A stretch of DNA of 64,000 nt, taken from NCBI RefSeq assembly GCF_001941865.1, contig NZ_CP016162.1:3161501-3225500 (forward strand). The letters are read 5' to 3'. A program made the position numbers and the translations under genes. Below the pieces are notes generated by a model. It did not search any database and was not told the origin of the DNA. It was given only the letters and a program-made list of their open reading frames with translations. Positions 1-64,000 of the stretch are shown here, one piece after another (the first letter of the stretch is position 1; each line of letters opens with the position of its first letter). This stretch comes from Pseudomonas alcaliphila JAB1 (GTDB lineage: Bacteria; Pseudomonadota; Gammaproteobacteria; Pseudomonadales; Pseudomonadaceae).

Positions 1-293
1 ATCGCCGAATAGTCCTTGGACTTCTGGTCGGTGTTGCGGATCAGCAGGCCGATGGAGCAGCCGGTGGTCTTGCCCTCGAACACGCCCGACAGGATTTCCA
101 CCTCGTCGTCTTCCTGACGCTGCGTGGTGTGGCGGCTGGTGCCCGGCTTGCGGCGATCGAGGTCGCGCTGCAGGTCTTCCAGGGAGATCTCGACACCGGG
201 CGGGCAACCGTCGACGATGGCGACCAGCGCCGGGCCATGGCTTTCGCCAGCGGTGGTGACGGTGAACAGCTTGCCGTAGGTATTGCCGGACAT
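1..293 (-). CDS. aroC: Chorismate synthase, N-terminal part (runs off window)
   Basis: Chorismate synthase converts EPSP to chorismate with reduced FMN, the last step of the shikimate pathway. Reading the minus strand from the ATG at 293 gives [20 protein letters not shown], followed by [14 protein letters not shown] and [20 protein letters not shown]. These are the conserved N-terminal signatures of AroC. Only about 97 residues are present; the rest lies before base 1. The upstream side holds an interspersed repeat (402-574), so the promoter must lie between or inside that repeat. Confidence 0.95.
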
Positions 294-401
294 GGGAAGA
301 CGCTCCGCGAAATTCAGCTCAGGCCCGGCGCTGCGCAGGCCCGATTCACAAGGTGGGCGAGTATACCTGCCGATAACTTGCAGTTCACCCCGAACGGGCA
401 T

Positions 402-574
402 TTCTAAAAACGTAGGCGAGGCAGTCAGCACAATACCGATGGCGGCCCCGCAGAAAATAGCCGAAAAGCGATCGGAGTCGCGCTCGACTTTACAGGTTGT
501 AAATGAGCATTGACCGGGCTGGCGCTCCAGCCTGTTTTCTAACGCAGTGATGACAACGTAGCTAGTTTTTAGAA
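402..574 (+). repeat. Interspersed foldback repeat, copy 1 (long form)
   Basis: This is one of four copies in the window of a short non-coding repeat with the core TTGTAAATGAGCATT, a CCTGTTTT block and AACGCAG. The outer arms are inverted: TTCTAAAAAC at 402-411 matches the complement of GTTTTTAGAA at 565-574. Copies 1 and 2 share an extra module (GATGGCGGCCCCGCA and TCGGAGTCGCG) that copies 3 and 4 lack. It fills most of the 343 bp gap between aroC and the hydrolase gene. No open frame or transposase is visible. Confidence 0.75.
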
Positions 575-636
575 GTGCCCGAACCTTGGCCCGCGGCCAG
601 CGTCCAATGCCAGTCTGCCACTACCTTGTTCCCATC

Positions 637-1599
637 ATGCTGCGAGCCCTGCTCTTGTCCCTCACCCTGATCACCGGCCTGGCTCAGGCCAACACCACCC
701 AGCAATCACCCATCAGCCTCGACACCGACCAGGGCACCCTGTACGGCAGCCTGCTGGTGCCGCAAAGCGACAAGCCGGTGCCGGTGGCGCTGCTGATCGC
801 CGGCTCCGGCCCCACCGACCGCGACGGCAACAACCCTCAGGGCGGGCATAACGATGCGCTGAAGAAGCTAGCCCAGGTGCTGGCACGCAACGGCATCGCC
901 AGCCTGCGCTACGACAAGCGCGGCGTGGCCGCCAGCCGTGCCGCCACGCCGGACGAAAAGGACCTCAGTGTCGAGCGCTATGTGGCCGATGCCGAGGGTT
1001 GGGCGGGGTTGCTCAAAGAAGACCCGCGCTTCGACCGCCTGATTCTCATCGGTCACAGCGAAGGCGCGCTGATCGCCAGCCTGGCCGCGCCAGGCAGCCA
1101 GGCCGATGCCCTGGTGTCCATTGCCGGCCCTGCCTACCCCATTGGCCAGGTGTTGGACATGCAACTGGCCATGCGCCTGCCGCCGCCGCTCCTGGCCGAG
1201 AGCCGGCACATCCTCGCCAACCTGATTCGCGGCAAGCTGCAGCCCAAGGTGCCCGAGGAGCTGCAAGCGATCTATCGCCCCAGCGTGCAGCCCTACCTGA
1301 TCAGCCTGCTGCGCCAGGACCCGGCGGAGAACTTCGCCGCGCTGCAGATTCCCGCACTGATCGTGCAAGGCACCCATGACGCGCAGGTCAGCCCGGACAA
1401 CGCCGACGTGCTCAAGCAGGCCAAGCCCGATGCCGAACTGGCGATGATCGCCAGCATGAACCACGTTATGCGCATCACCCCGGCGCCCTGGAACGAACAG
1501 CTGGCATCCTACGACGATCCACAGCTACCCTTGGCCCATGCGCTGGGCGAAAGGATCCTGTCCTTTATTCGCTCCAGTGCTGAGGAAAATGGCCGATAA
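637..1599 (+). CDS. Secreted alpha/beta hydrolase
   Basis: This is a 320-residue serine hydrolase of the alpha/beta fold with unknown substrate. Residues 1-18 look like a signal peptide (hydrophobic core LLLSLTLITG, cleavage after AQA), so it probably acts in the periplasm. The catalytic triad can be read as Ser141 in GHSEG, Asp248 in GTHD and His276 in MNH. A longer reading from 586 would put 17 polar residues before the signal peptide, so the ATG at 637 is preferred, although no strong ribosome site precedes either. The next gene starts 36 bp downstream. Confidence 0.85.
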   Translation: MLRALLLSLTLITGLAQANTTQQSPISLDTDQGTLYGSLLVPQSDKPVPVALLIAGSGPTDRDGNNPQGGHNDALKKLAQVLARNGIASLRYDKRGVAASRAATPDEKDLSVERYVADAEGWAGLLKEDPRFDRLILIGHSEGALIASLAAPGSQADALVSIAGPAYPIGQVLDMQLAMRLPPPLLAESRHILANLIRGKLQPKVPEELQAIYRPSVQPYLISLLRQDPAENFAALQIPALIVQGTHDAQVSPDNADVLKQAKPDAELAMIASMNHVMRITPAPWNEQLASYDDPQLPLAHALGERILSFIRSSAEENGR

Positions 1600-1635
1600 C
1601 GCATCGAAGGCCACCGAACAGTAAACAGGACGCCC

Positions 1636-2436
1636 ATGAGCGAAAACCCAGCCCCGCAGGCACCAGCGCCAGATGCCGAAGCGGCGACAAGCGAAACGCC
1701 TGCCGCGCCGCATCCCTGGGCGGACCTGCCAGCCGAGCAATTCAGCCTGCTGCGTCTGGCGCCGCTGCCGGTCGACCGGGAAACCGGTCCCAGGCCACTG
1801 CGCTTCGTCCAGCTTGGCCGGGTGGAGCGTCATGGCAAAGACACTAGCCTGCTGCGCCTGACCATCCAGGTGCCCGGCCAGCGCCTGCATCGCCACAACA
1901 ACCTGCTGGAAGTCTGGGCTGACCATCAGCGCAAGGAAGTTCGCTTCGGCCCCGACAAGGGCCTGAGCGTAGAGCCGGGCAATCGTGGCCTGGGGCGTTT
2001 TCTCATGGCCCAGGGCATTGCCTGGGCACGCAAGCAGTACGCGCATTATCAGGTCGAGGGCGCCGCCCTGCCGACCAAGGACAACTTCAATGACGCCGCC
2101 CGCGCCCGCCGTGACCACGCGCTGAAGGCGCAGGGTTTCACCATCGAGTACAGCGACCCGTTGCAACTCAAGCCTTTCTACAGCGCACCGCGCGTCAGCT
2201 CGCTGCATGGCGACTGGCATGCCGAGAAGGTGCAGATCATCGAGCTGCTGGACGCCGCCGCGATGTTGCAACAGGCCGACCAGACGCTGCAGGAGCAGGA
2301 CGTCAAACTGCGCAAGCTGGAAGATCGGCTCGAGCGCCTCAAGCGCGAAGACACTGGCCTGCGCTTCACCATCACCTGCCTGGTAGCGTTCAGCCTGTTT
2401 CAGGCGGGGCTGCTGATCTGGATCGCCACGCGCTGA
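1636..2436 (+). CDS. Hypothetical protein with C-terminal coiled coil and membrane anchor
   Basis: This 266-residue protein was not recognised as a named family. It opens with a Pro/Ala-rich tail (residues 1-30). A globular middle follows, containing NRGLGRFLMAQGIAWARK, which resembles the acetyl-CoA-binding helix region of a GNAT-like fold, but that is only a hint. Residues about 212-240 form a charged heptad-like helix (LQEQDVKLRKLEDRLERLKR), and residues 246-264 are a single hydrophobic segment. It is therefore probably a tail-anchored inner-membrane protein. The stop codon TGA overlaps the left arm of repeat copy 2. It lies close downstream of the hydrolase gene and is probably co-transcribed. 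Confidence 0.8.
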   Translation: MSENPAPQAPAPDAEAATSETPAAPHPWADLPAEQFSLLRLAPLPVDRETGPRPLRFVQLGRVERHGKDTSLLRLTIQVPGQRLHRHNNLLEVWADHQRKEVRFGPDKGLSVEPGNRGLGRFLMAQGIAWARKQYAHYQVEGAALPTKDNFNDAARARRDHALKAQGFTIEYSDPLQLKPFYSAPRVSSLHGDWHAEKVQIIELLDAAAMLQQADQTLQEQDVKLRKLEDRLERLKREDTGLRFTITCLVAFSLFQAGLLIWIATR

Positions 2437-2606
2437 GAGCCTATTTACGATCATCTGCGCGTCGGCGCTACTGCGTTGAAAACAAGCTCGAAATGCTCAT
2501 GTACAAAAGTACAGTCGAACGCGACTCCGACCGTTTCTCGCTTGTTTTTGCGGGGCCGCCATCGGTGTTGTATCGCTCTAGCTCGAAAGATCGTAAACAG
2601 CCTCTC
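2435..2606 (-). repeat. Interspersed foldback repeat, copy 2 (long form, inverted)
   Basis: On the minus strand this 172 bp segment matches copy 1 (402-574) through GATGGCGGCCCCGCA, TCGGAGTCGCG, ATGAGCATT and AACGCAG. Its ends are inverted repeats: GAGAGCCTATTTACGATC at 2435-2452 against the complement of GATCGTAAACAGCCTCTC at 2589-2606, with two mismatches in 18. These arms are unlike those of the other copies. The left arm begins inside the stop codon of the upstream gene. Confidence 0.75.
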
Positions 2607-2644
2607 CTGGCGGCTCACACGACCTAACGTAGCGCACCGGCGAG

Positions 2645-3565
2645 TCAGCCTCCGATGCGCGAACGAAACAGTGCCTGATGCTCGCGGCACTGCTTGGCCG
2701 CCAGCAGGAACACACCGTGTCCGCCGCGCTGGAAGTCCAGCCAGGTGAAGTCCACTTCCGGGTATAACGCCTCGACATGCACCTGGCTGTTGCCCACCTC
2801 GACGATCAGCACGCCACGCTCGGTCAGGTGATCGGCCGCTTCGGCCAGCATGCGGCGCACCAGATCCAGGCCATCATTACCGCAGGCCAGGCCCATTTCC
2901 GGCTCGTGCTGGTATTCGGCGGGCATGTCGGCAAAATCCTCGGCGTCGACATAAGGCGGATTGGAAACGATCAGGTCGAAACGCTGCCCTGGCAACCCGG
3001 CAAAGCCATCGCCCTGTACGCAATAGACGCGCTCCTCAAGGCCGTGACGCTCGATGTTGAGGTTGGCCACCTCCAGCGCATCGAAAGACAGATCGCCCAG
3101 AACCACCTCGGCTTCGGGAAACTCGTAGGCGCAGGCGATGCCAATGCAGCCGGAGCCCGTGCACAGATCGAGAATGCGCCCAGGCTCACTGGGCAGCCAG
3201 GGCGAGAAGTGACTATCGATCAGCTCGGCAATCGGCGAACGCGGCACCAGCACACGCTCATCGACGACGAAAGGCAAACCGCAGAACCATGCCTCACCGA
3301 GCAGGTACGCGGTGGGTACACGCTCTTCGATACGGCGCTTGAGCAGCGCCTGCAGGTGGGCATGCTCGTCGTCTTCCAGGCGGCAATCGAGGTAGGTGTC
3401 GGAAATTTCCCAAGGCAGGTGCAGTGCACCGAGCACCAGTTGGCGCGCTTCATCCCAGGCGTTGTCGGTGCCATGGCCGAAGAACAGTTGCTCGGCCTGA
3501 AAACGACTGACGGCCCAACGGATGTAATCGCGCAGGGTGCGTAAACGGGTAGTGAGAGCGGTCAC
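2645..3565 (-). CDS. prmB: Ribosomal protein uL3 glutamine methyltransferase PrmB
   Basis: PrmB methylates a glutamine of ribosomal protein L3 using S-adenosylmethionine. The 306-residue product has the SAM-binding motif I DLCTGSGC at about 133-140 and the diagnostic NPPY at 202-205 ([11 protein letters not shown]), which holds the target glutamine side chain. Length and the N-terminal helical domain fit PrmB better than the release-factor enzyme PrmC, which is shorter and clusters with prfA. The gene is convergent with the hypothetical gene at 1636-2436, with repeat copy 2 in between. Confidence 0.93.
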
Positions 3566-3643
3566 GGGCGGCCTCCGGGTGAAAAGTGCGGAAGTTTAGC
3601 CCAGTGCGGGTGGCGAGCGCATGAATTGCGGGTTATCGAGTGT

Positions 3644-3772
3644 TCATAGCCGCTCGTGCTTCTTGCGCAAGGCATCGTCATCAGGACGGCGCAGCTCGCG
3701 CAGAACCGCGATGGCCACGGCGATGGAGAACAACAGCCAGAAATGCGGGGAAAATTGCAACAACAGTGACAT
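3644..3772 (-). CDS. 42-residue single-pass membrane protein
   Basis: A small frame begins MSLLLQFSPHFWLLF and ends RRPDDDALRKKHERL. Residues about 2-24 are hydrophobic (one membrane helix), followed by a charged tail that would face the cytoplasm. The ATG at 3772 is preceded on the minus strand by AAGGAG seven bases upstream, a strong ribosome site that supports a real gene. No function is known to me. It is divergent from the isochorismatase-fold gene and lies upstream of prmB on the same strand. Confidence 0.65.
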   Translation of the reverse strand: MSLLLQFSPHFWLLFSIAVAIAVLRELRRPDDDALRKKHERL

Positions 3773-3927
3773 GGCAACTCCTTTTGCGTACGACCCTGAG
3801 TCCTTCAGGGCAGTTCCGATTCTGCTCCGGCAACATGCACCGAGCAAGCCTTGGCGCAGATAGAGGTTCACAGAGCGCTCTGGCAAGCGGACAATGGCAC
3901 ATCATCACCATCAGCCAGGAGCCCGAG

Positions 3928-4524
3928 ATGTCCCATCCGCAAACCATGTTCCAGCTCACCGGTCGTGGCCACGCGCCGGCCAGCCTGAACAATGCGACCC
4001 TGCTGATCATCGATGCCCAGGAAGAATACCGCAGCGGCGTACTGGCACTGCCGGGCCTGGACCCCGCGCTGGCAGAGATCGCCAGCCTGCTGGCAGCAGC
4101 ACGCAGTGCCGGTGCTGACATCGTTCACGTCAAACACCTTGGCATTCCCGGCGGCCTGCTCGACCCCAGCGGCCCGCGCGGTCGTCACCTGCCGGAAGCG
4201 ACCCCGCTGGCTGGCGAGATCGTCGTGGAGAAACGCCTGCCCAACGCCTTTGCCGGTACCGAGTTGCATGATCGCCTGCAGGCGCTGGGCCACCTCGATC
4301 TGATCGTCTGCGGCTTCATGACCCACTCCAGCGTCAGCACCACCGTGCGCGCGGCCAAGGACTATGGATATCGCTGCACCCTGGTCGATGCCGCCTGCGC
4401 CACCCGCGACCTGCCTGCACCGGACGGCAGCGTGATTGCCGCCGCCGAGGTACATCGTATCGAGATGATCGCGCTGGGCGACAACTTCGCCACCCTGGTG
4501 CCGCACGCCAAATCGCTGGTGTGA
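3928..4524 (+). CDS. Isochorismatase-fold protein lacking the catalytic cysteine
   Basis: This 198-residue protein has the isochorismatase-like (cysteine hydrolase) fold. Asp29 (LLIIDAQEEY) and Lys102 (VVEKRLPNAF) of the usual triad are present. The position that normally carries cysteine in the G-x-x-T-x-x-C-V motif reads GFMTHSSV, so Ser135 replaces Cys. True isochorismatases such as EntB and PhzD also lack this cysteine, whereas nicotinamidase-type amidohydrolases need it. The substrate is unknown. The start is taken at the ATG at 3928 because AGGAG lies 8 bases before it; a longer frame from 3640 would run through the divergent small gene. Confidence 0.85.
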   Translation: MSHPQTMFQLTGRGHAPASLNNATLLIIDAQEEYRSGVLALPGLDPALAEIASLLAAARSAGADIVHVKHLGIPGGLLDPSGPRGRHLPEATPLAGEIVVEKRLPNAFAGTELHDRLQALGHLDLIVCGFMTHSSVSTTVRAAKDYGYRCTLVDAACATRDLPAPDGSVIAAAEVHRIEMIALGDNFATLVPHAKSLV

Positions 4525-4606
4525 AACCTGTAGCAGTTATCGCCACCCCTGCGGAACCCAGACGCGACCAGCCGGTCATACCGGCGATAAGCCAAAGGAA
4601 ATCGGA

Positions 4607-4927
4607 ATGAAGCTGTCCGACGATTTCGATGCACGCCGCTTGCGCCCACGTCAGCCGAGAAGCTGGCGCCTGCGTATCGGAGCCGGCCTGGGCGCCCTGC
4701 TCGCAGCCTTCGGCATTCTCTTGTCGATGGCGGGCATCGCTTCACTGGCAGGTCGCGCGCCCGTGCTGGGTACGCTCAACGACTCCACCGGCGAGGCCAT
4801 CGTTTTGCTGCTGCTCGGCCTGCTCCTGTTGTGGGCCGGCATCGCGTTCTGGCGTCGCTGCCGCAGACGCCTGCGCCGCCCCAGCGACCTGAGCCTGTCG
4901 CCATCACTGATGAAAAAGCGCGACTGA
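4607..4927 (+). CDS. Small two-helix membrane protein, hypothetical
   Basis: The 106-residue product has basic ends and two hydrophobic segments, at about residues 25-48 (GLGALLAAFGILLSMAGIAS) and 65-84 (AIVLLLLGLLLLWAGIAF), joined by a short loop. AAAGGA lies just upstream of the ATG. No family was recognised. It lies 82 bp after the isochorismatase-fold gene on the same strand and may be co-transcribed with it. Confidence 0.7.
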   Translation: MKLSDDFDARRLRPRQPRSWRLRIGAGLGALLAAFGILLSMAGIASLAGRAPVLGTLNDSTGEAIVLLLLGLLLLWAGIAFWRRCRRRLRRPSDLSLSPSLMKKRD

Positions 4928-4955
4928 ATCGCCCAAAAACACAGCGCCCGCAACT

Positions 4956-5028
4956 GTAGGAGCTGGCGTGCCAGCGATGCTCTTCGCCAATCGAATTATT
5001 GATGATCACCCGCAAGCGGGCTCCTACA
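4956..5028. repeat. REP-like inverted repeat (GTAGGAGC type)
   Basis: The segment starts GTAGGAGCTGGCGTGCCAGCG and ends CGCAAGCGGGCTCCTAC, giving a pair of facing hairpins typical of Pseudomonas REP elements. It occupies the gap before the Smr gene. Further copies lie at 6867-6928, 7014-7086, 22874-22936, 36633-36706 and 42371-42454. Confidence 0.7.
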
Positions 5029-5097
5029 AATTCGTCTTTCTACGATTACAGCGCCTGGCATTTGGGTAAAATGCTCGCCTGTTTCGCGGAGCCACCG

Positions 5098-5655
5098 ATG
5101 CAAGACGACGACTTTTCCCTGTTCCAGGCCGAGCTGCGCGGCGTCAAGCCGATCAAGCACGACCGCGCCGACACTGGCAAACCCAAAGCTGACCGTAAGC
5201 GCTTCACCACCCTGCGCCAGGCTGCAACCATCAGCCAGGGCGAGACCAAGGTGGACGGGCTGTCTGACCAGTTCGTCATCGACGTCGGCGCCGAAGACCC
5301 GCTGTACTGGGCCGGCAACGGCGTGCAGGACGGTCAGATGCGCAAGCTCAAGCTGGGCCAGATTCCCTTCGACGGCAGCCTCGACCTGCATGGCATGAGC
5401 GTCGAGAAGGCGCGCGATACACTGTGGGAGTTTCTCGCCGAAGCCACCAAGCTGGAGATTCGCTGCGTACGCGTCACCCACGGCAAGGCGGTGCGCATGG
5501 ACGGGCGCAAACCGATGATCAAGAGCCATGTGAACACCTGGCTGCGCCAGCACCCGCAGGTGCTGGGTTTCAGCTCCTGTCTGGCCAAACATGGCGGCAC
5601 CGGCGCGGTGTACATCATCCTCAAACGCACCATGATGGATGGTCGCGACGAGTAA
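5098..5655 (+). CDS. Smr-domain protein
   Basis: This 185-residue protein has a C-terminal Smr (small MutS-related) domain of about residues 90-180, with LDLHG at 95-99 and THGK at 127-130, the two signature motifs. Stand-alone Smr proteins such as E. coli SmrA/SmrB are nucleases; SmrB cleaves mRNA at collided ribosomes. Whether this one does so cannot be told from sequence. The N-terminal 80 residues are polar and probably flexible. The ATG at 5098 has GGAG upstream; the longer frame from 4999 runs into the REP element. Confidence 0.88.
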
Positions 5656-5743
5656 TGAGATAACCGCATTGGCGCCTGGCACTCTTGTCAGGCCCTTGTC
5701 GGCGCCCTACCCTGCGCCCATTCGATACCCAACAGGATTTTCC

Positions 5744-6289
5744 ATGTCCCTGGAACAACAGTACACCGCGATCCTCGGCCAGCTTGGTGAGGACGTTACC
5801 CGCGAAGGCCTGCTGGACACGCCCAAACGCGCCGCCAAAGCCATGCAGTACCTCTGTCGTGGCTACCAGCAGACGCTGGAAGAAGTCACCAACGGCGCGC
5901 TGTTCAGCTCCGACAACAGCGAAATGGTGCTGGTCAAGAACATCGAGCTGTACTCGCTGTGCGAGCATCACCTGCTGCCGTTCATCGGCAAGGCTCACGT
6001 CGCCTACATCCCCAACGGCAAGGTGCTCGGCCTGTCCAAGGTGGCGCGCATCGTCGACATGTACGCGCGGCGCCTGCAGATCCAGGAAAACCTCAGCCGG
6101 CAGATCGCCGAAGCGGTCGAGCAGGTCACCGGTGCACTGGGCGTGGCAGTGGTCATCGAAGCGCAGCACATGTGCATGATGATGCGCGGCGTGGAGAAGC
6201 AGAACTCCTCCATGGTCACCTCGGTGATGCTCGGCGAATTCCGCAGCAATCCGGCGACTCGCGGCGAATTCCTCAATCTGGTTCGTTGA
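5744..6289 (+). CDS. folE: GTP cyclohydrolase I
   Basis: GTP cyclohydrolase I makes 7,8-dihydroneopterin triphosphate from GTP, the entry to folate synthesis. The 181-residue protein carries the zinc ligands Cys73 and His76 in the CEHHLLPF motif and Cys144 in QHMCMMMRG, plus the [16 protein letters not shown] segment. This is the short type common in Pseudomonas. AACAGGA precedes the ATG at 5744 by about 9 bases. It follows the Smr gene by 88 bp and is followed by a hairpin terminator at 6301-6340. Confidence 0.95.
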
Positions 6290-6300
6290 GCCAAGCCCCA

Positions 6301-6340
6301 GACGGCGGCCGCTCACTTCGGTGAACGGCCGTCGCCGTTT
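6301..6340 (+). terminator. Hairpin terminator after folE
   Basis: GACGGCGGCC-GCTCAC, a TTCG loop and GTGAAC-GGCCGTCGCC form a long GC-rich stem, followed by a short run of T. It lies 11 bases after the folE stop. Confidence 0.65.
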
Positions 6341-6484
6341 AGCGTGAAAGTCGCGTAGCGACGCCTTCCTCGATGACCCTTCTCCCACCGGGAGAAGGTG
6401 GCGCGAAGCGCCGGATGAGGGTGGGCACGCCGCAAAGATCATTTGCAGTGCCGCCCGCGGCATGCCCGTTCAGGAGTTAGAAAG

Positions 6485-6853
6485 ATGTTGCTCAAAGCCC
6501 TTCGTATCGGCCTGGGTCAGCTCGTCGTGTTCGCCGACTGGATCAGCCGCCCGCGCAAGCTAAAGCGCAGCCCCGAGGCGCAAGCCGAGGTCGAACGCGC
6601 CACGGCCAACCTGGCGCTGTACCAGTTCCACGCCTGCCCGTTCTGCGTCAAGGTGCGGCGCACTCTGCACCGTCTCAACCTGCCGGTGCAGTTGCGCGAC
6701 GCCAAGAACGACGCCGAACATCGTCAGGCACTGGAGCAGCAAGGCGGCCGCATCAAGGTGCCGTGCCTGCGCATCGAGGAAAACGGCCAGAGCACCTGGC
6801 TGTACGAATCCAAGGCGATCATCGCCTATCTGGATCAGCGCTTCGCCGGTTGA
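6485..6853 (+). CDS. Glutaredoxin-like thiol protein
   Basis: This 122-residue protein is a glutaredoxin/GST-N domain with the dithiol motif CPFC at 51-54 and the cis-proline region KVPCL at 91-95. About 40 residues precede the domain and include a weakly hydrophobic stretch (LGQLVVFADWI), which may associate with the membrane. It would exchange disulphides with glutathione in the cytoplasm; the partner is unknown. AGGAG lies about 8 bases before the ATG at 6485. Confidence 0.85.
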   Translation: MLLKALRIGLGQLVVFADWISRPRKLKRSPEAQAEVERATANLALYQFHACPFCVKVRRTLHRLNLPVQLRDAKNDAEHRQALEQQGGRIKVPCLRIEENGQSTWLYESKAIIAYLDQRFAG

Positions 6854-6866
6854 AGCCAAGCTTTTC

Positions 6867-7086
6867 GTAGGAGCCGGCTTGCCGGCGATGCTTCTGCGTA
6901 AAGGATCGCCGGCAAGCCGGCTCCTACAGGTTCAGAGTTCGACACCTAAACTTCGCCCAGTCCTGTAGCCCGGATGCAATCCGGGAGCCTTGGAGCTACC
7001 CTGCACCGGTCATTTCGCGGCTGAAGCCGCTCCTACAAGATCGGCGTATCTTCGCCTGTCTCTGTAGGAGCGAGCTCTGCTCGCGA
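6867..7086. repeat. Cluster of REP-like palindromes downstream of ligA
   Basis: Three repeat units fill the 242 bp convergent gap between the glutaredoxin gene and ligA. A GTAGGAGC...GCTCCTAC pair lies at 6867-6928. A single GTAGCCCGGATGCAATCCGGG unit lies at 6965-6986. Two facing GCTCCTAC/GTAGGAGC ends lie at 7014-7086. No gene is seen here. Confidence 0.7.
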
Positions 7087-7095
7087 ACAGCGCCC

Positions 7096-9516
<2,421 letters not shown>

Positions 9517-10338
9517 TCAGCGTTTCTGGGTCAGTTGCCGGCGCTCGAACTCGACGATGCGCTGGCGGTAATGCTCGATGGTCTGCGCAGTCATCACGCT
9601 GCGCTGGTCGTCCTTCAGCTCACCGCCCAGCTCGTGGGCCAGCTTGCGCGCCGCCGCGACCATCACGTCGAAGGCCTGCTTGGGATGCCGCGGGCCAGGC
9701 AGGCTGAGGAAGAAGCTCACCGCGCGAGTGCTGAAGCCTTCGATATCGTCGAGATCGAAGGTGCCGGGCTTGAGTGCGTTGGCCATGGAGAACAACACCT
9801 CGCCATTACCCGCCATGCTTTCGTGACGATGGAAGATGTCCATCTCACCGAAGCGCAGACCGCTTTCGAGGATGTTCTGCAGCAGCGCCGGGCCCTTGAA
9901 GCCGAAGTCGTCGCGGGAGACCACGTTGATCACCAGCACCTCTTCCACCGGTGCGGCATCGGCAGCCGGCTTGGAGGCTTTCTTCGGCTCGACGGGTTCG
10001 TCATCGACCGGGTTGAGCAGAGTCGGCACCGGCTCATCGACGGCCAGGTTGAGGTCGCCCTGTTGCGGTTCGTTGCGTGGACGACGTGGCAGGTCCTTGG
10101 CGCTCATCGACGGCAGTTCGTCTTCGTCCAGCTGCGGCTCGTGGTCGCGATTTACCACACGTGGCGTACTGAGCAAATCTGGGTCACTGTCGTCATCAGG
10201 CATGTTGGCGAAGCTGCGGTCGAGCCTGAATTTGAGCTTGCCCTTGCCACCGCGCATACGGCGCCAGCCGTCGAAAAGGATGCCAGCGATAACGATGATG
10301 CCAATAACGATCAGCCACTCGCGCAGACCGAATTCCAT
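9517..10338 (-). CDS. zipA: Cell division protein ZipA
   Basis: ZipA anchors the FtsZ ring to the inner membrane. The 273-residue protein has an N-terminal membrane helix ([18 protein letters not shown], residues 5-22), a basic patch, and an acidic and proline-rich linker (about 45-130). A C-terminal FtsZ-binding domain of about 140 residues follows ([20 protein letters not shown] onward). The start at 10338 is chosen because the membrane helix immediately follows and AGG is upstream. It lies between smc and ligA, the usual Pseudomonas order. Confidence 0.95.
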
Positions 10339-10551
10339 GAAATACCTGACCCTTAAAAATTCTGGTGAAAAAAAGATCCAATCAACCGGATCACAACTCA
10401 ACTATAAAACGCGACGCCAACTTCATGTTCTATCTGACGTTTTCCGCGTGTAACAAAAGTGGGCAATAAGCTAGCACGACGAAAGGCAACTTTACACAGG
10501 GAGCCACATAAGGTTTTGCCTGTATTCAGTTAATCTCGCGGCGCTCTGCCA

Positions 10552-13500
10552 TCACGCCTCCACCATCGCCAGCGCCTCCTCGACATCCACTGCCACCAGA
10601 CGCGAGCAACCCGGCTCGTGCATGGTGACCCCCATCAACTGATCGGCCATTTCCATGGCGATCTTGTTGTGGGTGATGTAGATGAACTGCACCGTGGCTG
10701 ACATCTCCTTGACCAGTCGCGCGTAGCGCCCGACGTTGGCATCGTCCAGCGGTGCATCCACTTCGTCCAACATGCAGAACGGCGCCGGATTGAGCTGGAA
10801 GATGGAAAACACCAGTGCCAAAGCAGTCAATGCTTTCTCTCCACCGGAGAGCAAATGAATGGTGCTGTTCTTCTTGCCCGGGGGCCGCGCCATGATGGTC
10901 ACACCGGTATCGAGTAAATCTTCGCCAGTGAGTTCCAAATAAGCGTTGCCGCCACCGAAAACTTTTGGAAAGAGCGCCTGCAAACCGCCATTGATCTGAT
11001 CGAAGGTATCCTTGAAACGATTACGCGTTTCCTTGTCGATCTTGCGGATGACGTTCTCCAGGGTTTCCAACGCTTCGACCAGATCCGCGTCCTGCGCATC
11101 CAGGTAGCGCTTGCGCTCGGACTGCTGCTGATACTCGTCGATGGCCGCGAGGTTGATCGGACCGAGACGGGCGATGCGTGCGGCCATGCGCTCCAGCTCT
11201 TCTTCCCAGGCGCTTTCCGTGGCCTCGGCCGGCAAGGTGGCAATCACCCCGTGCAGGTCGTAGTTGTCCTCGGCGAGCTGATCAGCCAACGCCTTGCGCC
11301 GCACGTTGAGCGACTGCCAATCCATGCGCTGTTGCTCCAGCTGGCTGCGTAGCAGTTGCGCCTGTTGTTCGGCCTGGGTGCGGCGCTTCTCGGCATCGCG
11401 CAGTTCGCGATCGGCGTCCTCCAGCGCCAAACGCGCCTGACGCAGTTCGTCGTCCACCGCCATGCGCCGCTCGAGCAGTTCTTCGAGCTTGATACGCAGC
11501 TCTTCCAGCGGCGCCTCGCCCTCTTCCAGATTCAGCGACAACTGCTCGCGCCGCTCATGCAGGCGCTCGGCCTGCATCTCCAGACGCTCCAGCGCCTGGC
11601 GGGTGGAGTCGTGCTGCGCCTTGAGCGAGCCGACGCGCACCGCCAGTTGATGGGCATGGTCCTTGTGCTGACGCGCGTCCTGACGCACACGGTCGAGGCG
11701 CTCGCGCAGACTGTCGCGGCTGGCCAGCAGGCTTTCGCGCTGCTCGTTATCCAGCGCCATGGCGTCCAGTGCGTCCTGCAGTTGCAGGCGTGATTCGCCC
11801 AGTTGCTCCTGCTCGATCTCGCGCTGCTCGGCCGCTTCCTGCAGTTCGTCCTGCAGACGGCGACGGCGCAGGCCCAACTGCTCGGCCTTGGCCTGGCTGG
11901 CGGACAGCTTTGCCTTCAGCTCGCTCAGCTGGCGCGCCAGTTCCTGGCCCTGACGGCGTTGCTGCTCACGCTGTTCTTCCTGAAGACGTTGCTCGTCGCG
12001 CAGCGCCAGCAGGCGTTCATCCAATTGCGCCAGGGCCGCCTCACGTTCCTCGCGCTCCAACTGCAAGCGCTCCAGCTCCTGGCCACGCGCCAGCACACCG
12101 CTGTCCGCCTCGGCGGCGCGACGCACGCGCAGGAAATGCCGGCCGACCCAGTAGCCGTCGCGGCTGATCAGGCTTTCGCCATCGGCCAGTTGCCCACGAG
12201 CGGCCAGCGCCTGCTCCAGGGATTCCACCGGGCGCACGCCGGCCAGCCAGGGCGACAGGTCATGGCTAGACTCGACCTTATCCAGCAGGCTACCGGCACG
12301 GCGCGCGCCGCCCCTGGCGGGGCTGGCCAGGCGCAGCTCGCCCTGCTCCAGGCTGGAGAAATCCAGCCCGGCGAAATCGTCCAGCAGCACGGCCTGCAGG
12401 TCGGCACCGAGCACGGTTTCCACCGCCAGCTCCCAGCCAGCCTCCACCCGCAGCCCTTCGGCCAGGCGCGGGCGCTGCAGCAGGCTCTGCTCGCGCAGCC
12501 ACTCGCCAGCACCCTGCCCCGGATCGAGCGCCGCCTGTTGCAGCGCTTCCAGCGAGGCCAGGCGACCGCTCAGACGTTGCAGTTCGCCCTGCGCCTGCTG
12601 CTGGGCCTGACCGGCCTGCTGCAGGTCCTCGCGCAGTTGCTGCAGCCGCTCGGCCTGTTGCTCTTCGGCCAGGTGCAGGGCTTCCTGCTGCAACTCACCG
12701 GCAGCGAGCTGTTCGTTCAGTTCGAGAATGGCGGCGTCTTCCGGGTCGGCCACCAGTTGCTGCAATTCTTCGTTGAGACGACGCTGGCGTTCTGCCAGAC
12801 GCTCCAGGCTCTGTTCCAACTGGGCGATGCGCGACTGCTGCACTTCGGCCTGACGACGCGGCTCGGCACTGCGCTGGTTGAAACCGTCCCACTGCTCCTG
12901 CCAGCCGTGCATGCTGGCTTCGGCCTCTTCCAGGCTGGCGGCGGACTCCTCGGCAGCGGCGGCGGTCATCTCCTGCTCGGGCAGGAGCATTTCCAGCTCT
13001 TCACCGAGGGTGGCCAGCAGGGTGCGGTCGTGGCCTAGGTGCGACTCGGTTTCCAGGCGCGCCTTTTCTGCCTCGCGCAGGTCATCCTGCAACTGGCGCA
13101 GGCGCTGCTGGCCATGCTGGATGCTCTGCTCGACGCGGGCGATATCGCCACCCACGGAATAGAAGCGGCCCTGCACCAGGTTGAAGCGCTCGCTCAATTC
13201 GTGATGGCCATCGCGCAGGCGCTCGATGCTGGCGTCGGCGCTGCGCTGCTCGGCCACCAGGGCCTCGAAGGCCACTTCCTGATCGCCGATCACCTGCTCG
13301 CGGCTGCCAACCTGCTGGTTCAGGCTCTGCCAGCGCAGGGCCAGCAGCTGTGCCTTGAGCTGGCGCTCTTCGGCCTTGTATTCCTGGTACTTCTCCGCCG
13401 CCTGGGCCTGACGGTGCAGACGCTCGAGCTGGCGCTCCAGCTCTTCGCGCAGGTCACTCAGGCGCTCCAGGTTCTCCTGGGTACGGCGGATGCGGTTTTC

Positions 13501-14040
13501 GGTCTCGCGGCGGCGCTCCTTGTACTTGGAGATGCCGGCGGCTTCCTCGATGAAATTGCGCAGCTCTTCGGGCTTGGCCTCGATCAGCTTGCTGATCATG
13601 CCCTGCTCGATGATCGAGTAGCTGCGCGGCCCCAGGCCGGTGCCGAGGAAGATATCGGTGATATCGCGGCGCCGGCACTTGGTGCCGTTGAGGAAGTAGG
13701 TGTTCTGCCCGTCGCGGGTCACCCGACGGCGAATGGAAATCTCGGCGAAGGCCGCGTATTCACCCACCAGCGAGTTGTCGCTGTTGTCGAAAATCAGCTC
13801 GATGGAGGCCTGGGTCACCGGCTTGCGTGTGTTGGAGCCGTTGAAGATGACGTCGGTCATCGACTCGCCGCGCAGGTTCTTCGCCGAGCTTTCACCCATC
13901 ACCCAGCGCACGGCGTCGATGATGTTCGACTTGCCGCAGCCATTGGGCCCGACCACCGCCGCCATGTTGCTGGGGAAGCTCACCGTCGTCGGATCGACGA
14001 AGGACTTGAAGCCCGCCAGCTTGATGCTCTTCAGGCGCAT
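10552..14040 (-). CDS. smc: Chromosome partition protein SMC
   Basis: SMC is the ATPase of the condensin-like complex that compacts and segregates the chromosome. The 1162-residue protein has Walker A GPNGCGKS at 31-38, two long coiled coils flanking a hinge (about 500-640), the ABC signature LLSGGEKAL and Walker B CMLDEVDAPLDD near the C-terminus. Length is standard. It is followed by zipA after about 210 bp, which contain an A/T-rich stretch likely to hold the zipA promoter. Confidence 0.97.
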   Translation of the reverse strand: MRLKSIKLAGFKSFVDPTTVSFPSNMAAVVGPNGCGKSNIIDAVRWVMGESSAKNLRGESMTDVIFNGSNTRKPVTQASIELIFDNSDNSLVGEYAAFAEISIRRRVTRDGQNTYFLNGTKCRRRDITDIFLGTGLGPRSYSIIEQGMISKLIEAKPEELRNFIEEAAGISKYKERRRETENRIRRTQENLERLSDLREELERQLERLHRQAQAAEKYQEYKAEERQLKAQLLALRWQSLNQQVGSREQVIGDQEVAFEALVAEQRSADASIERLRDGHHELSERFNLVQGRFYSVGGDIARVEQSIQHGQQRLRQLQDDLREAEKARLETESHLGHDRTLLATLGEELEMLLPEQEMTAAAAEESAASLEEAEASMHGWQEQWDGFNQRSAEPRRQAEVQQSRIAQLEQSLERLAERQRRLNEELQQLVADPEDAAILELNEQLAAGELQQEALHLAEEQQAERLQQLREDLQQAGQAQQQAQGELQRLSGRLASLEALQQAALDPGQGAGEWLREQSLLQRPRLAEGLRVEAGWELAVETVLGADLQAVLLDDFAGLDFSSLEQGELRLASPARGGARRAGSLLDKVESSHDLSPWLAGVRPVESLEQALAARGQLADGESLISRDGYWVGRHFLRVRRAAEADSGVLARGQELERLQLEREEREAALAQLDERLLALRDEQRLQEEQREQQRRQGQELARQLSELKAKLSASQAKAEQLGLRRRRLQDELQEAAEQREIEQEQLGESRLQLQDALDAMALDNEQRESLLASRDSLRERLDRVRQDARQHKDHAHQLAVRVGSLKAQHDSTRQALERLEMQAERLHERREQLSLNLEEGEAPLEELRIKLEELLERRMAVDDELRQARLALEDADRELRDAEKRRTQAEQQAQLLRSQLEQQRMDWQSLNVRRKALADQLAEDNYDLHGVIATLPAEATESAWEEELERMAARIARLGPINLAAIDEYQQQSERKRYLDAQDADLVEALETLENVIRKIDKETRNRFKDTFDQINGGLQALFPKVFGGGNAYLELTGEDLLDTGVTIMARPPGKKNSTIHLLSGGEKALTALALVFSIFQLNPAPFCMLDEVDAPLDDANVGRYARLVKEMSATVQFIYITHNKIAMEMADQLMGVTMHEPGCSRLVAVDVEEALAMVEA

Positions 14041-14046
14041 CTGGTT

Positions 14047-14706
14047 TTAGCGCTCGGCCAGGGTGGCCAGCACCAGCTGGCAATTGTGTTCGCCATAGGC
14101 CAGCAGCACCTCACGTGCACGCGCATGGTCACGGCCGATGATCGCCTGCAGCAGGCTGGCGAAGGTGCCCATGAACTGGCCCATCTCGCCTTTGCGCCGC
14201 TCCAGCGCCAGGTGGTAGGTGCGACTGATGGCCGGCAGCAGGTTCTCCAGGGTTTCCTGCAGGTACGGGTTGTCGGCGAAGGGAAAGGCCGCACGCATCA
14301 CGTCGAAGCTGTTCTCGACGAAGGCGCCGATATCGCCACGCTCCAGGCTGGCCAGCAGGCGCTGCTGGATATCGATGAAGGGCGCCAGGTCGGTCTCCAC
14401 CTTCCAGCGCTCGATCACCGCGCGCGCCAGCATGATGTAGAGCTCGATGCTCAGTGCGTAGAGGCTGGTGACGTGATGCGGGGTCAGTTCGCTGACCTGG
14501 GCGCCTCGGCGCGGCAGGATCACGATCAGATGGCGGCGTTCGAGAATCAGCAGGGCTTCGCGCACCGAGCCACGGCTGACGTTGAGGGCCTGGGTAACCT
14601 TCTGCTCCTGAATGCGCTCACGTTCCTTGAGCTCACCGCGAATGATGCGTTCGGCCAGGTAATGGGCAATTTGCTCGGCGAGGCTGTCCGGGGCCTTGAA
14701 CGTCAT
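14047..14706 (-). CDS. GntR-family regulator (FCD type), divergent from alkB
   Basis: This 219-residue transcription factor has an N-terminal winged helix (NVSRGSVREALLILERRHL, about residues 42-60) and an all-helical FCD ligand-binding domain. The start at 14706 is chosen because the conserved N-terminus begins there. It is 6 bp upstream of smc and divergent from the alkane hydroxylase gene. The shared region holds GGATTGT-CCT-ACAATCC (14884-14900), which fits the FCD-type operator pattern TNGTNNNACNA. It is therefore a good candidate to control alkB; the ligand is unknown. Confidence 0.88.
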   Translation of the reverse strand: MTFKAPDSLAEQIAHYLAERIIRGELKERERIQEQKVTQALNVSRGSVREALLILERRHLIVILPRRGAQVSELTPHHVTSLYALSIELYIMLARAVIERWKVETDLAPFIDIQQRLLASLERGDIGAFVENSFDVMRAAFPFADNPYLQETLENLLPAISRTYHLALERRKGEMGQFMGTFASLLQAIIGRDHARAREVLLAYGEHNCQLVLATLAER

Positions 14707-14883
14707 GACATTCCTTATTTGCGTCGATCCAGGGGCAGGCGGTCGAGTCTGGGAGCCCCGCCACGGCTGGGCGGGAGCAAGAAAATCTGGCGGCGAGTGT
14801 AACACAGGGTGTTACCCCGCCAAGCGTCCCCGCGGGGCACTTTCCGTTCTAAAGGTTGGCCGTGGAAGTCTGGCCACGAAAAT

Positions 14884-14900
14884 GGATTGTCCTACAATCC
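14884..14900. promoter_or_regulatory. Predicted GntR operator overlapping the alkB -10
   Basis: GGATTGT-CCT-ACAATCC is a perfect 7+3+7 inverted repeat 38 bp before the alkB start. It contains TTGTCCTACAA, matching the FCD-GntR pattern TNGTNNNACNA. The hexamer TACAAT (14893-14898) inside it could be the -10 of the alkB promoter, so binding would block transcription. Confidence 0.6.
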
Positions 14901-14938
14901 GAGGTAAAACCCAGAACAATAATGACTTGGAGAATCCG

Positions 14939-16072
14939 ATGTTCGAACGCCTGCCGTCGCGCTGGATGCTCGCCCTGAAAAAGGTCGGCTACTGGATCTG
15001 GCTGATCCCGGTACTGGGCATCCCCCTGAGCTATTACTGGTCGCAGGGCAGCGCTCACGCCGACGCCTGGCCCTGGCTGGTGATCAGCGTGGTGTTCGGT
15101 GTGATTCCCTTGCTGGACTTCATTGTCGGTCGCGACCCGGCCAACCCGGATGAGCGCGACGAAGTACCGGCCCTCGAAGCCCAGGGCTACTACCGACTGC
15201 TGAGTCTGGCCACGGTGCCGCTGCTGCTGGCGATGCTGGTGTGGAGCGGCTGGATATTCGCCAGTTACGAGGGCTGGAGCTGGGTCGGCCAGCTCGGCTG
15301 GGTGCTGTCGGTCGGCACGGTGATGGGCGCCATCGGCATCACCGTGTCGCACGAGCTGATCCACAAGGACCCGACACTGGAGCAGAACGCCGGCGGCCTG
15401 CTGCTGGCAGCGGTGTGCTACGCCGGCTTCAAGGTCGAACATGTGCGCGGCCATCACGTGCATGTATCGACGCCCGAAGATGCCTCCTCCTCACGCTTCG
15501 GCCAGAGCCTGTACGCCTTTCTGCCGCATGCCTACAAGCACAACTTTCTCAACGCCTGGAAGCTCGAGGCCGAGCGTCTCAAGCGGCGCAGCTTACCGGC
15601 CCTGCATTGGCGCAACGAGCTGATCTGGTGGTACGCCATCAGCGCGCTGTTCCTGCTCGGCTTCACCCTGGCCTTAGGCCCGCTCGGCGCCCTGTTCTTC
15701 CTCGGCCAGGCGGTTATCGCCTTTACCCTGCTGGAGATCGTCAACTATGTCGAACACTACGGCCTGCACCGGCGCAAACTGGACAACGGCCGCTACGAGC
15801 GCACCAATGCGCACCACTCCTGGAACAGCAACTTCCTGCTGACCAACCTGTTTCTCTTCCATCTGCAGCGCCATTCCGACCACCACGCCTATGCCAAGCG
15901 CCGCTATCAGGTGCTACGCCATTTCGACGACAGCCCGCAGTTGCCCAATGGCTATGCCGGAATGATCGTGCTCGCGGTGTTCCCGCCGCTGTGGCGCGCC
16001 GTGATGGACCCCAAGGTGCGCGCCTACTACGCCGGCGAAGAGCACCAACTGAGTGAGTCGCAGCCGACCTGA
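14939..16072 (+). CDS. alkB: AlkB-type alkane 1-monooxygenase
   Basis: This integral-membrane di-iron enzyme hydroxylates medium/long n-alkanes at the terminal carbon, using electrons from rubredoxin. The 377-residue protein has the expected histidine motifs HELIH (138-142), EHVRGHH (167-173), NYVEHYG (269-275) and LQRHSDHH (309-316), and about six membrane helices. The ATG at 14939 is preceded by TTGGAG. Rubredoxin and rubredoxin reductase genes are not in the window. Context (gntR-smc on the other side) matches alkB2 of P. aeruginosa. Confidence 0.93.
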   Translation: MFERLPSRWMLALKKVGYWIWLIPVLGIPLSYYWSQGSAHADAWPWLVISVVFGVIPLLDFIVGRDPANPDERDEVPALEAQGYYRLLSLATVPLLLAMLVWSGWIFASYEGWSWVGQLGWVLSVGTVMGAIGITVSHELIHKDPTLEQNAGGLLLAAVCYAGFKVEHVRGHHVHVSTPEDASSSRFGQSLYAFLPHAYKHNFLNAWKLEAERLKRRSLPALHWRNELIWWYAISALFLLGFTLALGPLGALFFLGQAVIAFTLLEIVNYVEHYGLHRRKLDNGRYERTNAHHSWNSNFLLTNLFLFHLQRHSDHHAYAKRRYQVLRHFDDSPQLPNGYAGMIVLAVFPPLWRAVMDPKVRAYYAGEEHQLSESQPT

Positions 16073-16097
16073 GCACCCAGTTCGAGCACACCCGATC

Positions 16098-16127
16098 AAC
16101 CCCGGAAGCGCAGGCTTCCGGGGTTTT
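16098..16127 (+). terminator. Rho-independent terminator after alkB
   Basis: AACCCCGGAAGC-GCAG-GCTTCCGGGGTT is a near-perfect stem followed by TTGTTTG, 26 bases after the alkB stop. Confidence 0.85.
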
Positions 16128-16312
16128 GTTTGTCGCCTAGGGTGCGCCATGCGCCCAGCATTTCGGCATCGACTGGCTGGTGCGCACGACCCAGGCGGCC
16201 TCGCGACATCCTACGAAAGTCCCGCAGCAGAGCCTTCGCTGGCACGAAAACCGCTACTCTCAGAGCATGAATCCCGCCCGCCGCGCTCATAACCGAAACG
16301 CATGACAAGCAG

Positions 16313-16364
16313 CTGACCACGAGGTCAAATATTTGTTGACCCAAAAGTCAGAAAACTCTAGATT
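16313..16364 (+). promoter_or_regulatory. xdhA promoter with tandem RutR-like boxes
   Basis: Two boxes of the form yTGACC-N4-rGTCAr lie 23 bp apart: CTGACCACGAGGTCAA (16313-16328) and TTGACCCAAAAGTCAG (16336-16351). The second supplies a -35 hexamer TTGACC (16336-16341), 17 bases from TAGATT (16359-16364), a plausible -10. No TTGTATACAA box is seen here. The rest of the 385 bp gap (16073-16457) holds the alkB terminator and nothing else recognised. Confidence 0.7.
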
Positions 16365-16457
16365 GCCTCCATGGCCAATCACGTCCGGGCCTTGCAATGC
16401 GTGCACATACCCGGCGAGCCAAACGATTCATAACAATAAAGTGCCTGGAGGTCGTCC

Positions 16458-17897
16458 TTGATCCAGTTTTTACTCAACCGGGAGCTGCGCACCGAGCATG
16501 CCCTGGACCCCAACGTCACCGTGCTCAACTACCTGCGTGAGCATGTCGGCAAAACCGGAACCAAGGAAGGCTGCGCCTCCGGCGACTGCGGTGCCTGCAC
16601 CGTGGTGGTGGGCGAGCTCGAGGGCGAGCGCGTACGCTACCGCACCCTCAACTCCTGCCTGACTTTCGTTTCCAGTCTGCACGGCAAGCAACTGATCACC
16701 GTCGAAGACCTCAAGCACCAGGGCAAGCTGCACAGCGTGCAGCAGGCGATGGTCGACTGCCATGGCTCGCAATGTGGCTTCTGCACCCCCGGTTTCATCA
16801 TGTCGCTGTTCGCCCTGCAGAAGAACTCCACCGGCTACGACAAGGGCCAGACCCTGGAAGCCCTGGCCGGCAACCTGTGCCGCTGTACCGGCTACCGCCC
16901 GATCATCGACGCCGCCGAGCAGGCCTGCTGCCAGAAGCAGCCGGATCAGTTCGATGCCTTCGAAAGCAACACCGTGGCCCAGCTCCAGGCCATCGCCCCG
17001 CGTGAAACTGCCGAGCTCAACAGTGGCGACAAGCGCTGCCTGGTGCCGCTGACTGTGGCCGACCTGGCCGACCTCTATGCCGCCAACCCCGAAGCCCGCC
17101 TGCTCGCCGGCGGCACCGATCTGGCCCTGGAAGTCACCCAGTTTCACCGCGAACTGCCGGTGATGATTTACGTCGGTCATATCGAAGACATGAAGCGCAT
17201 CGAAGTGACCGACAGCGCCATCGAAATCGGCGCTGCCGCGGCCCTGTCCGACTGCTACGAAGCGCTGTCGCGCGAGTACCCGGACTTCGGCGAACTGCTG
17301 CACCGCTTCGCCTCGCTGCAGATCCGCAACCAGGGCACCCTGGGCGGCAATATCGGCAACGCCTCGCCCATCGGCGACGCCCCGCCGCTGCTGATCGCCC
17401 TTGGCGCGCAGATCGCCCTGCGCCAGGGCAACACCCGGCGCATCCTGCCGCTGCAGGACTACTTCCTCGACTACAAGGTGACCGCGCGCCAGGAAGCCGA
17501 ATTCATCGAGAAGATCATCGTGCCGCGCGCCCAGGCCAACCAGGCGTTCCGCGCCTACAAGGTATCGAAGCGCCTGGACGACGACATTTCCGCCGTCTGC
17601 GCGGCCTTCAACCTGACTATCGTCGACGGCGTGGTCACCGAAGCGCGCATCGCCTTCGGCGGCATGGCCGCCATCCCCAAACGCGCCAGCGCCTGCGAAG
17701 CGGCCCTGGTCGGCTCGGCCTGGTACCCGGGCGTGATCGAACGCGCCTGCGACGCGCTGGGCGAGGACTTCACCCCGCTGTCGGATTTCCGCGCCAGCAA
17801 GGAATACCGCCTGCTCACTGCCCAGAACCTGCTGCGCAAGTTCTTCCTGGAGCAGCAGTCGCCCGAGGTCGAGACCCGGGTTACCGCCTACGCGTAA
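16458..17897 (+). CDS. xdhA: Xanthine dehydrogenase, FeS/FAD subunit
   Basis: XdhA passes electrons from the molybdenum centre in XdhB through two [2Fe-2S] clusters to FAD and NAD+. The 479-residue protein has plant-ferredoxin-type cysteines 39, 44, 47 and 67 (EGCASGDCGACT). The second cluster uses Cys106, 109, 141 and 143 (CGFC and CRCTGYRP). The FAD site LLAGGTDLAL lies near 216-225, followed by a CO-dehydrogenase-flavoprotein C-terminal domain. Translation starts at TTG (16458), with GGAGG seven bases upstream and no nearer alternative. xdhB follows after 62 bp. Confidence 0.96.
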   Translation: MIQFLLNRELRTEHALDPNVTVLNYLREHVGKTGTKEGCASGDCGACTVVVGELEGERVRYRTLNSCLTFVSSLHGKQLITVEDLKHQGKLHSVQQAMVDCHGSQCGFCTPGFIMSLFALQKNSTGYDKGQTLEALAGNLCRCTGYRPIIDAAEQACCQKQPDQFDAFESNTVAQLQAIAPRETAELNSGDKRCLVPLTVADLADLYAANPEARLLAGGTDLALEVTQFHRELPVMIYVGHIEDMKRIEVTDSAIEIGAAAALSDCYEALSREYPDFGELLHRFASLQIRNQGTLGGNIGNASPIGDAPPLLIALGAQIALRQGNTRRILPLQDYFLDYKVTARQEAEFIEKIIVPRAQANQAFRAYKVSKRLDDDISAVCAAFNLTIVDGVVTEARIAFGGMAAIPKRASACEAALVGSAWYPGVIERACDALGEDFTPLSDFRASKEYRLLTAQNLLRKFFLEQQSPEVETRVTAYA

Positions 17898-17959
17898 GCG
17901 TGCAGTGAATTGATACGCCGCCGGCCAGCCCGGCGGCATGCGAAGTTTTGGAGGCGAAG

Positions 17960-20356
17960 ATGTCCAGTCATATCGAACACAAATCCCAGGAAGAGCTGGC
18001 CGCTCTGTTCCGCGCCGGCATGACCAGCGGCGTCGGCCGCAGCGTCAAGCACGAGAGCGCGGACAAGCATGTGTCCGGCGAAGCGGTCTATGTCGACGAC
18101 CGCCTGGAATTCCCCAACCAGTTGCACGTCTATGCGCGCCAGTCGGACCGTGCCCATGCGCGCATCCTGCGCATCGACACCCGCCCCTGCTACGAGTTTC
18201 CGGGCGTGGCCATCGCCATCACCAAGGACGACGTACCGGGCCAGCTGGACATCGGTCCTGTGGTCGCCGGTGACCCGCTGCTGGCCGACGGCAAGGTCGA
18301 GTACGTTGGCCAGGTGGTGCTGGCGGTAGCCGCTGACAGTCTGGAAACCGCGCGCAAGGCGGCCATGGCCGCCATCGTCGAATACGAAGACCTAGAGCCG
18401 GTGCTCGACGTGGTCGAGGCCTACCGCAAGAAGCATTTCGTGCTCGCCAGCCACACCCACCGCATCGGCGACTCGGCCAGCAAACTGGCCAGCGCCCCGC
18501 GTCGCCTGCAGGGCACCCTGCATATCGGCGGCCAGGAACACTTCTACCTGGAAACCCAGATTTCCTCGGTGATGCCGACTGAAGACGGCGGCATGCTGGT
18601 CTACACCTCGACGCAGAACCCCACCGAGGTGCAGAAACTGGTCGCCGAAGTGCTCGGCGTGCCGATGAACAAGATCGTCATCGACATGCGCCGCATGGGT
18701 GGCGGCTTCGGCGGCAAGGAAACCCAGGCTGCCGGCCCGGCGTGCCTGTGCGCGGTGATCGCGCACCTCACCGGCCGGCCGACCAAGATGCGCCTGCCGC
18801 GCGTCGAAGACATGAGCATGACCGGCAAGCGTCACCCCTTCTACGTCGAGTACGACGTCGGCTTCGATGACGACGGCCTGCTGCACGGCATCGAGATGGA
18901 CCTGGCCGGCAACTGCGGCTACTCGCCGGACCTGTCCGGCTCCATCGTCGACCGCGCCATGTTCCACTCGGACAACGCCTACTTCCTCGGCAACGCCACC
19001 ATCAACGGTCATCGCTGCAAGACCAACACCGCGTCGAACACCGCCTACCGCGGTTTCGGCGGCCCGCAGGGCATGGTCGCCATCGAGGAAGTGATGGACG
19101 CCGTGGCGCGCCACCTCGGCAAGGACCCGCTGGAAGTGCGCAAGCTCAACTACTACGGCAAGACCGAGCGTAACGTCACCCACTACCATCAGACCGTCGA
19201 GCACAACGTCATTCACGAAATGACCGCCGAACTGGAGCAAAGCTGCGAGTACGCCAAGCGCCGTCGCGAAATCATCGAATTCAACCAAAAAAGCCCGGTA
19301 CTGAAGAAAGGCCTGGCCATGACCCCGGTGAAATTCGGCATCAGCTTCACCGCCACCTTCCTCAACCAGGCCGGCGCGCTGATCCACATCTACACCGACG
19401 GCTCGATCCACCTGAACCACGGCGGCACCGAGATGGGCCAGGGCCTCAACACCAAGGTCGCGCAGGTCGTCGCCGAAGTGTTCCAGGTCGATATCTCGCG
19501 CATCCAGATCACCGCCACCAACACCGACAAGGTGCCCAATACCTCGCCCACCGCAGCCTCCAGCGGCGCCGACCTCAACGGCATGGCGGCGAAGAACGCG
19601 GCCGAGACCATCAAGCAGCGCCTGGTCGACTTCCTGGTGCGCGAGTACAAGGTCACCCCGGAAGACGTGGAATTCCGCAATGGCCAGGTACGCGTGCGCG
19701 AGCACTTCCTGTCCTTCGAAGAGATGATCCAGAAGGCCTACTTCGGCCAGGTCTCGCTGTCTTCGACCGGCTTCTACCGCACGCCGAAGATTTACTACGA
19801 CCGCGACAAGGCGGCTGGCCGCCCCTTCTACTACTACGCCTACGGCGTGGCCTGCGTGGAAGTGCTGGTCGACACCCTGACCGGCGAGTACCGCATGCTG
19901 CGCGGCGACATCCTGCATGAGGTCGGCGACTCGCTGAACCCGGCCATCGACATCGGTCAGGTCGAAGGCGCCTTCGTCCAGGGCATGGGCTGGCTGACCA
20001 TGGAAGAGCTGGTGTGGAACGCCAAGGGCAAGCTGATGACCAACGGCCCGGCCAGCTACAAGATCCCGGCCATCGCCGACATGCCCATCGACCTGCGCGT
20101 GAAGCTGGTGGAAAACCGCAAGAACCCGGAAGACACCGTGTTCCACTCCAAGGCCGTGGGCGAGCCGCCCTTCATGCTCGGCATCGCTGCCTGGTGTGCC
20201 CTCAAGGACGCCGTGGCCAGCCTGGCGGACTACAAGGTGCAACCGCAGATCGACGCCCCGGCCACCCCTGAGCGCGTGCTCTGGGGCGTGGAACAGATGC
20301 GTAAGTTGAAACAAGCCAGAACAAGCGCCGTCGAGATGGAAACGGCAGGAGCGTAG
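17960..20356 (+). CDS. xdhB: Xanthine dehydrogenase, molybdopterin subunit
   Basis: XdhB binds the molybdenum cofactor and oxidises hypoxanthine and xanthine to urate. The 798-residue protein shows the family motifs MGGGFGGKET, AYRGFGGPQG, GTEMGQGLNTK and, near the C-terminus, KAVGEPPFMLG with the catalytic glutamate. The ATG at 17960 follows TTGGAGGCGAAG, a clear ribosome site, so an in-frame TTG four codons earlier is not used. The stop codon TAG lies within the arm of a palindromic repeat (20352-20417). Confidence 0.96.
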   Translation: MSSHIEHKSQEELAALFRAGMTSGVGRSVKHESADKHVSGEAVYVDDRLEFPNQLHVYARQSDRAHARILRIDTRPCYEFPGVAIAITKDDVPGQLDIGPVVAGDPLLADGKVEYVGQVVLAVAADSLETARKAAMAAIVEYEDLEPVLDVVEAYRKKHFVLASHTHRIGDSASKLASAPRRLQGTLHIGGQEHFYLETQISSVMPTEDGGMLVYTSTQNPTEVQKLVAEVLGVPMNKIVIDMRRMGGGFGGKETQAAGPACLCAVIAHLTGRPTKMRLPRVEDMSMTGKRHPFYVEYDVGFDDDGLLHGIEMDLAGNCGYSPDLSGSIVDRAMFHSDNAYFLGNATINGHRCKTNTASNTAYRGFGGPQGMVAIEEVMDAVARHLGKDPLEVRKLNYYGKTERNVTHYHQTVEHNVIHEMTAELEQSCEYAKRRREIIEFNQKSPVLKKGLAMTPVKFGISFTATFLNQAGALIHIYTDGSIHLNHGGTEMGQGLNTKVAQVVAEVFQVDISRIQITATNTDKVPNTSPTAASSGADLNGMAAKNAAETIKQRLVDFLVREYKVTPEDVEFRNGQVRVREHFLSFEEMIQKAYFGQVSLSSTGFYRTPKIYYDRDKAAGRPFYYYAYGVACVEVLVDTLTGEYRMLRGDILHEVGDSLNPAIDIGQVEGAFVQGMGWLTMEELVWNAKGKLMTNGPASYKIPAIADMPIDLRVKLVENRKNPEDTVFHSKAVGEPPFMLGIAAWCALKDAVASLADYKVQPQIDAPATPERVLWGVEQMRKLKQARTSAVEMETAGA

Positions 20357-20417
20357 GGTGGGCTTCAGCCCACCAACATCAACGGGGGTGTATTGGTGGG
20401 CTGAAGCCCACCCTACG
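20352..20417. repeat. Palindromic repeat (GTAGGGTGGGC type) inside the xdh operon
   Basis: CGTAGGGTGGGCTTCAGCCC and GGGCTGAAGCCCACCCTACG are exact inverted arms around a short spacer. The left arm contains the xdhB stop codon. A related half unit (CGTAGGGTGGACAACCGCG) follows at about 20447. The structure may act as a processing or stability element between xdhB and xdhC. Confidence 0.8.
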
Positions 20418-20513
20418 CCTGCGCGACATCCACCCTATGACGGTTCGTAGGGTGGACAACCGCGAAGCGTTATCCACCAGGCCGTAGACGCACAACCCAG
20501 CAGGTGTAAAACA

Positions 20514-20645
20514 ATGACAAAACACACCGAACCGAATAACCCGCCCGCTCGCCCGGCACCGGTGCCGATTCTCGATCCGTCGCCGAGCAACTGGCGCCTG
20601 CCGCGCCCGGGCCAGACCACGCCTTCCTGGAGGCTGAGCAAATGA
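20514..20645 (+). CDS. Proline-rich 43-residue microprotein coupled to xdhC
   Basis: A small frame reads MTKHTEPNNPPARPAPVPIL and ends GQTTPSWRLSK. Nine of its first 33 residues are proline; it has no membrane segment or metal motif. AGGTG lies about 8 bases before its ATG. Its TGA overlaps the xdhC ATG as ATGA, the arrangement of translational coupling. This makes it a plausible real gene of the xdh operon, or at least a coupling leader. I do not recognise a family. Confidence 0.5.
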   Translation: MTKHTEPNNPPARPAPVPILDPSPSNWRLPRPGQTTPSWRLSK

Positions 20646-21472
20646 GCTGGATCAGTGCCCTCGCCGAGCTGCAGCAAAAAGGTGAAGCCTGCGTGCTGGT
20701 GACCATCATCGAGGAACGCGGCTCGACGCCGCGTAATGCCGGCTCGAAGATGGTGGTCACCGCCGAGCGCATCTTCGAGACCATCGGCGGCGGCCATCTG
20801 GAGTACAAGGCCATGGAAATGGCCCGCGAGATGCTCGCCAGCCGCAGCCAGGACACGCGCCTGGAACGTTTCTCCCTCGGCGCCAGCCTGGGCCAGTGCT
20901 GCGGCGGCGCCACCGTGCTGCTGTTCGAGCCCATGGGTCAACCACAGGCGCAGATCGCCGTGTTCGGCGCCGGCCATGTCGGTCGCGCACTGGTGCCACT
21001 GCTCGCCAGTCTGCCGTGCAAGGTGCGCTGGATCGACTCACGGGAGAACGAATTCCCCGAACACATCCCCGCTGGTGCGCAGAAGATCGTCAACGACGAG
21101 GTGGTCGACGAGGTGGAGAACATGCCGCCCGGCAGCTACTACATCGTCATGACCCACAACCACCAGCTCGATCTGGAGCTGACCGCGGCGATCCTCAAAC
21201 GCGGCGACTTCGCCTACTACGGCCTGATCGGCTCGAAGACCAAACGCGTCAAGTTCGAGCATCGCCTGCGCGAGCGCGGCTTCGAGGAAACCCTGATGGC
21301 GCGCATGCGCTGCCCCATGGGCCTGGCCGAAGTGAAAGGCAAGCTGCCGGTGGAGATTGCCGTGTCCATCGCCGGTGAAGTAATTGCTACCTATAACGCA
21401 AGCTTCGGCCAGGACGTGAAGAAGGGTGAGTTCAGCGTCGCCAAGCTGTTGCCCGCCTCGCGCCGGTCCTGA
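20642..21472 (+). CDS. xdhC: Xanthine dehydrogenase accessory protein XdhC
   Basis: XdhC binds molybdenum cofactor, helps its sulphuration and inserts it into XdhB. The 276-residue protein has the N-terminal XdhC/CoxI domain (ERGSTPRNAGSKMVV, IGGGHLEYKAMEMA, SLGQCCGG) and a C-terminal Rossmann domain (FGAGHVGRALVPLL). Its ATG overlaps the stop of the preceding microprotein frame. Guanine deaminase follows after 73 bp. Confidence 0.95.
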   Translation: MSWISALAELQQKGEACVLVTIIEERGSTPRNAGSKMVVTAERIFETIGGGHLEYKAMEMAREMLASRSQDTRLERFSLGASLGQCCGGATVLLFEPMGQPQAQIAVFGAGHVGRALVPLLASLPCKVRWIDSRENEFPEHIPAGAQKIVNDEVVDEVENMPPGSYYIVMTHNHQLDLELTAAILKRGDFAYYGLIGSKTKRVKFEHRLRERGFEETLMARMRCPMGLAEVKGKLPVEIAVSIAGEVIATYNASFGQDVKKGEFSVAKLLPASRRS

Positions 21473-21545
21473 CTCTTGGTGCGCTGTGCGCACCTACCCC
21501 CATTTTTATGGCGCGCCCAGCGCGCACCCCACGCATGAGATCCGA

Positions 21546-22853
21546 ATGATGAGTAACACCCGCAAAGCCTACCGCGCCGCCATCCTGCACAGCCTCGCCG
21601 ACCCAGCCGTGGTCGGTGTCGAGCAGTCCTATGAGCATTTCGAGGACGGCATCCTGCTGATCGAAAACGGCAAGGTCGCTCAGGTCGGCGCGGCTGCCGA
21701 GCTGCTGCCCAAGCTGGCCGGTGTCGAGGTTCAACACTACCGCGACGCGCTGATCACCCCCGGCTTCATCGACACCCATATCCACTACCCGCAGACCGGC
21801 ATGATCGCCTCCTACGGCGAGCAGTTGCTGGACTGGCTCAACACCTACACCTTCCCGACCGAGCGACAGTTCGAAGACCAGGCCCATGCCAGCGACGTGG
21901 CGGCGATCTTCCTCAAGGAGCTGCTGCGCAACGGCACCACCACCGCCCTGGTATTCGGCAGCGTGCACCCGCAGTCGGTGGACGCCTTCTTCGAGCAGGC
22001 CGACAAGCTCAACTTGCGCATGATCGCCGGCAAGGTGCTGATGGATCGCAACGCCCCGGACTACCTGACCGACACCGCCGAGTCCGGCTACGCCGAGAGC
22101 AAGGCACTGATCGAGCGTTGGCACGGCAAGGGCCGCCTGCACTATGCGGTCACCCCGCGCTTCGCCCCGACCAGTACGCCGGAGCAACTGGAGCTGGCCG
22201 GCAAGCTGCTGGGCGAGTACCCGGACCTGTACATGCACACCCACCTGTCCGAGAACCGCAAGGAAATCGAATGGGTCAAGGCACTGTTTCCCGAGCGCAA
22301 GGGCTACCTCGACGTCTACGACCACCACAAGCTGATCGGCCCGCGCGCGGTGTTCGCCCATGGCGTACACCTGTGCGACGACGAGTGCAAGCGCCTGGCC
22401 GAAACCGGCTCGGCCGTGGCCTTCTGCCCCACCTCCAACCTGTTCCTCGGCAGCGGCCTGTTCGACCTGAACAAGCTGGAAGCCCATGGCGTGCGCGTCG
22501 GCCTCGGCACCGACGTCGGCGCCGGCACCAGCTTCAGCCAGCTGCAATCGCTGAACGAGGCGTACAAGGTGATGCAGCTGCAGGGCAAGAAACTCGACCC
22601 GTTCAAGTCGCTGTACCTGGCCACCTTGGGCGGCGCCAATGCGCTGTACCTGGACGACAAGCTGGGCAACTTCCTGCCCGGCAAGGACGCCGACTTCCTG
22701 GTGCTGGACTACAACGCCACGCCGCTGATCAGCTACCGCATGCAGCAGGCCAAGAGCCTGGAGGAGCGCCTGTTCGCCCTGACCATGCTTGGCGATGACC
22801 GCGCCGTGAAAGAGACCTTCGCCGCGGGTGTATCGGTGCACCAGCGCGATTGA
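21546..22853 (+). CDS. guaD: Guanine deaminase
   Basis: Guanine deaminase hydrolyses guanine to xanthine and ammonia, feeding XdhAB. The 435-residue amidohydrolase has metal ligands His78 and His80 (DTHIHYPQ), MHTHLSEN, FAHGVHL and the aspartate in GLGTDVGAG. Two ATG codons are adjacent (21546 and 21549); either may be used. The preceding sequence is a weak ribosome site (GAGATCCG). It ends the xdh operon and is convergent with the GntR gene, with a bidirectional terminator between. Confidence 0.95.
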   Translation: MMSNTRKAYRAAILHSLADPAVVGVEQSYEHFEDGILLIENGKVAQVGAAAELLPKLAGVEVQHYRDALITPGFIDTHIHYPQTGMIASYGEQLLDWLNTYTFPTERQFEDQAHASDVAAIFLKELLRNGTTTALVFGSVHPQSVDAFFEQADKLNLRMIAGKVLMDRNAPDYLTDTAESGYAESKALIERWHGKGRLHYAVTPRFAPTSTPEQLELAGKLLGEYPDLYMHTHLSENRKEIEWVKALFPERKGYLDVYDHHKLIGPRAVFAHGVHLCDDECKRLAETGSAVAFCPTSNLFLGSGLFDLNKLEAHGVRVGLGTDVGAGTSFSQLQSLNEAYKVMQLQGKKLDPFKSLYLATLGGANALYLDDKLGNFLPGKDADFLVLDYNATPLISYRMQQAKSLEERLFALTMLGDDRAVKETFAAGVSVHQRD

Positions 22854-22873
22854 AACGAACAGCCTGATCGCCT

Positions 22874-22936
22874 TGTAGGAGTCGGCTTGCCGGCGATCAA
22901 TTCACTAGCGCATCGCTGGCAAGCCAGCTCCTACAA
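22874..22936. repeat. REP-like inverted repeat
   Basis: TGTAGGAGTCGGCTTGCCGGCG faces CGCTGGCAAGCCAGCTCCTACA across a 17-base spacer. It sits in the convergent gap between guaD and the GntR gene. Confidence 0.7.
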
Positions 22937-22964
22937 AAATACGCCTCAACGTAGACACGCCAAT

Positions 22965-23000
22965 GAAAAAGCCCCGATGCTCGCGCAGCGGGGCTTTCTT
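22965..23000. terminator. Bidirectional terminator between guaD and gntR
   Basis: GAAAAAGCCCCG and CGGGGCTTTCTT form a stem with A/T tails on both sides. It serves guaD on the plus strand and the GntR gene on the minus strand. Confidence 0.85.
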
Positions 23001-23016
23001 GATTACACGCAACGAA

Positions 23017-23784
23017 TCAGCGATTGGCAGCGCTGCGACCCGGCTTTTTCTTGGTCTGCAGCAGGTGCGAGAACACTGCGTGCAGGTCGTCCGAGGCGCT
23101 TTCCTCGTCCAGGTTGAGCTTGCTGTCGATGTGGTCCATGTGGTGCATCATCAGGTGCACCGCACGCTCGGCGTCACGCGCTTCGATGGCGTCGATCAGT
23201 TGGTTGTGTTCGTCGTAGGAGCAATGCGAGCGGCTGCCGCTTTCGTACTGGGCGATGATCAACGAGGTCTGCGACACCAGGCTGCGCTGGAAGCTTACCA
23301 GCGGCGCATTACGCGCGGCCTCGGCCAGCTTCAGGTGGAACTCGCCGGACAGGCGAATACCCGCACCACGATCACCACGGGAGAAACTGTCCTGCTCGTC
23401 CTTGACCATCTGCCGCAGCTCGGCCAGTTGCTCGGCTGTCGCGTGCTCGACGGCCAGTTCGGTGATGGCGCGCTCGACCAGGCGGCGTGCATAGAAGATC
23501 TGCCGAGCTTCTTCGACGCTCGGGCTGGCGACTACCGCACCGCGGTTCGGGCGCAGCAGTACCACACCCTCGTGGGCCAGTCGTGACAGGGCGCGGCGAA
23601 TGATGGTGCGACTGACGCCGAAGATCTCACCCAGCGCCTCTTCACTCAGCTTGGTGCCGGGCGCCAGACGCTGCTCGAGAATGGCATCGAAGATATGGGC
23701 ATATACGACATCGTCCTGAGTCCCGCTGCGGCTGCTTTTGCCCACGCGCGGCTGCTTCTTGAGAGGCTGCAATTGATCGTTCAT
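23017..23784 (-). CDS. GntR-family regulator (FCD type) of purine catabolism
   Basis: This 255-residue regulator has a winged helix (EIFGVSRTIIRRALSRLAHE, about residues 54-73) and an FCD domain with the metal-binding histidines expected of that fold (EFHLKLAE, DEHNQLIDAI, VHLMMHHMDHI). It lies between guanine deaminase and the purine permease, divergent from the latter. TTGTATACAA-type palindromes occur in its own upstream region and before many purine and glyoxylate genes, so it is the likely binder. That assignment is inference. The start MNDQLQ at 23784 is favoured, but an ATG-equivalent 15 bp upstream is possible. Confidence 0.88.
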   Translation of the reverse strand: MNDQLQPLKKQPRVGKSSRSGTQDDVVYAHIFDAILEQRLAPGTKLSEEALGEIFGVSRTIIRRALSRLAHEGVVLLRPNRGAVVASPSVEEARQIFYARRLVERAITELAVEHATAEQLAELRQMVKDEQDSFSRGDRGAGIRLSGEFHLKLAEAARNAPLVSFQRSLVSQTSLIIAQYESGSRSHCSYDEHNQLIDAIEARDAERAVHLMMHHMDHIDSKLNLDEESASDDLHAVFSHLLQTKKKPGRSAANR

Positions 23785-23888
23785 TCTGGCTCGCGTCAAT
23801 GAGAGTCGGCGACACTGCGACTCTACTGTGTTCTACCCGGTAGCTGACAAGCTCCGAGCGAAAAAACATCAGAAAAAAATTAAGACAA

Positions 23889-23898
23889 TTGTACACAA
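23889..23898. promoter_or_regulatory. TTGTATACAA-type box upstream of gntR
   Basis: TTGTACACAA is one base from the perfect palindrome and lies 105 bp before the regulator start. It suggests autoregulation. Confidence 0.55.
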
Positions 23899-24210
23899 GT
23901 CAATCAGCCATCACACCCTTCGTTGTATGACGTCGTAGCTGACCCTCGCCCGCATATCACCCACCTCTGAGCGCAGAACAACAAATTCTTTCTTTATATA
24001 CAGCCGTCCTCTCAGTTCATTAGCGGCTAAGAACCCGGTCAGGCTGCCGAGCCGACGCTAGATCGAGCGTCGTCCTCAACCAAGCAAAAATCCCATCCAT
24101 TTGTTTTATAAGAATTTTATTTAAAGCTCTGAAGGGATTGTCGCCAAATCCATCCATTTTTCCATCCGCAGGTTCGACTGGTGCGATTAATGCAACACTA
24201 AAAACATTAA

Positions 24211-24271
24211 TTGCATTTTTTGTATACAACCGCATAATCGCGCCTGAGTGACTTCTTGACCGCTCGGTCAA
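24211..24271 (+). promoter_or_regulatory. azgA promoter with both operator types
   Basis: A perfect TTGTATACAA lies at 24220-24229, inside a possible promoter TTGCAT (24211-24216), 16 bases, CATAAT (24233-24238). Downstream is the best RutR-like box of the window, TTGACCGCTCGGTCAA (24256-24271), with both half-sites perfect. The rest of the A/T-rich 593 bp gap (23785-24377) holds no supported gene. Confidence 0.7.
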
Positions 24272-24377
24272 CAACTTAGCCAGGAAGCACCACCGAAAAC
24301 ACCGCCTGCCTCAGAGAGCATTGTTCTTGCGCAAGGCTCTGGGCGGTACACAACAAGAGAGATGAGGAGTACCCGCT

Positions 24378-25718
24378 GTGGAAAGCGTCAAACAAGAACA
24401 ACACGCGAATCAACTGGCAAGAGGTGGCCTGCTCGACCGCTTCTTCAAACTGACCGAGCACCGCACCACCATCAAGACCGAGCTGCTGGCCGGCCTGACG
24501 ACCTTCGTCACCATGGCCTACATCATCTTCGTCAATCCCAACATCATGGCCACTGCCGGCATCGATCATGGCGCCGCCTTCGTCGCCACCTGCATCGGGG
24601 CGGCCCTGGGCTGCTTCCTGATGGGCCTGTACGCCAACTGGCCAGTCGGCCTGGCGCCGGGCATGGGCCTGAACGCGTTCTTCACCTACACCGTCGTCGG
24701 TGAAATGGGCTACAGCTGGCAGATCGCACTGGGCGCGGTGTTCATCTCCGGCGTGCTGTTCATGATCATGAGCCTGTCGAAGATCCGCGAATGGCTGCTC
24801 AACAGCATCCCGATGAGCCTGCGCTTCGCCATGGGTGCCGGGGTCGGCCTGTTCCTCGGCCTGATCGGCCTGAAGACCGCCGGTATCGTCGTCGACAGCC
24901 CGGCCACCCTGCTGACCATGGGTTCGTTCAGTAATCCTTCGGCGCTGCTCGCCGCCGTATGCTTCCTGATGATCGCCGTGCTCAGCCACCGCAACGTGTT
25001 TGGCGCCATCCTCTTCAGCATGCTCGGCGTCACTGCGCTGGGCTGGGCACTGGGCCTGGTGGAATACAACGGACTGGTGTCGATGCCACCGAGCCTGGCC
25101 CCGACCTTCCTGGCCATGGACATCGCCGGCGCGTTTAACGTGGCGATGATCAGCGTGATTCTGGCCTTCCTCTTCGTGAACATGTTCGACACCGCCGGCA
25201 CCCTGATGGGCGTGGCCCATCGCGCCAACCTGGTGGATGAAGACGGCAAGATCCACAACCTGTCCAAGGCGCTGAAAGCCGACTCCACTTCCAGCGTAGT
25301 GGGCGCCATGGTTGGCTGCCCGCCAGTGACCAGCTACGTGGAAAGCGCCTCGGGCGTCGCCGCCGGTGGCCGTACCGGGTTGACCGCAGTGGCCGTGGGC
25401 ATGCTGTTCCTCGCCGCGATGTTCTTCGCTCCGCTGGCCGGCATGATCCCGGCTTACGCCACCGCCGGCGCGCTGATCTACGTGGCGATGCTGATGATGA
25501 GCGGCATGGCGCACATCGATTGGAAAGACCATACCGATACCATCCCGGCCATCGTCACCGTGGTGATGATGCCGCTGACCTTCTCTATCGCCAACGGCAT
25601 CGCCCTGGGCTTTCTCACCTACGCGACGCTGAAACTGCTGACTGGCCAGAGTGACAAGGTCTCGTTGAGCCTGTACGTGCTGTGCCTGATCTTCATCGCC
25701 AAGTTCGCCTTCCTCTGA
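24378..25718 (+). CDS. Purine permease, AzgA-type NCS2 family
   Basis: This 446-residue inner-membrane transporter has 12-14 hydrophobic segments and the AzgA-branch motifs ELLAGLTTFVTMAYIIFVNP, GLAPGMGLNAFFTY and GCPPVTSYVESASGVAAGGRTG. That branch imports adenine, guanine or hypoxanthine by proton symport. Translation starts at GTG (24378) with GAGGAG ten bases upstream. Its promoter carries both cluster operators. A terminator follows at 25741-25770. Confidence 0.92.
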   Translation: MESVKQEQHANQLARGGLLDRFFKLTEHRTTIKTELLAGLTTFVTMAYIIFVNPNIMATAGIDHGAAFVATCIGAALGCFLMGLYANWPVGLAPGMGLNAFFTYTVVGEMGYSWQIALGAVFISGVLFMIMSLSKIREWLLNSIPMSLRFAMGAGVGLFLGLIGLKTAGIVVDSPATLLTMGSFSNPSALLAAVCFLMIAVLSHRNVFGAILFSMLGVTALGWALGLVEYNGLVSMPPSLAPTFLAMDIAGAFNVAMISVILAFLFVNMFDTAGTLMGVAHRANLVDEDGKIHNLSKALKADSTSSVVGAMVGCPPVTSYVESASGVAAGGRTGLTAVAVGMLFLAAMFFAPLAGMIPAYATAGALIYVAMLMMSGMAHIDWKDHTDTIPAIVTVVMMPLTFSIANGIALGFLTYATLKLLTGQSDKVSLSLYVLCLIFIAKFAFL

Positions 25719-25740
25719 CGGCGAGCGCTCCACGCTGATC

Positions 25741-25770
25741 GAAGCCCCGGCCTTGTGCCGGGGCTTTTCG
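25741..25770 (+). terminator. Terminator after the purine permease
   Basis: AAGCCCCGGC-CTTGT-GCCGGGGCTTTT is a strong stem with a T tail, 22 bases after the stop. Confidence 0.88.
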
Positions 25771-25921
25771 TTTGGCCCATCAACCGCAGACAGACGCGCG
25801 CCTCGCATGCATATCGCCGGCCGCGGATTTGATCCGGGCTACGGGTCGCGCGCACCAGTTTCGACGCGCTGCACGGTGCCGCGTGGGGTTCCGGTGCGCG
25901 CGGCGCACCCTACACGCGGAC

Positions 25922-25949
25922 GAAAAAAAGCCCGCAGTGTGAGCGGGCA
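25922..25949 (-). terminator. Terminator of the HIU hydrolase gene
   Basis: On the minus strand, GCCCGCTCACACTGCGGGC is followed by seven T. It lies about 65 bases after the HIU hydrolase stop. The remainder of 25771-25921 shows nothing supported. Confidence 0.8.
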
Positions 25950-26014
25950 TAAGGACTCAAACGAGTCTGAGGGTGACAAGCATTCGTCTGGCAGGCTGTT
26001 GGCCTGCCAGTCAC

Positions 26015-26368
26015 TCAGCTACCGCGGTAGGTGGAGTAGCTGTAGGGAGAAATCAGCAATGGCACATGGTAGTGCTCCTGGCCGGCATCGATGCCGAAGC
26101 GCAGGACGACCACGTCGAGAAATGCCGTATCCGGCAGTTTCACGCCACGAGCGCGGTAGTAGTCGCCAGCATGGAAATGCAACTGGTAGACCCCCGTGCG
26201 GTAGTCGTCACCTTGCAGCACCGGCGCATCGCAACGGCCGTCGTGGTTGGTGGTAACGCTGTTGATCAGTTCCAGCTGCGCGCCTTCGACGCGGTACAGC
26301 TCGACCTTGATGTCACTCCCTGGGCAGCCATGCGCGGCGTCCAGTACATGTGTAGTCAAACGTCCCAT
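26015..26368 (-). CDS. uraH: 5-hydroxyisourate hydrolase (transthyretin-like)
   Basis: This enzyme opens 5-hydroxyisourate, the product of urate oxidation, to OHCU. The 117-residue protein starts LTTHVLDAAHGCPG and ends with the diagnostic C-terminal tetrapeptide YRGS (PYSYSTYRGS). The active-site histidines are in THVLD and EHYHVPLL. It has no signal peptide, so it is cytoplasmic. It is divergent from puuE across a 402 bp region with two TTGTATACAA-type boxes. Confidence 0.95.
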   Translation of the reverse strand: MGRLTTHVLDAAHGCPGSDIKVELYRVEGAQLELINSVTTNHDGRCDAPVLQGDDYRTGVYQLHFHAGDYYRARGVKLPDTAFLDVVVLRFGIDAGQEHYHVPLLISPYSYSTYRGS

Positions 26369-26505
26369 GGGTCTCGGATGCTCGTGGCGATCAGCGCCCT
26401 ACGAACACCACACCTCCTCTACTCTGTTGAAATCGGCTCGTCGCAGTGCTCCGACGCAATCGCAGGATAGCACGCAGAGCGAATATAAAACACTTTAAGC
26501 ACAAA

Positions 26506-26515
26506 TTGTACACAA
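26506..26515. promoter_or_regulatory. TTGTATACAA-type box upstream of uraH
   Basis: ATTGTACACAAT (26505-26516) is nearly palindromic and lies 137 bp before the uraH start in an A/T-rich stretch. The sequence from 26517 to 26660 shows no further feature. Confidence 0.55.
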
Positions 26516-26666
26516 TAAATCCAATGCAGATGCCATGCACGCACCAAAGCGGCTCATCACCCACGCCATCGCCAGCCAGCAGCCACGGCACAAGCAGCGT
26601 GCATTGCTGACCACCCAGGCAATTTTTTCTCGTTCGCGCGCAGAGAAGAAAATGCTGAAAAGTCGA

Positions 26667-26696
26667 TTTACAAACGGCAATTAACTTTGTATACAA
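26667..26696 (+). promoter_or_regulatory. puuE promoter with embedded TTGTATACAA operator
   Basis: TTTACA (26667-26672), 17 bases and TATACA (26690-26695) make a good sigma-70 promoter. The -10 lies inside the perfect palindrome TTGTATACAA (26687-26696), so a bound regulator would block RNA polymerase directly. Confidence 0.7.
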
Positions 26697-26770
26697 TTAA
26701 CTATCCCGGTCGCGTAGCCGTCGATTATCCGGCACGCAGTGACCGCAACGTTCCAGATAGGAAGACTGCA

Positions 26771-27697
26771 GTGAACGCTGATTACCCACGCGATTTGATC
26801 GGCTACGGCGCAAACCCTCCCCACCCGCACTGGCCGGACGATGCCCGCATCGCCCTGTCCTTCGTGCTCAATTACGAAGAAGGTGGCGAGCGCAACATCC
26901 TGCATGGCGACAAGGAGTCCGAGGCTTTTCTCTCCGAGATGGTCGCCGCCCAGCCGCTGCAGGGCCAGCGCAACCTGTGCATGGAGTCGCTCTACGAGTA
27001 CGGCAGCCGCACCGGTGTCTGGCGCCTGCTCAACCTGTTCAAGAAGCACGACATTCCGCTGACCATCTTCGCCGTGGCCATGGCCGCCCAGCGCCACCCT
27101 GATGTGATCCGCGAAATGGTCGCCGCCGGGCATGAGATCTGCAGCCACGGCTATCGCTGGATCGACTACCAGAACATGGACGAAGCCACCGAGCGCGAGC
27201 ACATGTTCGAGGCCATCCGCATCCTCACCGAACTGACCGGCGAGCGTCCGCTGGGCTGGTACACCGGCCGCCTGGGCCCGAACACCCGTCGCCTCGTGCG
27301 CGAGGAAGGCGGCTTTCTCTACGACTCCGACACCTACGATGACGACCTGCCCTACTGGGACCCGGCCAGCACCGCAGAAAACCCGCATCTGGTGATCCCC
27401 TACACCCTGGACACCAACGACATGCGCTTCACCCAGGTGCAGGGCTTCAACAAGGGCGACGATTTCTTCGAATACCTCAAGGACGCCTTCGACGTGCTCT
27501 ACGCCGAAGGCGAGGCCGGCGCGCCGAAGATGCTGTCGATCGGTATGCACTGCCGCCTGCTCGGCCGTCCGGCCCGCCTGGCCTCGCTGGCGCGCTTCAT
27601 CGACTACGTGAAGAGCCACGACAAGGTCTGGTGCGCCCGCCGGGTCGACATCGCCAGGCACTGGCACGCCACCCATCCCTTCCGCGCGACCGAATGA
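26771..27697 (+). CDS. puuE: Allantoinase PuuE (polysaccharide-deacetylase fold)
   Basis: PuuE is the metal-independent allantoinase of Pseudomonas that converts allantoin to allantoate. The 308-residue protein is of the NodB/polysaccharide deacetylase fold (ALSFVLNYEEGGE, HEICSHGYRW, GWYTGRLGPNTRRLV) and matches PuuE rather than carbohydrate deacetylases. Translation is taken from GTG 26771, preceded by AGGAAG; a longer reading would start inside the operator. The OHCU decarboxylase gene follows 11 bp later. Confidence 0.92.
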   Translation: MNADYPRDLIGYGANPPHPHWPDDARIALSFVLNYEEGGERNILHGDKESEAFLSEMVAAQPLQGQRNLCMESLYEYGSRTGVWRLLNLFKKHDIPLTIFAVAMAAQRHPDVIREMVAAGHEICSHGYRWIDYQNMDEATEREHMFEAIRILTELTGERPLGWYTGRLGPNTRRLVREEGGFLYDSDTYDDDLPYWDPASTAENPHLVIPYTLDTNDMRFTQVQGFNKGDDFFEYLKDAFDVLYAEGEAGAPKMLSIGMHCRLLGRPARLASLARFIDYVKSHDKVWCARRVDIARHWHATHPFRATE

Positions 27698-27708
27698 GAG
27701 AGCCGCCC

Positions 27709-28224
27709 ATGAGCCGTTTCCAGACCCTGACCCCTTCCACGCTGAGCCGCGACGCCTTCGTCACCGCCTTCGCCGACATTTACGAGCACTCGCCCTGGGT
27801 CGCCGAGAGGGCTTATGACCTTGGCCTGGACGATAGCGTGGACGACATCGACGGCCTGCAGCAGCGCATGGCTGACATCCTCCTGTCTGCCAGTCATGAG
27901 GCGCAGCTGGCGCTGATCAACGCGCACCCGGATCTGGCCGGCAAAGCTGCCGTGCGTGGCGAGCTGACCGCCTCCAGCACCGCCGAGCAGTCCGGCGCCG
28001 GCATTCACGAATGCACCGCCGAGGAGTTCGCCCGCTTCACCGAACTCAACGACGCCTACAAGGCCAAGTTCGGCTTCCCCTTCATCAAGGCCGTCAAGGG
28101 CAGCAACCGCCACCAGATCCTGGCCGCCTTCGAGGAACGCATCCATAACACCCCGGAGCAGGAATTCGCCACCGCCCTGGCCGAGATCAACAAGATCGCC
28201 CTATTCCGCCTGCAGCAGCTGTAA
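27709..28224 (+). CDS. uraD: OHCU decarboxylase
   Basis: UraD decarboxylates 2-oxo-4-hydroxy-4-carboxy-5-ureidoimidazoline to S-allantoin. The 171-residue all-helical protein has the active-site elements INAHPDLAGKAAVRGELTAS, SSTAEQSGAG and the FGFPFIKAVKG segment typical of the family. It is packed in an operon with puuE before and ureidoglycolate lyase 41 bp after, leaving no room for allantoicase. Confidence 0.94.
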   Translation: MSRFQTLTPSTLSRDAFVTAFADIYEHSPWVAERAYDLGLDDSVDDIDGLQQRMADILLSASHEAQLALINAHPDLAGKAAVRGELTASSTAEQSGAGIHECTAEEFARFTELNDAYKAKFGFPFIKAVKGSNRHQILAAFEERIHNTPEQEFATALAEINKIALFRLQQL

Positions 28225-28265
28225 AACAGCCGTCCATTCAATCGAACAGAACAAGTAGAACAGCC

Positions 28266-28769
28266 ATGCGTAGCCTGACCATCGAGCCCCTGAGCAAAGA
28301 AGCCTTCGCCCCTTTCGGTGACGTGATCGAAACCGACGGCAGCGACTTCTTCATGATCAACAACGGTTCCACCCGCCGCTATCACAAGCTGGCCACGGTG
28401 CAGACCGCACAGCCGGAGGACCAGGCCATCATCAGCATCTTCAGCGCCGAGGCGCTGCAGATGCCGCTGACCATCCGCATGCTGGAACGCCATCCGCTGG
28501 GCAGCCAGGCCTTTATTCCGCTGCTCGGCAACCCCTTTCTGATCGTGGTCGCGCCAGTTGGCGATGTACCTGTATCAGGGTCCGTCCGTGCCTTCCTCAG
28601 CAATGGCAGGCAGGGCATCAATTACCATCGCGGCGTCTGGCACCACCCGGTGCTGACGATCGAAAAGCGGGATGACTTCCTGGTGGTTGATCGCAGTGGT
28701 TCCGGCAACAACTGCGATGAGCATTTCTTCAATGAGGACGAGCTTCTTCTCCTCAACCCCCACCAATAA
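28266..28769 (+). CDS. allA: Ureidoglycolate lyase
   Basis: This enzyme splits ureidoglycolate to glyoxylate and urea. The 167-residue cupin-fold protein has the N-terminal IEPLSKEAFAPFGDVIE, the central MLERHPLGSQAFIPL with a metal or substrate histidine, and GINYHRGVWHHPV with histidines of the active site. Its substrate normally comes from allantoicase, which is not encoded in this window. GTG-started puuD follows after 47 bp. Confidence 0.93.
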   Translation: MRSLTIEPLSKEAFAPFGDVIETDGSDFFMINNGSTRRYHKLATVQTAQPEDQAIISIFSAEALQMPLTIRMLERHPLGSQAFIPLLGNPFLIVVAPVGDVPVSGSVRAFLSNGRQGINYHRGVWHHPVLTIEKRDDFLVVDRSGSGNNCDEHFFNEDELLLLNPHQ

Positions 28770-28816
28770 GAGAAGCCCGGGGCTGGCGTGCCTATCCCGG
28801 GAAAGAGGTACAGATC

Positions 28817-30112
28817 GTGGAAGCACATTTCACCGAATGGCTAAACCTGGGCATCCGCTGGATCCATATGATCACCGGTATCGCCTGGATCGGCGCATCG
28901 TTCTATTTCGTCTGGCTGGAGAACAACCTCAACCGTAGCAATCCACGCGAGGGCCTGTCGGGCGACCTCTGGGCGATTCACGGCGGCGGTATCTACCACC
29001 TGGAAAAGTACAAGCTGGCTCCGCCGAAAATGCCGGAGAACCTGCACTGGTTCAAATGGGAGGCCTACGCCACCTGGCTGTCGGGCGTCGCCCTGCTACT
29101 GGTGGTGTACTACCTCAACCCGAGCCTGTACCTGGTCAAGCCAGGTGTCGACCTGGCACCAGCAGCAGCCATCGCCATCGGCCTCGGCTCCATGGCGCTC
29201 AGCTATGTGATCTACCACTTCCTCTGCGATTCGCCGCTGGGCAAACGCCCCGCCCTGCTGGGCGCGGTGCTGTTCGTGCTGATCATCGCTGCCGCCTATG
29301 GTTTCAGCCAGATCTTCAGCGGCCGCGCTGCGTACATTCATGTCGGCGCCATCATCGGCACCATCATGGTCGGCAACGTGTTCTTCACCATCATGCCGGC
29401 CCAGCGCGCGCTGGTTAAGGCCATCGAAAACAACACCACGCCCGATCCGCTGCTGCCGGCCAAGGGCCTGCTGCGCTCGCGCCACAACAACTACTTCACC
29501 CTGCCGGTGCTGTTCATCATGATCAGCAACCACTTCCCGAGCACCTACGGCAGCCAGTACAACTGGGCAATCCTGGCCGGTATCGCGATTCTGGCGGTGC
29601 TGGTGCGTCACTACTTCAACACCCGCCACGACAGCAGCAAATACGTCTGGACCCTGCCGGCCGCAGCACTGGGCATGATCTGCCTGGCTTACGTCACCGC
29701 CCCGGCGCATCGTGCACCGAGCGCCGCCCCGGTGGCCGCTGTCGAGCAGCCGGCCAGCGAAACCCTGGCCAAGGTCGAGGAAGTCGGCGAAGCCACGCCT
29801 GCCGAGCAATCCTCCAGTGAAAACGCCGCGCCAGCTGCCAGCACCGGTGCCGGTGACTTCGCCAAGGTCGAGAACGTGATCCAGGAACGCTGCACCGTGT
29901 GTCACTCGGTCAGCCCGAGCAGCCCGATGTTCAGCACCGCACCGGCCGGCTTCCTGCTCGATACCCCGGAGCAGATGAAGGCGCAGGCAGCGAAGATCCA
30001 CGCACAGACCGTGGCCACGCAGATCATGCCGCTGGGCAACATCACCCAGATGACCCAGGACGAGCGCGACCTCATCGGCAGCTGGATCGCCAAAGGCGCT
30101 CAGATCAACTGA
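28817..30112 (+). CDS. puuD: Urate oxidase PuuD (membrane protein with cytochrome c domain)
   Basis: PuuD oxidises urate to 5-hydroxyisourate and sends electrons through its own cytochrome c domain towards the respiratory chain instead of to oxygen. The 431-residue protein has about eight membrane helices in the first 300 residues and a low-complexity Ala/Pro/Glu linker (about 303-348). A C-terminal haem-binding CTVCH (359-363) follows, with a likely Met ligand at 404 (IMPLGN). It starts at GTG with AAGAGG upstream. Haem attachment would need the Ccm system encoded later in the window. Confidence 0.94.
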   Translation: MEAHFTEWLNLGIRWIHMITGIAWIGASFYFVWLENNLNRSNPREGLSGDLWAIHGGGIYHLEKYKLAPPKMPENLHWFKWEAYATWLSGVALLLVVYYLNPSLYLVKPGVDLAPAAAIAIGLGSMALSYVIYHFLCDSPLGKRPALLGAVLFVLIIAAAYGFSQIFSGRAAYIHVGAIIGTIMVGNVFFTIMPAQRALVKAIENNTTPDPLLPAKGLLRSRHNNYFTLPVLFIMISNHFPSTYGSQYNWAILAGIAILAVLVRHYFNTRHDSSKYVWTLPAAALGMICLAYVTAPAHRAPSAAPVAAVEQPASETLAKVEEVGEATPAEQSSSENAAPAASTGAGDFAKVENVIQERCTVCHSVSPSSPMFSTAPAGFLLDTPEQMKAQAAKIHAQTVATQIMPLGNITQMTQDERDLIGSWIAKGAQIN

Positions 30113-30125
30113 TTGCCACACATGT

Positions 30126-30155
30126 CGCGCCCGTGACTGGGCGCGGCATCTTTTT
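30126..30155 (+). terminator. Terminator after puuD
   Basis: GCGCCCGTGACTGGGCGC forms a stem followed by GGCATCTTTTT, 14 bases after the stop. A second stem with a longer T run follows at 30163-30203. Confidence 0.65.
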
Positions 30156-30162
30156 ACACCCA

Positions 30163-30203
30163 TGAACCGCCGACAGCGCGAGCTGACTGGCGGTTCATTT
30201 TTT
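30163..30203 (+). terminator. Second terminator after puuD
   Basis: TGAACCGCC (30163-30171) pairs with GGCGGTTCA (30189-30197) and is followed by seven T. It ends exactly where the next TTGTATACAA-type box begins. Confidence 0.75.
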
Positions 30204-30281
30204 GTGCACAATCTTAAAATAAATTGTTTTTAACCATGTCCACAAGTTGCTATAGTCAGCCCATCCTGACCGATCGGACAA
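30202..30281 (+). promoter_or_regulatory. Operator region upstream of the NCS2 permease
   Basis: TTGTGCACAA (30202-30211) is a perfect palindrome related to TTGTATACAA. TATAGT at 30251-30256 may be a -10. CTGACCGATCGGACAA (30266-30281) fits the RutR-like box with one half-site mismatch. The next 140 bp is repeat copy 3, which separates these sites from the gene. Confidence 0.55.
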
Positions 30282-30324
30282 TTTTTCGATTGATCGGAAC
30301 AGAGGTGCCGTGAAGCCTCGTGTA

Positions 30325-30465
30325 AGAACCTGTGCAAAGTCTCGCGAGCTAGAGCAATGCAAGGCAAAAACAGGCGAGGACGCAGAGTTTACGAGTTGTA
30401 AATGAGCATCCGAGCCTGTTTTTAACGCAGCAGTGCCGACGCGCAGCAGACTTTGAACAAGTTCT
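30325..30465 (+). repeat. Interspersed foldback repeat, copy 3 (short form)
   Basis: The arms AGAACCTGTGCAAAGTCT (30325-30342) and the complement of AGACTTTGAACAAGTTCT (30448-30465) match in 16 of 18 bases. The core reads GAGTTTACGAGTTGTAAATG, then AGCATCCGAGCCTG and TTTAACGCAGCAG. It sits between the operators and the start of the NCS2 permease gene, so it would be part of the 5' untranslated RNA. Confidence 0.8.
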
Positions 30466-30505
30466 AAGCCCATGACCGTATAAAAACAAAATGGCAGGCT
30501 ATGAC

Positions 30506-32014
30506 ATGACCACAGACAGCAACACCCAAGCCCCAGCTGCGCCCGTCGGCAACAGCGACCTCATCTATCAGCTGGACGACACGCCAGCTTTCACCCCTGC
30601 CATCTTCGCGGCGCTGCAGCATGTGCTGGCCAGCTTCGTCGGCATCATCACCCCTACCCTGATCGTCGGTAGTGCGCTGGGCCTCGGCGCCCATGTGCCT
30701 TATCTGGTGAGCATGGCGCTGTTCGTTTCCGGCCTCGGCACCTTCGTCCAGGCCAAACGCATCGGCCCGATCGGCTCCGGCCTGTTGTGCCTGCAGGGCA
30801 CCAGCTTCGGTTTTCTCAGCGTGATTCTCAGCGCCGGGTTCATCGTCAAGGGGCGCGGCGCCAGCGAGGAGGAGATACTCGCCACGCTGTTCGGCATCTG
30901 CTTCTGCGCCGCCTTCGTCGAGATCGCCTTCAGCCAGTTCATCAACAAGCTGCGCAAGGTGATCACCCCGGTGGTGACCGGCACCATCATCTGCCTGATG
31001 GGGTTGTCGCTGATCAAGGTGGGCATGACCGATCTGGCCGGCGGCTATGGCGCGCCAGACCTCGGCGCCCTGCACCATTTGGCCCTCGGCGGCCTGGTGT
31101 TGGGCACTATTGTCGTGCTCAACCGCGCGTCCTCGCAGGTGCTGCGCCTTTCTGCGGTGATCATCGGCCTGACTCTGGGATTTGCAGTCGCCTGGTTCAC
31201 CGGCCGGGTGGACTTCGCCAACATGGCTGAGGTGCCACTGATCAGCGTGCCGCAACCGTTCAAGTACGGCTTCGGCTTCGACTGGATCGCCTTCGTGCCG
31301 ATCGCCGTGATCTTCCTGATCACCCCGCTGGAAACCGCAGGCGATCTGACCGCCAACTCGATCATCTCCAAACAGCCGGTCAAAGGGCCGCTGTACATGC
31401 GCCGGATCAAATCCGGAGTGCTGGCCGACGGCTGCAACTCGGCGGTCGCCGCCATGTTCAACAGCTTGCCGATGACCACCTTCAGCCAGAACAACGGGGT
31501 GATCCAACTCACCGGCGTAGCTAGCCGCCATGTGGGTTTCTATATCGCCGGCATCCTGGTGCTGCTGGGCCTGTTCCCGATGGTGGGTGCGGTGTTGCAG
31601 ATGATGCCCAAGCCGGTGCTCGGTGGCGCCACCTTGATCATGTTCGGCACCGTTGCGGTGGCCGGCATCAAGATTCTCAGCGAAGCCGGCCTGCACCGCC
31701 GCAACGTGCTGATCGTGGCCATTTCCCTGGGCCTTGGCCTGGGTGTAGCCGGCGTGCCGGACGTGCTCTCGCACATGCCGGACGTACTGAAGAACATCTT
31801 CAGCTCGCCCATCACCATCGGCGCCTTCAGCGCCATTCTGCTCAATCTCTTCCTGCCGGATGATCCGCAACTGGAAGAAGAGGATGAAAGCGAATACGAC
31901 CCCGAGGCGCACCTGCATACCGTGCTGCAGAACCGCCCGGACGATGCAGCCATCGACGACAACAGCCTCAAGACCCTCAGCCGCGACCTCGACCCGGCCG
32001 CCCGACCGAGCTGA
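30506..32014 (+). CDS. Urate/xanthine permease, NCS2 (NAT) family
   Basis: This 502-residue inner-membrane transporter belongs to the nucleobase-ascorbate branch of NCS2. It has the signature around QNNGVIQLTGVASRHVG and the transport-site segment TPLETAGDLTANS. Relatives in E. coli are UacT, XanQ and XanP; the context next to urate oxidase favours urate or xanthine. ATG 30506 is preferred over 30491 because GGCAGG stands before it. A long acidic tail (EEEDESEYDPEAH) follows the last helix. The Tsx-like channel gene is 76 bp downstream. Confidence 0.92.
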   Translation: MTTDSNTQAPAAPVGNSDLIYQLDDTPAFTPAIFAALQHVLASFVGIITPTLIVGSALGLGAHVPYLVSMALFVSGLGTFVQAKRIGPIGSGLLCLQGTSFGFLSVILSAGFIVKGRGASEEEILATLFGICFCAAFVEIAFSQFINKLRKVITPVVTGTIICLMGLSLIKVGMTDLAGGYGAPDLGALHHLALGGLVLGTIVVLNRASSQVLRLSAVIIGLTLGFAVAWFTGRVDFANMAEVPLISVPQPFKYGFGFDWIAFVPIAVIFLITPLETAGDLTANSIISKQPVKGPLYMRRIKSGVLADGCNSAVAAMFNSLPMTTFSQNNGVIQLTGVASRHVGFYIAGILVLLGLFPMVGAVLQMMPKPVLGGATLIMFGTVAVAGIKILSEAGLHRRNVLIVAISLGLGLGVAGVPDVLSHMPDVLKNIFSSPITIGAFSAILLNLFLPDDPQLEEEDESEYDPEAHLHTVLQNRPDDAAIDDNSLKTLSRDLDPAARPS

Positions 32015-32090
32015 CCCCTGGCTTAGACCCAACTCCCGGCGGCACGCCGCCGGGAGACGCACGCTTGCACTCCAACAATAAGGAAAACCG

Positions 32091-32951
32091 ATGAAACTCA
32101 AGCATCTGCCCCACTGCCTCGCCCTGTCAGCCGGACTGTTCTCCGGCCAGCAGGCACTCGCTGGCGACCTGCTTTACTGGCAGGACAACAGCCTGTCGTA
32201 TCTGTACGGCGAGAACTTCCAGCGCATGAACTTCAACGGCGAAGAACAGCGCACCCAGACCACCTTCACCTTCGAGCACGCCAGTGGCTGGGCCTGGGGC
32301 GACGTTTTCTACTTCCTCGACTACATCCGCGCCGACAACGTGCAGTCGCGCGGCAGCTTCGACAACGGCACCTTCCGTCAGCATGACAAGAACTCCTTCT
32401 ACTACATGGAGTTCTCCCCGCGCATCAGCCTGAGCTGGCTGACTGGGCAGAAGCTGGCCGCCGGCCCGATCAAGGACGTGTTCGCCGCCTTCACCTACGA
32501 GAAAGGCGAAGGCGGCCCAGGCCCGGAGAACTACCTGTACGGTGTCGGCCTGGACTGGGAAGTGCCCGGCTTCACCTACTTCAAGACCAACCTGTATCAG
32601 GTGAAGATCAATAACCACACCTTCTTCGCCGACAGTGACAGCAACGGCTACGCCACCCAGCTGACCGTCAGCGCGGCTTACCCGTTCAGCCTCGGCGATC
32701 AGGACTTCGTCGTCGACGGCTTCCTCGACTGGCGCTCGCCGTCGCGTGACGCCGGCACCCAGACCTCGGTGGGCTCCTCGATCCAGGTCAAGTGGGATGC
32801 GGGCAAGGCTCTGTTCGGCAAGGAACGCCAGCTCTACGTGGGCACCGAGATCAACATGTGGCGCGCCAAGTACGGCGTGAAACCGGTGGATGGGTCGGAC
32901 GATCGTTTCGACCAGACGGCTGTGCAGGCACTGGTCAAGTATCACTTCTGA
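32091..32951 (+). CDS. Tsx-like nucleoside-specific outer membrane channel
   Basis: The 286-residue precursor has a signal peptide (cleavage after QQALA, about residue 24) and alternating beta-strand pattern, and ends with an aromatic residue (VKYHF), the outer-membrane insertion signal. The GDLLYWQDNSLSYLYGENF opening and FFYxxDY-like strands fit the Tsx/OmpK family, which admits nucleosides and bases through the outer membrane. It lies directly behind the NCS2 permease, so the two probably form an uptake route. A strong terminator follows. Confidence 0.88.
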   Translation: MKLKHLPHCLALSAGLFSGQQALAGDLLYWQDNSLSYLYGENFQRMNFNGEEQRTQTTFTFEHASGWAWGDVFYFLDYIRADNVQSRGSFDNGTFRQHDKNSFYYMEFSPRISLSWLTGQKLAAGPIKDVFAAFTYEKGEGGPGPENYLYGVGLDWEVPGFTYFKTNLYQVKINNHTFFADSDSNGYATQLTVSAAYPFSLGDQDFVVDGFLDWRSPSRDAGTQTSVGSSIQVKWDAGKALFGKERQLYVGTEINMWRAKYGVKPVDGSDDRFDQTAVQALVKYHF

Positions 32952-33001
32952 CCGCTGCCGCAACGCACTTGGCCGACGTCGGGTAGGGACAGCGGCCGGG
33001 T

Positions 33002-33041
33002 AAAAAGGGGGATGGGCGCTCGCGCCCTTCCCCCTTTTTCT
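33002..33041 (+). terminator. Strong terminator after the Tsx-like gene
   Basis: AAAAAGGGGGATGGGCGC and GCGCCCTTCCCCCTTTTT pair over nearly their whole length and end in a T run. Confidence 0.92.
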
Positions 33042-33081
33042 TTGATCGTCATTTTTCTATGAACAGGATGCGCTTGAGACC

Positions 33082-33870
33082 GGACTGGCAAATATGTGTG
33101 CATATCGTTCACTGGCTTAGCACTATCCGTTACCGCGTGTGCTGAGCGTTTGGGTTGCGCCCCTTACGGGCGCCACACCTTGATTCGCTGCGCTCACCCT
33201 TCGGGCCAGCCTGCGGCTGTTACTGCGCTTCGCTACGTTTCTTTGCTTGCCCAAGAAAGGTGTGCCAAAGAAGGGCACCCCGACATCCGGGTTTCGCTGC
33301 GCGAAACTTGATTCGCTTTGCTCACCCTGCGGGCCAGCCTGCGGCTGTTACTCCGCTTCGCTGCGTTTCCTCGCTCCGGCGCCGCTGCGGGGGCCGGCTT
33401 ACATGGGCCATCCTTAGCCCATTAAGCCTTTCGCCGCATCCATGCGGCTCATCCCCCTACGCAACACCTCCGCTCGGCCTCCTGAAGGGGACCGGGCCGC
33501 GAGCTTGCGAAATCTCCGGAAGATCAAAGTCGGCAGCGTTTGGATTTTGCTCTTGAAGCGCGATCTCACAGACGACGTCTAAGTCCCCTTCAGGAGGCCG
33601 AGTGGAATCGCCGTGGAAGGGGTTGAGCGACATGGATGTCGCGAGAGCTGCGATGGGCCAGGGATGGCCCTTCGCAGCGTGCCCCTGGAGCGGTGATGGA
33701 AGGAGGGAACCCCGGCGCAGCCGGGGCCGTATGCAGGGGTGTGTTTCTTTGCTTACTTTCTTTGCACAAGCAAAGAAAGTGAGTCGCCCGTAAGGGGCGA
33801 AACCCGTCAGGTCAGGCGACGCGTTAATGGATAGGGCCAGCACCGAAAGCACACACTTATTTGCCAGTCC
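33082..33870. repeat. ~790 bp inverted-repeat element without transposase
   Basis: The ends GGACTGGCAAATATGTGTG (33082-33100) and the complement of CACACTTATTTGCCAGTCC (33852-33870) match in 18 of 19 bases. The inverted similarity continues about 100 bp inward, with CGCCCCTTACGGGCG facing CGCCCGTAAGGGGCG. A second inverted pair lies inside: CTCGGCCTCCTGAAGGGGAC at 33473-33492 and its complement at 33583-33602. Open frames of 131-133 codons occur on both strands but overlap the palindromes and look like shadows. It fills most of the 1.29 kb gap between the Tsx-like and NCS1 genes. Confidence 0.75.
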
Positions 33871-34002
33871 AGCTCAACCGGCACTTGCCCAGCACCGAGC
33901 GAGACGCACCAACCTAATCCCCTCGAACGAGACCAGGCACCGCATCGGTGCAGAATCGGGCCGCCTATCCGGCTTTTTCATCAACGACTTGCAAACATGC
34001 AA

Positions 34003-34143
34003 CTGACCGCAAGGTCAAGTTTTTGATCACAATATTTCTATTTTTTGTGTGCAATTTGTCCGAAAGCCATATTTAGCACCGTATTTTCTGTGTACAAGAC
34101 AGTCAGGTTCCCACCGAAATACTGTCGAAATGGCTGTATACAT
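34003..34143 (+). promoter_or_regulatory. Operator region upstream of the NCS1 permease
   Basis: A good RutR-like box CTGACCGCAAGGTCAA lies at 34003-34018. Three weaker TTGTATACAA-type sites follow: TTGTGTGCAA (34045-34054), CTGTGTACAA (34088-34097) and CTGTATACAT (34134-34143). The stretch is A/T-rich compared with its surroundings. Confidence 0.55.
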
Positions 34144-34240
34144 CGATTCAGCCATGACGCGAATACAAAATCGGAACGGAACCTGCAGACAAATCTCCTC
34201 ATACGCCGCCGCGGCGCAAGAACAAAACTGGGAGCTGTCC

Positions 34241-35707
34241 ATGTCCAACACCGAAGAATTCCGCATCAAGCACATCGATACCTCGCTGCACAACGAGGAT
34301 CTCGCCCCGCTCGCCCCGGAGAAACGCAAATGGGGCTGGTTCGAGATCTTCAACGTCTGGTCCAACGACATTCAAAGTCTGTTCGGCTATACCCTGGCCG
34401 CCACCCTGTTCATCTCCTACGGGCTCAATGGCTGGGCGGTGCTGACCGGTATCGTCCTTGCCGGCTTCATCGTCATGGGCCTGGTGCAGCTGACCGGCAA
34501 ACCCAGCGTCAAGTACGGCATTCCCTTCCCGGTGTTCGCCCGCGCCAGCATGGGCGTGCGCGGGGCCAACTTCCCGGCCCTGGTACGCGGCATCGTCGCC
34601 ATCTTCTGGTACGGCGTGCAGACCTACTTCGCCTCCACCGCCGTGGCGCTGCTGCTCAACTCGCTGCTGCAGCCCGAGGCGCCGGCCACCTTCCTCGGCA
34701 TGACCGCCATCGGCTGGCTGTCCTACCTGATCGTCTGCGTGTTCCAGGTGGCGCTGTTCATCCGCGGCATCGACTGGATCACCAAGTTCCTCAACTGGGC
34801 CGGACCGCTGGTCTATGTGGTGATGATCGCCCTGATGGGTCTGATCTGGTATCAGGCCGGCCCGAGTCTGCTCAGCGAGCTGGGCAACATCTTCAGTGGC
34901 ACGGGCGAGTACAAGGCCGGCCCGGTGGCCGCGTTCTTCGCCGTGGTCGGCACCATGGTCGCCTACTTCGCCGCCGTGGTGATCAACTACGGCGACTTCG
35001 CCCGCTTCGTCAAAAGCGAGAAGCAGATGACCATCGGCAACTTCCTCGGCCTACCGGTGAGCCTGGCATTCTTCTCGCTGATCGCCCTGGTGATCACTGC
35101 AGGCACCGTGGTGGTGTTCGGCGAGACGCTGACCAACCCGACCGATATCGTTGCCCGGGTAGACAACCTGACCCTGACCATCATCGCCGCGCTGACCTTC
35201 TTCGCCGCGACCGTGGGCATCAACCTGGTGGCCAACTTCATCCCGCCAGCCTATGACCTGGCCAACCTGGCGCCGGCACACATCAGCGCCCGTACCGGTG
35301 GCTTCATCACTGCCGGCATCGCCTTCTTCATCGGCGCGCTGTGGGTGGCTTTCATCAGCAACGTCGGCATCGCCGCCTTCGTCGACACCCTGGGCGCCGT
35401 GCTGGCGCCGCTGTACGGCATCATCGTCGTCGACTATTACCTGGTGCGCCAGCGCAAGCTCGATCTGCAGCAGCTGTTCAGCGCCGAGGTCGGCTCGGCT
35501 TACTACTTCGACGGCGGCTGGAACCGCAAGGCGCTGATCGCCTTTGCCATCGCCTCGGTGTTTTCCGTCGCCTCGGTGTGGGCGCCCGTTCTTAGCCAGC
35601 TGTCGGGTTATTCCTGGCTGCTCGGCGCCCTGCTCGGCGCGCTACTGCACTACGGCCTAATGCACGGCCAGGCGCAGGCGCTGAAACGCGCCAACGCCAG
35701 TATCTGA
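34241..35707 (+). CDS. NCS1-family nucleobase permease
   Basis: This 488-residue inner-membrane symporter has about 12 helices and NCS1 features (FNVWSNDIQSLFGYTLAATL at the first helix, GKPSVKYGIPFPVFARASMG). The family carries cytosine, uracil, allantoin, purines or hydantoins; the substrate here is not certain. The ATG at 34241 has GGGAG upstream; a frame reaching back to 34049 would cross the operators. A terminator lies just beyond the stop, inside the end of the convergent gene. Confidence 0.9.
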   Translation: MSNTEEFRIKHIDTSLHNEDLAPLAPEKRKWGWFEIFNVWSNDIQSLFGYTLAATLFISYGLNGWAVLTGIVLAGFIVMGLVQLTGKPSVKYGIPFPVFARASMGVRGANFPALVRGIVAIFWYGVQTYFASTAVALLLNSLLQPEAPATFLGMTAIGWLSYLIVCVFQVALFIRGIDWITKFLNWAGPLVYVVMIALMGLIWYQAGPSLLSELGNIFSGTGEYKAGPVAAFFAVVGTMVAYFAAVVINYGDFARFVKSEKQMTIGNFLGLPVSLAFFSLIALVITAGTVVVFGETLTNPTDIVARVDNLTLTIIAALTFFAATVGINLVANFIPPAYDLANLAPAHISARTGGFITAGIAFFIGALWVAFISNVGIAAFVDTLGAVLAPLYGIIVVDYYLVRQRKLDLQQLFSAEVGSAYYFDGGWNRKALIAFAIASVFSVASVWAPVLSQLSGYSWLLGALLGALLHYGLMHGQAQALKRANASI

Positions 35708-35711
35708 ACGA

Positions 35712-36551
35712 TCACGGACGAGACGAAGCCGGCGCCTGTGCGCCGGCTTTTTCTTTCTGCCGCTCGAGAAAGTCCACCTTCCACTGTTCCAGACCGATGT
35801 AGTCGCTATCCAGGTTGGCCTCGACGCGATAGCTCGCCTTGAGCGCGGCAACCTGAGCCGAGCGCTCGGCAAGAAAGCGATCGAAACGCGCGATCAGCTG
35901 TGGATGACGAGCGCTGGACAGGTGAAAGCTGCCGCGGGTATGCGGCAACTTGGGATCAAAGACCAAAGCACCCGGTCGCGCCCGGATGTTGTCCAGATAA
36001 TGGGTGGCCACCACCACGTTGAAGTAGGCGCCATCAGTGTCCTGTTTCAAGGCCTGGCGAATCATCTGACGTAGATCATCGCTGTAGCTCAGCTGGATCT
36101 GCCCACTGTCGATGGCATCTTCGTATCCACGCGGTGTCCAGCCCTGCACCATGGCCAGACGACGGATGTTCTCCAACGCCTGCCCCTGACGCTGCGGTGC
36201 CACCAGCACGCCGTCGACGTAGTCGACCACCGCCTGGCTGTAGTGCAAGGTCATGCCTGCTTTCTGCGCGCCGGCCCAGTACGGGCTGTCGGGATACTTG
36301 AGATCGATCTCGCCGCGCTGCAGGGCCGGCAGCAACTGATCCACCGGCAACGCCTTGTAGCTCAGGCTGATACCGCTATCGACGGCGAAGGCATCCAGCA
36401 CCTCACGAGCGAAGCCGCGGTACTGACCTTCGCCATCGAGGCTGTAGTGCGGGGCGAATGGCAGGTCCTCGACGCCGACCACGTAGGTTTGCGCTAGGGC
36501 AGCGGGCGTCAGCAAAAGGGTGGAAAACAGGCACAGTCGTACGGGCTGCAT
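35712..36551 (-). CDS. Periplasmic solute-binding protein (family 3)
   Basis: The 279-residue precursor has a signal peptide (LCLFSTLLLTPAALA, cleavage about residue 20) and the two-lobed SBP family 3 pattern (GVEDLPFAPHY, GFAREVLDAFAVDSGI, LQRGEIDLKYPDSPYW). AAGGAGG stands eight bases before the ATG at 36551. No ABC permease or ATPase gene is adjacent, so it may be an orphan binding or sensor protein. The last ~14 codons coincide with the neighbour's terminator. Confidence 0.88.
   Translation of the reverse strand: MQPVRLCLFSTLLLTPAALAQTYVVGVEDLPFAPHYSLDGEGQYRGFAREVLDAFAVDSGISLSYKALPVDQLLPALQRGEIDLKYPDSPYWAGAQKAGMTLHYSQAVVDYVDGVLVAPQRQGQALENIRRLAMVQGWTPRGYEDAIDSGQIQLSYSDDLRQMIRQALKQDTDGAYFNVVVATHYLDNIRARPGALVFDPKLPHTRGSFHLSSARHPQLIARFDRFLAERSAQVAALKASYRVEANLDSDYIGLEQWKVDFLERQKEKAGAQAPASSRP
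35726..35753 (+). terminator. NCS1 terminator inside the convergent gene's end
   Basis: AAGCCGGCGC-CTGT-GCGCCGGCTTTTTC is a strong terminator 18 bases after the NCS1 stop. It lies within the coding sequence for the C-terminal tail of the binding protein on the other strand. Confidence 0.85.
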
Positions 36552-36632
36552 TGAGAGCCTCCTTATTGTTGTTTTGAGATTGCGGTGAGGGCTTAGCGTC
36601 AGGCATAAGATGTCGGTCAGGCGCAGGCCTGA

Positions 36633-36706
36633 GTAGGAGCCCCGCCTCGGGGCGAAGCTTTTGAGTCGTCTGAACCGGCCCATTCGCCGCGGGGCGCGGC
36701 TCCTAC
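36633..36706. repeat. REP-like inverted repeat
   Basis: GTAGGAGCCCCGCCTCGGGGCG faces CGCCGCGGGGCGCGGCTCCTAC. It lies in the 228 bp gap between the moaA stop and the binding-protein start. Confidence 0.7.
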
Positions 36707-36779
36707 AAGGACTGTGCAGTCTGCTGTAATTGATGTGGCGGTCTGGACCAATAGGCAACAGATTATTCGTATCGCGACA

Positions 36780-37775
36780 CTAACCGCCGGTCATGCTCAT
36801 GAAGCGCACCACCTGCACCTGCTCGTCGGTGGCGAAATGGTGCCGCTCTGGCTTCAGACGCAGCGCCTCGATCAGTGCCTGCCGCAAGCGCTCGCTGTCA
36901 CCCGGATGCACGCGCAGCAGGCGCTTGAGGTCCAGCGCGTTGTCGTGGCCGAGACAGAGCACCAGCTTGCCCTCGGCGGTGACCCGCACACGGTTGCAGT
37001 CGCCGCAGAAGTTGTGACTGTGCGGCGAGATAAAGCCGACTCGCGTATCGCTACCGACCACCTGCCAGTAGCGCGATGGCCCGCCAGTGACCTTGCTGCT
37101 ACGCACCAGCGCATGGCGCTGTTCGATACGCTGGCGCACCTCGTCGCTGGAGCAGAAGGTCTGCTCGCGGCTGTGGCTGACCACGCTGCCCAGCGGCATT
37201 TCCTCGATGAAGCTGATATCCAGGTCGCGCGCGATGGCGAACTCGACCAGATCCAGCACCTCGTCATCATTGCGCCCACTCTGCACCACGCTGTTGAGCT
37301 TGATCCTGTCGAAGCCTGCGGCACGCGCGGCGTCGATGCCGGCCAGCACCTGGTCGAGCTTGTCACGTCGGGTGAAGGCGGCGAAGCGCTCGCGCTGCAG
37401 TGAATCCAGGCTGATGTTCAGGCGCCGCACACCCGCCGCGCGCAACGGCGCGGCCATCTCCGCCAGTTGCGAGCCATTGGTGGTAATGGCCAGGTCATCC
37501 AGCTCGTCACGCTCACCCAGGCGCTGCAACAGGCTCAGCAGATTCTTGCGTACCAATGGCTCGCCGCCAGTGATGCGAATACGCCGCACACCCAGCCCGA
37601 TAAAGGCATCGGCCACGGCATACAGCTCTTCCAGGCTGAGAATCTGCGCACGCGGCGCGAACTGCATGTCTTCACTCATGCAGTAGGTGCAGCGAAAATC
37701 GCAGCGATCGGTCACCGACAAACGCAGGTAGGTGATGCGCCGCCCGAAGGGATCGACGAGCTGATGGGTATTCAC
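36780..37775 (-). CDS. moaA: GTP 3',8-cyclase MoaA (molybdenum cofactor synthesis)
   Basis: MoaA is a radical-SAM enzyme that starts molybdenum cofactor synthesis from GTP. The 331-residue protein has the radical-SAM cysteines 25, 29 and 32 (CDFRCTYC), the C-terminal cluster ligands in NFCGDCNRVR and LVLCLG, and the terminal Gly-Gly (SMTGG) needed for activity. No other moa/moe gene is nearby. Its placement beside purine genes and its shared control region suggest a copy that supplies cofactor to xanthine dehydrogenase. Confidence 0.95.
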   Translation of the reverse strand: MNTHQLVDPFGRRITYLRLSVTDRCDFRCTYCMSEDMQFAPRAQILSLEELYAVADAFIGLGVRRIRITGGEPLVRKNLLSLLQRLGERDELDDLAITTNGSQLAEMAAPLRAAGVRRLNISLDSLQRERFAAFTRRDKLDQVLAGIDAARAAGFDRIKLNSVVQSGRNDDEVLDLVEFAIARDLDISFIEEMPLGSVVSHSREQTFCSSDEVRQRIEQRHALVRSSKVTGGPSRYWQVVGSDTRVGFISPHSHNFCGDCNRVRVTAEGKLVLCLGHDNALDLKRLLRVHPGDSERLRQALIEALRLKPERHHFATDEQVQVVRFMSMTGG

Positions 37776-37856
37776 GGTGGGTCTCCTGCAGCGTCACGCG
37801 CCGAGACTTTTTGTCATGGATGACGCTATGCGCGATAGAAACAGAAAAGCGAATTC

Positions 37857-37886
37857 TTGTATACAGAAATTTGACCCGAGAGTCAG
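37857..37886. promoter_or_regulatory. moaA-tetR divergent operators
   Basis: TTGTATACAG (37857-37866) and the RutR-like box TTGACCCGAGAGTCAG (37871-37886) lie side by side in the 212 bp divergent region. On the minus strand CTGACT and TATACA within these sites are 17 bases apart and could be the moaA -35 and -10. Confidence 0.6.
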
Positions 37887-37987
37887 TTAAGCGCTGAGCA
37901 GCCCGTGGCCGCTGGCTTGAGCCTCGCGCAAAGCCGGTGCTACCATGCCCGACCGCCGCCCGGCGGCAGAGCAAACCACAGGGCCTT

Positions 37988-38632
37988 ATGACCAGCATCC
38001 GCGAGCGTAACAAAGAGCTCATCCTGCGCGCAGCCAGCGAGGAGTTCGCCGACAAGGGCTTCGCCGCCACCAAGACCAGTGACATTGCGGCCAAGGCAGG
38101 CCTGCCCAAGCCCAACGTCTACTACTACTTCAAGTCCAAGGAAAACCTCTACCGCGAGGTCCTGGAAAGCATCATCGAGCCACTGCTGGCCGCCTCTGCC
38201 CCCTTCAATCAGCCAGGCCATCCGAGCGAAGTGCTGACCGCCTACATCCGCTCGAAGATCCGCATCTCCCGTGAACTGCCGCATGCCTCCAAGGTATTTG
38301 CCAGCGAGATCATGCACGGTGCACCGCACCTGTCGCCGGAACAGACCGAACAGCTCAACGCCCAGGCCAAGCACAACATCGCCTGCATCCAGCGCTGGAT
38401 CGATCAGGGCCTGATGGCGCAGGTCGACCCGCATCACCTGCTGTTCAGCATCTGGGCCGCGACCCAGACCTACGCCGACTTCGACTGGCAGATCTCCACC
38501 GTCACCGGCAAGGCCAGCCTGGACGACGCCGACTACGAAGCTGCGGCGCAGACCATCATTCGGCTGGTGCTCAAGGGTTGCGACGTCAGCCCGATGCCGT
38601 CGATGGCCTCCGAACTGGTGACCAGCGCCTAG
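37988..38632 (+). CDS. TetR-family regulator, RutR-like
   Basis: This 214-residue repressor has an N-terminal helix-turn-helix (TSDIAAKAGLPKPNVYYYFK, about residues 31-50) and a C-terminal domain resembling RutR (NLYREVLESIIEPLLAASAPF, ASKVFASEIMHGAP). E. coli RutR binds TTGACCANNTGGTCAA and senses pyrimidines. Here seven yTGACC-N4-rGTCAr boxes stand before xdhA, azgA, the NCS2 and NCS1 permeases, moaA/tetR and gcl, so this protein is their probable binder. The inducer in this setting is unknown. AGGG precedes the ATG at 37988. Confidence 0.88.
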   Translation: MTSIRERNKELILRAASEEFADKGFAATKTSDIAAKAGLPKPNVYYYFKSKENLYREVLESIIEPLLAASAPFNQPGHPSEVLTAYIRSKIRISRELPHASKVFASEIMHGAPHLSPEQTEQLNAQAKHNIACIQRWIDQGLMAQVDPHHLLFSIWAATQTYADFDWQISTVTGKASLDDADYEAAAQTIIRLVLKGCDVSPMPSMASELVTSA

Positions 38633-38644
38633 GCGACTGTTCCA

Positions 38645-38900
38645 CCGTAGGGTGTGCCGACCTCCGTCACTGTAGGGCGTGCATACGCCGAGCGCTCGAG
38701 CGCAGCACGCCGTTGCAGGGGCATGGCGGACTGCTCGCTGGCGCTCGCTGAGTCCGCCCTACGCCTGCCCTGAGATTTCACGCCCAGCTTCGGCCTTCAG
38801 ACCACATCCCGTAGGGCGTACTCGCGCAGCAGTACGCCGTTGCAATGACCGACTATTAGCGTCGCTACGAGCGGCCGGCGATCCGGTCAGCCCTGCGGCT
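38645..38900. repeat. Region of GTAGGGCGT-type repeats
   Basis: Several short units recur here: GTAGGGTGTGCCG, GTAGGGCGTGCATACGCC, GCAGCACGCCGTTGCA, GTAGGGCGTACTCGCG and GCAGTACGCCGTTGCA. These are imperfect direct and inverted copies of an intergenic repeat also seen as one unit near 58402. It separates tetR and the convergent GlcG-like gene. Confidence 0.55.
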
Positions 38901-38911
38901 ACTCTGGAACC

Positions 38912-39346
38912 CTACGCCCCCGCATCCGCCTTCAGGCCGAGCGACTCCAGCGCACTCACCGCGCACTGCTCGTCGATGTCCGAGGTGTCGCCGGTGATGC
39001 CGACGGCGCCGATCACCTCACCGCGCTCGTCACGAATCAATACCCCTCCCGGCGCGGGTACCAGGCTGCCTTGAGCCAGGTTGTTCACCGCCCCGATAAA
39101 GGCCGGGCGCTGCTGCGCGTCGGCGGCGATCAGGCGCGAGCCCTTGCCCAGAGCCAACGCGCCCCAGGCCTTGCCGATGGCGATCTGCGGACGCAGCAGG
39201 CTGGCGCCGTCCTCACGCTGCAGGCAAATCAGATGCCCGCCAGCATCCAGTACCGCGACGGTCAGCGGCGCCGCCTTTATCTCGCGGCCCACGGCCAGCG
39301 CGCGGTTACCGATGGCATTGGCGGTTTGCAGGTTCAAGTGGCTCAT
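38912..39346 (-). CDS. GlcG/HbpS-family protein
   Basis: This 144-residue single-domain protein of the GlcG/HbpS (DUF336) family has VAVLDAGGHLICLQREDGAS, IAIGKAWGALALGKGS and the Gly-rich PAPGGVLIRDERGEVIGAVG. Members occur beside glycolate, glyoxylate and propanediol genes; some bind haem or cobalamin, and the role here is unknown. It is divergent from gcl and shares its control region. Confidence 0.88.
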   Translation of the reverse strand: MSHLNLQTANAIGNRALAVGREIKAAPLTVAVLDAGGHLICLQREDGASLLRPQIAIGKAWGALALGKGSRLIAADAQQRPAFIGAVNNLAQGSLVPAPGGVLIRDERGEVIGAVGITGDTSDIDEQCAVSALESLGLKADAGA

Positions 39347-39495
39347 GGTGATGACTCCTGAAGTGACAAAGGGAACGAAACACCCGGAGCGAAACCGGCA
39401 CTGCGCACGCCGACAGCCCTAGGCAATCCAAAGCTCGCCCTCACTATCCCACCAGAAACAAAAAATTCAACTACTACATACAATATTATTTTTTA

Positions 39496-39505
39496 TTGTA
39501 TACAG
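39496..39505. promoter_or_regulatory. TTGTATACAA-type box between glcG-like gene and gcl
   Basis: TTGTATACAG lies in an A/T-rich stretch 150 bp before the GlcG-like start, on that gene's side of the divergent region. Confidence 0.5.
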
Positions 39506-39601
39506 TTGTCTCGACACACTTCTTCGACTGCACTACCAACCCCGTCAAACGGGCGTTTCAAAAGAATTTAGCCCAGGCGACAGGCTGCACCGGAAAAATT
39601 G

Positions 39602-39655
39602 TTGACCGCGAAGTCATGGCCTGCATAGAATCCGAGCCAGGTGTTTTGTATACAA
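39602..39655 (+). promoter_or_regulatory. gcl promoter with both operators
   Basis: TTGACC (39602-39607), 18 bases and TAGAAT (39626-39631) form a promoter. Its -35 is the left half of the RutR-like box TTGACCGCGAAGTCAT (39602-39617). A perfect TTGTATACAA lies downstream at 39646-39655, before the ribosome site. The divergent gap 39347-39681 holds nothing else. Confidence 0.7.
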
Positions 39656-39681
39656 TCTGATAACAAAAGAGGCACAAGATT

Positions 39682-41457
39682 ATGGCCAGAATGAGAGCAA
39701 TCGAGGCAGCCGTACTGGTGATGCGCCGCGAAGGCGTCGATACCGCGTTCGGCGTCCCCGGCGCTGCCATCAACCCCCTGTATGCCGCACTGAAGAAACT
39801 CGGTGGCATCGATCACGTCCTGGCCCGTCACGTCGAAGGCGCTTCGCACATGGCCGAGGGTTACACCCGCACCAATGCCGGCAATATCGGCGTGTGCATC
39901 GGCACCTCGGGCCCGGCCGGCACCGACATGGTCACCGGTCTGTACTCGGCCTCGGCCGACTCCATCCCGATTCTGTGCATCACCGGCCAGGCGCCGCGTG
40001 CGCGCATGCACAAGGAAGATTTCCAGGCGGTCGACATCACCAGCATCGTCGGCCCGGTAACCAAGTGGGCCACCACCGTGATGGAACCCGGCCAGGTGCC
40101 GCGCGCCTTCCAGCGTGCCTTCCATGAAATGCGCAGCGGCCGCCCCGGCCCGGTGCTGATCGACCTGCCGTTCGACGTGCAGATGGCCGAGATCGAGTTC
40201 GACATCGACGCCTACGAGCCGCTGCCGGTGGCCAAGCCGAGCACCAGCCGCATCCAGGCCGAGAAAGCCATCGCCATGCTCAACGACGCCGAGCGCCCGC
40301 TGCTGGTCGCCGGTGGCGGCATCTTCAACGCCGATGCGCAAGACAAGCTGGTGGAGTTCGCCGAGCTGACTGGCGTGCCGGTGGTGCCGACCCTGATGGG
40401 CTGGGGCGCGATTCCTGACGATCACAAACTGATGGTCGGCATGGTCGGTCTGCAGACCTCGCATCGCTACGGCAACGCCACCCTGCTCGCTTCCGACCTG
40501 GTGTTCGGTATCGGCAACCGCTGGGCCAACCGCCACACCGGCTCGGTGGACGTCTACACCGAGGGCCGCAAGTTCATCCACGTCGACATCGAACCGACGC
40601 AGATTGGCCGCGTGTTCAACCCGGATCTGGGTATCGCCTCCGACGCCGGCAACGCGCTGGACGCCTTCCTCGAAGTCGCCCGCGAGTGGAAAGCCGCTGG
40701 CAAGCTGAAGGACCGTAGCGCCTGGGTTGAAGCCTGCCGCGAGCGTAAGCGCACCCTGCAGCGCAAGACCCACTTCGACAACGTGCCGGCCAAGCCGCAG
40801 CGCGTGTACGAGGAAATGAACGAAGCCTTCGGCAAGGACACCTGCTACGTCAGCACCATCGGTCTGTCGCAGATCGCCGGCGCGCAGTTCCTGCATGTGT
40901 ACAAGCCGCGCCACTGGATCAACTGCGGTCAGGCCGGCCCGCTCGGCTGGACCATTCCGGCAGCGCTGGGCGTGGTCAAGGCCGACCCGCAGCGTCAGGT
41001 CGTGGCGCTGTCCGGCGACTATGACTTCCAGTTCATGATCGAGGAGCTGGCCGTCGGTGCCCAGTTCAACCTGCCGTACATCCACGTGCTGGTGAACAAC
41101 TCCTACCTGGGTCTGATCCGTCAGGCGCAGCGCGGCTTCGACATCGACTACTGCGTGCAGCTGGCGTTCGAGAACATCAACGCGCCAGAGCTCAACGGTT
41201 ACGGCGTCGACCACGTCGCCGTGGTCGAGGGTCTGGGCTGCAAGGCGATCCGCGTGTTCGACCCGAACGAGCTGCAGAACGCCTTCGCCGAAGCCAAGCG
41301 CCTGATGGCCGAACACCGCGTACCGGTGGTGGTGGAGATCATCCTGGAGCGCGTCACCAACATCTCCATGGGCACCGAGATCAACGCCATCAACGAGTTC
41401 GAGGAACTGGCCGAGCGCGGCGTCGACGCGCCGACCGCCATCTCGCTGCTGGATTGA
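39682..41457 (+). CDS. gcl: Glyoxylate carboligase
   Basis: Gcl joins two glyoxylates into tartronate semialdehyde and CO2 using thiamine diphosphate. The 591-residue protein has the TPP motif [15 protein letters not shown] with NNSYLG following. Val51 ([10 protein letters not shown]) replaces the catalytic glutamate found in acetolactate synthase, the known hallmark of Gcl. GAGG precedes the ATG. It heads the operon gcl-hyi-glxR-ttuD-pyk and uses the glyoxylate released by ureidoglycolate lyase. Confidence 0.97.
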
Positions 41458-41498
41458 TCCGTACGCCGGGTGTGCCACGCGCACCCGGCCACCACGAC

Positions 41499-41556
41499 GT
41501 AGCCCGGATGCAATCCGGGAAGACCGTAACACCGCCCCGGATTGCATCCGGGCTAC
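41499..41556. repeat. GTAGCCCGGATGCAATCCGGG palindrome pair, gcl-hyi gap
   Basis: GTAGCCCGGATGCAATCCGGG faces CCCCGGATTGCATCCGGGCTAC with a short spacer, 42 bases after gcl. Further pairs of this type lie at 46588-46649 and 56861-56918. Confidence 0.75.
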
Positions 41557-41571
41557 GACAAGGAGCACACC

Positions 41572-42354
41572 ATGCCCCGTTTTGCTGCCAACCTGTCCAT
41601 GCTGTTCACCGAAGTGGACTTTCTGGACCGTTTCGCCGCCGCCGCCGAAGCCGGTTTCAGCGGCGTGGAATACCTCTTCCCCTATGACTTCGCGGTGGAA
41701 GAGATCAAGGCCCGCCTGGACGCCAACGCGCTTACCCAGGTGCTATTCAACCTACCGGCCGGCGACTGGGGCAAGGGCGAGCGTGGCATCGCCTGCCACC
41801 CGGATCGCGTCGAGGAATTCCGCGCCGGCGTCGACCAGGCCATCGCCTACGCCAAGGTGCTGGGCAACAAGCAGATCAACTGCCTGGCCGGCATCCGCCC
41901 GCAGGGTGTGGACTGCGCGACCGTGGAAAAGACCTTCGTCGACAACCTGCGCTATGCGGCCGACAAGCTGGCCGGCGCCGGTATCCGCCTGGTCATGGAA
42001 GCTATCAACACCCGCGACATCCCCGGCTTCTACCTGAACAACACCAAGCAGGCCCTGGAGATTCGCGACAAGGTCGGCAGCACCAACCTGTACCTGCAGT
42101 ACGACATCTACCACATGCAGATCATGGAAGGTGACCTGGCCCGTACCGTGGAAAGCAACCTGGCCGCCATCAACCACGTGCAGCTGGCCGACAACCCGGG
42201 CCGCAACGAGCCAGGCACCGGCGAGATCAACTACCGCTTCCTCTTCGAGCACCTGGATCGCATCGGCTACCAGGGCTGGATCGGCTGTGAGTACAAGCCG
42301 CTGACCACCACAACCGCCGGCCTCGGCTGGCTGAAAACCCATAACGCGATCTGA
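41572..42354 (+). CDS. hyi: Hydroxypyruvate isomerase
   Basis: Hyi interconverts tartronate semialdehyde and hydroxypyruvate. The 260-residue TIM-barrel protein starts MPRFAANLSMLFTEVDFLDR and carries LVMEAINTRDIPGFY, QYDIYHMQIMEGD and VQLADNPGRNEPGTGE, with the metal-ligand acidic and histidine residues of the family. AAGGAG precedes the ATG at 41572. glxR is 142 bp downstream beyond a REP-like repeat. Confidence 0.95.
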   Translation: MPRFAANLSMLFTEVDFLDRFAAAAEAGFSGVEYLFPYDFAVEEIKARLDANALTQVLFNLPAGDWGKGERGIACHPDRVEEFRAGVDQAIAYAKVLGNKQINCLAGIRPQGVDCATVEKTFVDNLRYAADKLAGAGIRLVMEAINTRDIPGFYLNNTKQALEIRDKVGSTNLYLQYDIYHMQIMEGDLARTVESNLAAINHVQLADNPGRNEPGTGEINYRFLFEHLDRIGYQGWIGCEYKPLTTTTAGLGWLKTHNAI

Positions 42355-42370
42355 AGAGCCACATCAACCC

Positions 42371-42454
42371 GTAGGAGCGGGTTCACCCGCGAACACCGGC
42401 AAAGCCGGTGCCAGTCACCGCGGTGCCTGCTTCGCGGGTAAACCCGCTCCTACA
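42371..42454. repeat. REP-like inverted repeat, hyi-glxR gap
   Basis: GTAGGAGCGGGTTCACCCGCG faces CGCGGGTAAACCCGCTCCTAC, with a second small stem ACCGGCAAAGCCGGT between them. Confidence 0.75.
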
Positions 42455-42496
42455 GGGCTGTGCACCTGATTCAACAATTCAACGAGGTTATCTCTC

Positions 42497-43387
42497 ATGG
42501 CTAAAATCGGATTTATCGGCACCGGCATCATGGGCAAGCCTATGGCGCAGAACCTGCAGAAGGCCGGCCACACCCTGTTCTTCTCCGAGCACTTCGACAA
42601 GGCGCCGGCCGACCTGCTGGGCGACAATGGCATCGCCCTGGCCAACCCGAAGGAAGTGGCCCAGGAAGCCGAATTCATCATCGTCATGGTGCCGGACACC
42701 CCGCAGGTCGAAGACGTGCTGTTCCGTGACAACGGCATCGCCCAGGGCGTCGGCGCCGGCAAGGTGGTGATCGACATGAGCTCGATCTCCCCCACCGCCA
42801 CCAAGGCCTTTGCCGAGAAGATCAAGGCCACCGGCGCCGCCTACCTGGACGCCCCGGTGTCCGGCGGCGAAGTCGGTGCCAAGGCCGCGACCCTGTCGAT
42901 CATGGTCGGCGGCTGCCCGAACGCCTTCGAACGCGCCCTGCCGCTGTTCCAGGCCATGGGCAAGAACATCACCCGCGTCGGCGGCAATGGCGACGGCCAG
43001 ACCGCCAAGGTGGCCAACCAGATCATCGTCGCGCTGAACATCCAGGCAGTGGCCGAAGCCCTGCTGTTCGCCGCCAAGAACGGCGCCGACCCGGCCAAGG
43101 TGCGTGAAGCGCTGATGGGCGGCTTCGCCGGCTCGAAGATCCTCGAAGTGCACGGCGAGCGCATGATCAAAGGCACCTTCGACCCGGGCTTCCGCATCAG
43201 CCTGCACCAGAAGGACCTCAACCTGGCGCTGTCCGGCGCCCGCGAGCTGGGCCTGAACCTGCCCAACACCGCCAACGCCCAGCAGGTGTTCAGCACCTGC
43301 GCGGCCCTCGGCGGCAGCGGTTGGGACCACTCCGCCCTGATCAAGGGTCTGGAGCATATGGCCAACTTCAATATCCGCGGCGAGTAA
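42497..43387 (+). CDS. glxR: Tartronate semialdehyde reductase
   Basis: GlxR reduces tartronate semialdehyde to D-glycerate with NAD(P)H. The 296-residue beta-hydroxyacid dehydrogenase has the nucleotide site GFIGTGIMGKPMA (5-17), the substrate loop DAPVSGGEVGA (118-128) and the catalytic Lys171 in KVANQIIVALN. The ribosome site GAGGTTATCTCTC precedes the ATG. Confidence 0.96.
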   Translation: MAKIGFIGTGIMGKPMAQNLQKAGHTLFFSEHFDKAPADLLGDNGIALANPKEVAQEAEFIIVMVPDTPQVEDVLFRDNGIAQGVGAGKVVIDMSSISPTATKAFAEKIKATGAAYLDAPVSGGEVGAKAATLSIMVGGCPNAFERALPLFQAMGKNITRVGGNGDGQTAKVANQIIVALNIQAVAEALLFAAKNGADPAKVREALMGGFAGSKILEVHGERMIKGTFDPGFRISLHQKDLNLALSGARELGLNLPNTANAQQVFSTCAALGGSGWDHSALIKGLEHMANFNIRGE

Positions 43388-43407
43388 CAGAGCGCCCTCT
43401 CCCCCGG

Positions 43408-43598
43408 CCCCTCTCCCGCATGCGGGAGAGGGGAGACAAGCAGCTCGGCGTTACACGGATTTTCGGCGTACGCCAAACCAGTCCCCTCTCCCACTTGTGG
43501 GAGAGGGGAGACGAGCAGCTCGGCGTTGCACGGATTTTCGGCGCACGCCGGATCAGTCCCCTCTCCCATTTATGGGAGAGGGTTAGGGAGAGGGGCTT
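43408..43598. repeat. Tandem 75 bp repeats with CCCCTCTCCC palindromes
   Basis: About two and a half units of 75 bp occur, starting near 43408, 43483 and 43558. Each opens with a CCCCTCTCCC...GGGAGAGGGG hairpin followed by AGCAGCTCGGCGTT and CACGGATTTTCGGCG. It lies in the 487 bp gap between glxR and ttuD. Confidence 0.75.
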
Positions 43599-43730
43599 TG
43601 CTTCTGGCCCACCCTTTCGACCTTCCTGGCAGGAGGTGTCACGGCCCGATTGCCAGGTTGGTCGATTCCACTCCCCAGGCGCTGCCACGCGGCGCCTGCG
43701 GACTGGAATCGATCCAGCGAGAGAACATTG

Positions 43731-43838
43731 ATCGTTCCCACGCTCTGCGTGGGCATGCATCCCGTGACGCTCCGCGTCACACAACAGCAGACGCCTGAGC
43801 GTCTCGCCAGGCGTTACCACGCGGAACGTGGGAACGAT
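43731..43838. repeat. Inverted repeat ATCGTTCCCACG type
   Basis: ATCGTTCCCACG (43731-43742) and CGTGGGAACGAT (43827-43838) are exact inverted ends. The inner sequence has further small stems (GTGACGC-TCC-GCGTCAC). It ends 36 bases before the ttuD start. Confidence 0.75.
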
Positions 43839-43874
43839 CATCCAGCGTCACCCCCAGAACAAGAGAACACCGCC

Positions 43875-45146
43875 ATGACCTTCGATCCGCAACGCCTGCT
43901 GCGCGACCTGTTCGCCACCGCCATCGCCGCCGCCCATCCGCGCCAGGTGCTGGCCGACTTTCTTCCCGCCGACCGCAGCGGCCGCGTCATCGTCATCGGT
44001 GCGGGCAAGGCCGCCGCGGCCATGGCCGAGGTGATCGAGCAGGAGTGGCAGGGCGAGGTCAGCGGCCTGGTGGTGACCCGTTACGAGCACGGCGCCGACT
44101 GCAAGAAGATCGAAGTGGTGGAAGCCGCTCACCCGGTACCGGACGACGCCGGCGAGCGTGTCGCCCGCCGCGTGCTGGAGCTGGTGTCGAACCTGGCCGA
44201 AGACGACCGGGTGATCTTCCTCCTCTCCGGCGGCGGCTCCTCACTGCTGGCGCTGCCGGCCGAGGGCATCAGCCTCCAGGACAAGCAGGCGATCAACAAG
44301 GCGCTGCTCAAATCCGGCGCCACCATCGGCGAGATGAACTGCGTGCGCAAGCACCTCTCGGCGATCAAGGGCGGTCGTCTGGCCAAGGCCTGCTGGCCGG
44401 CCACGGTATACACCTACGCCATCTCCGACGTGCCCGGCGACGAGGCCACGGTGATCGCCTCCGGCCCCACGGTGGGCGACCCGACCACCTCGGCCGAAGC
44501 CCTGGCGATTCTGGCCCGCTACGCCATCGACATCCCGACCAACGTGCGCGCCTGGCTGCAGGACCCACGCTCGGAAACGGTCAAGCCCGGCGACCCGGTT
44601 CTCGCCCGCAGCCACTTCCAGCTGATCGCCACCCCGCAGCAGTCGCTCGACGCCGCCGCCGCCAAGGCCGAAGCCGCCGGCCTGCCGGTGCTGATTCTCG
44701 GCGACCTGGAAGGCGAGTCGCGCGACGTGGCCAAGGTGCATGCCGGCATCGCCCGCCAGGTGCAGCTGCATGGTCAACCGATCAAGCCGCCGTGCGTGAT
44801 CCTCTCTGGCGGCGAAACCACCGTCACCGTGCGCGGCAACGGCCGCGGCGGGCGCAACGCCGAATTCCTCCTCAGCCTCACCGACAGCCTCAAGGGCCTG
44901 CCCGGCGTCTACGCGCTGGCCGGCGACACCGACGGCATCGACGGCTCCGAAGACAACGCCGGCGCCATCATGACGCCCTACAGCTACGCCCGCGCCGGCA
45001 TCAAGGGCCTGTCCGCCCGCGACGAACTGGACAACAACAACGGCTATGGCTACTTCGCCGCCCTCGACGAGCTGATCGTCACCGGCCCGACCCGTACCAA
45101 CGTCAACGATTTCCGCGCCATTCTGATTCTCGAGAACGACCAATGA
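43875..45146 (+). CDS. ttuD: Glycerate 2-kinase, MOFRL family (TtuD)
   Basis: This 423-residue protein belongs to the glycerate 2-kinase (GK-II/MOFRL) family often named TtuD or hydroxypyruvate reductase. It shows VIVIGAGKAAAAMAEVIE near the N-terminus, FLLSGGGSSLLALP, EMNCVRKHLSAIKGGRLA and the C-terminal MOFRL domain (LSGGETTVTVRGNGRGGRN, DGIDGSEDNAGA). In this operon it would phosphorylate glycerate from GlxR. The start at 43875 is chosen because the conserved domain begins there; the ribosome site is weak (AAGAGAAC). Its TGA overlaps the ATG of the pyruvate kinase gene. Confidence 0.92.
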   Translation: MTFDPQRLLRDLFATAIAAAHPRQVLADFLPADRSGRVIVIGAGKAAAAMAEVIEQEWQGEVSGLVVTRYEHGADCKKIEVVEAAHPVPDDAGERVARRVLELVSNLAEDDRVIFLLSGGGSSLLALPAEGISLQDKQAINKALLKSGATIGEMNCVRKHLSAIKGGRLAKACWPATVYTYAISDVPGDEATVIASGPTVGDPTTSAEALAILARYAIDIPTNVRAWLQDPRSETVKPGDPVLARSHFQLIATPQQSLDAAAAKAEAAGLPVLILGDLEGESRDVAKVHAGIARQVQLHGQPIKPPCVILSGGETTVTVRGNGRGGRNAEFLLSLTDSLKGLPGVYALAGDTDGIDGSEDNAGAIMTPYSYARAGIKGLSARDELDNNNGYGYFAALDELIVTGPTRTNVNDFRAILILENDQ

Positions 45147-46558
45147 ACGCCGACAAGAAAGTGAAGATCCTCGCCACCCTCGGGCCGGCCATCCGCGACG
45201 CCGCGCATATCCGCCAGCTGGTGGAAGCCGGGGTCAACCTGTTCCGCCTCAACTTCAGCCATGGCGAACACGCCGACCACGCCCAGCGCTACCAGTGGGT
45301 ACGTGAGGTGGAGCGCGAGCTGAACCAGCCGATCGGCATCCTCATGGACCTGCAGGGGCCGAAGCTGCGCGTGGGCCGTTTCGCCGAAGGCAAGGTGCAG
45401 CTGGTCAACGGCCAGAGCCTGCGCCTGGACCTGGACGCCACGCCCGGCGACGCCAGCCGGGTCAACCTGCCCCACCCGGAAATCATCGAAGCCCTGCAGC
45501 CGGGTATGAGCCTGCTGCTGGACGACGGCCGCCTGCGCCTGAAAGTGACCGCCAAGCAGAATGACGCCGTGATCACCGAGGTGATCGCCGGTGGCGAGCT
45601 GTCCGACCGCAAGGGCGTCAACGTGCCCGAGGCCGTGCTGCAACTGTCACCGCTGACCAAGAAGGATCGCCGCGACCTGGCCTTCGGCCTGGAGCTGGGC
45701 GTGGACTGGGTCGCGCTGTCGTTTGTGCAGCGACCGGAAGACATCGTCGAAGCCCGCGAGCTGATCCAGGGCAAGGCCTTCCTGATGGCCAAGATCGAGA
45801 AGCCCTCGGCGGTGCAGCATCTCGAAGAAATCGCCAAGCTGTGCGACGCGATCATGGTGGCGCGCGGCGATCTGGGCGTGGAAGTGCCGGCCGAGAACGT
45901 GCCGCGCATTCAGAAGGACATCGTGCGCACCTGCCGCCAGCTCGGCCGCCCGGTGGTCGTCGCCACGCAGATGCTCGAATCCATGCGCTTCTCGCCGGCG
46001 CCGACCCGTGCCGAAGTCACCGACGTGGCCAACGCCGTGGCCGAGGGTGCCGACGCGGTGATGCTGTCGGCAGAAACCGCCTCCGGCGACTACCCGCTGG
46101 AAACCGTGCAGATGATGAGCAAGATCATCCGCCAGGTGGAGAACGGCCCGGACTACCAGAGCCAGCTCGACGTCGGCCGCCCGCAGGCAGAAGCCACCGC
46201 CAGCGACGCCATCAGTTGCGCCATACGCCGCATCAGCTCGATCCTGCCGGTTGCGGCCCTGGTCAACTACACCGAATCCGGTGCCAGCAGCCTGCGCGCC
46301 TCGCGCGAGCGGCCCAAGGCGCCAATCTTGAGCCTCACGCCGAGCCTGACCACCGCCCGCCGCCTGACCGTGGCCTGGGGCATCTACTCGGTGGTCAACG
46401 AACGCCTGCGCAAGGTCGAGGAAGTCACCAGCACCGCGTTGGAGATCGCCCAGGCCCAGGGCATGGCCAAGCGCGGCGAAACCGTGGTGATCACCGCCGG
46501 CGAACCCTTCGGCCAGCCCGGCAGCACCAATAGCCTGAGGATCGAAACGCTGCATTGA
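45143..46558 (+). CDS. pykF: Pyruvate kinase
   Basis: Pyruvate kinase transfers phosphate from phosphoenolpyruvate to ADP. The 471-residue protein has KVKILATLGPA, RLNFSHGEH, the catalytic AKIEKPSAVQ and MVARGDLGVEVP with metal ligands, and ATQMLESM and SAETASGDYPLE. It overlaps ttuD by ATGA and is the last gene of the glyoxylate operon, suggesting a dedicated isozyme for glycerate-derived carbon. Confidence 0.96.
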   Translation: MNADKKVKILATLGPAIRDAAHIRQLVEAGVNLFRLNFSHGEHADHAQRYQWVREVERELNQPIGILMDLQGPKLRVGRFAEGKVQLVNGQSLRLDLDATPGDASRVNLPHPEIIEALQPGMSLLLDDGRLRLKVTAKQNDAVITEVIAGGELSDRKGVNVPEAVLQLSPLTKKDRRDLAFGLELGVDWVALSFVQRPEDIVEARELIQGKAFLMAKIEKPSAVQHLEEIAKLCDAIMVARGDLGVEVPAENVPRIQKDIVRTCRQLGRPVVVATQMLESMRFSPAPTRAEVTDVANAVAEGADAVMLSAETASGDYPLETVQMMSKIIRQVENGPDYQSQLDVGRPQAEATASDAISCAIRRISSILPVAALVNYTESGASSLRASRERPKAPILSLTPSLTTARRLTVAWGIYSVVNERLRKVEEVTSTALEIAQAQGMAKRGETVVITAGEPFGQPGSTNSLRIETLH

Positions 46559-46587
46559 GCCCACGATTCTCAACGCAATAAAGAACC

Positions 46588-46802
46588 GTAGCCCGGATGA
46601 AATCCGGGGAATGCTCAACTCCTGATTCCCGGATTTCATCCGGGCTACGCGCTGTATTGATTCGTAGGGTGCCGCGGGGCCGCCTAGGCCGTGCGCACCT
46701 TGCGACCAGTTGGCGGTGCGCAAAGCGCACCCTACACGACTCCTCCAAGCGACACGGACAGCTCCCCTCTCCCGCTTGCGGGAGAGGGGCTGGGGGAGAG
46801 GG
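46588..46802. repeat. Cluster of three palindromic repeats after pykF
   Basis: GTAGCCCGGATGAAATCCGGG faces CCCGGATTTCATCCGGGCTAC (46588-46649). CGTAGGGTGCCGCGGGGC and GCGCACCCTAC flank 46663-46736. CCCCTCTCCCGCTTGCGGGAGAGGGG lies near 46764. They fill the gap before the urea transporter gene. Confidence 0.7.
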
Positions 46803-46821
46803 CTCTCTTGGCGCATACATC

Positions 46822-47736
46822 ATGCCTCCACCACCAACCTCACACCCTGCCCTGCACAGCCTGCGCGCCCTGCTCTGCGGCTTCGCCCAGATCTTCCTGC
46901 AACAGCACCCCGGCTGCGGCCTGCTGGTGGCACTCGCCATCCTCATCGGCGCCCCTGACCTGCTGCCCGGCGCCCTGCTCGGCGGCCTGACCTCGACGTG
47001 GGTGGCGCAGCGCCGCGGCTACCCGGAAGCGGACATCGCCATTGGTCTGTACGGCTACAACGGCATCCTGCTCGGTCTGCTGCTCTGCCTGAAACTGCCA
47101 TGGACACCGCTGCTGCCCGGGCTGATCATCGCCAGCGCCGCTCTGTCCAGCCTGCTGCTGGCACCCTGGATGCGGCGCATGCGCAAACATGGCTGGCTGC
47201 CTGCCTTCACCTTTCCCTTCGTGCTGCTGGGTTGGCTGCTGCTGGCACTGCTCGCTCAGCTGGAGCTGCCAGCTGCACCGCCAGCCAGCGCGCCCAGCGC
47301 ACCGGAACTGAACTTCCTGCAACTGATGCTCGCCGTGCTGCGCGGCCTGGGCCAGGTCATCTTCCTCGACTCGCCACTGGCCGGCCTGTGCCTGCTACTC
47401 GGCTTGCGACTGGCCGATGGCCGCATGGCACTGTGGGCGCTGCTGGGTTCCAGCGGCGGCTTCGCCCTGGCGATTTCCCATGGCTGGCCCAGCGATGGTG
47501 CCCTCGCCGGTCTGTACGGCTATAACGCCACCCTCGCCGCCATCGCCCTGGCCCAGGTACACCGTAGCCCACTGGTACCGGCCCTCGGCATTCTGCTCGC
47601 CCTGTTGCTGCAACCCGGTTTCAGCGCCCTGGGCCTACCTGCCCTGACCATGCCCTTCATCCTCGCCTGCTGGCTGATCAGGGCCGGTGCACAAAGTTGG
47701 CAAAAGGCAGTCAAGGACAGCACCCCGACGTTCTAG
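46822..47736 (+). CDS. Urea transporter (UT family)
   Basis: This 304-residue channel-like membrane protein is built of two homologous halves. GLYGYNGILLGLLL (75-88) is mirrored by GLYGYNATLAAIAL (230-243), and TFPFVL by TMPFIL, the duplicated pattern of the UT family. It would let urea cross the inner membrane. Purine breakdown here releases urea, so the context fits. The ATG at 46822 starts the conserved part; no strong ribosome site is visible. Confidence 0.88.
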   Translation: MPPPPTSHPALHSLRALLCGFAQIFLQQHPGCGLLVALAILIGAPDLLPGALLGGLTSTWVAQRRGYPEADIAIGLYGYNGILLGLLLCLKLPWTPLLPGLIIASAALSSLLLAPWMRRMRKHGWLPAFTFPFVLLGWLLLALLAQLELPAAPPASAPSAPELNFLQLMLAVLRGLGQVIFLDSPLAGLCLLLGLRLADGRMALWALLGSSGGFALAISHGWPSDGALAGLYGYNATLAAIALAQVHRSPLVPALGILLALLLQPGFSALGLPALTMPFILACWLIRAGAQSWQKAVKDSTPTF

Positions 47737-47783
47737 AATCGCGCAACCGACCGCAAAGGGAGCGCGCGGAACATGCGCGGAAC

Positions 47784-48167
47784 ATGGACAGACGAATTCT
47801 CGGCCTCAGCTTGCTACTGGCAACCGCTACGACCTGCGCAGAGTCAAACCCGAGCCTGATCGGCCCGGTCAGCGATATCGTGGTGATCGCAGATGGACTC
47901 GGCCCGGAGCAAGACAACTGCCAGAGCTTCAAGGTCAGCGAAGCAATGGTCGCCGATTTCCTGCGTCACGCCCTCCTCATCACCCACCGCCAGGAGCACG
48001 ACTGGTACCTCCACGGCCCCTGCCAGGCCCATGGCACCTTGAGCACCCGTTACGGTGAATGGCAGTGGCAGCTACTCAATCTGGGCACCGCACGGATTAC
48101 AGCGGTCACCGGTGAAACCTTCGTGCTCGGTGATCCGCGTGAGGAATCTTCGCAGGAAGGGGATTGA
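47784..48167 (+). CDS. Small exported hypothetical protein
   Basis: The 127-residue product begins with a likely signal peptide (MDRRILGLSLLLATATTCAES). Three cysteines are visible, two of which (DNCQSF and GPCQAH) may form a disulphide in the periplasm. A longer frame from 47697 overlaps the urea transporter's end; the ATG at 47784 gives a clean signal peptide. No family recognised. Confidence 0.65.
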   Translation: MDRRILGLSLLLATATTCAESNPSLIGPVSDIVVIADGLGPEQDNCQSFKVSEAMVADFLRHALLITHRQEHDWYLHGPCQAHGTLSTRYGEWQWQLLNLGTARITAVTGETFVLGDPREESSQEGD

Positions 48168-48260
48168 GAACAGAGCAGCAAGCACAACCACGACCTCGAC
48201 CTCGCCCTCACTTCACCTTCCTGCCTAGGCTATGCCCTTTCGCTTAATTTGGACCTTGCC

Positions 48261-49127
48261 ATGGAAAACCGGCAGAGCTGGCGTCAACGCCTTTACGTCA
48301 TCATTTTCGAAACCAGCACACCGGCGGCGCAGCGCTTCGACAACTGGCTGCTGGTGACCATCCTTGCCAGCCTGGTGGTGGTGATGCTCGACAGCATCGA
48401 GCACTTCCACAACCAGCACGCTGTTGTGTTCGGCGCGCTGGAGTGGTTTTTCACCGCGCTGTTCGCCATCGAGTACGCCTTGCGCCTGTACAGCTCGCCC
48501 AAGCCGATGCGCTATGCCTTCAGTTTCTTCGGCCTGGTGGATCTGCTCGCAGTGCTGCCTGCGATCCTGGCGTTGATGTTCGCCGATGCGCAGTACCTGA
48601 TGATCGTCCGCGTCATCCGCATGATCCGTATCTTCCGTGTGCTCAAGCTGCGCCAGTACCTGACCCAGGCCAACTTCCTGCTGGTAGCGCTGCGCGGCAG
48701 CAAGCAGAAGATCGTGGTGTTTCTGGTGTGCGTCTCGACCCTGGTCACGGTGTATGGCGCGCTGATGTACGTGATCGAAGGCCCGGCCAACGGCTTCACC
48801 AGCATTCCCACCGGTATCTACTGGGCGGTGGTGACGCTGACCACTGTGGGCTTCGGTGACATCACCCCGCAAACACCCGTAGGCCAGATGCTCGCCACGC
48901 TGGTGATGATCACCGGCTACTCGATCATCGCCGTGCCCACCGGCATTTTCACCGCCGAACTGGCCAACGCCATGCGCCAGGACGGGCTGATGGAGCACGA
49001 CTGCCCGCATTGCCGGAAGAACCGCCACGAATATAGCGCGGCGTTCTGTAGTCGCTGCGGTGGACCACTGTTCAGCAGACAGGCCGAGCCGTCATCGGCG
49101 GCGCCAAGCAGGCCTGAAACAGACTGA
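48261..49127 (+). CDS. Voltage-gated potassium channel with C-terminal zinc ribbon
   Basis: This 288-residue protein is a six-helix Kv-type channel. S4 is RVIRMIRIFRVLKLRQY (117-133), with regularly spaced arginines. The pore carries TLTTVGFGD (192-200), the K+ selectivity filter. The cytoplasmic tail ends with CPHC (248-251) and CSRC (263-266), a likely zinc ribbon, followed by a polar tail. The ATG at 48261 is used; a TTG four codons earlier is less likely. Confidence 0.9.
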   Translation: MENRQSWRQRLYVIIFETSTPAAQRFDNWLLVTILASLVVVMLDSIEHFHNQHAVVFGALEWFFTALFAIEYALRLYSSPKPMRYAFSFFGLVDLLAVLPAILALMFADAQYLMIVRVIRMIRIFRVLKLRQYLTQANFLLVALRGSKQKIVVFLVCVSTLVTVYGALMYVIEGPANGFTSIPTGIYWAVVTLTTVGFGDITPQTPVGQMLATLVMITGYSIIAVPTGIFTAELANAMRQDGLMEHDCPHCRKNRHEYSAAFCSRCGGPLFSRQAEPSSAAPSRPETD

Positions 49128-49211
49128 AGCAAAACCGATCAACCACCGCGTGGTCATAAAGTCGCCCTATGGGCTATAAAGCCCGCCTTTTTTAGCTGAA
49201 GGAAGCGCGCC

Positions 49212-50669
49212 ATGGCCGTTACCACCAATGAATCCACGGCACCTGCCAAGGCCGCCTGGATTGGCCTGATCCTGGGCCCCTTGCTACTGCTCGCCTGCCT
49301 GGTCACCGAGCCGCCAGCCGGCCTCTCCAGCACAGCCTGGGCTACCATCGGCCTGGCCCTGCTGATGGCCACCTGGTGGTCGACCGAAGCGATTCCGATC
49401 CCGGCCACTTCGTTGCTGCCGATCCTGTTGATCCCGGCGCTGGGCATCGACAGTCTCAATGCAGCCACCGCGCCCTACGCCAACCCGACCATCTACCTGT
49501 TCCTCGGTGGTTTTGTTTTGGGCCTGGCCATGGAGCGCTGGAACCTGCACAAGCGCATCGCGCTGATGACACTGCTGGCCATGGGCAGCAAGCCCAGCAG
49601 GCAAATCGCCGGTTTCATGATGGCCACGGCCTTCCTCAGCATGTGGGTGAGCAACACCGCCACCACCATCATGATGCTGCCCATCGGCCTTTCGGTAATC
49701 GGCATGCTCACCAGCGAGAAGAGTACCGGCGAAGCCGATCGTGAGCGTTTCGCCACCGCGCTGCTGCTGGCCATCGCCTACGCCGCCAGCATCGGCGGTA
49801 TCGCAACGCTGATCGGTACACCGCCGAACGCCTTGCTGGCTGCCTTCCTCGCCGACAACTACGACGTACAGATCGGCTTTGGCCAGTGGATGCTGCTGGG
49901 CGTACCGGTGGCGGTGATGATGCTGGCCTTTACCTGGTGGTGGCTGACGCGAGGTGGCTTCAACCTGGCCGGGCACGACAGCACGCAGCTGATCCGCAGC
50001 GAGCTGGCCGAACTCGGCCCGCTGAGCCGTGGCGAGAAGCTGGTGGCGCTGGTGTTCGTGGTCACGGCACTGGCCTGGATATTCCAGCCGCTGATCGCCG
50101 ACTGGATCTCGGGCGTCAACGACACCAGCATTGCCATCGCAGCGGCACTGGCGCTGTTCATCATCCCGGTGGATGCCAAACAGCGCGTGTTCCTGATGAA
50201 CTGGGAAAGTGCCAGCAAGCTGCCCTGGGGCGTTTTGCTGCTGTTCGGCGGCGGCCTGTCGCTGGCCGGTGTAATCCGCAGCACCGGCCTGGCCGAGTGG
50301 ATCGCGCAAAGCCTCGGCGCACTGGGCGCCCTGCCAGTGATCGCGATGGTCGGCGTGGTGGTGTTGGTGATCATCTTCCTCACCGAGATCACTTCCAACA
50401 CAGCGACCGCCGCGGCCTTCCTGCCGCTGCTGGGTGCGCTGGCCGTGTCGCAGGGCATGCCGCCCGAGCTGCTCGCGATTCCTGCCGCCATCGCTGCCAG
50501 TTGCGCCTTCATGATGCCGGTGGCAACGCCGCCCAATGCCATCGTGTTCGGCACCGGGCATATGAAGATACAGTCGATGATCAAGGCGGGCTTCGCCCTC
50601 AACCTGTTCGGCGTGGTGCTGGTGACGCTGATCTGCTACCTGCTGGTGGGCATGATCTGGGCGCATTGA
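49212..50669 (+). CDS. DASS-family anion/sodium symporter
   Basis: This 485-residue inner-membrane protein belongs to the divalent anion:Na+ symporter (SLC13/CitT) family. Two inverted halves each carry a substrate/Na+ hairpin: WVSNTATTIMMLPIGLS near 154 and TEITSNTATAAAFLPLLG near 395, the paired SNT motifs. Substrates are usually dicarboxylates, citrate or sulfate; which one is unclear. AAGGAAG precedes the ATG and a terminator follows. Confidence 0.92.
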   Translation: MAVTTNESTAPAKAAWIGLILGPLLLLACLVTEPPAGLSSTAWATIGLALLMATWWSTEAIPIPATSLLPILLIPALGIDSLNAATAPYANPTIYLFLGGFVLGLAMERWNLHKRIALMTLLAMGSKPSRQIAGFMMATAFLSMWVSNTATTIMMLPIGLSVIGMLTSEKSTGEADRERFATALLLAIAYAASIGGIATLIGTPPNALLAAFLADNYDVQIGFGQWMLLGVPVAVMMLAFTWWWLTRGGFNLAGHDSTQLIRSELAELGPLSRGEKLVALVFVVTALAWIFQPLIADWISGVNDTSIAIAAALALFIIPVDAKQRVFLMNWESASKLPWGVLLLFGGGLSLAGVIRSTGLAEWIAQSLGALGALPVIAMVGVVVLVIIFLTEITSNTATAAAFLPLLGALAVSQGMPPELLAIPAAIAASCAFMMPVATPPNAIVFGTGHMKIQSMIKAGFALNLFGVVLVTLICYLLVGMIWAH

Positions 50670-50689
50670 GCCTGGATCGCACCAACAAG

Positions 50690-50713
50690 AACGGCGCCTT
50701 CGGGCGCCGTTTT
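50690..50713 (+). terminator. Terminator after the DASS symporter
   Basis: AACGGCGCC-TTCG-GGCGCCGTTTT is a tetraloop hairpin with a T tail, 20 bases after the stop. Confidence 0.88.
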
Positions 50714-50767
50714 CATATGCGGTTGTAGGGTGAGTACAACCTGCCAGGTTTCACCCGCCCTACGCGA

Positions 50768-51094
50768 TCAGCGGTTCTGGTACTGGCGAAACAACCCCGG
50801 CGGGATACCCGAGCTGTCGGTTTCCTTCCACGGCCCGCCTGCTTGCGACGACCAGCTCCAGCCGCCCTCCCAGCGGTAGAAGATGCGCTCGCGGTAGTAC
50901 AGATCACGCGCACCTTCGACTACATAGACGCCCAGCCCCGGGTTCCAGTGGCTCTTCACCCCAGGCGGCGGCGCGTAGCGCGGGTGCGACGGCTGCTGCA
51001 CCGGCGGCAACTGGCCAACCGGTACACTTGGTTGCTGCAGTACGCAGCCGCTCAGGCCAAGCCCGAGTGCGCAGGCCAGCACCAAACGCTTCAC
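50768..51094 (-). CDS. Small lipoprotein, hypothetical
   Basis: The 108-residue product has a lipoprotein signal peptide with lipobox LSGC (Cys17). A Pro/Gln-rich linker follows, then an aromatic-rich C-terminal part ([20 protein letters not shown]). The middle resembles secreted proteins of the YXWXGxW type, but no named function is claimed. It overlaps the ccmI stop by 4 bp and closes the ccm operon. Confidence 0.75.
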
Positions 51095-52302
51095 TGTGGT
51101 TGCCCGTCGCGGCTATTGATCAGCAGCGCCTGAACGTCACGGGCGGTGTTGGCAACCGGGCCGGTCTGGCCGGTCCATTCGCCCTGGGTGGCGTTACCCG
51201 CACGGGATACACGCGCCACCAGTTGCACCTGGTCGAATCGGGAAATCTTCAGTTCAGGCATCATCGCATCCACATCGGAAAGGCTGATCTGCACCGGCAG
51301 GTCGGAAACCTTCAGGCGTTTGACCGCCAACGGCATCGGCGGGCCACTGAGCGCGCGGGCGAAGACGAATACGGCATCGTCCGGTTGCACGTTCTGCTGC
51401 ACTTCAGGCGACAGCGATACGCTGACCTCCAGCGCATGCACCTTGGCGCCCGGCTCGGCGGCAGCGCTGGGCTGCTCGCCCTCGCCCATCTGCTGACGAG
51501 CGCGTTCGATACCGCCGGCGATGGCCGCACGCGACGGGTCCTGCTCCGGCAGCACGGCGACCAGGCGTTCCCAGTAGCGCACCGCATCAGCATAGCGCTG
51601 GCTTTCATAGGCGGCGATGCCAAGCAGGCCGAGGCTGGTGACCTCTTCTGGATCGGCCTTCAACGCTTCGTCAGTGAGCGTCTGCATCTGCTCGCTCCAC
51701 TGCTTGCCTTCGGCGAAGTACAGCGCCTGCGCCCATTGGCCGAGCAGTTCCGGGGCACGCCCGGCGATCTCCACGGCACGCTCGAACGCCTTGGCGGCAT
51801 CGCCGGCACGCTCCTGCGCCATATAGGTACGACCGAGGAAGTACCAGGCCTCGGCAGACTCCGGCTGTTGCTGCACGGTCTGCTCCAGGCGCGCGGTCAT
51901 CTCCTCGATGCTTTGCGGCTGCGCAGCGGCCAGTTGGCGAGTCTGTACGACCTCATCGACAGCGCCCCAGTGCAGATAAAGGGCCACACCCAGCACCGGC
52001 ACCAGCAGCGCCGACACCAGCGGAATCTTGCCGCCGAGCACGCTGCTGCGGCGCTGCACGCCTTCGGTGTCATCCAGCAGCTCGCGCGCTGCCTCGGCGC
52101 GACCGGCCTCCATCTGCGCTTCATCGAGCACGCCAGCCTGGAGTTGGTTTTCCAGCTCCTGCAGGCGCTCCTGATAGAGGGTGACGTTGAGTGCGGTACG
52201 GTCTTCTTCGGCCTGCAGCTTGCGAATGCGCAGTACCGGAATCAGCAGAAACGCCAGGGCAGTCAGCAACAACAGCCCGGCGGGCAACCAGAAATCGATC
52301 AT
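51091..52302 (-). CDS. ccmI: Cytochrome c maturation protein CcmI
   Basis: CcmI (CycH) presents apocytochrome c to the haem ligation complex. The 403-residue protein has two N-terminal membrane helices ([20 protein letters not shown] and [18 protein letters not shown]) around a cytoplasmic loop. TPR-like repeats follow ([20 protein letters not shown]), then a periplasmic C-terminal domain. Its start overlaps the ccmH stop by 4 bp. Confidence 0.93.
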
Positions 52303-52919
52303 CGGTCTTTCTTGTCCTGAGAGTTTTGCTCGAGCAACGCGGCGAGGCGCGCCTGCTCATCGACGGAGAGGCCAGCAGCAGAGCGGTCCTTGTTCTGGCC
52401 ACGGCGGCGCAGAACGATCACCCCGAGCACACCGAAACCTATCAGCAGCAGGCCGGCCGGGCCGTACCAGAGCAGCAGCGTACGGCTGGTCAGCGGCGGC
52501 TTGTAGAGCACGAAGTCGCCATAGCGCGAGACCAGGAAATCAATGATTTCCTCGTTGCTCTTGCCCTCTTCGAGCATGCGGAAGATCTCATTGCGCAGGT
52601 CCATGGCGATCGGCGCATCGGAGTCGGCGATGTTCTGGTTCTGGCACTTCGGGCAACGCAGCTCTTCGATCAGATTGCGATAGCGCTGACGCTCGGCCTC
52701 GTTGGCGAACTCGAAGGTATCGATGGCGGCATGGGCGCTGGCCAACAGCCCCAGTGCCAGACCGGCAGAAATCAGCAGACGTTTAGGCAGGCGCCATGAA
52801 AACGTCGCGAGCGAAGAGCAGGCAAGGCGAAAGCAGGCGAAGAAGCGGAGTTTACAAGTTGTAAATGAGCATTCTGAGCCTGTTTTCAACGCAGCATGAT
52901 CGAGCGCAGTAGTTTTCAT
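52299..52919 (-). CDS. ccmH: Cytochrome c maturation protein CcmH with repeat-encoded leader
   Basis: CcmH reduces apocytochrome c thiols before haem ligation. The conserved part has an export signal ([18 protein letters not shown]), the redox motif LRCPKC (Cys89, Cys92) and a membrane helix ([20 protein letters not shown]). The protein is 206 residues against about 155-165 usual. Residues 1-41 ([20 protein letters not shown] onward) are encoded by interspersed repeat copy 4. No in-frame ATG, GTG or TTG occurs between the repeat and the signal sequence, so the start must lie in the repeat. The ATG overlaps the dsbE stop (ATGA). Confidence 0.9.
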
Positions 52920-52927
52920 GGTGCCTG
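52788..52927 (+). repeat. Interspersed foldback repeat, copy 4, inside the dsbE-ccmH junction
   Basis: The arms CAGGCGCCATGAAAAC (52788-52803) and the complement of GTTTTCATGGTGCCTG (52912-52927) match in 15 of 16 bases. The core GAGTTTACAAGTTGTAAATG, then AGCATTCTGAGCCTG and TTTTCAACGCAGCA, matches copies 1-3. The right arm contains the dsbE stop and the ccmH start. The whole unit is open in the ccmH frame. Confidence 0.85.
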
Positions 52928-53458
52928 TGCCTCGTCGACCAGTTCTCGATAGATCGGCGCCAGCTTCTCGCGCCAGACGCGCTCGTCGATGGTGCCGACG
53001 AACTTGTGACGGATGATGCCCTTGGCATCGACGAAGAAGGTTTCCGGCGCGCCGTACACACCCAGGTCCAGACCGAGGCTGCCCTTGGCGTCCTCGATGT
53101 TGAGCTGATACGGATTGTGCAGGTCGCGCAGCCATCTCTGCGCCGGTTCGCGCTGATCCTTGTAGTTGACCCCATGGATCACCACCCCGGCCTCGGCCAG
53201 CTTGTTCAGCACCGGATGCTCGTGACGGCAGGCCGGGCACCAGGTGGCCCAGACGTTGACCAGCGCAGGCCGGCCCTTGATGTCGGCCTCGCTGAGGGTG
53301 CGCTCGGGATCGTCCAGCGACGGCAGGCTGAAAGCCGGGAACGGCTTGCCGATCAACGCCGAGGGCAACTCGGACGGGTCGAGGAACAGGCCGCGATAGA
53401 GGAATACGGCGATCGCCAGAAAGGCCAGCAGCGGCAACAGCAGGAGCAGGCGTCTCAT
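52916..53458 (-). CDS. ccmG: Thiol:disulphide interchange protein DsbE/CcmG
   Basis: CcmG is a membrane-anchored periplasmic thioredoxin that keeps apocytochrome c and CcmH reduced. The 180-residue protein has one N-terminal membrane helix (LLLLLPLLAFLAIAVFL) and the redox site WCPAC (Cys74, Cys77), with the GVNYKDQREPAQRW segment of the CcmG group. Its start overlaps the ccmF stop; its last codons lie in repeat copy 4. Confidence 0.95.
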   Translation of the reverse strand: MRRLLLLLPLLAFLAIAVFLYRGLFLDPSELPSALIGKPFPAFSLPSLDDPERTLSEADIKGRPALVNVWATWCPACRHEHPVLNKLAEAGVVIHGVNYKDQREPAQRWLRDLHNPYQLNIEDAKGSLGLDLGVYGAPETFFVDAKGIIRHKFVGTIDERVWREKLAPIYRELVDEAQAP

Positions 53459-55428
53459 GCGCTGGCCTCCTGCATGCCCAAGGCTTCGCGCACGCGGGTT
53501 CTGACCTTGATGCGGTAGCGCTTGTCGGCCGCGGCGAGGAAGCCGCCGAGGCCCATCAGCAACGCGCCCAGCCAGATCCAGCGAACGAACGGTTTGATGT
53601 GAATGCGTACGGCCCAGGCGCCCTGCTCCAGCGGCTCGCCGAGGGCGACGAACAGGTCGCGAGTGAAGCCGGCATCGATGCCCGCCTCGGTCATGGTCGC
53701 CTGCTGCACGGTGTACAGACGCTTCTCCGGGTGCAGCACCTTGATCTGCCGCTCGCCGTCGAACACGCGCACCGTGCCCTTGTCGGAGATGAAGTTGGGG
53801 CCTTCATGATGCACTGCGCCCTCAAACTGGAAGCGATAGCCGCCCAATTCCACCGAGTCACCCGGCGCCATACGCAGATCGCGCTCGTAGCTGCCGAGGC
53901 TGGTCAGCACCACACCCAGCGCGCACACGGCGAAACCGAAGTGCGCCATCTGCATGCCCCAGTAGCTGCGGCTCAGGCTCGGCAGGCCCTTGATCAGGCC
54001 CTTGTGGCGCGTCTTGTCGAGAATGTCGCGCACGCCTGCCAGGATCACCCAGAAGGCCAGCAGGCAAACGGCCAGAACGGCCCAGTTGAAATCGCCGTGC
54101 AGGAAGGTGGCAACTACCGCCAGCACCACGCTGGCAACCAGCACCGGTGCCAGCATGCTGCCCAGCCATTTCAGCGGGGTATCCTTCCAGCGCACCAGCA
54201 CGCCGACGCTGATAACCGCCATCAGCAGCGCCATCAACGGCAGGAACAGCGCGTTGAAATAAGGCGGGCCGACCGACAGCTTGGCGCCGGTCAGCGCATC
54301 GAGCACCAGCGGATAGAGCGTGCCGAGCAGGATCATCGCGGCAGCCACGATAAGCACGATGTTGTTGACCAGCAGCAGCGTCTCACGCGACCACAAGCCA
54401 AAGCCGACCTGGCTCTTGACCACCGGCGCACGCACGGCGAACAGCGCCAGCGAACCACCGACCACCACCAGCAGGAAGGCGAGGATGAACACGCCGCGCT
54501 CCGGGTCGGTGGCAAAAGCATGCACCGAGGTCAGCACACCAGAGCGGACCAGGAAGGTACCCAGCAGGCTCAGGGAGAAGGCGGCGATGGCCAGCAGCAC
54601 GGTCCAGCTCTTGAACACGCCGCGCTTTTCGGTCACGGCCAATGAGTGGATCAGCGCCGTGCCCACCAGCCAGGGCATGAAGGACGCGTTTTCTACCGGG
54701 TCCCAGAACCACCAGCCGCCCCAGCCGAGCTCGTAGTAGGCCCACCAGGAGCCCAGGGCAATACCGATGCCGAGGAAGGCCCAGGCGACGATGGTCCATG
54801 GCCGCGACCAGCGCGCCCAGGCGGCGTCCAGCTTGCCGCCGAGCAGCGCAGCGATGGCGAAGGCGAAGGCCACCGAGAAGCCGACATAGCCCATGTACAG
54901 CATCGGCGGATGCACGATCAGGCCGAAGTCCTGCAACAAGGGATTGAGGTCGCGGCCATCAGCCGGCGAGTTCGGCAGCAGACGCTCGAAGGGGTTGGAG
55001 GTGACGATCAGAAACAGCAGAAAACCGATGCTGATCATGCCCATCACCGCCAGCACGCGAGCGAGCATCTCTTCCGGCAGGTGGCGCGAGAAGATCGCCA
55101 CGGCGAAGGTCCAGCCCGCCAGAATCAATGCCCACAGCAGCAGGGAGCCTTCGTGTGCGCCCCACACCGCGCTGAACTTGTAGTACCAGGGCAGCGCGCT
55201 GTTGGAGTTGTTGGCCACGTAGGCGACGGAGAAATCGTCGACCATGAAGGCATAGGTCAGACAGATGAAGGAAAACAACAGAAAGGCGAACTGACCCCAG
55301 GCGGCCGGCTGCGCCAGGCTCATCCATTGGTGGTCACCGCGCCAGGCACCGATCAGCGGCAGCGTCGCCTGTACCAGGCACAGGCACAGCGCCAGAATCA
55401 TCGCCAGATGGCCGAGCTCGGGGATCAT
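53455..55428 (-). CDS. ccmF: Haem lyase subunit CcmF
   Basis: CcmF is the core of the haem ligase that attaches haem b to apocytochrome c. The 657-residue membrane protein has about 15 helices and the tryptophan-rich haem-handling motif [20 protein letters not shown], with conserved histidines in flanking loops. It overlaps ccmE and ccmG by 4 bp each, showing tight operon packing. Confidence 0.97.
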
Positions 55429-55913
55429 TGTGCGCTCTCCTGCTGATAGCCTTGTTTGGCGGCTTTGGCCTCATTGTGCTTCTGCATCATTCCGCTCTTT
55501 TCCAGCGCCTGCATGACTTCAGGCGGCATGTAGTTCTCATCGTGCTTGGCCAGTACCTCGTCGGCCACCAGCACGCCCTCTGCATTGACCCGGCCCAGGG
55601 CGACGATGCCCTGCCCTTCACGGAACAGGTCCGGGAGGATGCCGTGGTAGCGAATGGTCACGCCGTGGGCGCCGTCGGTGACGACGAAGTCGACTTCCAG
55701 AGTGTCGGCGGAACGCTTGACCGAGCCTTCCTCGACCAGGCCACCGGCACGAATGCGCGTACCCTCCGGGGCTTCGCCATTGGCGATCTGACTCGGGGTG
55801 TAGAACAGGTTGATGTTCTCCTGCAGCGCGGTCAGCGCCAGCGCCACGGCGATGCTGACGCCACAGAGGATGGCCAGAACAATGTACAGGCGTTTCTTGC
55901 GAACCGGATTCAC
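55425..55913 (-). CDS. ccmE: Haem chaperone CcmE
   Basis: CcmE carries haem covalently to CcmF. The 162-residue protein has an N-terminal membrane anchor ([20 protein letters not shown]) and a periplasmic beta-barrel. The haem-binding His124 sits in [13 protein letters not shown], the signature of the family. It overlaps ccmD by 4 bp. Confidence 0.97.
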
Positions 55914-56086
55914 TTCGACTTCTCCCGGCGCAAACGACGCGCCTCGTCTTGCAGGTAACGGCGGCGCGCCAGGATTGGCAGCACCACATTCAACGCCAGG
56001 ATCGCCAGGCTGACGCCGTAGGCACTCCAGACGAATACACCATGAGTGCCCATGGCGAGAAACTCGGAGAACGACGCGAAACTCAT
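55910..56086 (-). CDS. ccmD: Haem exporter accessory protein CcmD
   Basis: CcmD is a small membrane protein that helps release holo-CcmE from the CcmABC complex. The 58-residue product has one helix ([20 protein letters not shown]) and a basic cytoplasmic tail ([19 protein letters not shown]), typical of the family. The ATG at 56086 overlaps the ccmC stop. Confidence 0.92.
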
Positions 56087-56838
56087 GCCTTGCCCTCCAC
56101 CAATGTCTGCACTTCGGCTTTCACCCAACTGCTGCGCGCTTCACGCTTGAGCACTTCAAGACGCATGCGATAGAGCAGCACGGCGCCGAAGAAGCAGTAG
56201 AACCCCAGCACCGCCAGCAGCAGCGGCAGCCACATCTCCATCGGCATGGCCGGTTTTTCGGTGATCTTGAAGGTGGCGGTCTGGTGCAGTGAGTTCCACC
56301 ATTCCACCGAGTACTTGATGATCGGAATGTTGACCACACCGACGATCGCGAGCACGGCACAGGCCTTGGCAGCGCTGTCGCGGTTGCTGATCGCATTGCC
56401 CAGGGCGATGACGCCGAAATACAGGAACAGGAGGATCAGCATCGAGGTCAGGCGCGCGTCCCATACCCAGTAGGTGCCCCAGGTCGGTTTGCCCCAGATG
56501 GCGCCGGTAAGCAGTGCGATGGCAGTCATCCAGGCACCGATGGGGGCGGCCTGCTGCAGGGCAACGTCGGCCAGTTTCATCTTCCATACCAGGCCTACCA
56601 GGCCGGCAACGGCCAGGGTCACGTAGATGGACTGGGCGAGGAAGGCTGCCGGAACGTGGATGTAGATGATGCGAAAGCTGTTGCCCTGCTGGTAGTCCGG
56701 CGGCGCGAACGCCAGGCCCCAGATCAGGCCAGCGGCGATCAGCAACACAGCAGCGATACTGAGCCAAGGCAGCCAGCGGCCGCTCATCTCATAGAACCAC
56801 TTGGGCGAACCCCACTTGTGAAACCACGTCCAGTTCAT
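56083..56838 (-). CDS. ccmC: Haem transporter CcmC
   Basis: CcmC loads haem onto CcmE. The 251-residue protein has six membrane helices and the tryptophan-rich motif [19 protein letters not shown] between conserved histidines. It is separated from ccmB by 94 bp that contain a palindromic repeat. Confidence 0.96.
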
Positions 56839-56860
56839 TCAGTCGACTCATCATCTACAC

Positions 56861-56918
56861 GTAGCCCGGATGCAATCCGGGGAGGCTGTCGAGAGCTCCC
56901 GGATCGCATCCGGGCTAC
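56861..56918. repeat. GTAGCCCGGATGCAATCCGGG palindrome pair inside the ccm operon
   Basis: GTAGCCCGGATGCAATCCGGG faces CCCGGATCGCATCCGGGCTAC. It lies between ccmB and ccmC, the only wide gap in an otherwise overlapping operon. Confidence 0.75.
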
Positions 56919-56932
56919 ATCACGGTTCGTTC

Positions 56933-57604
56933 TTATTCGCCGACACTGATGGTCAGACCGGCGGCAATCGCAAAAGGTGTCAGGGTCACCGCCAGGGCGG
57001 TGAGGCTGGCCAGCCACAACAGGTGACCGCTAGCCGGCAGTCCTTGCAAGGCCGCCTGCAGCGCCCCGCTGCCAAGAATCAGCACCGGGATGTACAGCGG
57101 CAGGATCAGCAGCGCCAGCAGCAGGCCGCCGCGCTTGAGACCAACGGTGAGCGCCGCGCCCACCGCGCCGAGCAGGCTCAGCACCGGGGTGCCGAGCAGC
57201 AGGGAAATCAGCAGTACCGGCAGGCAACGCCCAGGCAGACCGAGCATCAGCGCCAGCACGGGTGCCAGCAAAACCAGCGCCAGACCACTGAAAAGCCAGT
57301 GTGCCAGCACCTTGGCCAACACCAGAAGAGGCAGGGGGTGCGACGAAAGGACCCACTGTTCGAGCGAGCCATCCTCGAAATCACTGCGGAAAAGCCCGTC
57401 CAGCGAGAGCAGCACGGCCAAAAGGGCTGCGACCCAGACCAGGCCCGGAGAAAGGGTTTGCAACAATTGCGTCTCTGGCCCCACCGCCAGCGGGAACAGC
57501 GCAATGACGATGGCGAAGAACACCAGCGGATTGGCCAGGTCGGACGGACGACGAGCGAGCAAGCGCATTTCGCGCGACAGCAGTTGAGTGAAAACGTTGC
57601 TCAT
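56933..57604 (-). CDS. ccmB: Haem exporter permease CcmB
   Basis: CcmB is the membrane subunit of the CcmAB ABC transporter that acts on holo-CcmE. The 223-residue protein has six hydrophobic segments and starts [19 protein letters not shown]. Its ATG overlaps the ccmA stop as ATGA. Confidence 0.95.
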
Positions 57605-58245
57605 GCCGCGTACTGCCCCAGATCCAGATCGCGATAGGTCGCCGGTGTGCACTGCAGGCTGTGGTGAGTAGTCAGCACCACGACGCCACCACGCTCGCAA
57701 TGGTCGGCCAGGTGCCCTTCGAGTTGCGTCACACCGCTCTTGTCCAGCGCAGTGAAAGGCTCATCGAGCACCCACAGCGGCGGCGTATCGGCCAGATAAA
57801 GGCGTGCCAGGGCGACACGGCGCTGCTGGCCGGCCGACAGGGTATGGCAGGGAACATCCTCGAAACCGCGCAGGCCGACCGCCTCCAGCGCCAGCCAGAT
57901 CGCCTCGCGATTGGCCGGGCGATGCAGCGCGCAGAGCCAGGCCAGGTTCTCTTCGGCAGTCAGCAGGCCCTTGATGCCGGCGGCATGGCCGATCCACAAC
58001 AGGTTGCGCGCCAGCTCGCTGCGCTGCTCGGCGAGGGCCTGGCCCTGCAAAAGGATGTCGCCGGAGGTCGGCTGACGCAGGCCAGCGATCAGCCGTAACA
58101 GGCTGGTCTTGCCGCTGCCGTTGGGGCCGCTGATCTGCAACATGTCGCCTGGCTGCAGGGCGAAGTGCAGTTGCTCGAAGAGCATGCGCCAGTCCCGCTC
58201 ACAGCTGAGCGCCACGGCTTCGAGAAGGGGAACGGGACGGGTCAT
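57601..58245 (-). CDS. ccmA: Haem exporter ATPase CcmA
   Basis: CcmA powers release of haem-loaded CcmE. The 214-residue ABC ATPase has Walker A GPNGSGKT (40-47), signature [14 protein letters not shown] and Walker [14 protein letters not shown]. It is the first gene of the ccm operon, divergent from the FliK-like gene. Confidence 0.96.
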
Positions 58246-58449
58246 CGATACCTGGCAGGGTTAAAGTCGACGGTGCTCCGGCCGCTATACTGACGCGTGC
58301 CGGAAGTGCGCTGCGCAACGGGCCGGCATTATACATGTCGCGTCACTGTCCCCGCAGTCAGCATTTTCGACAGGGTGTTAATCTGTCGCAGGCAAATCGG
58401 CCGTAGGCTGTACTCGCGAAGCAGTACACCATCAGATACGTGAGAGCCC

Positions 58450-59979
58450 ATGAGCGAAATCAGCAGCCCACGCCCGCTTCCCCCTGCCGTGCCGGTGATT
58501 CGCAACACTGCGACCGCCGCAGACATGGCCGTGCGCCTGTTGCAGCCGCTGGAAGGCATGCTGGCGGCCGGCGAAAGCGCCAAGGCCGAAGTCGTGGCGA
58601 TTCGCGAGCAGGCGCAAAGCTTCCAACTGCTGCTCAAACTGACCCTCGCCGGTGGCAAGCAGGCGACTCTGCAAGCCGAAAGCCCCAGGCCGCTGGCCCA
58701 GGGCAGCGCACTGGTGGTCACTGCACTGTCGGACACTCGCCTGGCGCTGGCCTTGCAGGCTGGCGGTGACAAGCCGCTGACCAGCCTTGACCTGCAACAA
58801 CTACCGCCCGGCACGCTGGTGCAGGGCAAGGTCGTCAGCAGCACCCCGCTGCCGACACAGAATGCGCAGACGATCTATCGCCTGGTGGTGAACCTGCTCA
58901 ATACCCCGCTCGCCGGCAGCCAGCTGGCGCTCGACAGCCCGCAGGCACTGCCGCTCGGCAGCCTGCTCAGCGCGCAGGTGCAGGGCAGCCAGAGCCTCGC
59001 CTTCCTGCCGCTCAGTGGCCGTCTCGATCAATTGGTGCTGGGCCAGCAACTGGCCGCCCAGCAGAATCGCCAGGCGTCGCTGGAGGGTCTGTTCAAGGGC
59101 CTGCAGAAGCTGAGCGGCGGCGATGAAGCGCTGCGCGGCAGTATCGACAAGCTGCTTGGCGCCCTCCCCGACAGCGCCCAGCTGAGCACCGCCAAAGGCC
59201 TGGCGCAGGCACTCGAGGGCAGCGGTGTGCTGCTCGAAGCCAAACTGCTGCAGGGCCAGACCGGTACATTACCGCAGGACCTGAAGGCCAACCTGCTGCG
59301 CCTGATCGCCCAGCTGATGCCGCAACTGCCAGGGGTTTCCGGCCCCCTTGCCGGCCTGCAGAACGCCCTCAGCCAGAACCTGCCCAACCTGGCCCGGCAA
59401 CTGCTCGGCGCAGGCGCTGCCGGCTCGGCACGCCAACAGGCGCTGACCTTTCCCCTGCCCTCACGCTTGCTGCAGAACATGGATGGCGAAGCCGACCTGG
59501 AAACCCTGCTGAAGCTCGCCGCAGCGGCCGTCTCACGACTGCAGACCCACCAACTATCGAGCCTGGCGCAAACCCAAGTCGACGCCAACGGCAACCTGCT
59601 GACCACCTGGCAGCTGGAGCTGCCCATGCGCCATCAGCAGGAGGTGATTCCGCTGCAGGTCAAACTGCAGCGCGAAGACAGCGGCAAGGCGGAAAAAGCG
59701 GAACAGAAGGAAACGCTCTGGCGAGTGGAACTGGCCTTCGATCTCGACAACCTTGGCCCACTGCAGGTTCGTGCTCAGTTGCTTCGCGGCAGCCTCTCCA
59801 GCCAGTTATGGGCCGAACGCGCCGATACCGCATCGCTGATCAACGCCGAACTGGGCAACCTGCGTGAGCGCCTGCAAGCCGCGGGCCTGGAAGTCGGCGA
59901 ACTGGCCTGCAGCCAGGGCATGCCGCCGCAAGGGCCGAAGACCTCGCTGGAACAACGCTGGGTGGACGAAACCGCATGA
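58450..59979 (+). CDS. FliK-like flagellar hook-length control domain protein
   Basis: This 509-residue Leu/Gln/Ala-rich protein has a long low-complexity N-terminal half and a C-terminal Flg_hook-type domain (about 395-495: TTWQLELPMRHQQEVIPLQV, NLGPLQVRAQLLRGSLSSQL). In true FliK this domain contacts FlhB and switches the exported substrate. The main flagellar fliK lies elsewhere in Pseudomonas, so this is a paralogue. Its TGA overlaps the ATG of an FlhB-C-like gene, which supports a working pair. Confidence 0.78.
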   Translation: MSEISSPRPLPPAVPVIRNTATAADMAVRLLQPLEGMLAAGESAKAEVVAIREQAQSFQLLLKLTLAGGKQATLQAESPRPLAQGSALVVTALSDTRLALALQAGGDKPLTSLDLQQLPPGTLVQGKVVSSTPLPTQNAQTIYRLVVNLLNTPLAGSQLALDSPQALPLGSLLSAQVQGSQSLAFLPLSGRLDQLVLGQQLAAQQNRQASLEGLFKGLQKLSGGDEALRGSIDKLLGALPDSAQLSTAKGLAQALEGSGVLLEAKLLQGQTGTLPQDLKANLLRLIAQLMPQLPGVSGPLAGLQNALSQNLPNLARQLLGAGAAGSARQQALTFPLPSRLLQNMDGEADLETLLKLAAAAVSRLQTHQLSSLAQTQVDANGNLLTTWQLELPMRHQQEVIPLQVKLQREDSGKAEKAEQKETLWRVELAFDLDNLGPLQVRAQLLRGSLSSQLWAERADTASLINAELGNLRERLQAAGLEVGELACSQGMPPQGPKTSLEQRWVDETA

Positions 59980-60317
59980 GCCGCAAGCCGCAGTCCGAAG
60001 CGCGTCAGGCCATCGCCCTCAACTATGACGGGCAAACCGCGCCAATACTCAGCGCCAAGGGTGATGACGAACTGGCCGAAGCCATCCTCGCCATCGCTCG
60101 CGAATACGAAGTGCCGATTTACGAAAATGCCGAGTTGGTGCGTCTGCTGGCGCGTCTGGAACTGGGCGACGCCATTCCGGAAGCGCTGTATCGCTGCATT
60201 GCCGAGATCATCGCCTTCGCCTGGCACCTGCAGGGCAAGGCCCCTCCGGGTTTCGAGGCCGATGCCGAACGCGACGTCACCCCGCCGCTGCCCTTGCTCA
60301 AGGGGCCGGTGCGCTGA
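59976..60317 (+). CDS. FlhB C-terminal domain homologue
   Basis: This 113-residue cytoplasmic protein matches the C-terminal domain of FlhB/YscU (AIALNYDGQTAPILSAKGDD, REYEVPIYENAELVRLL, IPEALYRCIAEIIAFAWHL). The membrane part and the self-cleaving NPTH motif of FlhB are absent: the protein begins about where the cleaved fragment would begin. It overlaps the FliK-like gene by ATGA and overlaps the convergent rhodanese gene by 20 bp. Confidence 0.85.
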   Translation: MSRKPQSEARQAIALNYDGQTAPILSAKGDDELAEAILAIAREYEVPIYENAELVRLLARLELGDAIPEALYRCIAEIIAFAWHLQGKAPPGFEADAERDVTPPLPLLKGPVR

Positions 60318-60741
60318 GCGCCAGCCGCTCGTTGGCGCTGCCCTTGCTGCTTGGCATATCGAACAGCTGCCAGGCGAAGTAACCGCCACGAAAATAGAAC
60401 ACTCGGGTAAAACCCCAGCCAACTGCCTGCTCGACCGCGACGGCACTCTGCGCGCACACCTCACTGTCGCAATAGATGACCAGGGGCACCTCGCGCGGCC
60501 ACGGCACCTGCGCCAGAGATGCAAAGTGCCAGCGCAGATCCAGATGAATGGCACCCTCGACATGCCCCCAGCCCCACTCGCGAGCCGGCCGCACATCGAT
60601 GAACAGTGCGCCATGGTCGTGCAGGTGCTTGGCCTGCATCACGTTGACCGTGGTCGCACCCGCTACCTGCAGCGGCGCCTCCTGGGCAACCAGGGGCTGG
60701 CAGAGCAGCCAGCCAACGAGAAACACAACCAGACGATGCAT
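60298..60741 (-). CDS. Exported rhodanese-domain protein
   Basis: This 147-residue precursor has a signal peptide (VVFLVGWLLCQPLVA, cleavage about residue 19) and one rhodanese domain with LFIDVRPAREWGWGHVEGAI and the catalytic Cys91 in VIYCDSEVCAQSA. The six-residue active-site loop fits sulphur transfer rather than Cdc25-type phosphatase. It would act in the periplasm on an unknown acceptor. Confidence 0.85.
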   Translation of the reverse strand: MHRLVVFLVGWLLCQPLVAQEAPLQVAGATTVNVMQAKHLHDHGALFIDVRPAREWGWGHVEGAIHLDLRWHFASLAQVPWPREVPLVIYCDSEVCAQSAVAVEQAVGWGFTRVFYFRGGYFAWQLFDMPSSKGSANERLALSAPAP

Positions 60742-60885
60742 GACCAATCCCCCGTGACGACCACAGCCGGACGAACCACTGCCTTCTATCAGCGTAGATG
60801 GGCGCACAGGGACGCTAGGATTGATTGCGCAGGCGGCGAGGCCTGCTAAGAACGCGCTCGACTATGCGTCAAGGCGTGAGGAAGG

Positions 60886-61308
60886 CTATTGCGACTGGCC
60901 TGCCTTGGGTGTGTGCAGGCGGCTGATCAGCTCGGCCTCGGCCTTGCTCAGGCCACAGGACTGGGTCAGGTCATCGACGCTGGCGCCCATGCCCACCAGG
61001 CGAGCAGCCTGAGTGAACGACAGGCTGCTGGGGTCACGCTGTTCGATCTGGCTGAGCTTGTCCGGCAGCGGCGCCACTACTCGGCGCAGCTCATGCAGCT
61101 CTTCGCCCATGCGAATGCTGCCGGTCAGGTAGGCGTCGAGACGCTTGCTCAGCTCCCTGATCCGCGCATCGCGCACAGCGTCACGCTTGGCCTGCTCGGC
61201 CAGCAGGCGCTGCTGGTTGCGGTACAGGCCTTTGCAGACGATGCCCAATGCCACGCATAGCAGCGCCACGAAGGCCAGGGCCGCGGCAAGCATGGCGAAC
61301 TCGGACAT
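60886..61308 (-). CDS. DUF2802 family membrane protein
   Basis: This 140-residue protein has an N-terminal helix (MLAAALAFVALLCVALGIVC) and a coiled region (RDARIRELSKRLDAYL). A C-terminal helical DUF2802 domain follows (AARLVGMGASVDDLTQSCGLSKAEAELI, residues about 101-128), which looks like a helix-turn-helix-type fold. Function is unknown. It lies 3 bp after cheW, at the end of the motility gene string. Confidence 0.85.
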   Translation of the reverse strand: MSEFAMLAAALAFVALLCVALGIVCKGLYRNQQRLLAEQAKRDAVRDARIRELSKRLDAYLTGSIRMGEELHELRRVVAPLPDKLSQIEQRDPSSLSFTQAARLVGMGASVDDLTQSCGLSKAEAELISRLHTPKAGQSQ

Positions 61309-61311
61309 GGC

Positions 61312-61791
61312 TCAGATGCTCTCCAGCTCCGACCACTCTTCCTCGGACATCATCTTGTCCAGTTCGACCAGGATAAGCAGCTCGCCGTTCTTGTTGCACA
61401 CGCCCTGGATGAACTTGGCCGACTCGTCGTTGCCGACGTTCGGTGCAGTCTCGATCTCGGACTGACGCAGGTAGACCACTTCGGCCACGCTATCGACCAG
61501 GATGCCGACCACTTGCTTGTCCGCTTCGATGATGACGATACGGGTGTTGTCGGTGACCGGCGCCGAACCCAGGCCGAAACGCTGGCGGGTATCGATCACG
61601 GTAACCACGTTGCCACGCAGGTTGATGATGCCCAGCACATAGCTCGGAGCACCCGGTACCGGGGCGATCTCGGTGTAACGCAGGACTTCCTGCACCTGCA
61701 TCACGTTGATGCCGTAGGTCTCGTTGTCCAGGCGAAAGGTCACCCACTGCAGAATCGGATCTTCGGCACCTTGTGCAGAACTTTTCTTCAT
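61312..61791 (-). CDS. cheW: Chemotaxis coupling protein CheW
   Basis: CheW links chemoreceptors to the kinase CheA in polar arrays. The 159-residue single-domain protein carries WVTFRLDNETYGINVMQVQEV, VLGIINLRGNVVTVIDTR and GILVDSVAEVVYL, the standard CheW beta-barrel motifs. It is in line with the ParP-like, ParA-like and motD genes, as in other pseudomonads. Confidence 0.95.
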   Translation of the reverse strand: MKKSSAQGAEDPILQWVTFRLDNETYGINVMQVQEVLRYTEIAPVPGAPSYVLGIINLRGNVVTVIDTRQRFGLGSAPVTDNTRIVIIEADKQVVGILVDSVAEVVYLRQSEIETAPNVGNDESAKFIQGVCNKNGELLILVELDKMMSEEEWSELESI

Positions 61792-61886
61792 GTCCCTAGC
61801 CTCATCAAAAACCGCTCAGTGCGGTATGCGCGGGTCGACCCGCTTGTCATCAACTATAGAGCCCGTTGGCACAGGCTCACCAATTC

Positions 61887-62690
61887 TCAATGCAGTTTGC
61901 CGCCATTCAGGCGTTTCGCCCCGCCGCTGGCGATCAGCTCGGCCAGTGCCGCCACGTCGAGCAGCGCGCACATGTGCTCGATCACCGTGCCGGCCAACCA
62001 GGGACGCTGGGTACGCTGACTGCGCCACTTGACCTCGCTCGGGTCCAGGCGAATCGAACGGCTGACCTGATGCACCGACAGCCCCCACTCGTAACCCTGC
62101 ACTGAAATCACGTACTGCAGGCCTTCGCGGAAGTCATCTCGGTAACGGTCCGGCATCACCCAGCGCGCAGTGTCCAGCACCTTCAGGTTACCGGCCTGGC
62201 TCGGCAGGATACCGAGGAACCAATCCGGCTGACCGAACAGCGGTGTCAGCTCCTGACCTTCCAGTGGGTAAATCGACCCCAAGCAGATCAATGGCACGGC
62301 CAGGGTCAACCCGGCAACGTCGAACAGCAGGCATTCGAACGGCTCCTCGGCCCACGCAGGGCGACCATCGGCCAGCAGCGCAGCCGGCTGCGGCGCCAGC
62401 TCGGCAGCGGGAGCAAGCGCCGGCGGCGCCTCGTCGATGAGCGGAGCCTGTGTCGGCGCGAGTAATTCAACCGGCGCGACGTCCACCTGTACCTGCGGTT
62501 CAACCACGCTAGCGAGCACAACCGGCTCGACCAGCCGCGCATCGCGCACCTGCTCCTCGAGCACTGCGGCCTCGAACTCGTCGAGGCTGACGGACATCTC
62601 CAGTTCGGCGGCGGCCTCCTGTAGCAGCCCGTCAAGGTAGGACTGCAGGGCCAACTGGGAACGCGTGGCGGTGGCGAGGTTACGACTCAT
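61887..62690 (-). CDS. CheW-domain protein, ParP-like
   Basis: This 267-residue protein has an acidic, Pro/Ala-rich N-terminal half (about 1-110) and a C-terminal divergent CheW-like domain (ECLLFDVAGLTLAVPLICLG, WFLGILPSQAGNLKVLDTAR, LSVHQVSRSIRLDPSEVKW). This architecture and the position next to a ParA-like gene match ParP. In Vibrio and Pseudomonas, ParP connects chemoreceptor arrays to the ParA-type ATPase ParC for polar placement. Confidence 0.8.
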   Translation of the reverse strand: MSRNLATATRSQLALQSYLDGLLQEAAAELEMSVSLDEFEAAVLEEQVRDARLVEPVVLASVVEPQVQVDVAPVELLAPTQAPLIDEAPPALAPAAELAPQPAALLADGRPAWAEEPFECLLFDVAGLTLAVPLICLGSIYPLEGQELTPLFGQPDWFLGILPSQAGNLKVLDTARWVMPDRYRDDFREGLQYVISVQGYEWGLSVHQVSRSIRLDPSEVKWRSQRTQRPWLAGTVIEHMCALLDVAALAELIASGGAKRLNGGKLH

Positions 62691-62776
62691 GACTGGAACC
62701 CGGAATAAGATCTTGACAGCCTATCGGCCGCTGCATGCTCCGACTTGAGTGTCGCAGTTCAACACAGACGCTCATT

Positions 62777-63565
62777 TCAAGCCACCTGCGCCGCCGCCTG
62801 ATGACTCAGAAGATGCTTGAGCAACGCACGATAGGCGATCACCCCACGGCTGCCCGCATCGAACTGCGAGGGCGTGCGCCCTGCCCGGCTGGCATCACGC
62901 AAGCGCGTATCGACCGGGATATAGGCCGGCCACAGGTGCTCGGGATAGGTATTGCGCAGCACCCGCAGCGTACTCATGGACGCCTGGGTACGACGGTCGA
63001 ACAGTGTCGGCACGATGGTGTAGGGCAAGGCCTGCTTGCGCGAACGGTTGATCATCGCCAGCGTGGTGATCATGCGCTCCAGGCCTTTCACTGCGAGGAA
63101 CTCGGTCTGCACCGGAATCACCAGTTGCTGGCTGGCTGCCAGGGCATTGACCATCAGTACGCCGAGCAGTGGCGGGCTGTCGATAACGGCATGATCGAAA
63201 TCTTCCCACAGCTGCGCCAGGCTCTTGGCGATCACCAGACCCAGGCCACTCTGCCCCGGCGACTGGCGCTCGAGCGTGGCCAGCGCGGTACTCGACGGCA
63301 ACAGGGAGATATTCTCGTGACTGGTGCTGTGCAGCAGTTGCTTGGGCAGGCCTTGCGGCACATTGCCCTGATGCAGGAACAGATCGAAGCAACTGTGCTC
63401 CAGCGCATCGGGGTCATGACCGAAATAACTGGTCATTGACCCATGTGGATCGAGATCGACCACGACCACACGCTTGCCGGCATCGGCCAACAGGCCTGCC
63501 AGGGCGATGGAGGTGGTGGTCTTGCCGACCCCACCCTTCTGATTGGCTACTGCCCAGACTTTCAT
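62777..63565 (-). CDS. ParA-family ATPase, ParC-like
   Basis: This 262-residue MinD/ParA-type ATPase has the deviant Walker A KGGVGKTT (10-17), VVVVDLDPHGSMTSYFG (switch I region) and AVIDSPPLLGVL (Walker B). Located among cheW and mot genes, it is the ParC/Soj-type protein that places chemotaxis arrays at the pole, not a chromosome ParA, which would sit with parB near the origin. Confidence 0.88.
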   Translation of the reverse strand: MKVWAVANQKGGVGKTTTSIALAGLLADAGKRVVVVDLDPHGSMTSYFGHDPDALEHSCFDLFLHQGNVPQGLPKQLLHSTSHENISLLPSSTALATLERQSPGQSGLGLVIAKSLAQLWEDFDHAVIDSPPLLGVLMVNALAASQQLVIPVQTEFLAVKGLERMITTLAMINRSRKQALPYTIVPTLFDRRTQASMSTLRVLRNTYPEHLWPAYIPVDTRLRDASRAGRTPSQFDAGSRGVIAYRALLKHLLSHQAAAQVA

Positions 63566-63647
63566 TTTCTCTCATCCTCCCGGCAAGAGGCGCTCAGGCC
63601 GAGAATGGCTGTCGCACGCACGCAGCAGGCGACTGGGATTTGACGGC

Positions 63648-64000
63648 TCACGACTGTGGAACCCCCGACGTAGGCGCTGGTGCAGGTTGCGTGCCAGCCT
63701 CTGACTGCTGGGTCGCGGCACTGCCAGCGCCACGTCGCGTGTCGAGGTTGCGCGAAATCACCAGCACGACCCGGCGATTACGCCCCCTGCCCTCGGCAGT
63801 GGCATTGTCCGCCACCGGCTGGAACTCGCCGTAACCTACGGCAGCCAGACGTGAAGGGTCGACACCATCCATGGCCAGCATACGCACGATGCTCGCCGCG
63901 CGCGCCGAAGACAACTCCCAGTTGGTTGGGTATTGAGCGGTCTGGATCGGCAGGTTGTCGGTGAATCCCTCCACCTTAACCGGATTCTGATAAGGCGCCA
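63648..64000 (-). CDS. motD: Flagellar motor protein MotD, C-terminal part (runs off window)
   Basis: The frame is open to the window edge; the last bases read APYQNPVKVEGFTDN on the minus strand. It has the OmpA-like peptidoglycan-binding domain (WELSSARAASIVRMLAMDGV, VGYGEFQPVADNATAEGRGRNRRV) and a polar C-terminal tail. MotD is the stator subunit, with MotC, of the second Pseudomonas motor; the chemotaxis-gene context supports MotD over a generic OmpA protein. Confidence 0.88.
   Translation of the reverse strand, partial: APYQNPVKVEGFTDNLPIQTAQYPTNWELSSARAASIVRMLAMDGVDPSRLAAVGYGEFQPVADNATAEGRGRNRRVVLVISRNLDTRRGAGSAATQQSEAGTQPAPAPTSGVPQS

What the first reader, a model, noticed from the sequence alone, without database searches (positions are those of the whole stretch)
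16313..39617. A RutR-like box (TTGACC-N4-GGTCAA) recurs before purine, transport, moaA and glyoxylate genes
Seven sites fit yTGACC-N4-rGTCAr: 16313 and 16336 (xdhA), 24256 (azgA-type permease, perfect half-sites), 30266 (NCS2 permease), 34003 (NCS1 permease), 37871 (moaA/tetR), 39602 (gcl). In xdhA and gcl the left half is the -35 of a good promoter. The half-sites equal the known E. coli RutR box, and a RutR-like TetR protein is encoded at 37988-38632 with a site in its own promoter. This would be a RutR relative redeployed from pyrimidine to purine/glyoxylate control.
Basis: partly seen in the sequence, partly recalled or inferred. Interest (0 to 1): 0.82.

Follow-up and report, generated by a model that had tools for sequence, protein, structure and literature searches.

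The report
RutR-like repressor box at purine genes
A repeated DNA tag in front of purine-breakdown genes in Pseudomonas is real and conserved, and most likely marks where a relative of the uracil sensor RutR, encoded beside the glyoxylate genes, switches off xanthine breakdown and purine uptake.

Summary
Five exact sites in 23 kb against 0.013 expected is not chance. The core TGAC-N6-GTCA lies upstream of xdhA in 33 of 33 genomes examined that carry an orthologue of the window's TetR protein, usually as a tandem pair covering the -35 box, in 9 of 9 with only RutR paralogues, and in 0 of 12 with no RutR-family hit. It lies upstream of 16 of 17 azgA-type permease orthologues and 0 of 13 paralogues. 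The moaA/tetR, NCS1, tsx and gcl sites are lineage-specific; the NCS2 site is a poorly conserved variant. The TetR protein is a RutR paralogue, not RutR: the uracil-stacking Trp77 is Leu/Ile in 21 of 21 clade members examined. A 2025 paper proposed its likely P. aeruginosa counterpart, PA1504, as an untested allantoin regulator. My reading: a purine-catabolism repressor with xdhA and azgA as core targets, overlaid on the urate-responsive GntR regulator UgmR. Binding is inferred, not shown; the ligand is unknown.

The parts
16313..16328 (+). xdhA box 1, CTGACCACGAGGTCAA
   Evidence: tandem pair in 29 of 34 orthologue-bearing promoters, window included
16336..16351 (+). xdhA box 2, TTGACCCAAAAGTCAG; covers the -35 hexamer and part of the spacer
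16336..16364 (+). xdhA promoter, TTGACC-17-TAGATT
   Evidence: TTGACC with TANNNT at 16-18 nt in 28 of 29 tandem promoters
16458..17897 (+). xdhA, xanthine dehydrogenase small subunit
   Evidence: TIGR02963 698.6 bits, cut-off 467
23017..23799 (-). GntR/FCD regulator, probable UgmR/GclR counterpart (from domains and neighbourhood; orthology not tested)
24221..24228 (+). TGTATACA motif 35 nt upstream (start to start) of the azgA box, probable GntR operator (inferred)
   Evidence: a TGTATACA or TGTACACA 33-36 nt upstream in 17 of 17 orthologues
24256..24271 (+). azgA box, perfect TTGACC-N4-GGTCAA
   Evidence: core in 16 of 17 orthologues, 0 of 13 paralogues
30266..30281 (+). variant site CTGACCGATCGGACAA upstream of the NCS2-tsx genes; membership doubtful
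   Evidence: one mismatch; 2 of 20 within two mismatches
30491..32014 (+). NCS2 xanthine permease (pbuX type)
   Evidence: TIGR03173 434.9 bits, cut-off 414.15
34003..34018 (+). NCS1 box, CTGACCGCAAGGTCAA
   Evidence: core in 7 of 11 listed promoters
34049..35707 (+). NCS1 permease open reading frame (true start lies inside)
36780..37775 (-). moaA (GTP 3',8-cyclase, molybdenum cofactor synthesis)
   Evidence: TIGR02666 376.9 bits, cut-off 284.05
37871..37886 (+). moaA/tetR box, TTGACCCGAGAGTCAG
   Evidence: 12 of 16 loci with this gene pair
37988..38632 (+). TetR-family protein, RutR paralogue, proposed regulator
39602..39617 (+). gcl box, TTGACCGCGAAGTCAT; left half is the -35
   Evidence: 4 of 16, 14 of 69 within two mismatches
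39602..39631 (+). gcl promoter, TTGACC-18-TAGAAT
39682..41457 (+). gcl, glyoxylate carboligase
   Evidence: TIGR01504 1185.3 bits, cut-off 711.2

Best explanation
The boxes are operators of the TetR-family protein encoded at 37988-38632, a RutR paralogue dedicated to purine catabolism. A homodimer binds TGAC-N6-GTCA. At xdhA two dimers would bind side by side, centres about 23 nt apart, the inner one covering the -35 hexamer and part of the spacer, so that RNA polymerase is excluded. At azgA the dimer would bind 33-36 nt downstream of a TGTATACA motif that is probably the site of the urate-responsive GntR regulator, giving two-input repression. A purine-derived ligand rather than uracil would release it; allantoin or a purine base is my best guess. 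xdhA and azgA are the best-conserved targets; moaA/tetR, NCS1, tsx and gcl were added or lost by lineage. Shown: the sites, their conservation and spacing, promoter overlap, co-occurrence, clade membership and loss of Trp77. Inferred: binding, repression, ligand and the identity of the TGTATACA binder.
For: Five exact sites in 23.3 kb, P about 4e-12. xdhA core box: 33 of 33 genomes with the orthologue (21, 12), 0 of 12 without any RutR-family hit at E<=1e-20. Tandem pair in 29 of 34 orthologue-bearing promoters (window included) and 0 of 9 with paralogues only; 28 of the 29 pairs overlap a TTGACC/TANNNT promoter. azgA 16 of 17 orthologues, 0 of 13 paralogues. Genome G162 has this orthologue as its only RutR-family hit and has both boxes. 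Site between moaA and tetR in 12 of 16 loci. RutR homology and Leu/Ile for Trp77 in 21 of 21 members, Trp in 22 of 22 other-clade proteins, one further 50%-identical outlier having Leu.
Against: No binding data seen here. Nine genomes with only RutR paralogues (G145 and eight of g6) also have a single xdhA box, so a paralogue can probably use it. The regulator's own promoter lacks the box in g2, g4, g8, g9, g12 and g15 loci, and gcl lacks it in most (12 of 16). The 0-of-12 group comes from three genera, so few independent events, and its promoters may have diverged for other reasons. G014 keeps the protein without detected xdhA or gcl. PMC13086498 (passage) lists PA1504 from ChIP-seq as a regulator of motility only among the virulence pathways it scored.
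Confidence: 0.76

Rival explanations
1. The other RutR paralogue (pyd-type; one copy in this genome at C1:4221323, 40% identical), or shared use by both proteins, occupies the boxes, so that purine genes are wholly or partly under pyrimidine-type control.
For: Nine genomes lacking the orthologue but holding paralogues keep an xdhA box. In g6 genomes the paralogue lies with a tsx-like porin and an NCS2 permease, with CTGACCGAGCGGACAG in front of that operon in G243, which resembles site 30266. 12 genomes with no RutR-family hit lack the box.
Against: G162 has no paralogue hit and has the boxes. The tandem arrangement occurs only with the orthologue (29 of 34 against 0 of 9). In this genome the 19.9-kb region around the paralogue has one core site, about 7 kb away, and none in its promoter. 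Recognition helices differ.
Confidence: 0.16
2. The left halves are simply -35 hexamers and the right halves chance or another regulator's site; there is no RutR-type regulon.
For: At xdhA box 2 and at gcl TTGACC is the -35, and many gcl promoters keep TTGACC without the right half.
Against: Box 1 of xdhA and the azgA box are not at a -35 by the spacing seen and keep both halves across the genus; chance of a core in a 330-nt stretch is 0.4%. Paralogous permease promoters have 0 of 13. Presence follows RutR-family proteins (42 of 42 against 0 of 12).
Confidence: 0.04

Closest known systems
RutR of E. coli (TetR family, uracil sensor, TIGR03613)
   Same: TetR_N plus TetR_C_3 domains, closest solved structure, 16-bp palindrome with one matching half in the rutA/rutR and carA sites, DNA-contacting Lys52 and uracil-site residues Tyr97, Trp167, Gln171, Gln179 kept (roles from passages of PMC10891134).
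   Different: Below both NCBIfam RutR cut-offs, separate clade, Trp77 replaced by Leu, not next to a rut operon, targets purine genes.
PA1504 of P. aeruginosa (TetR with YcdC/RutR-type domain)
   Same: Same domains and, by the paper's description, next to the gcl cluster; named as possible allantoin regulator of gcl (PMC12694930, section 19).
   Different: Nothing known to differ; the PAO1 sequence was not fetched, so orthology is inferred from neighbourhood. The paper reports no operator or regulon for it.
UgmR / GclR (GntR family; PA1520 / PP_4283)
   Same: Represses the allantoin and gcl clusters, relieved by urate (PMC12694930, section 16); the window has a probable counterpart at 23017-23799.
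   Different: A different protein family and, by inference, a different operator (TGTATACA).

Membership tests
RutR (uracil-sensing pyrimidine regulator) | TetR_N and TetR_C_3 (YcdC-like) domains | tested here: met
   PF00440 61.6 bits, PF08362 208.7 bits
RutR (uracil-sensing pyrimidine regulator) | Score above the curated RutR cut-offs | tested here: not met
   TIGR03613 175.8 against 368, NF011584 158.7 against 230; a rut-operon RutR fragment from G243 scores 329.3 and 293.2, so it passes only the second
RutR (uracil-sensing pyrimidine regulator) | Encoded beside a rut operon | tested here: not met
   Neighbours are moaA, an HbpS-like gene and gcl; true rut-operon RutRs found in G145, G243 and G153
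RutR (uracil-sensing pyrimidine regulator) | Uracil pocket Trp77, Tyr97, Trp167, Gln171, Gln179 | tested here: not met
   Trp77 is Leu in the window protein and Leu/Ile in 21 of 21 clade members; the other four are kept
RutR (uracil-sensing pyrimidine regulator) | RutR operator | tested here: inconclusive
   Half-site shared; outer and inner positions of rut-operon sites differ
RutR (uracil-sensing pyrimidine regulator) | Release from DNA by uracil | not testable with these tools
   needs binding assays
PA1504-type regulator | Orthology to PA1504 by sequence | not tested
   PAO1 sequence not fetched; in two g12 genomes, G159 and G252, the order moaA-tetR-hbpS-gcl matches, and P. alcaligenes L074 has the same order
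UgmR/GclR (GntR family) | GntR winged helix plus FCD domain | tested here: not met
   The TetR protein has neither; the separate protein at 23017-23799 has both

The most novel reading that the evidence does not exclude
A RutR paralogue that lost the uracil-stacking tryptophan has become an allantoin (or purine-base) sensor. With the urate-responsive UgmR it forms a two-input gate on purine uptake and, in lineages whose gcl promoter carries the box, on glyoxylate use. It would be the missing UgmR-independent factor behind allantoin induction of gcl in P. aeruginosa, while gcl in most P. putida-type species depends on the GntR protein alone.
Probability: 0.32. Interest if true: 0.66.

Novelty: new member of a known kind. 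Interest (0 to 1): 0.52.

Why it matters
It gives a concrete operator and a ranked target list for a regulator whose likely P. aeruginosa counterpart was named in print in 2025 as a possible answer to how allantoin induces gcl, without an operator. It also shows one repressor family split into at least three clades in Pseudomonadaceae (rut-operon RutR, pyd-type, purine-type) with different recognition helices, a useful case of regulon turnover: proteins about 80-87% identical keep the xdhA and azgA sites but gain and lose gcl. For P. putida-type strains used for ethylene glycol conversion it predicts that gcl is mostly free of this repressor, in line with reports that loss of the GntR protein GclR alone is enough.

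Tried and rejected
Rejected: gcl as a family-wide target (4 of 16). The CTGACAAGAAGGTCAA-type sites just after glxK in many fluorescens-type loci, which I read as stop codon, ribosome site and next start, hence coincidental. The 8-oxoguanine deaminase site (C1:4228629) as a conserved target: 2 of 17 close orthologues examined; four 44-45% identical hits of the same search were left out. Sites 26607 and 58346 as members: one mismatch each, no support found. Other exact genome sites (L001-L004, L010, L012) showed no clear purine link from their open reading frames (judged by eye). An E. coli gcl box: best match 5 mismatches within 417 nt upstream, although PMC10163214 (passages) says a RutR site is there.

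Corrected: one search read minus-strand loci in the wrong orientation; one search repeats it correctly and only one search is used. Full information content of the half-site cores is forced by the selection and is not used as evidence.

Dropped before counts: loci whose gene alignment did not reach the start or whose flank was too short; three further genomes without a close orthologue (G076, G079, G122) were not among the eight used.

Literature: the searches behind 'not found in print' were made, all of one open-licence library. Li et al. 2019 (GclR) and Xu et al. 2022 (UgmR) are known to me only through papers that cite them. PMC5343134 (passages) reports predicted RutR regulons in 68 genomes of 13 groups and PMC5299692 (passage) a RutR regulon propagated to P. 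stutzeri RCH2; I could not see whether RegPrecise files this purine-type protein under RutR, so part of the regulon may already be predicted there.

Full report
1. The observation. All seven sites are present where stated. With up to one mismatch, YTGACCNNNNRGTCAR gives 15 strand-hits in the window against 1.53 expected, and none of 100 shuffles reaches 15. Sites 30266 and 39602 carry one mismatch each. The whole genome has 12 distinct exact sites against about 3 expected, and 5 of them lie in this 23-kb stretch, P about 4e-12. The genes around them are xanthine dehydrogenase, guanine deaminase, a GntR/FCD regulator, an azgA-type permease, allantoinase PuuE, OHCU decarboxylase, ureidoglycolate lyase, a urate-oxidase-type protein, an NCS2 xanthine permease, a weakly Tsx-like porin, an NCS1 permease, moaA, the TetR protein, an HbpS-like protein, gcl, hyi, glxR and a glycerate-kinase-like gene: a purine-to-glycerate locus.

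2. Promoter anatomy. At xdhA two boxes lie 23 nt apart; the second begins with the -35 TTGACC, 17 nt before TAGATT. At gcl TTGACC is followed after 18 nt by TAGAAT. At azgA a TGTATACA motif lies 35 nt upstream of the perfect box. TGTATACA or near variants also lie at NCS2, NCS1, moaA/tetR and gcl. From the published action of UgmR at gcl (PMC12694930, section 16) I infer that these are operators of the GntR protein; I did not test it.

3. Conservation at xdhA. I took 30 genomes of the genus, 8 of them chosen because they lack a close TetR orthologue. xdhA was found in 22, and the core TGAC-N6-GTCA within 300 nt upstream in all 22. Of the 8 orthologue-negative genomes only G145 has xdhA and none has gcl at the thresholds used; of the 22 positive ones 21 have xdhA and 16 gcl. 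In other genera of the family, 12 of 12 genomes with the orthologue have the core. Genomes with only RutR paralogues, eight of g6 plus G145, have a box: 9 of 9. Genomes with no RutR-family hit at E<=1e-20, seven of g10, one of g16 and four of g17, have none: 0 of 12. Fisher tests give 3e-12 (any RutR-family protein) and 9e-7 (orthologue), but few independent losses lie behind them. The tandem pair occurs in 29 of 43 promoters examined, which is 29 of 34 with the orthologue (window included) and 0 of 9 without; 28 of the 29 keep TTGACC with TANNNT at 16-18 nt.

4. Conservation elsewhere. azgA: 16 of 17 orthologues (76-96% identical), the other one base off, in all 17 with TGTATACA or TGTACACA 33-36 nt upstream; paralogous permeases (53-59% identical) 0 of 13. 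moaA-tetR: 12 of 16 loci with this gene pair, absent from the g4, g8, g9 and g12 loci looked at. NCS1: 7 of 11 listed promoters keep the core. tsx-like porin in P. putida/syringae-type loci: 15 of 21. gcl: 14 of 69 within two mismatches against 1.2% in shuffles, 4 of 16 with the exact core, present in g12 genome G159; many others keep TTGACC as -35 only. NCS2: 2 of 20 within two mismatches, about half of the 20 being distant homologues; several orthologue sites share an RGACA right half (L065, L071, L141), resembling the site before the tsx-NCS2-paralogue operon of G243. 8-oxoguanine deaminase: 2 of 17.

5. The protein. It is TetR_N plus TetR_C_3, with RutR as closest solved structure, but scores 175.8 against a RutR cut-off of 368. 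A tree of 44 proteins separates purine-type (21), pyd-type and rut-operon RutR groups. The purine-type recognition helix reads GLPKPN(V/I)YYYF, once GVPKPNVYYYF. Trp77, which stacks on uracil in RutR (PMC10891134, figure-legend passage), is Leu or Ile in 21 of 21, while Tyr97, Trp167, Gln171 and Gln179 are kept; the 22 proteins of the other clades have Trp77, and one 50% identical outlier (L266) has Leu. I read this as a changed ligand. Rut-operon RutRs have TGGACCANNTGGTC-like candidate operators, so the operators differ too.

6. Who binds. G162 carries the orthologue and no other RutR-family hit, yet has the xdhA pair and an azgA box. This shows the paralogue is not required there. The paralogue-only genomes suggest that a paralogue can use a single xdhA box. 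I therefore put the window's TetR protein first and shared use second.

7. Known and new. PMC12694930 (sections 16 and 19 read, passages elsewhere) shows allantoin induction of gcl in P. aeruginosa, reports that UgmR is relieved by urate and not by allantoin, and names PA1504 as an untested candidate. PMC13357446 and PMC11166783 (passages) report that loss of GntR-type GclR lets KT2440 use ethylene glycol, which fits the lack of a box at most P. putida-type gcl promoters seen here. PMC10163214 (passages) mentions RutR at the E. coli gcl operon. PMC13086498 (passage) lists PA1504 among motility regulators from ChIP-seq. I found no paper in the held library that reports this operator or regulon, but RegPrecise RutR predictions for Pseudomonadaceae (PMC5343134, PMC5299692, passages) could not be inspected. 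It is a new regulon of a known kind of repressor, with a ligand change suggested by sequence.

Noticed in passing
24221, 26688, 34135, 37858, 39497, 39647 (TGTATACA); variants at 23890, 26507, 30203, 34046, 34089: A second operator-like motif lies at most of the same promoters and at a fixed 33-36 nt from the azgA box in 17 of 17 orthologues, probably that of the UgmR/GclR-type GntR protein.
   Followed up: partly
L213-L216, L218, L221, L225, about 116-166 nt upstream of the azgA paralogue: A related box CTGTC(C/T)-N4-GGTCAT is shared by 7 of 13 azgA-paralogue promoters, several in genomes without the purine-type TetR.
   Followed up: no
L139 5577 and 5710 (G000:C1:1165576 and 1165709): Two one-mismatch boxes lie 44 and 177 nt upstream of a second Tsx-like porin gene in this genome.
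   Followed up: no
G145 and g6 genomes, xdhA promoter: A single xdhA box is kept without the purine-type orthologue, so a paralogue may have taken over or may be the older binder.
   Followed up: partly
G014 (C1:1611398-1612033): A small genome keeps the TetR orthologue but has no xdhA or gcl at the thresholds used.
   Followed up: no
window 33150-33830: A stretch without recognised genes between the porin and the NCS1 permease, with motifs repeated in inverted orientation by eye, looks like a repetitive or degraded element.
   Followed up: no
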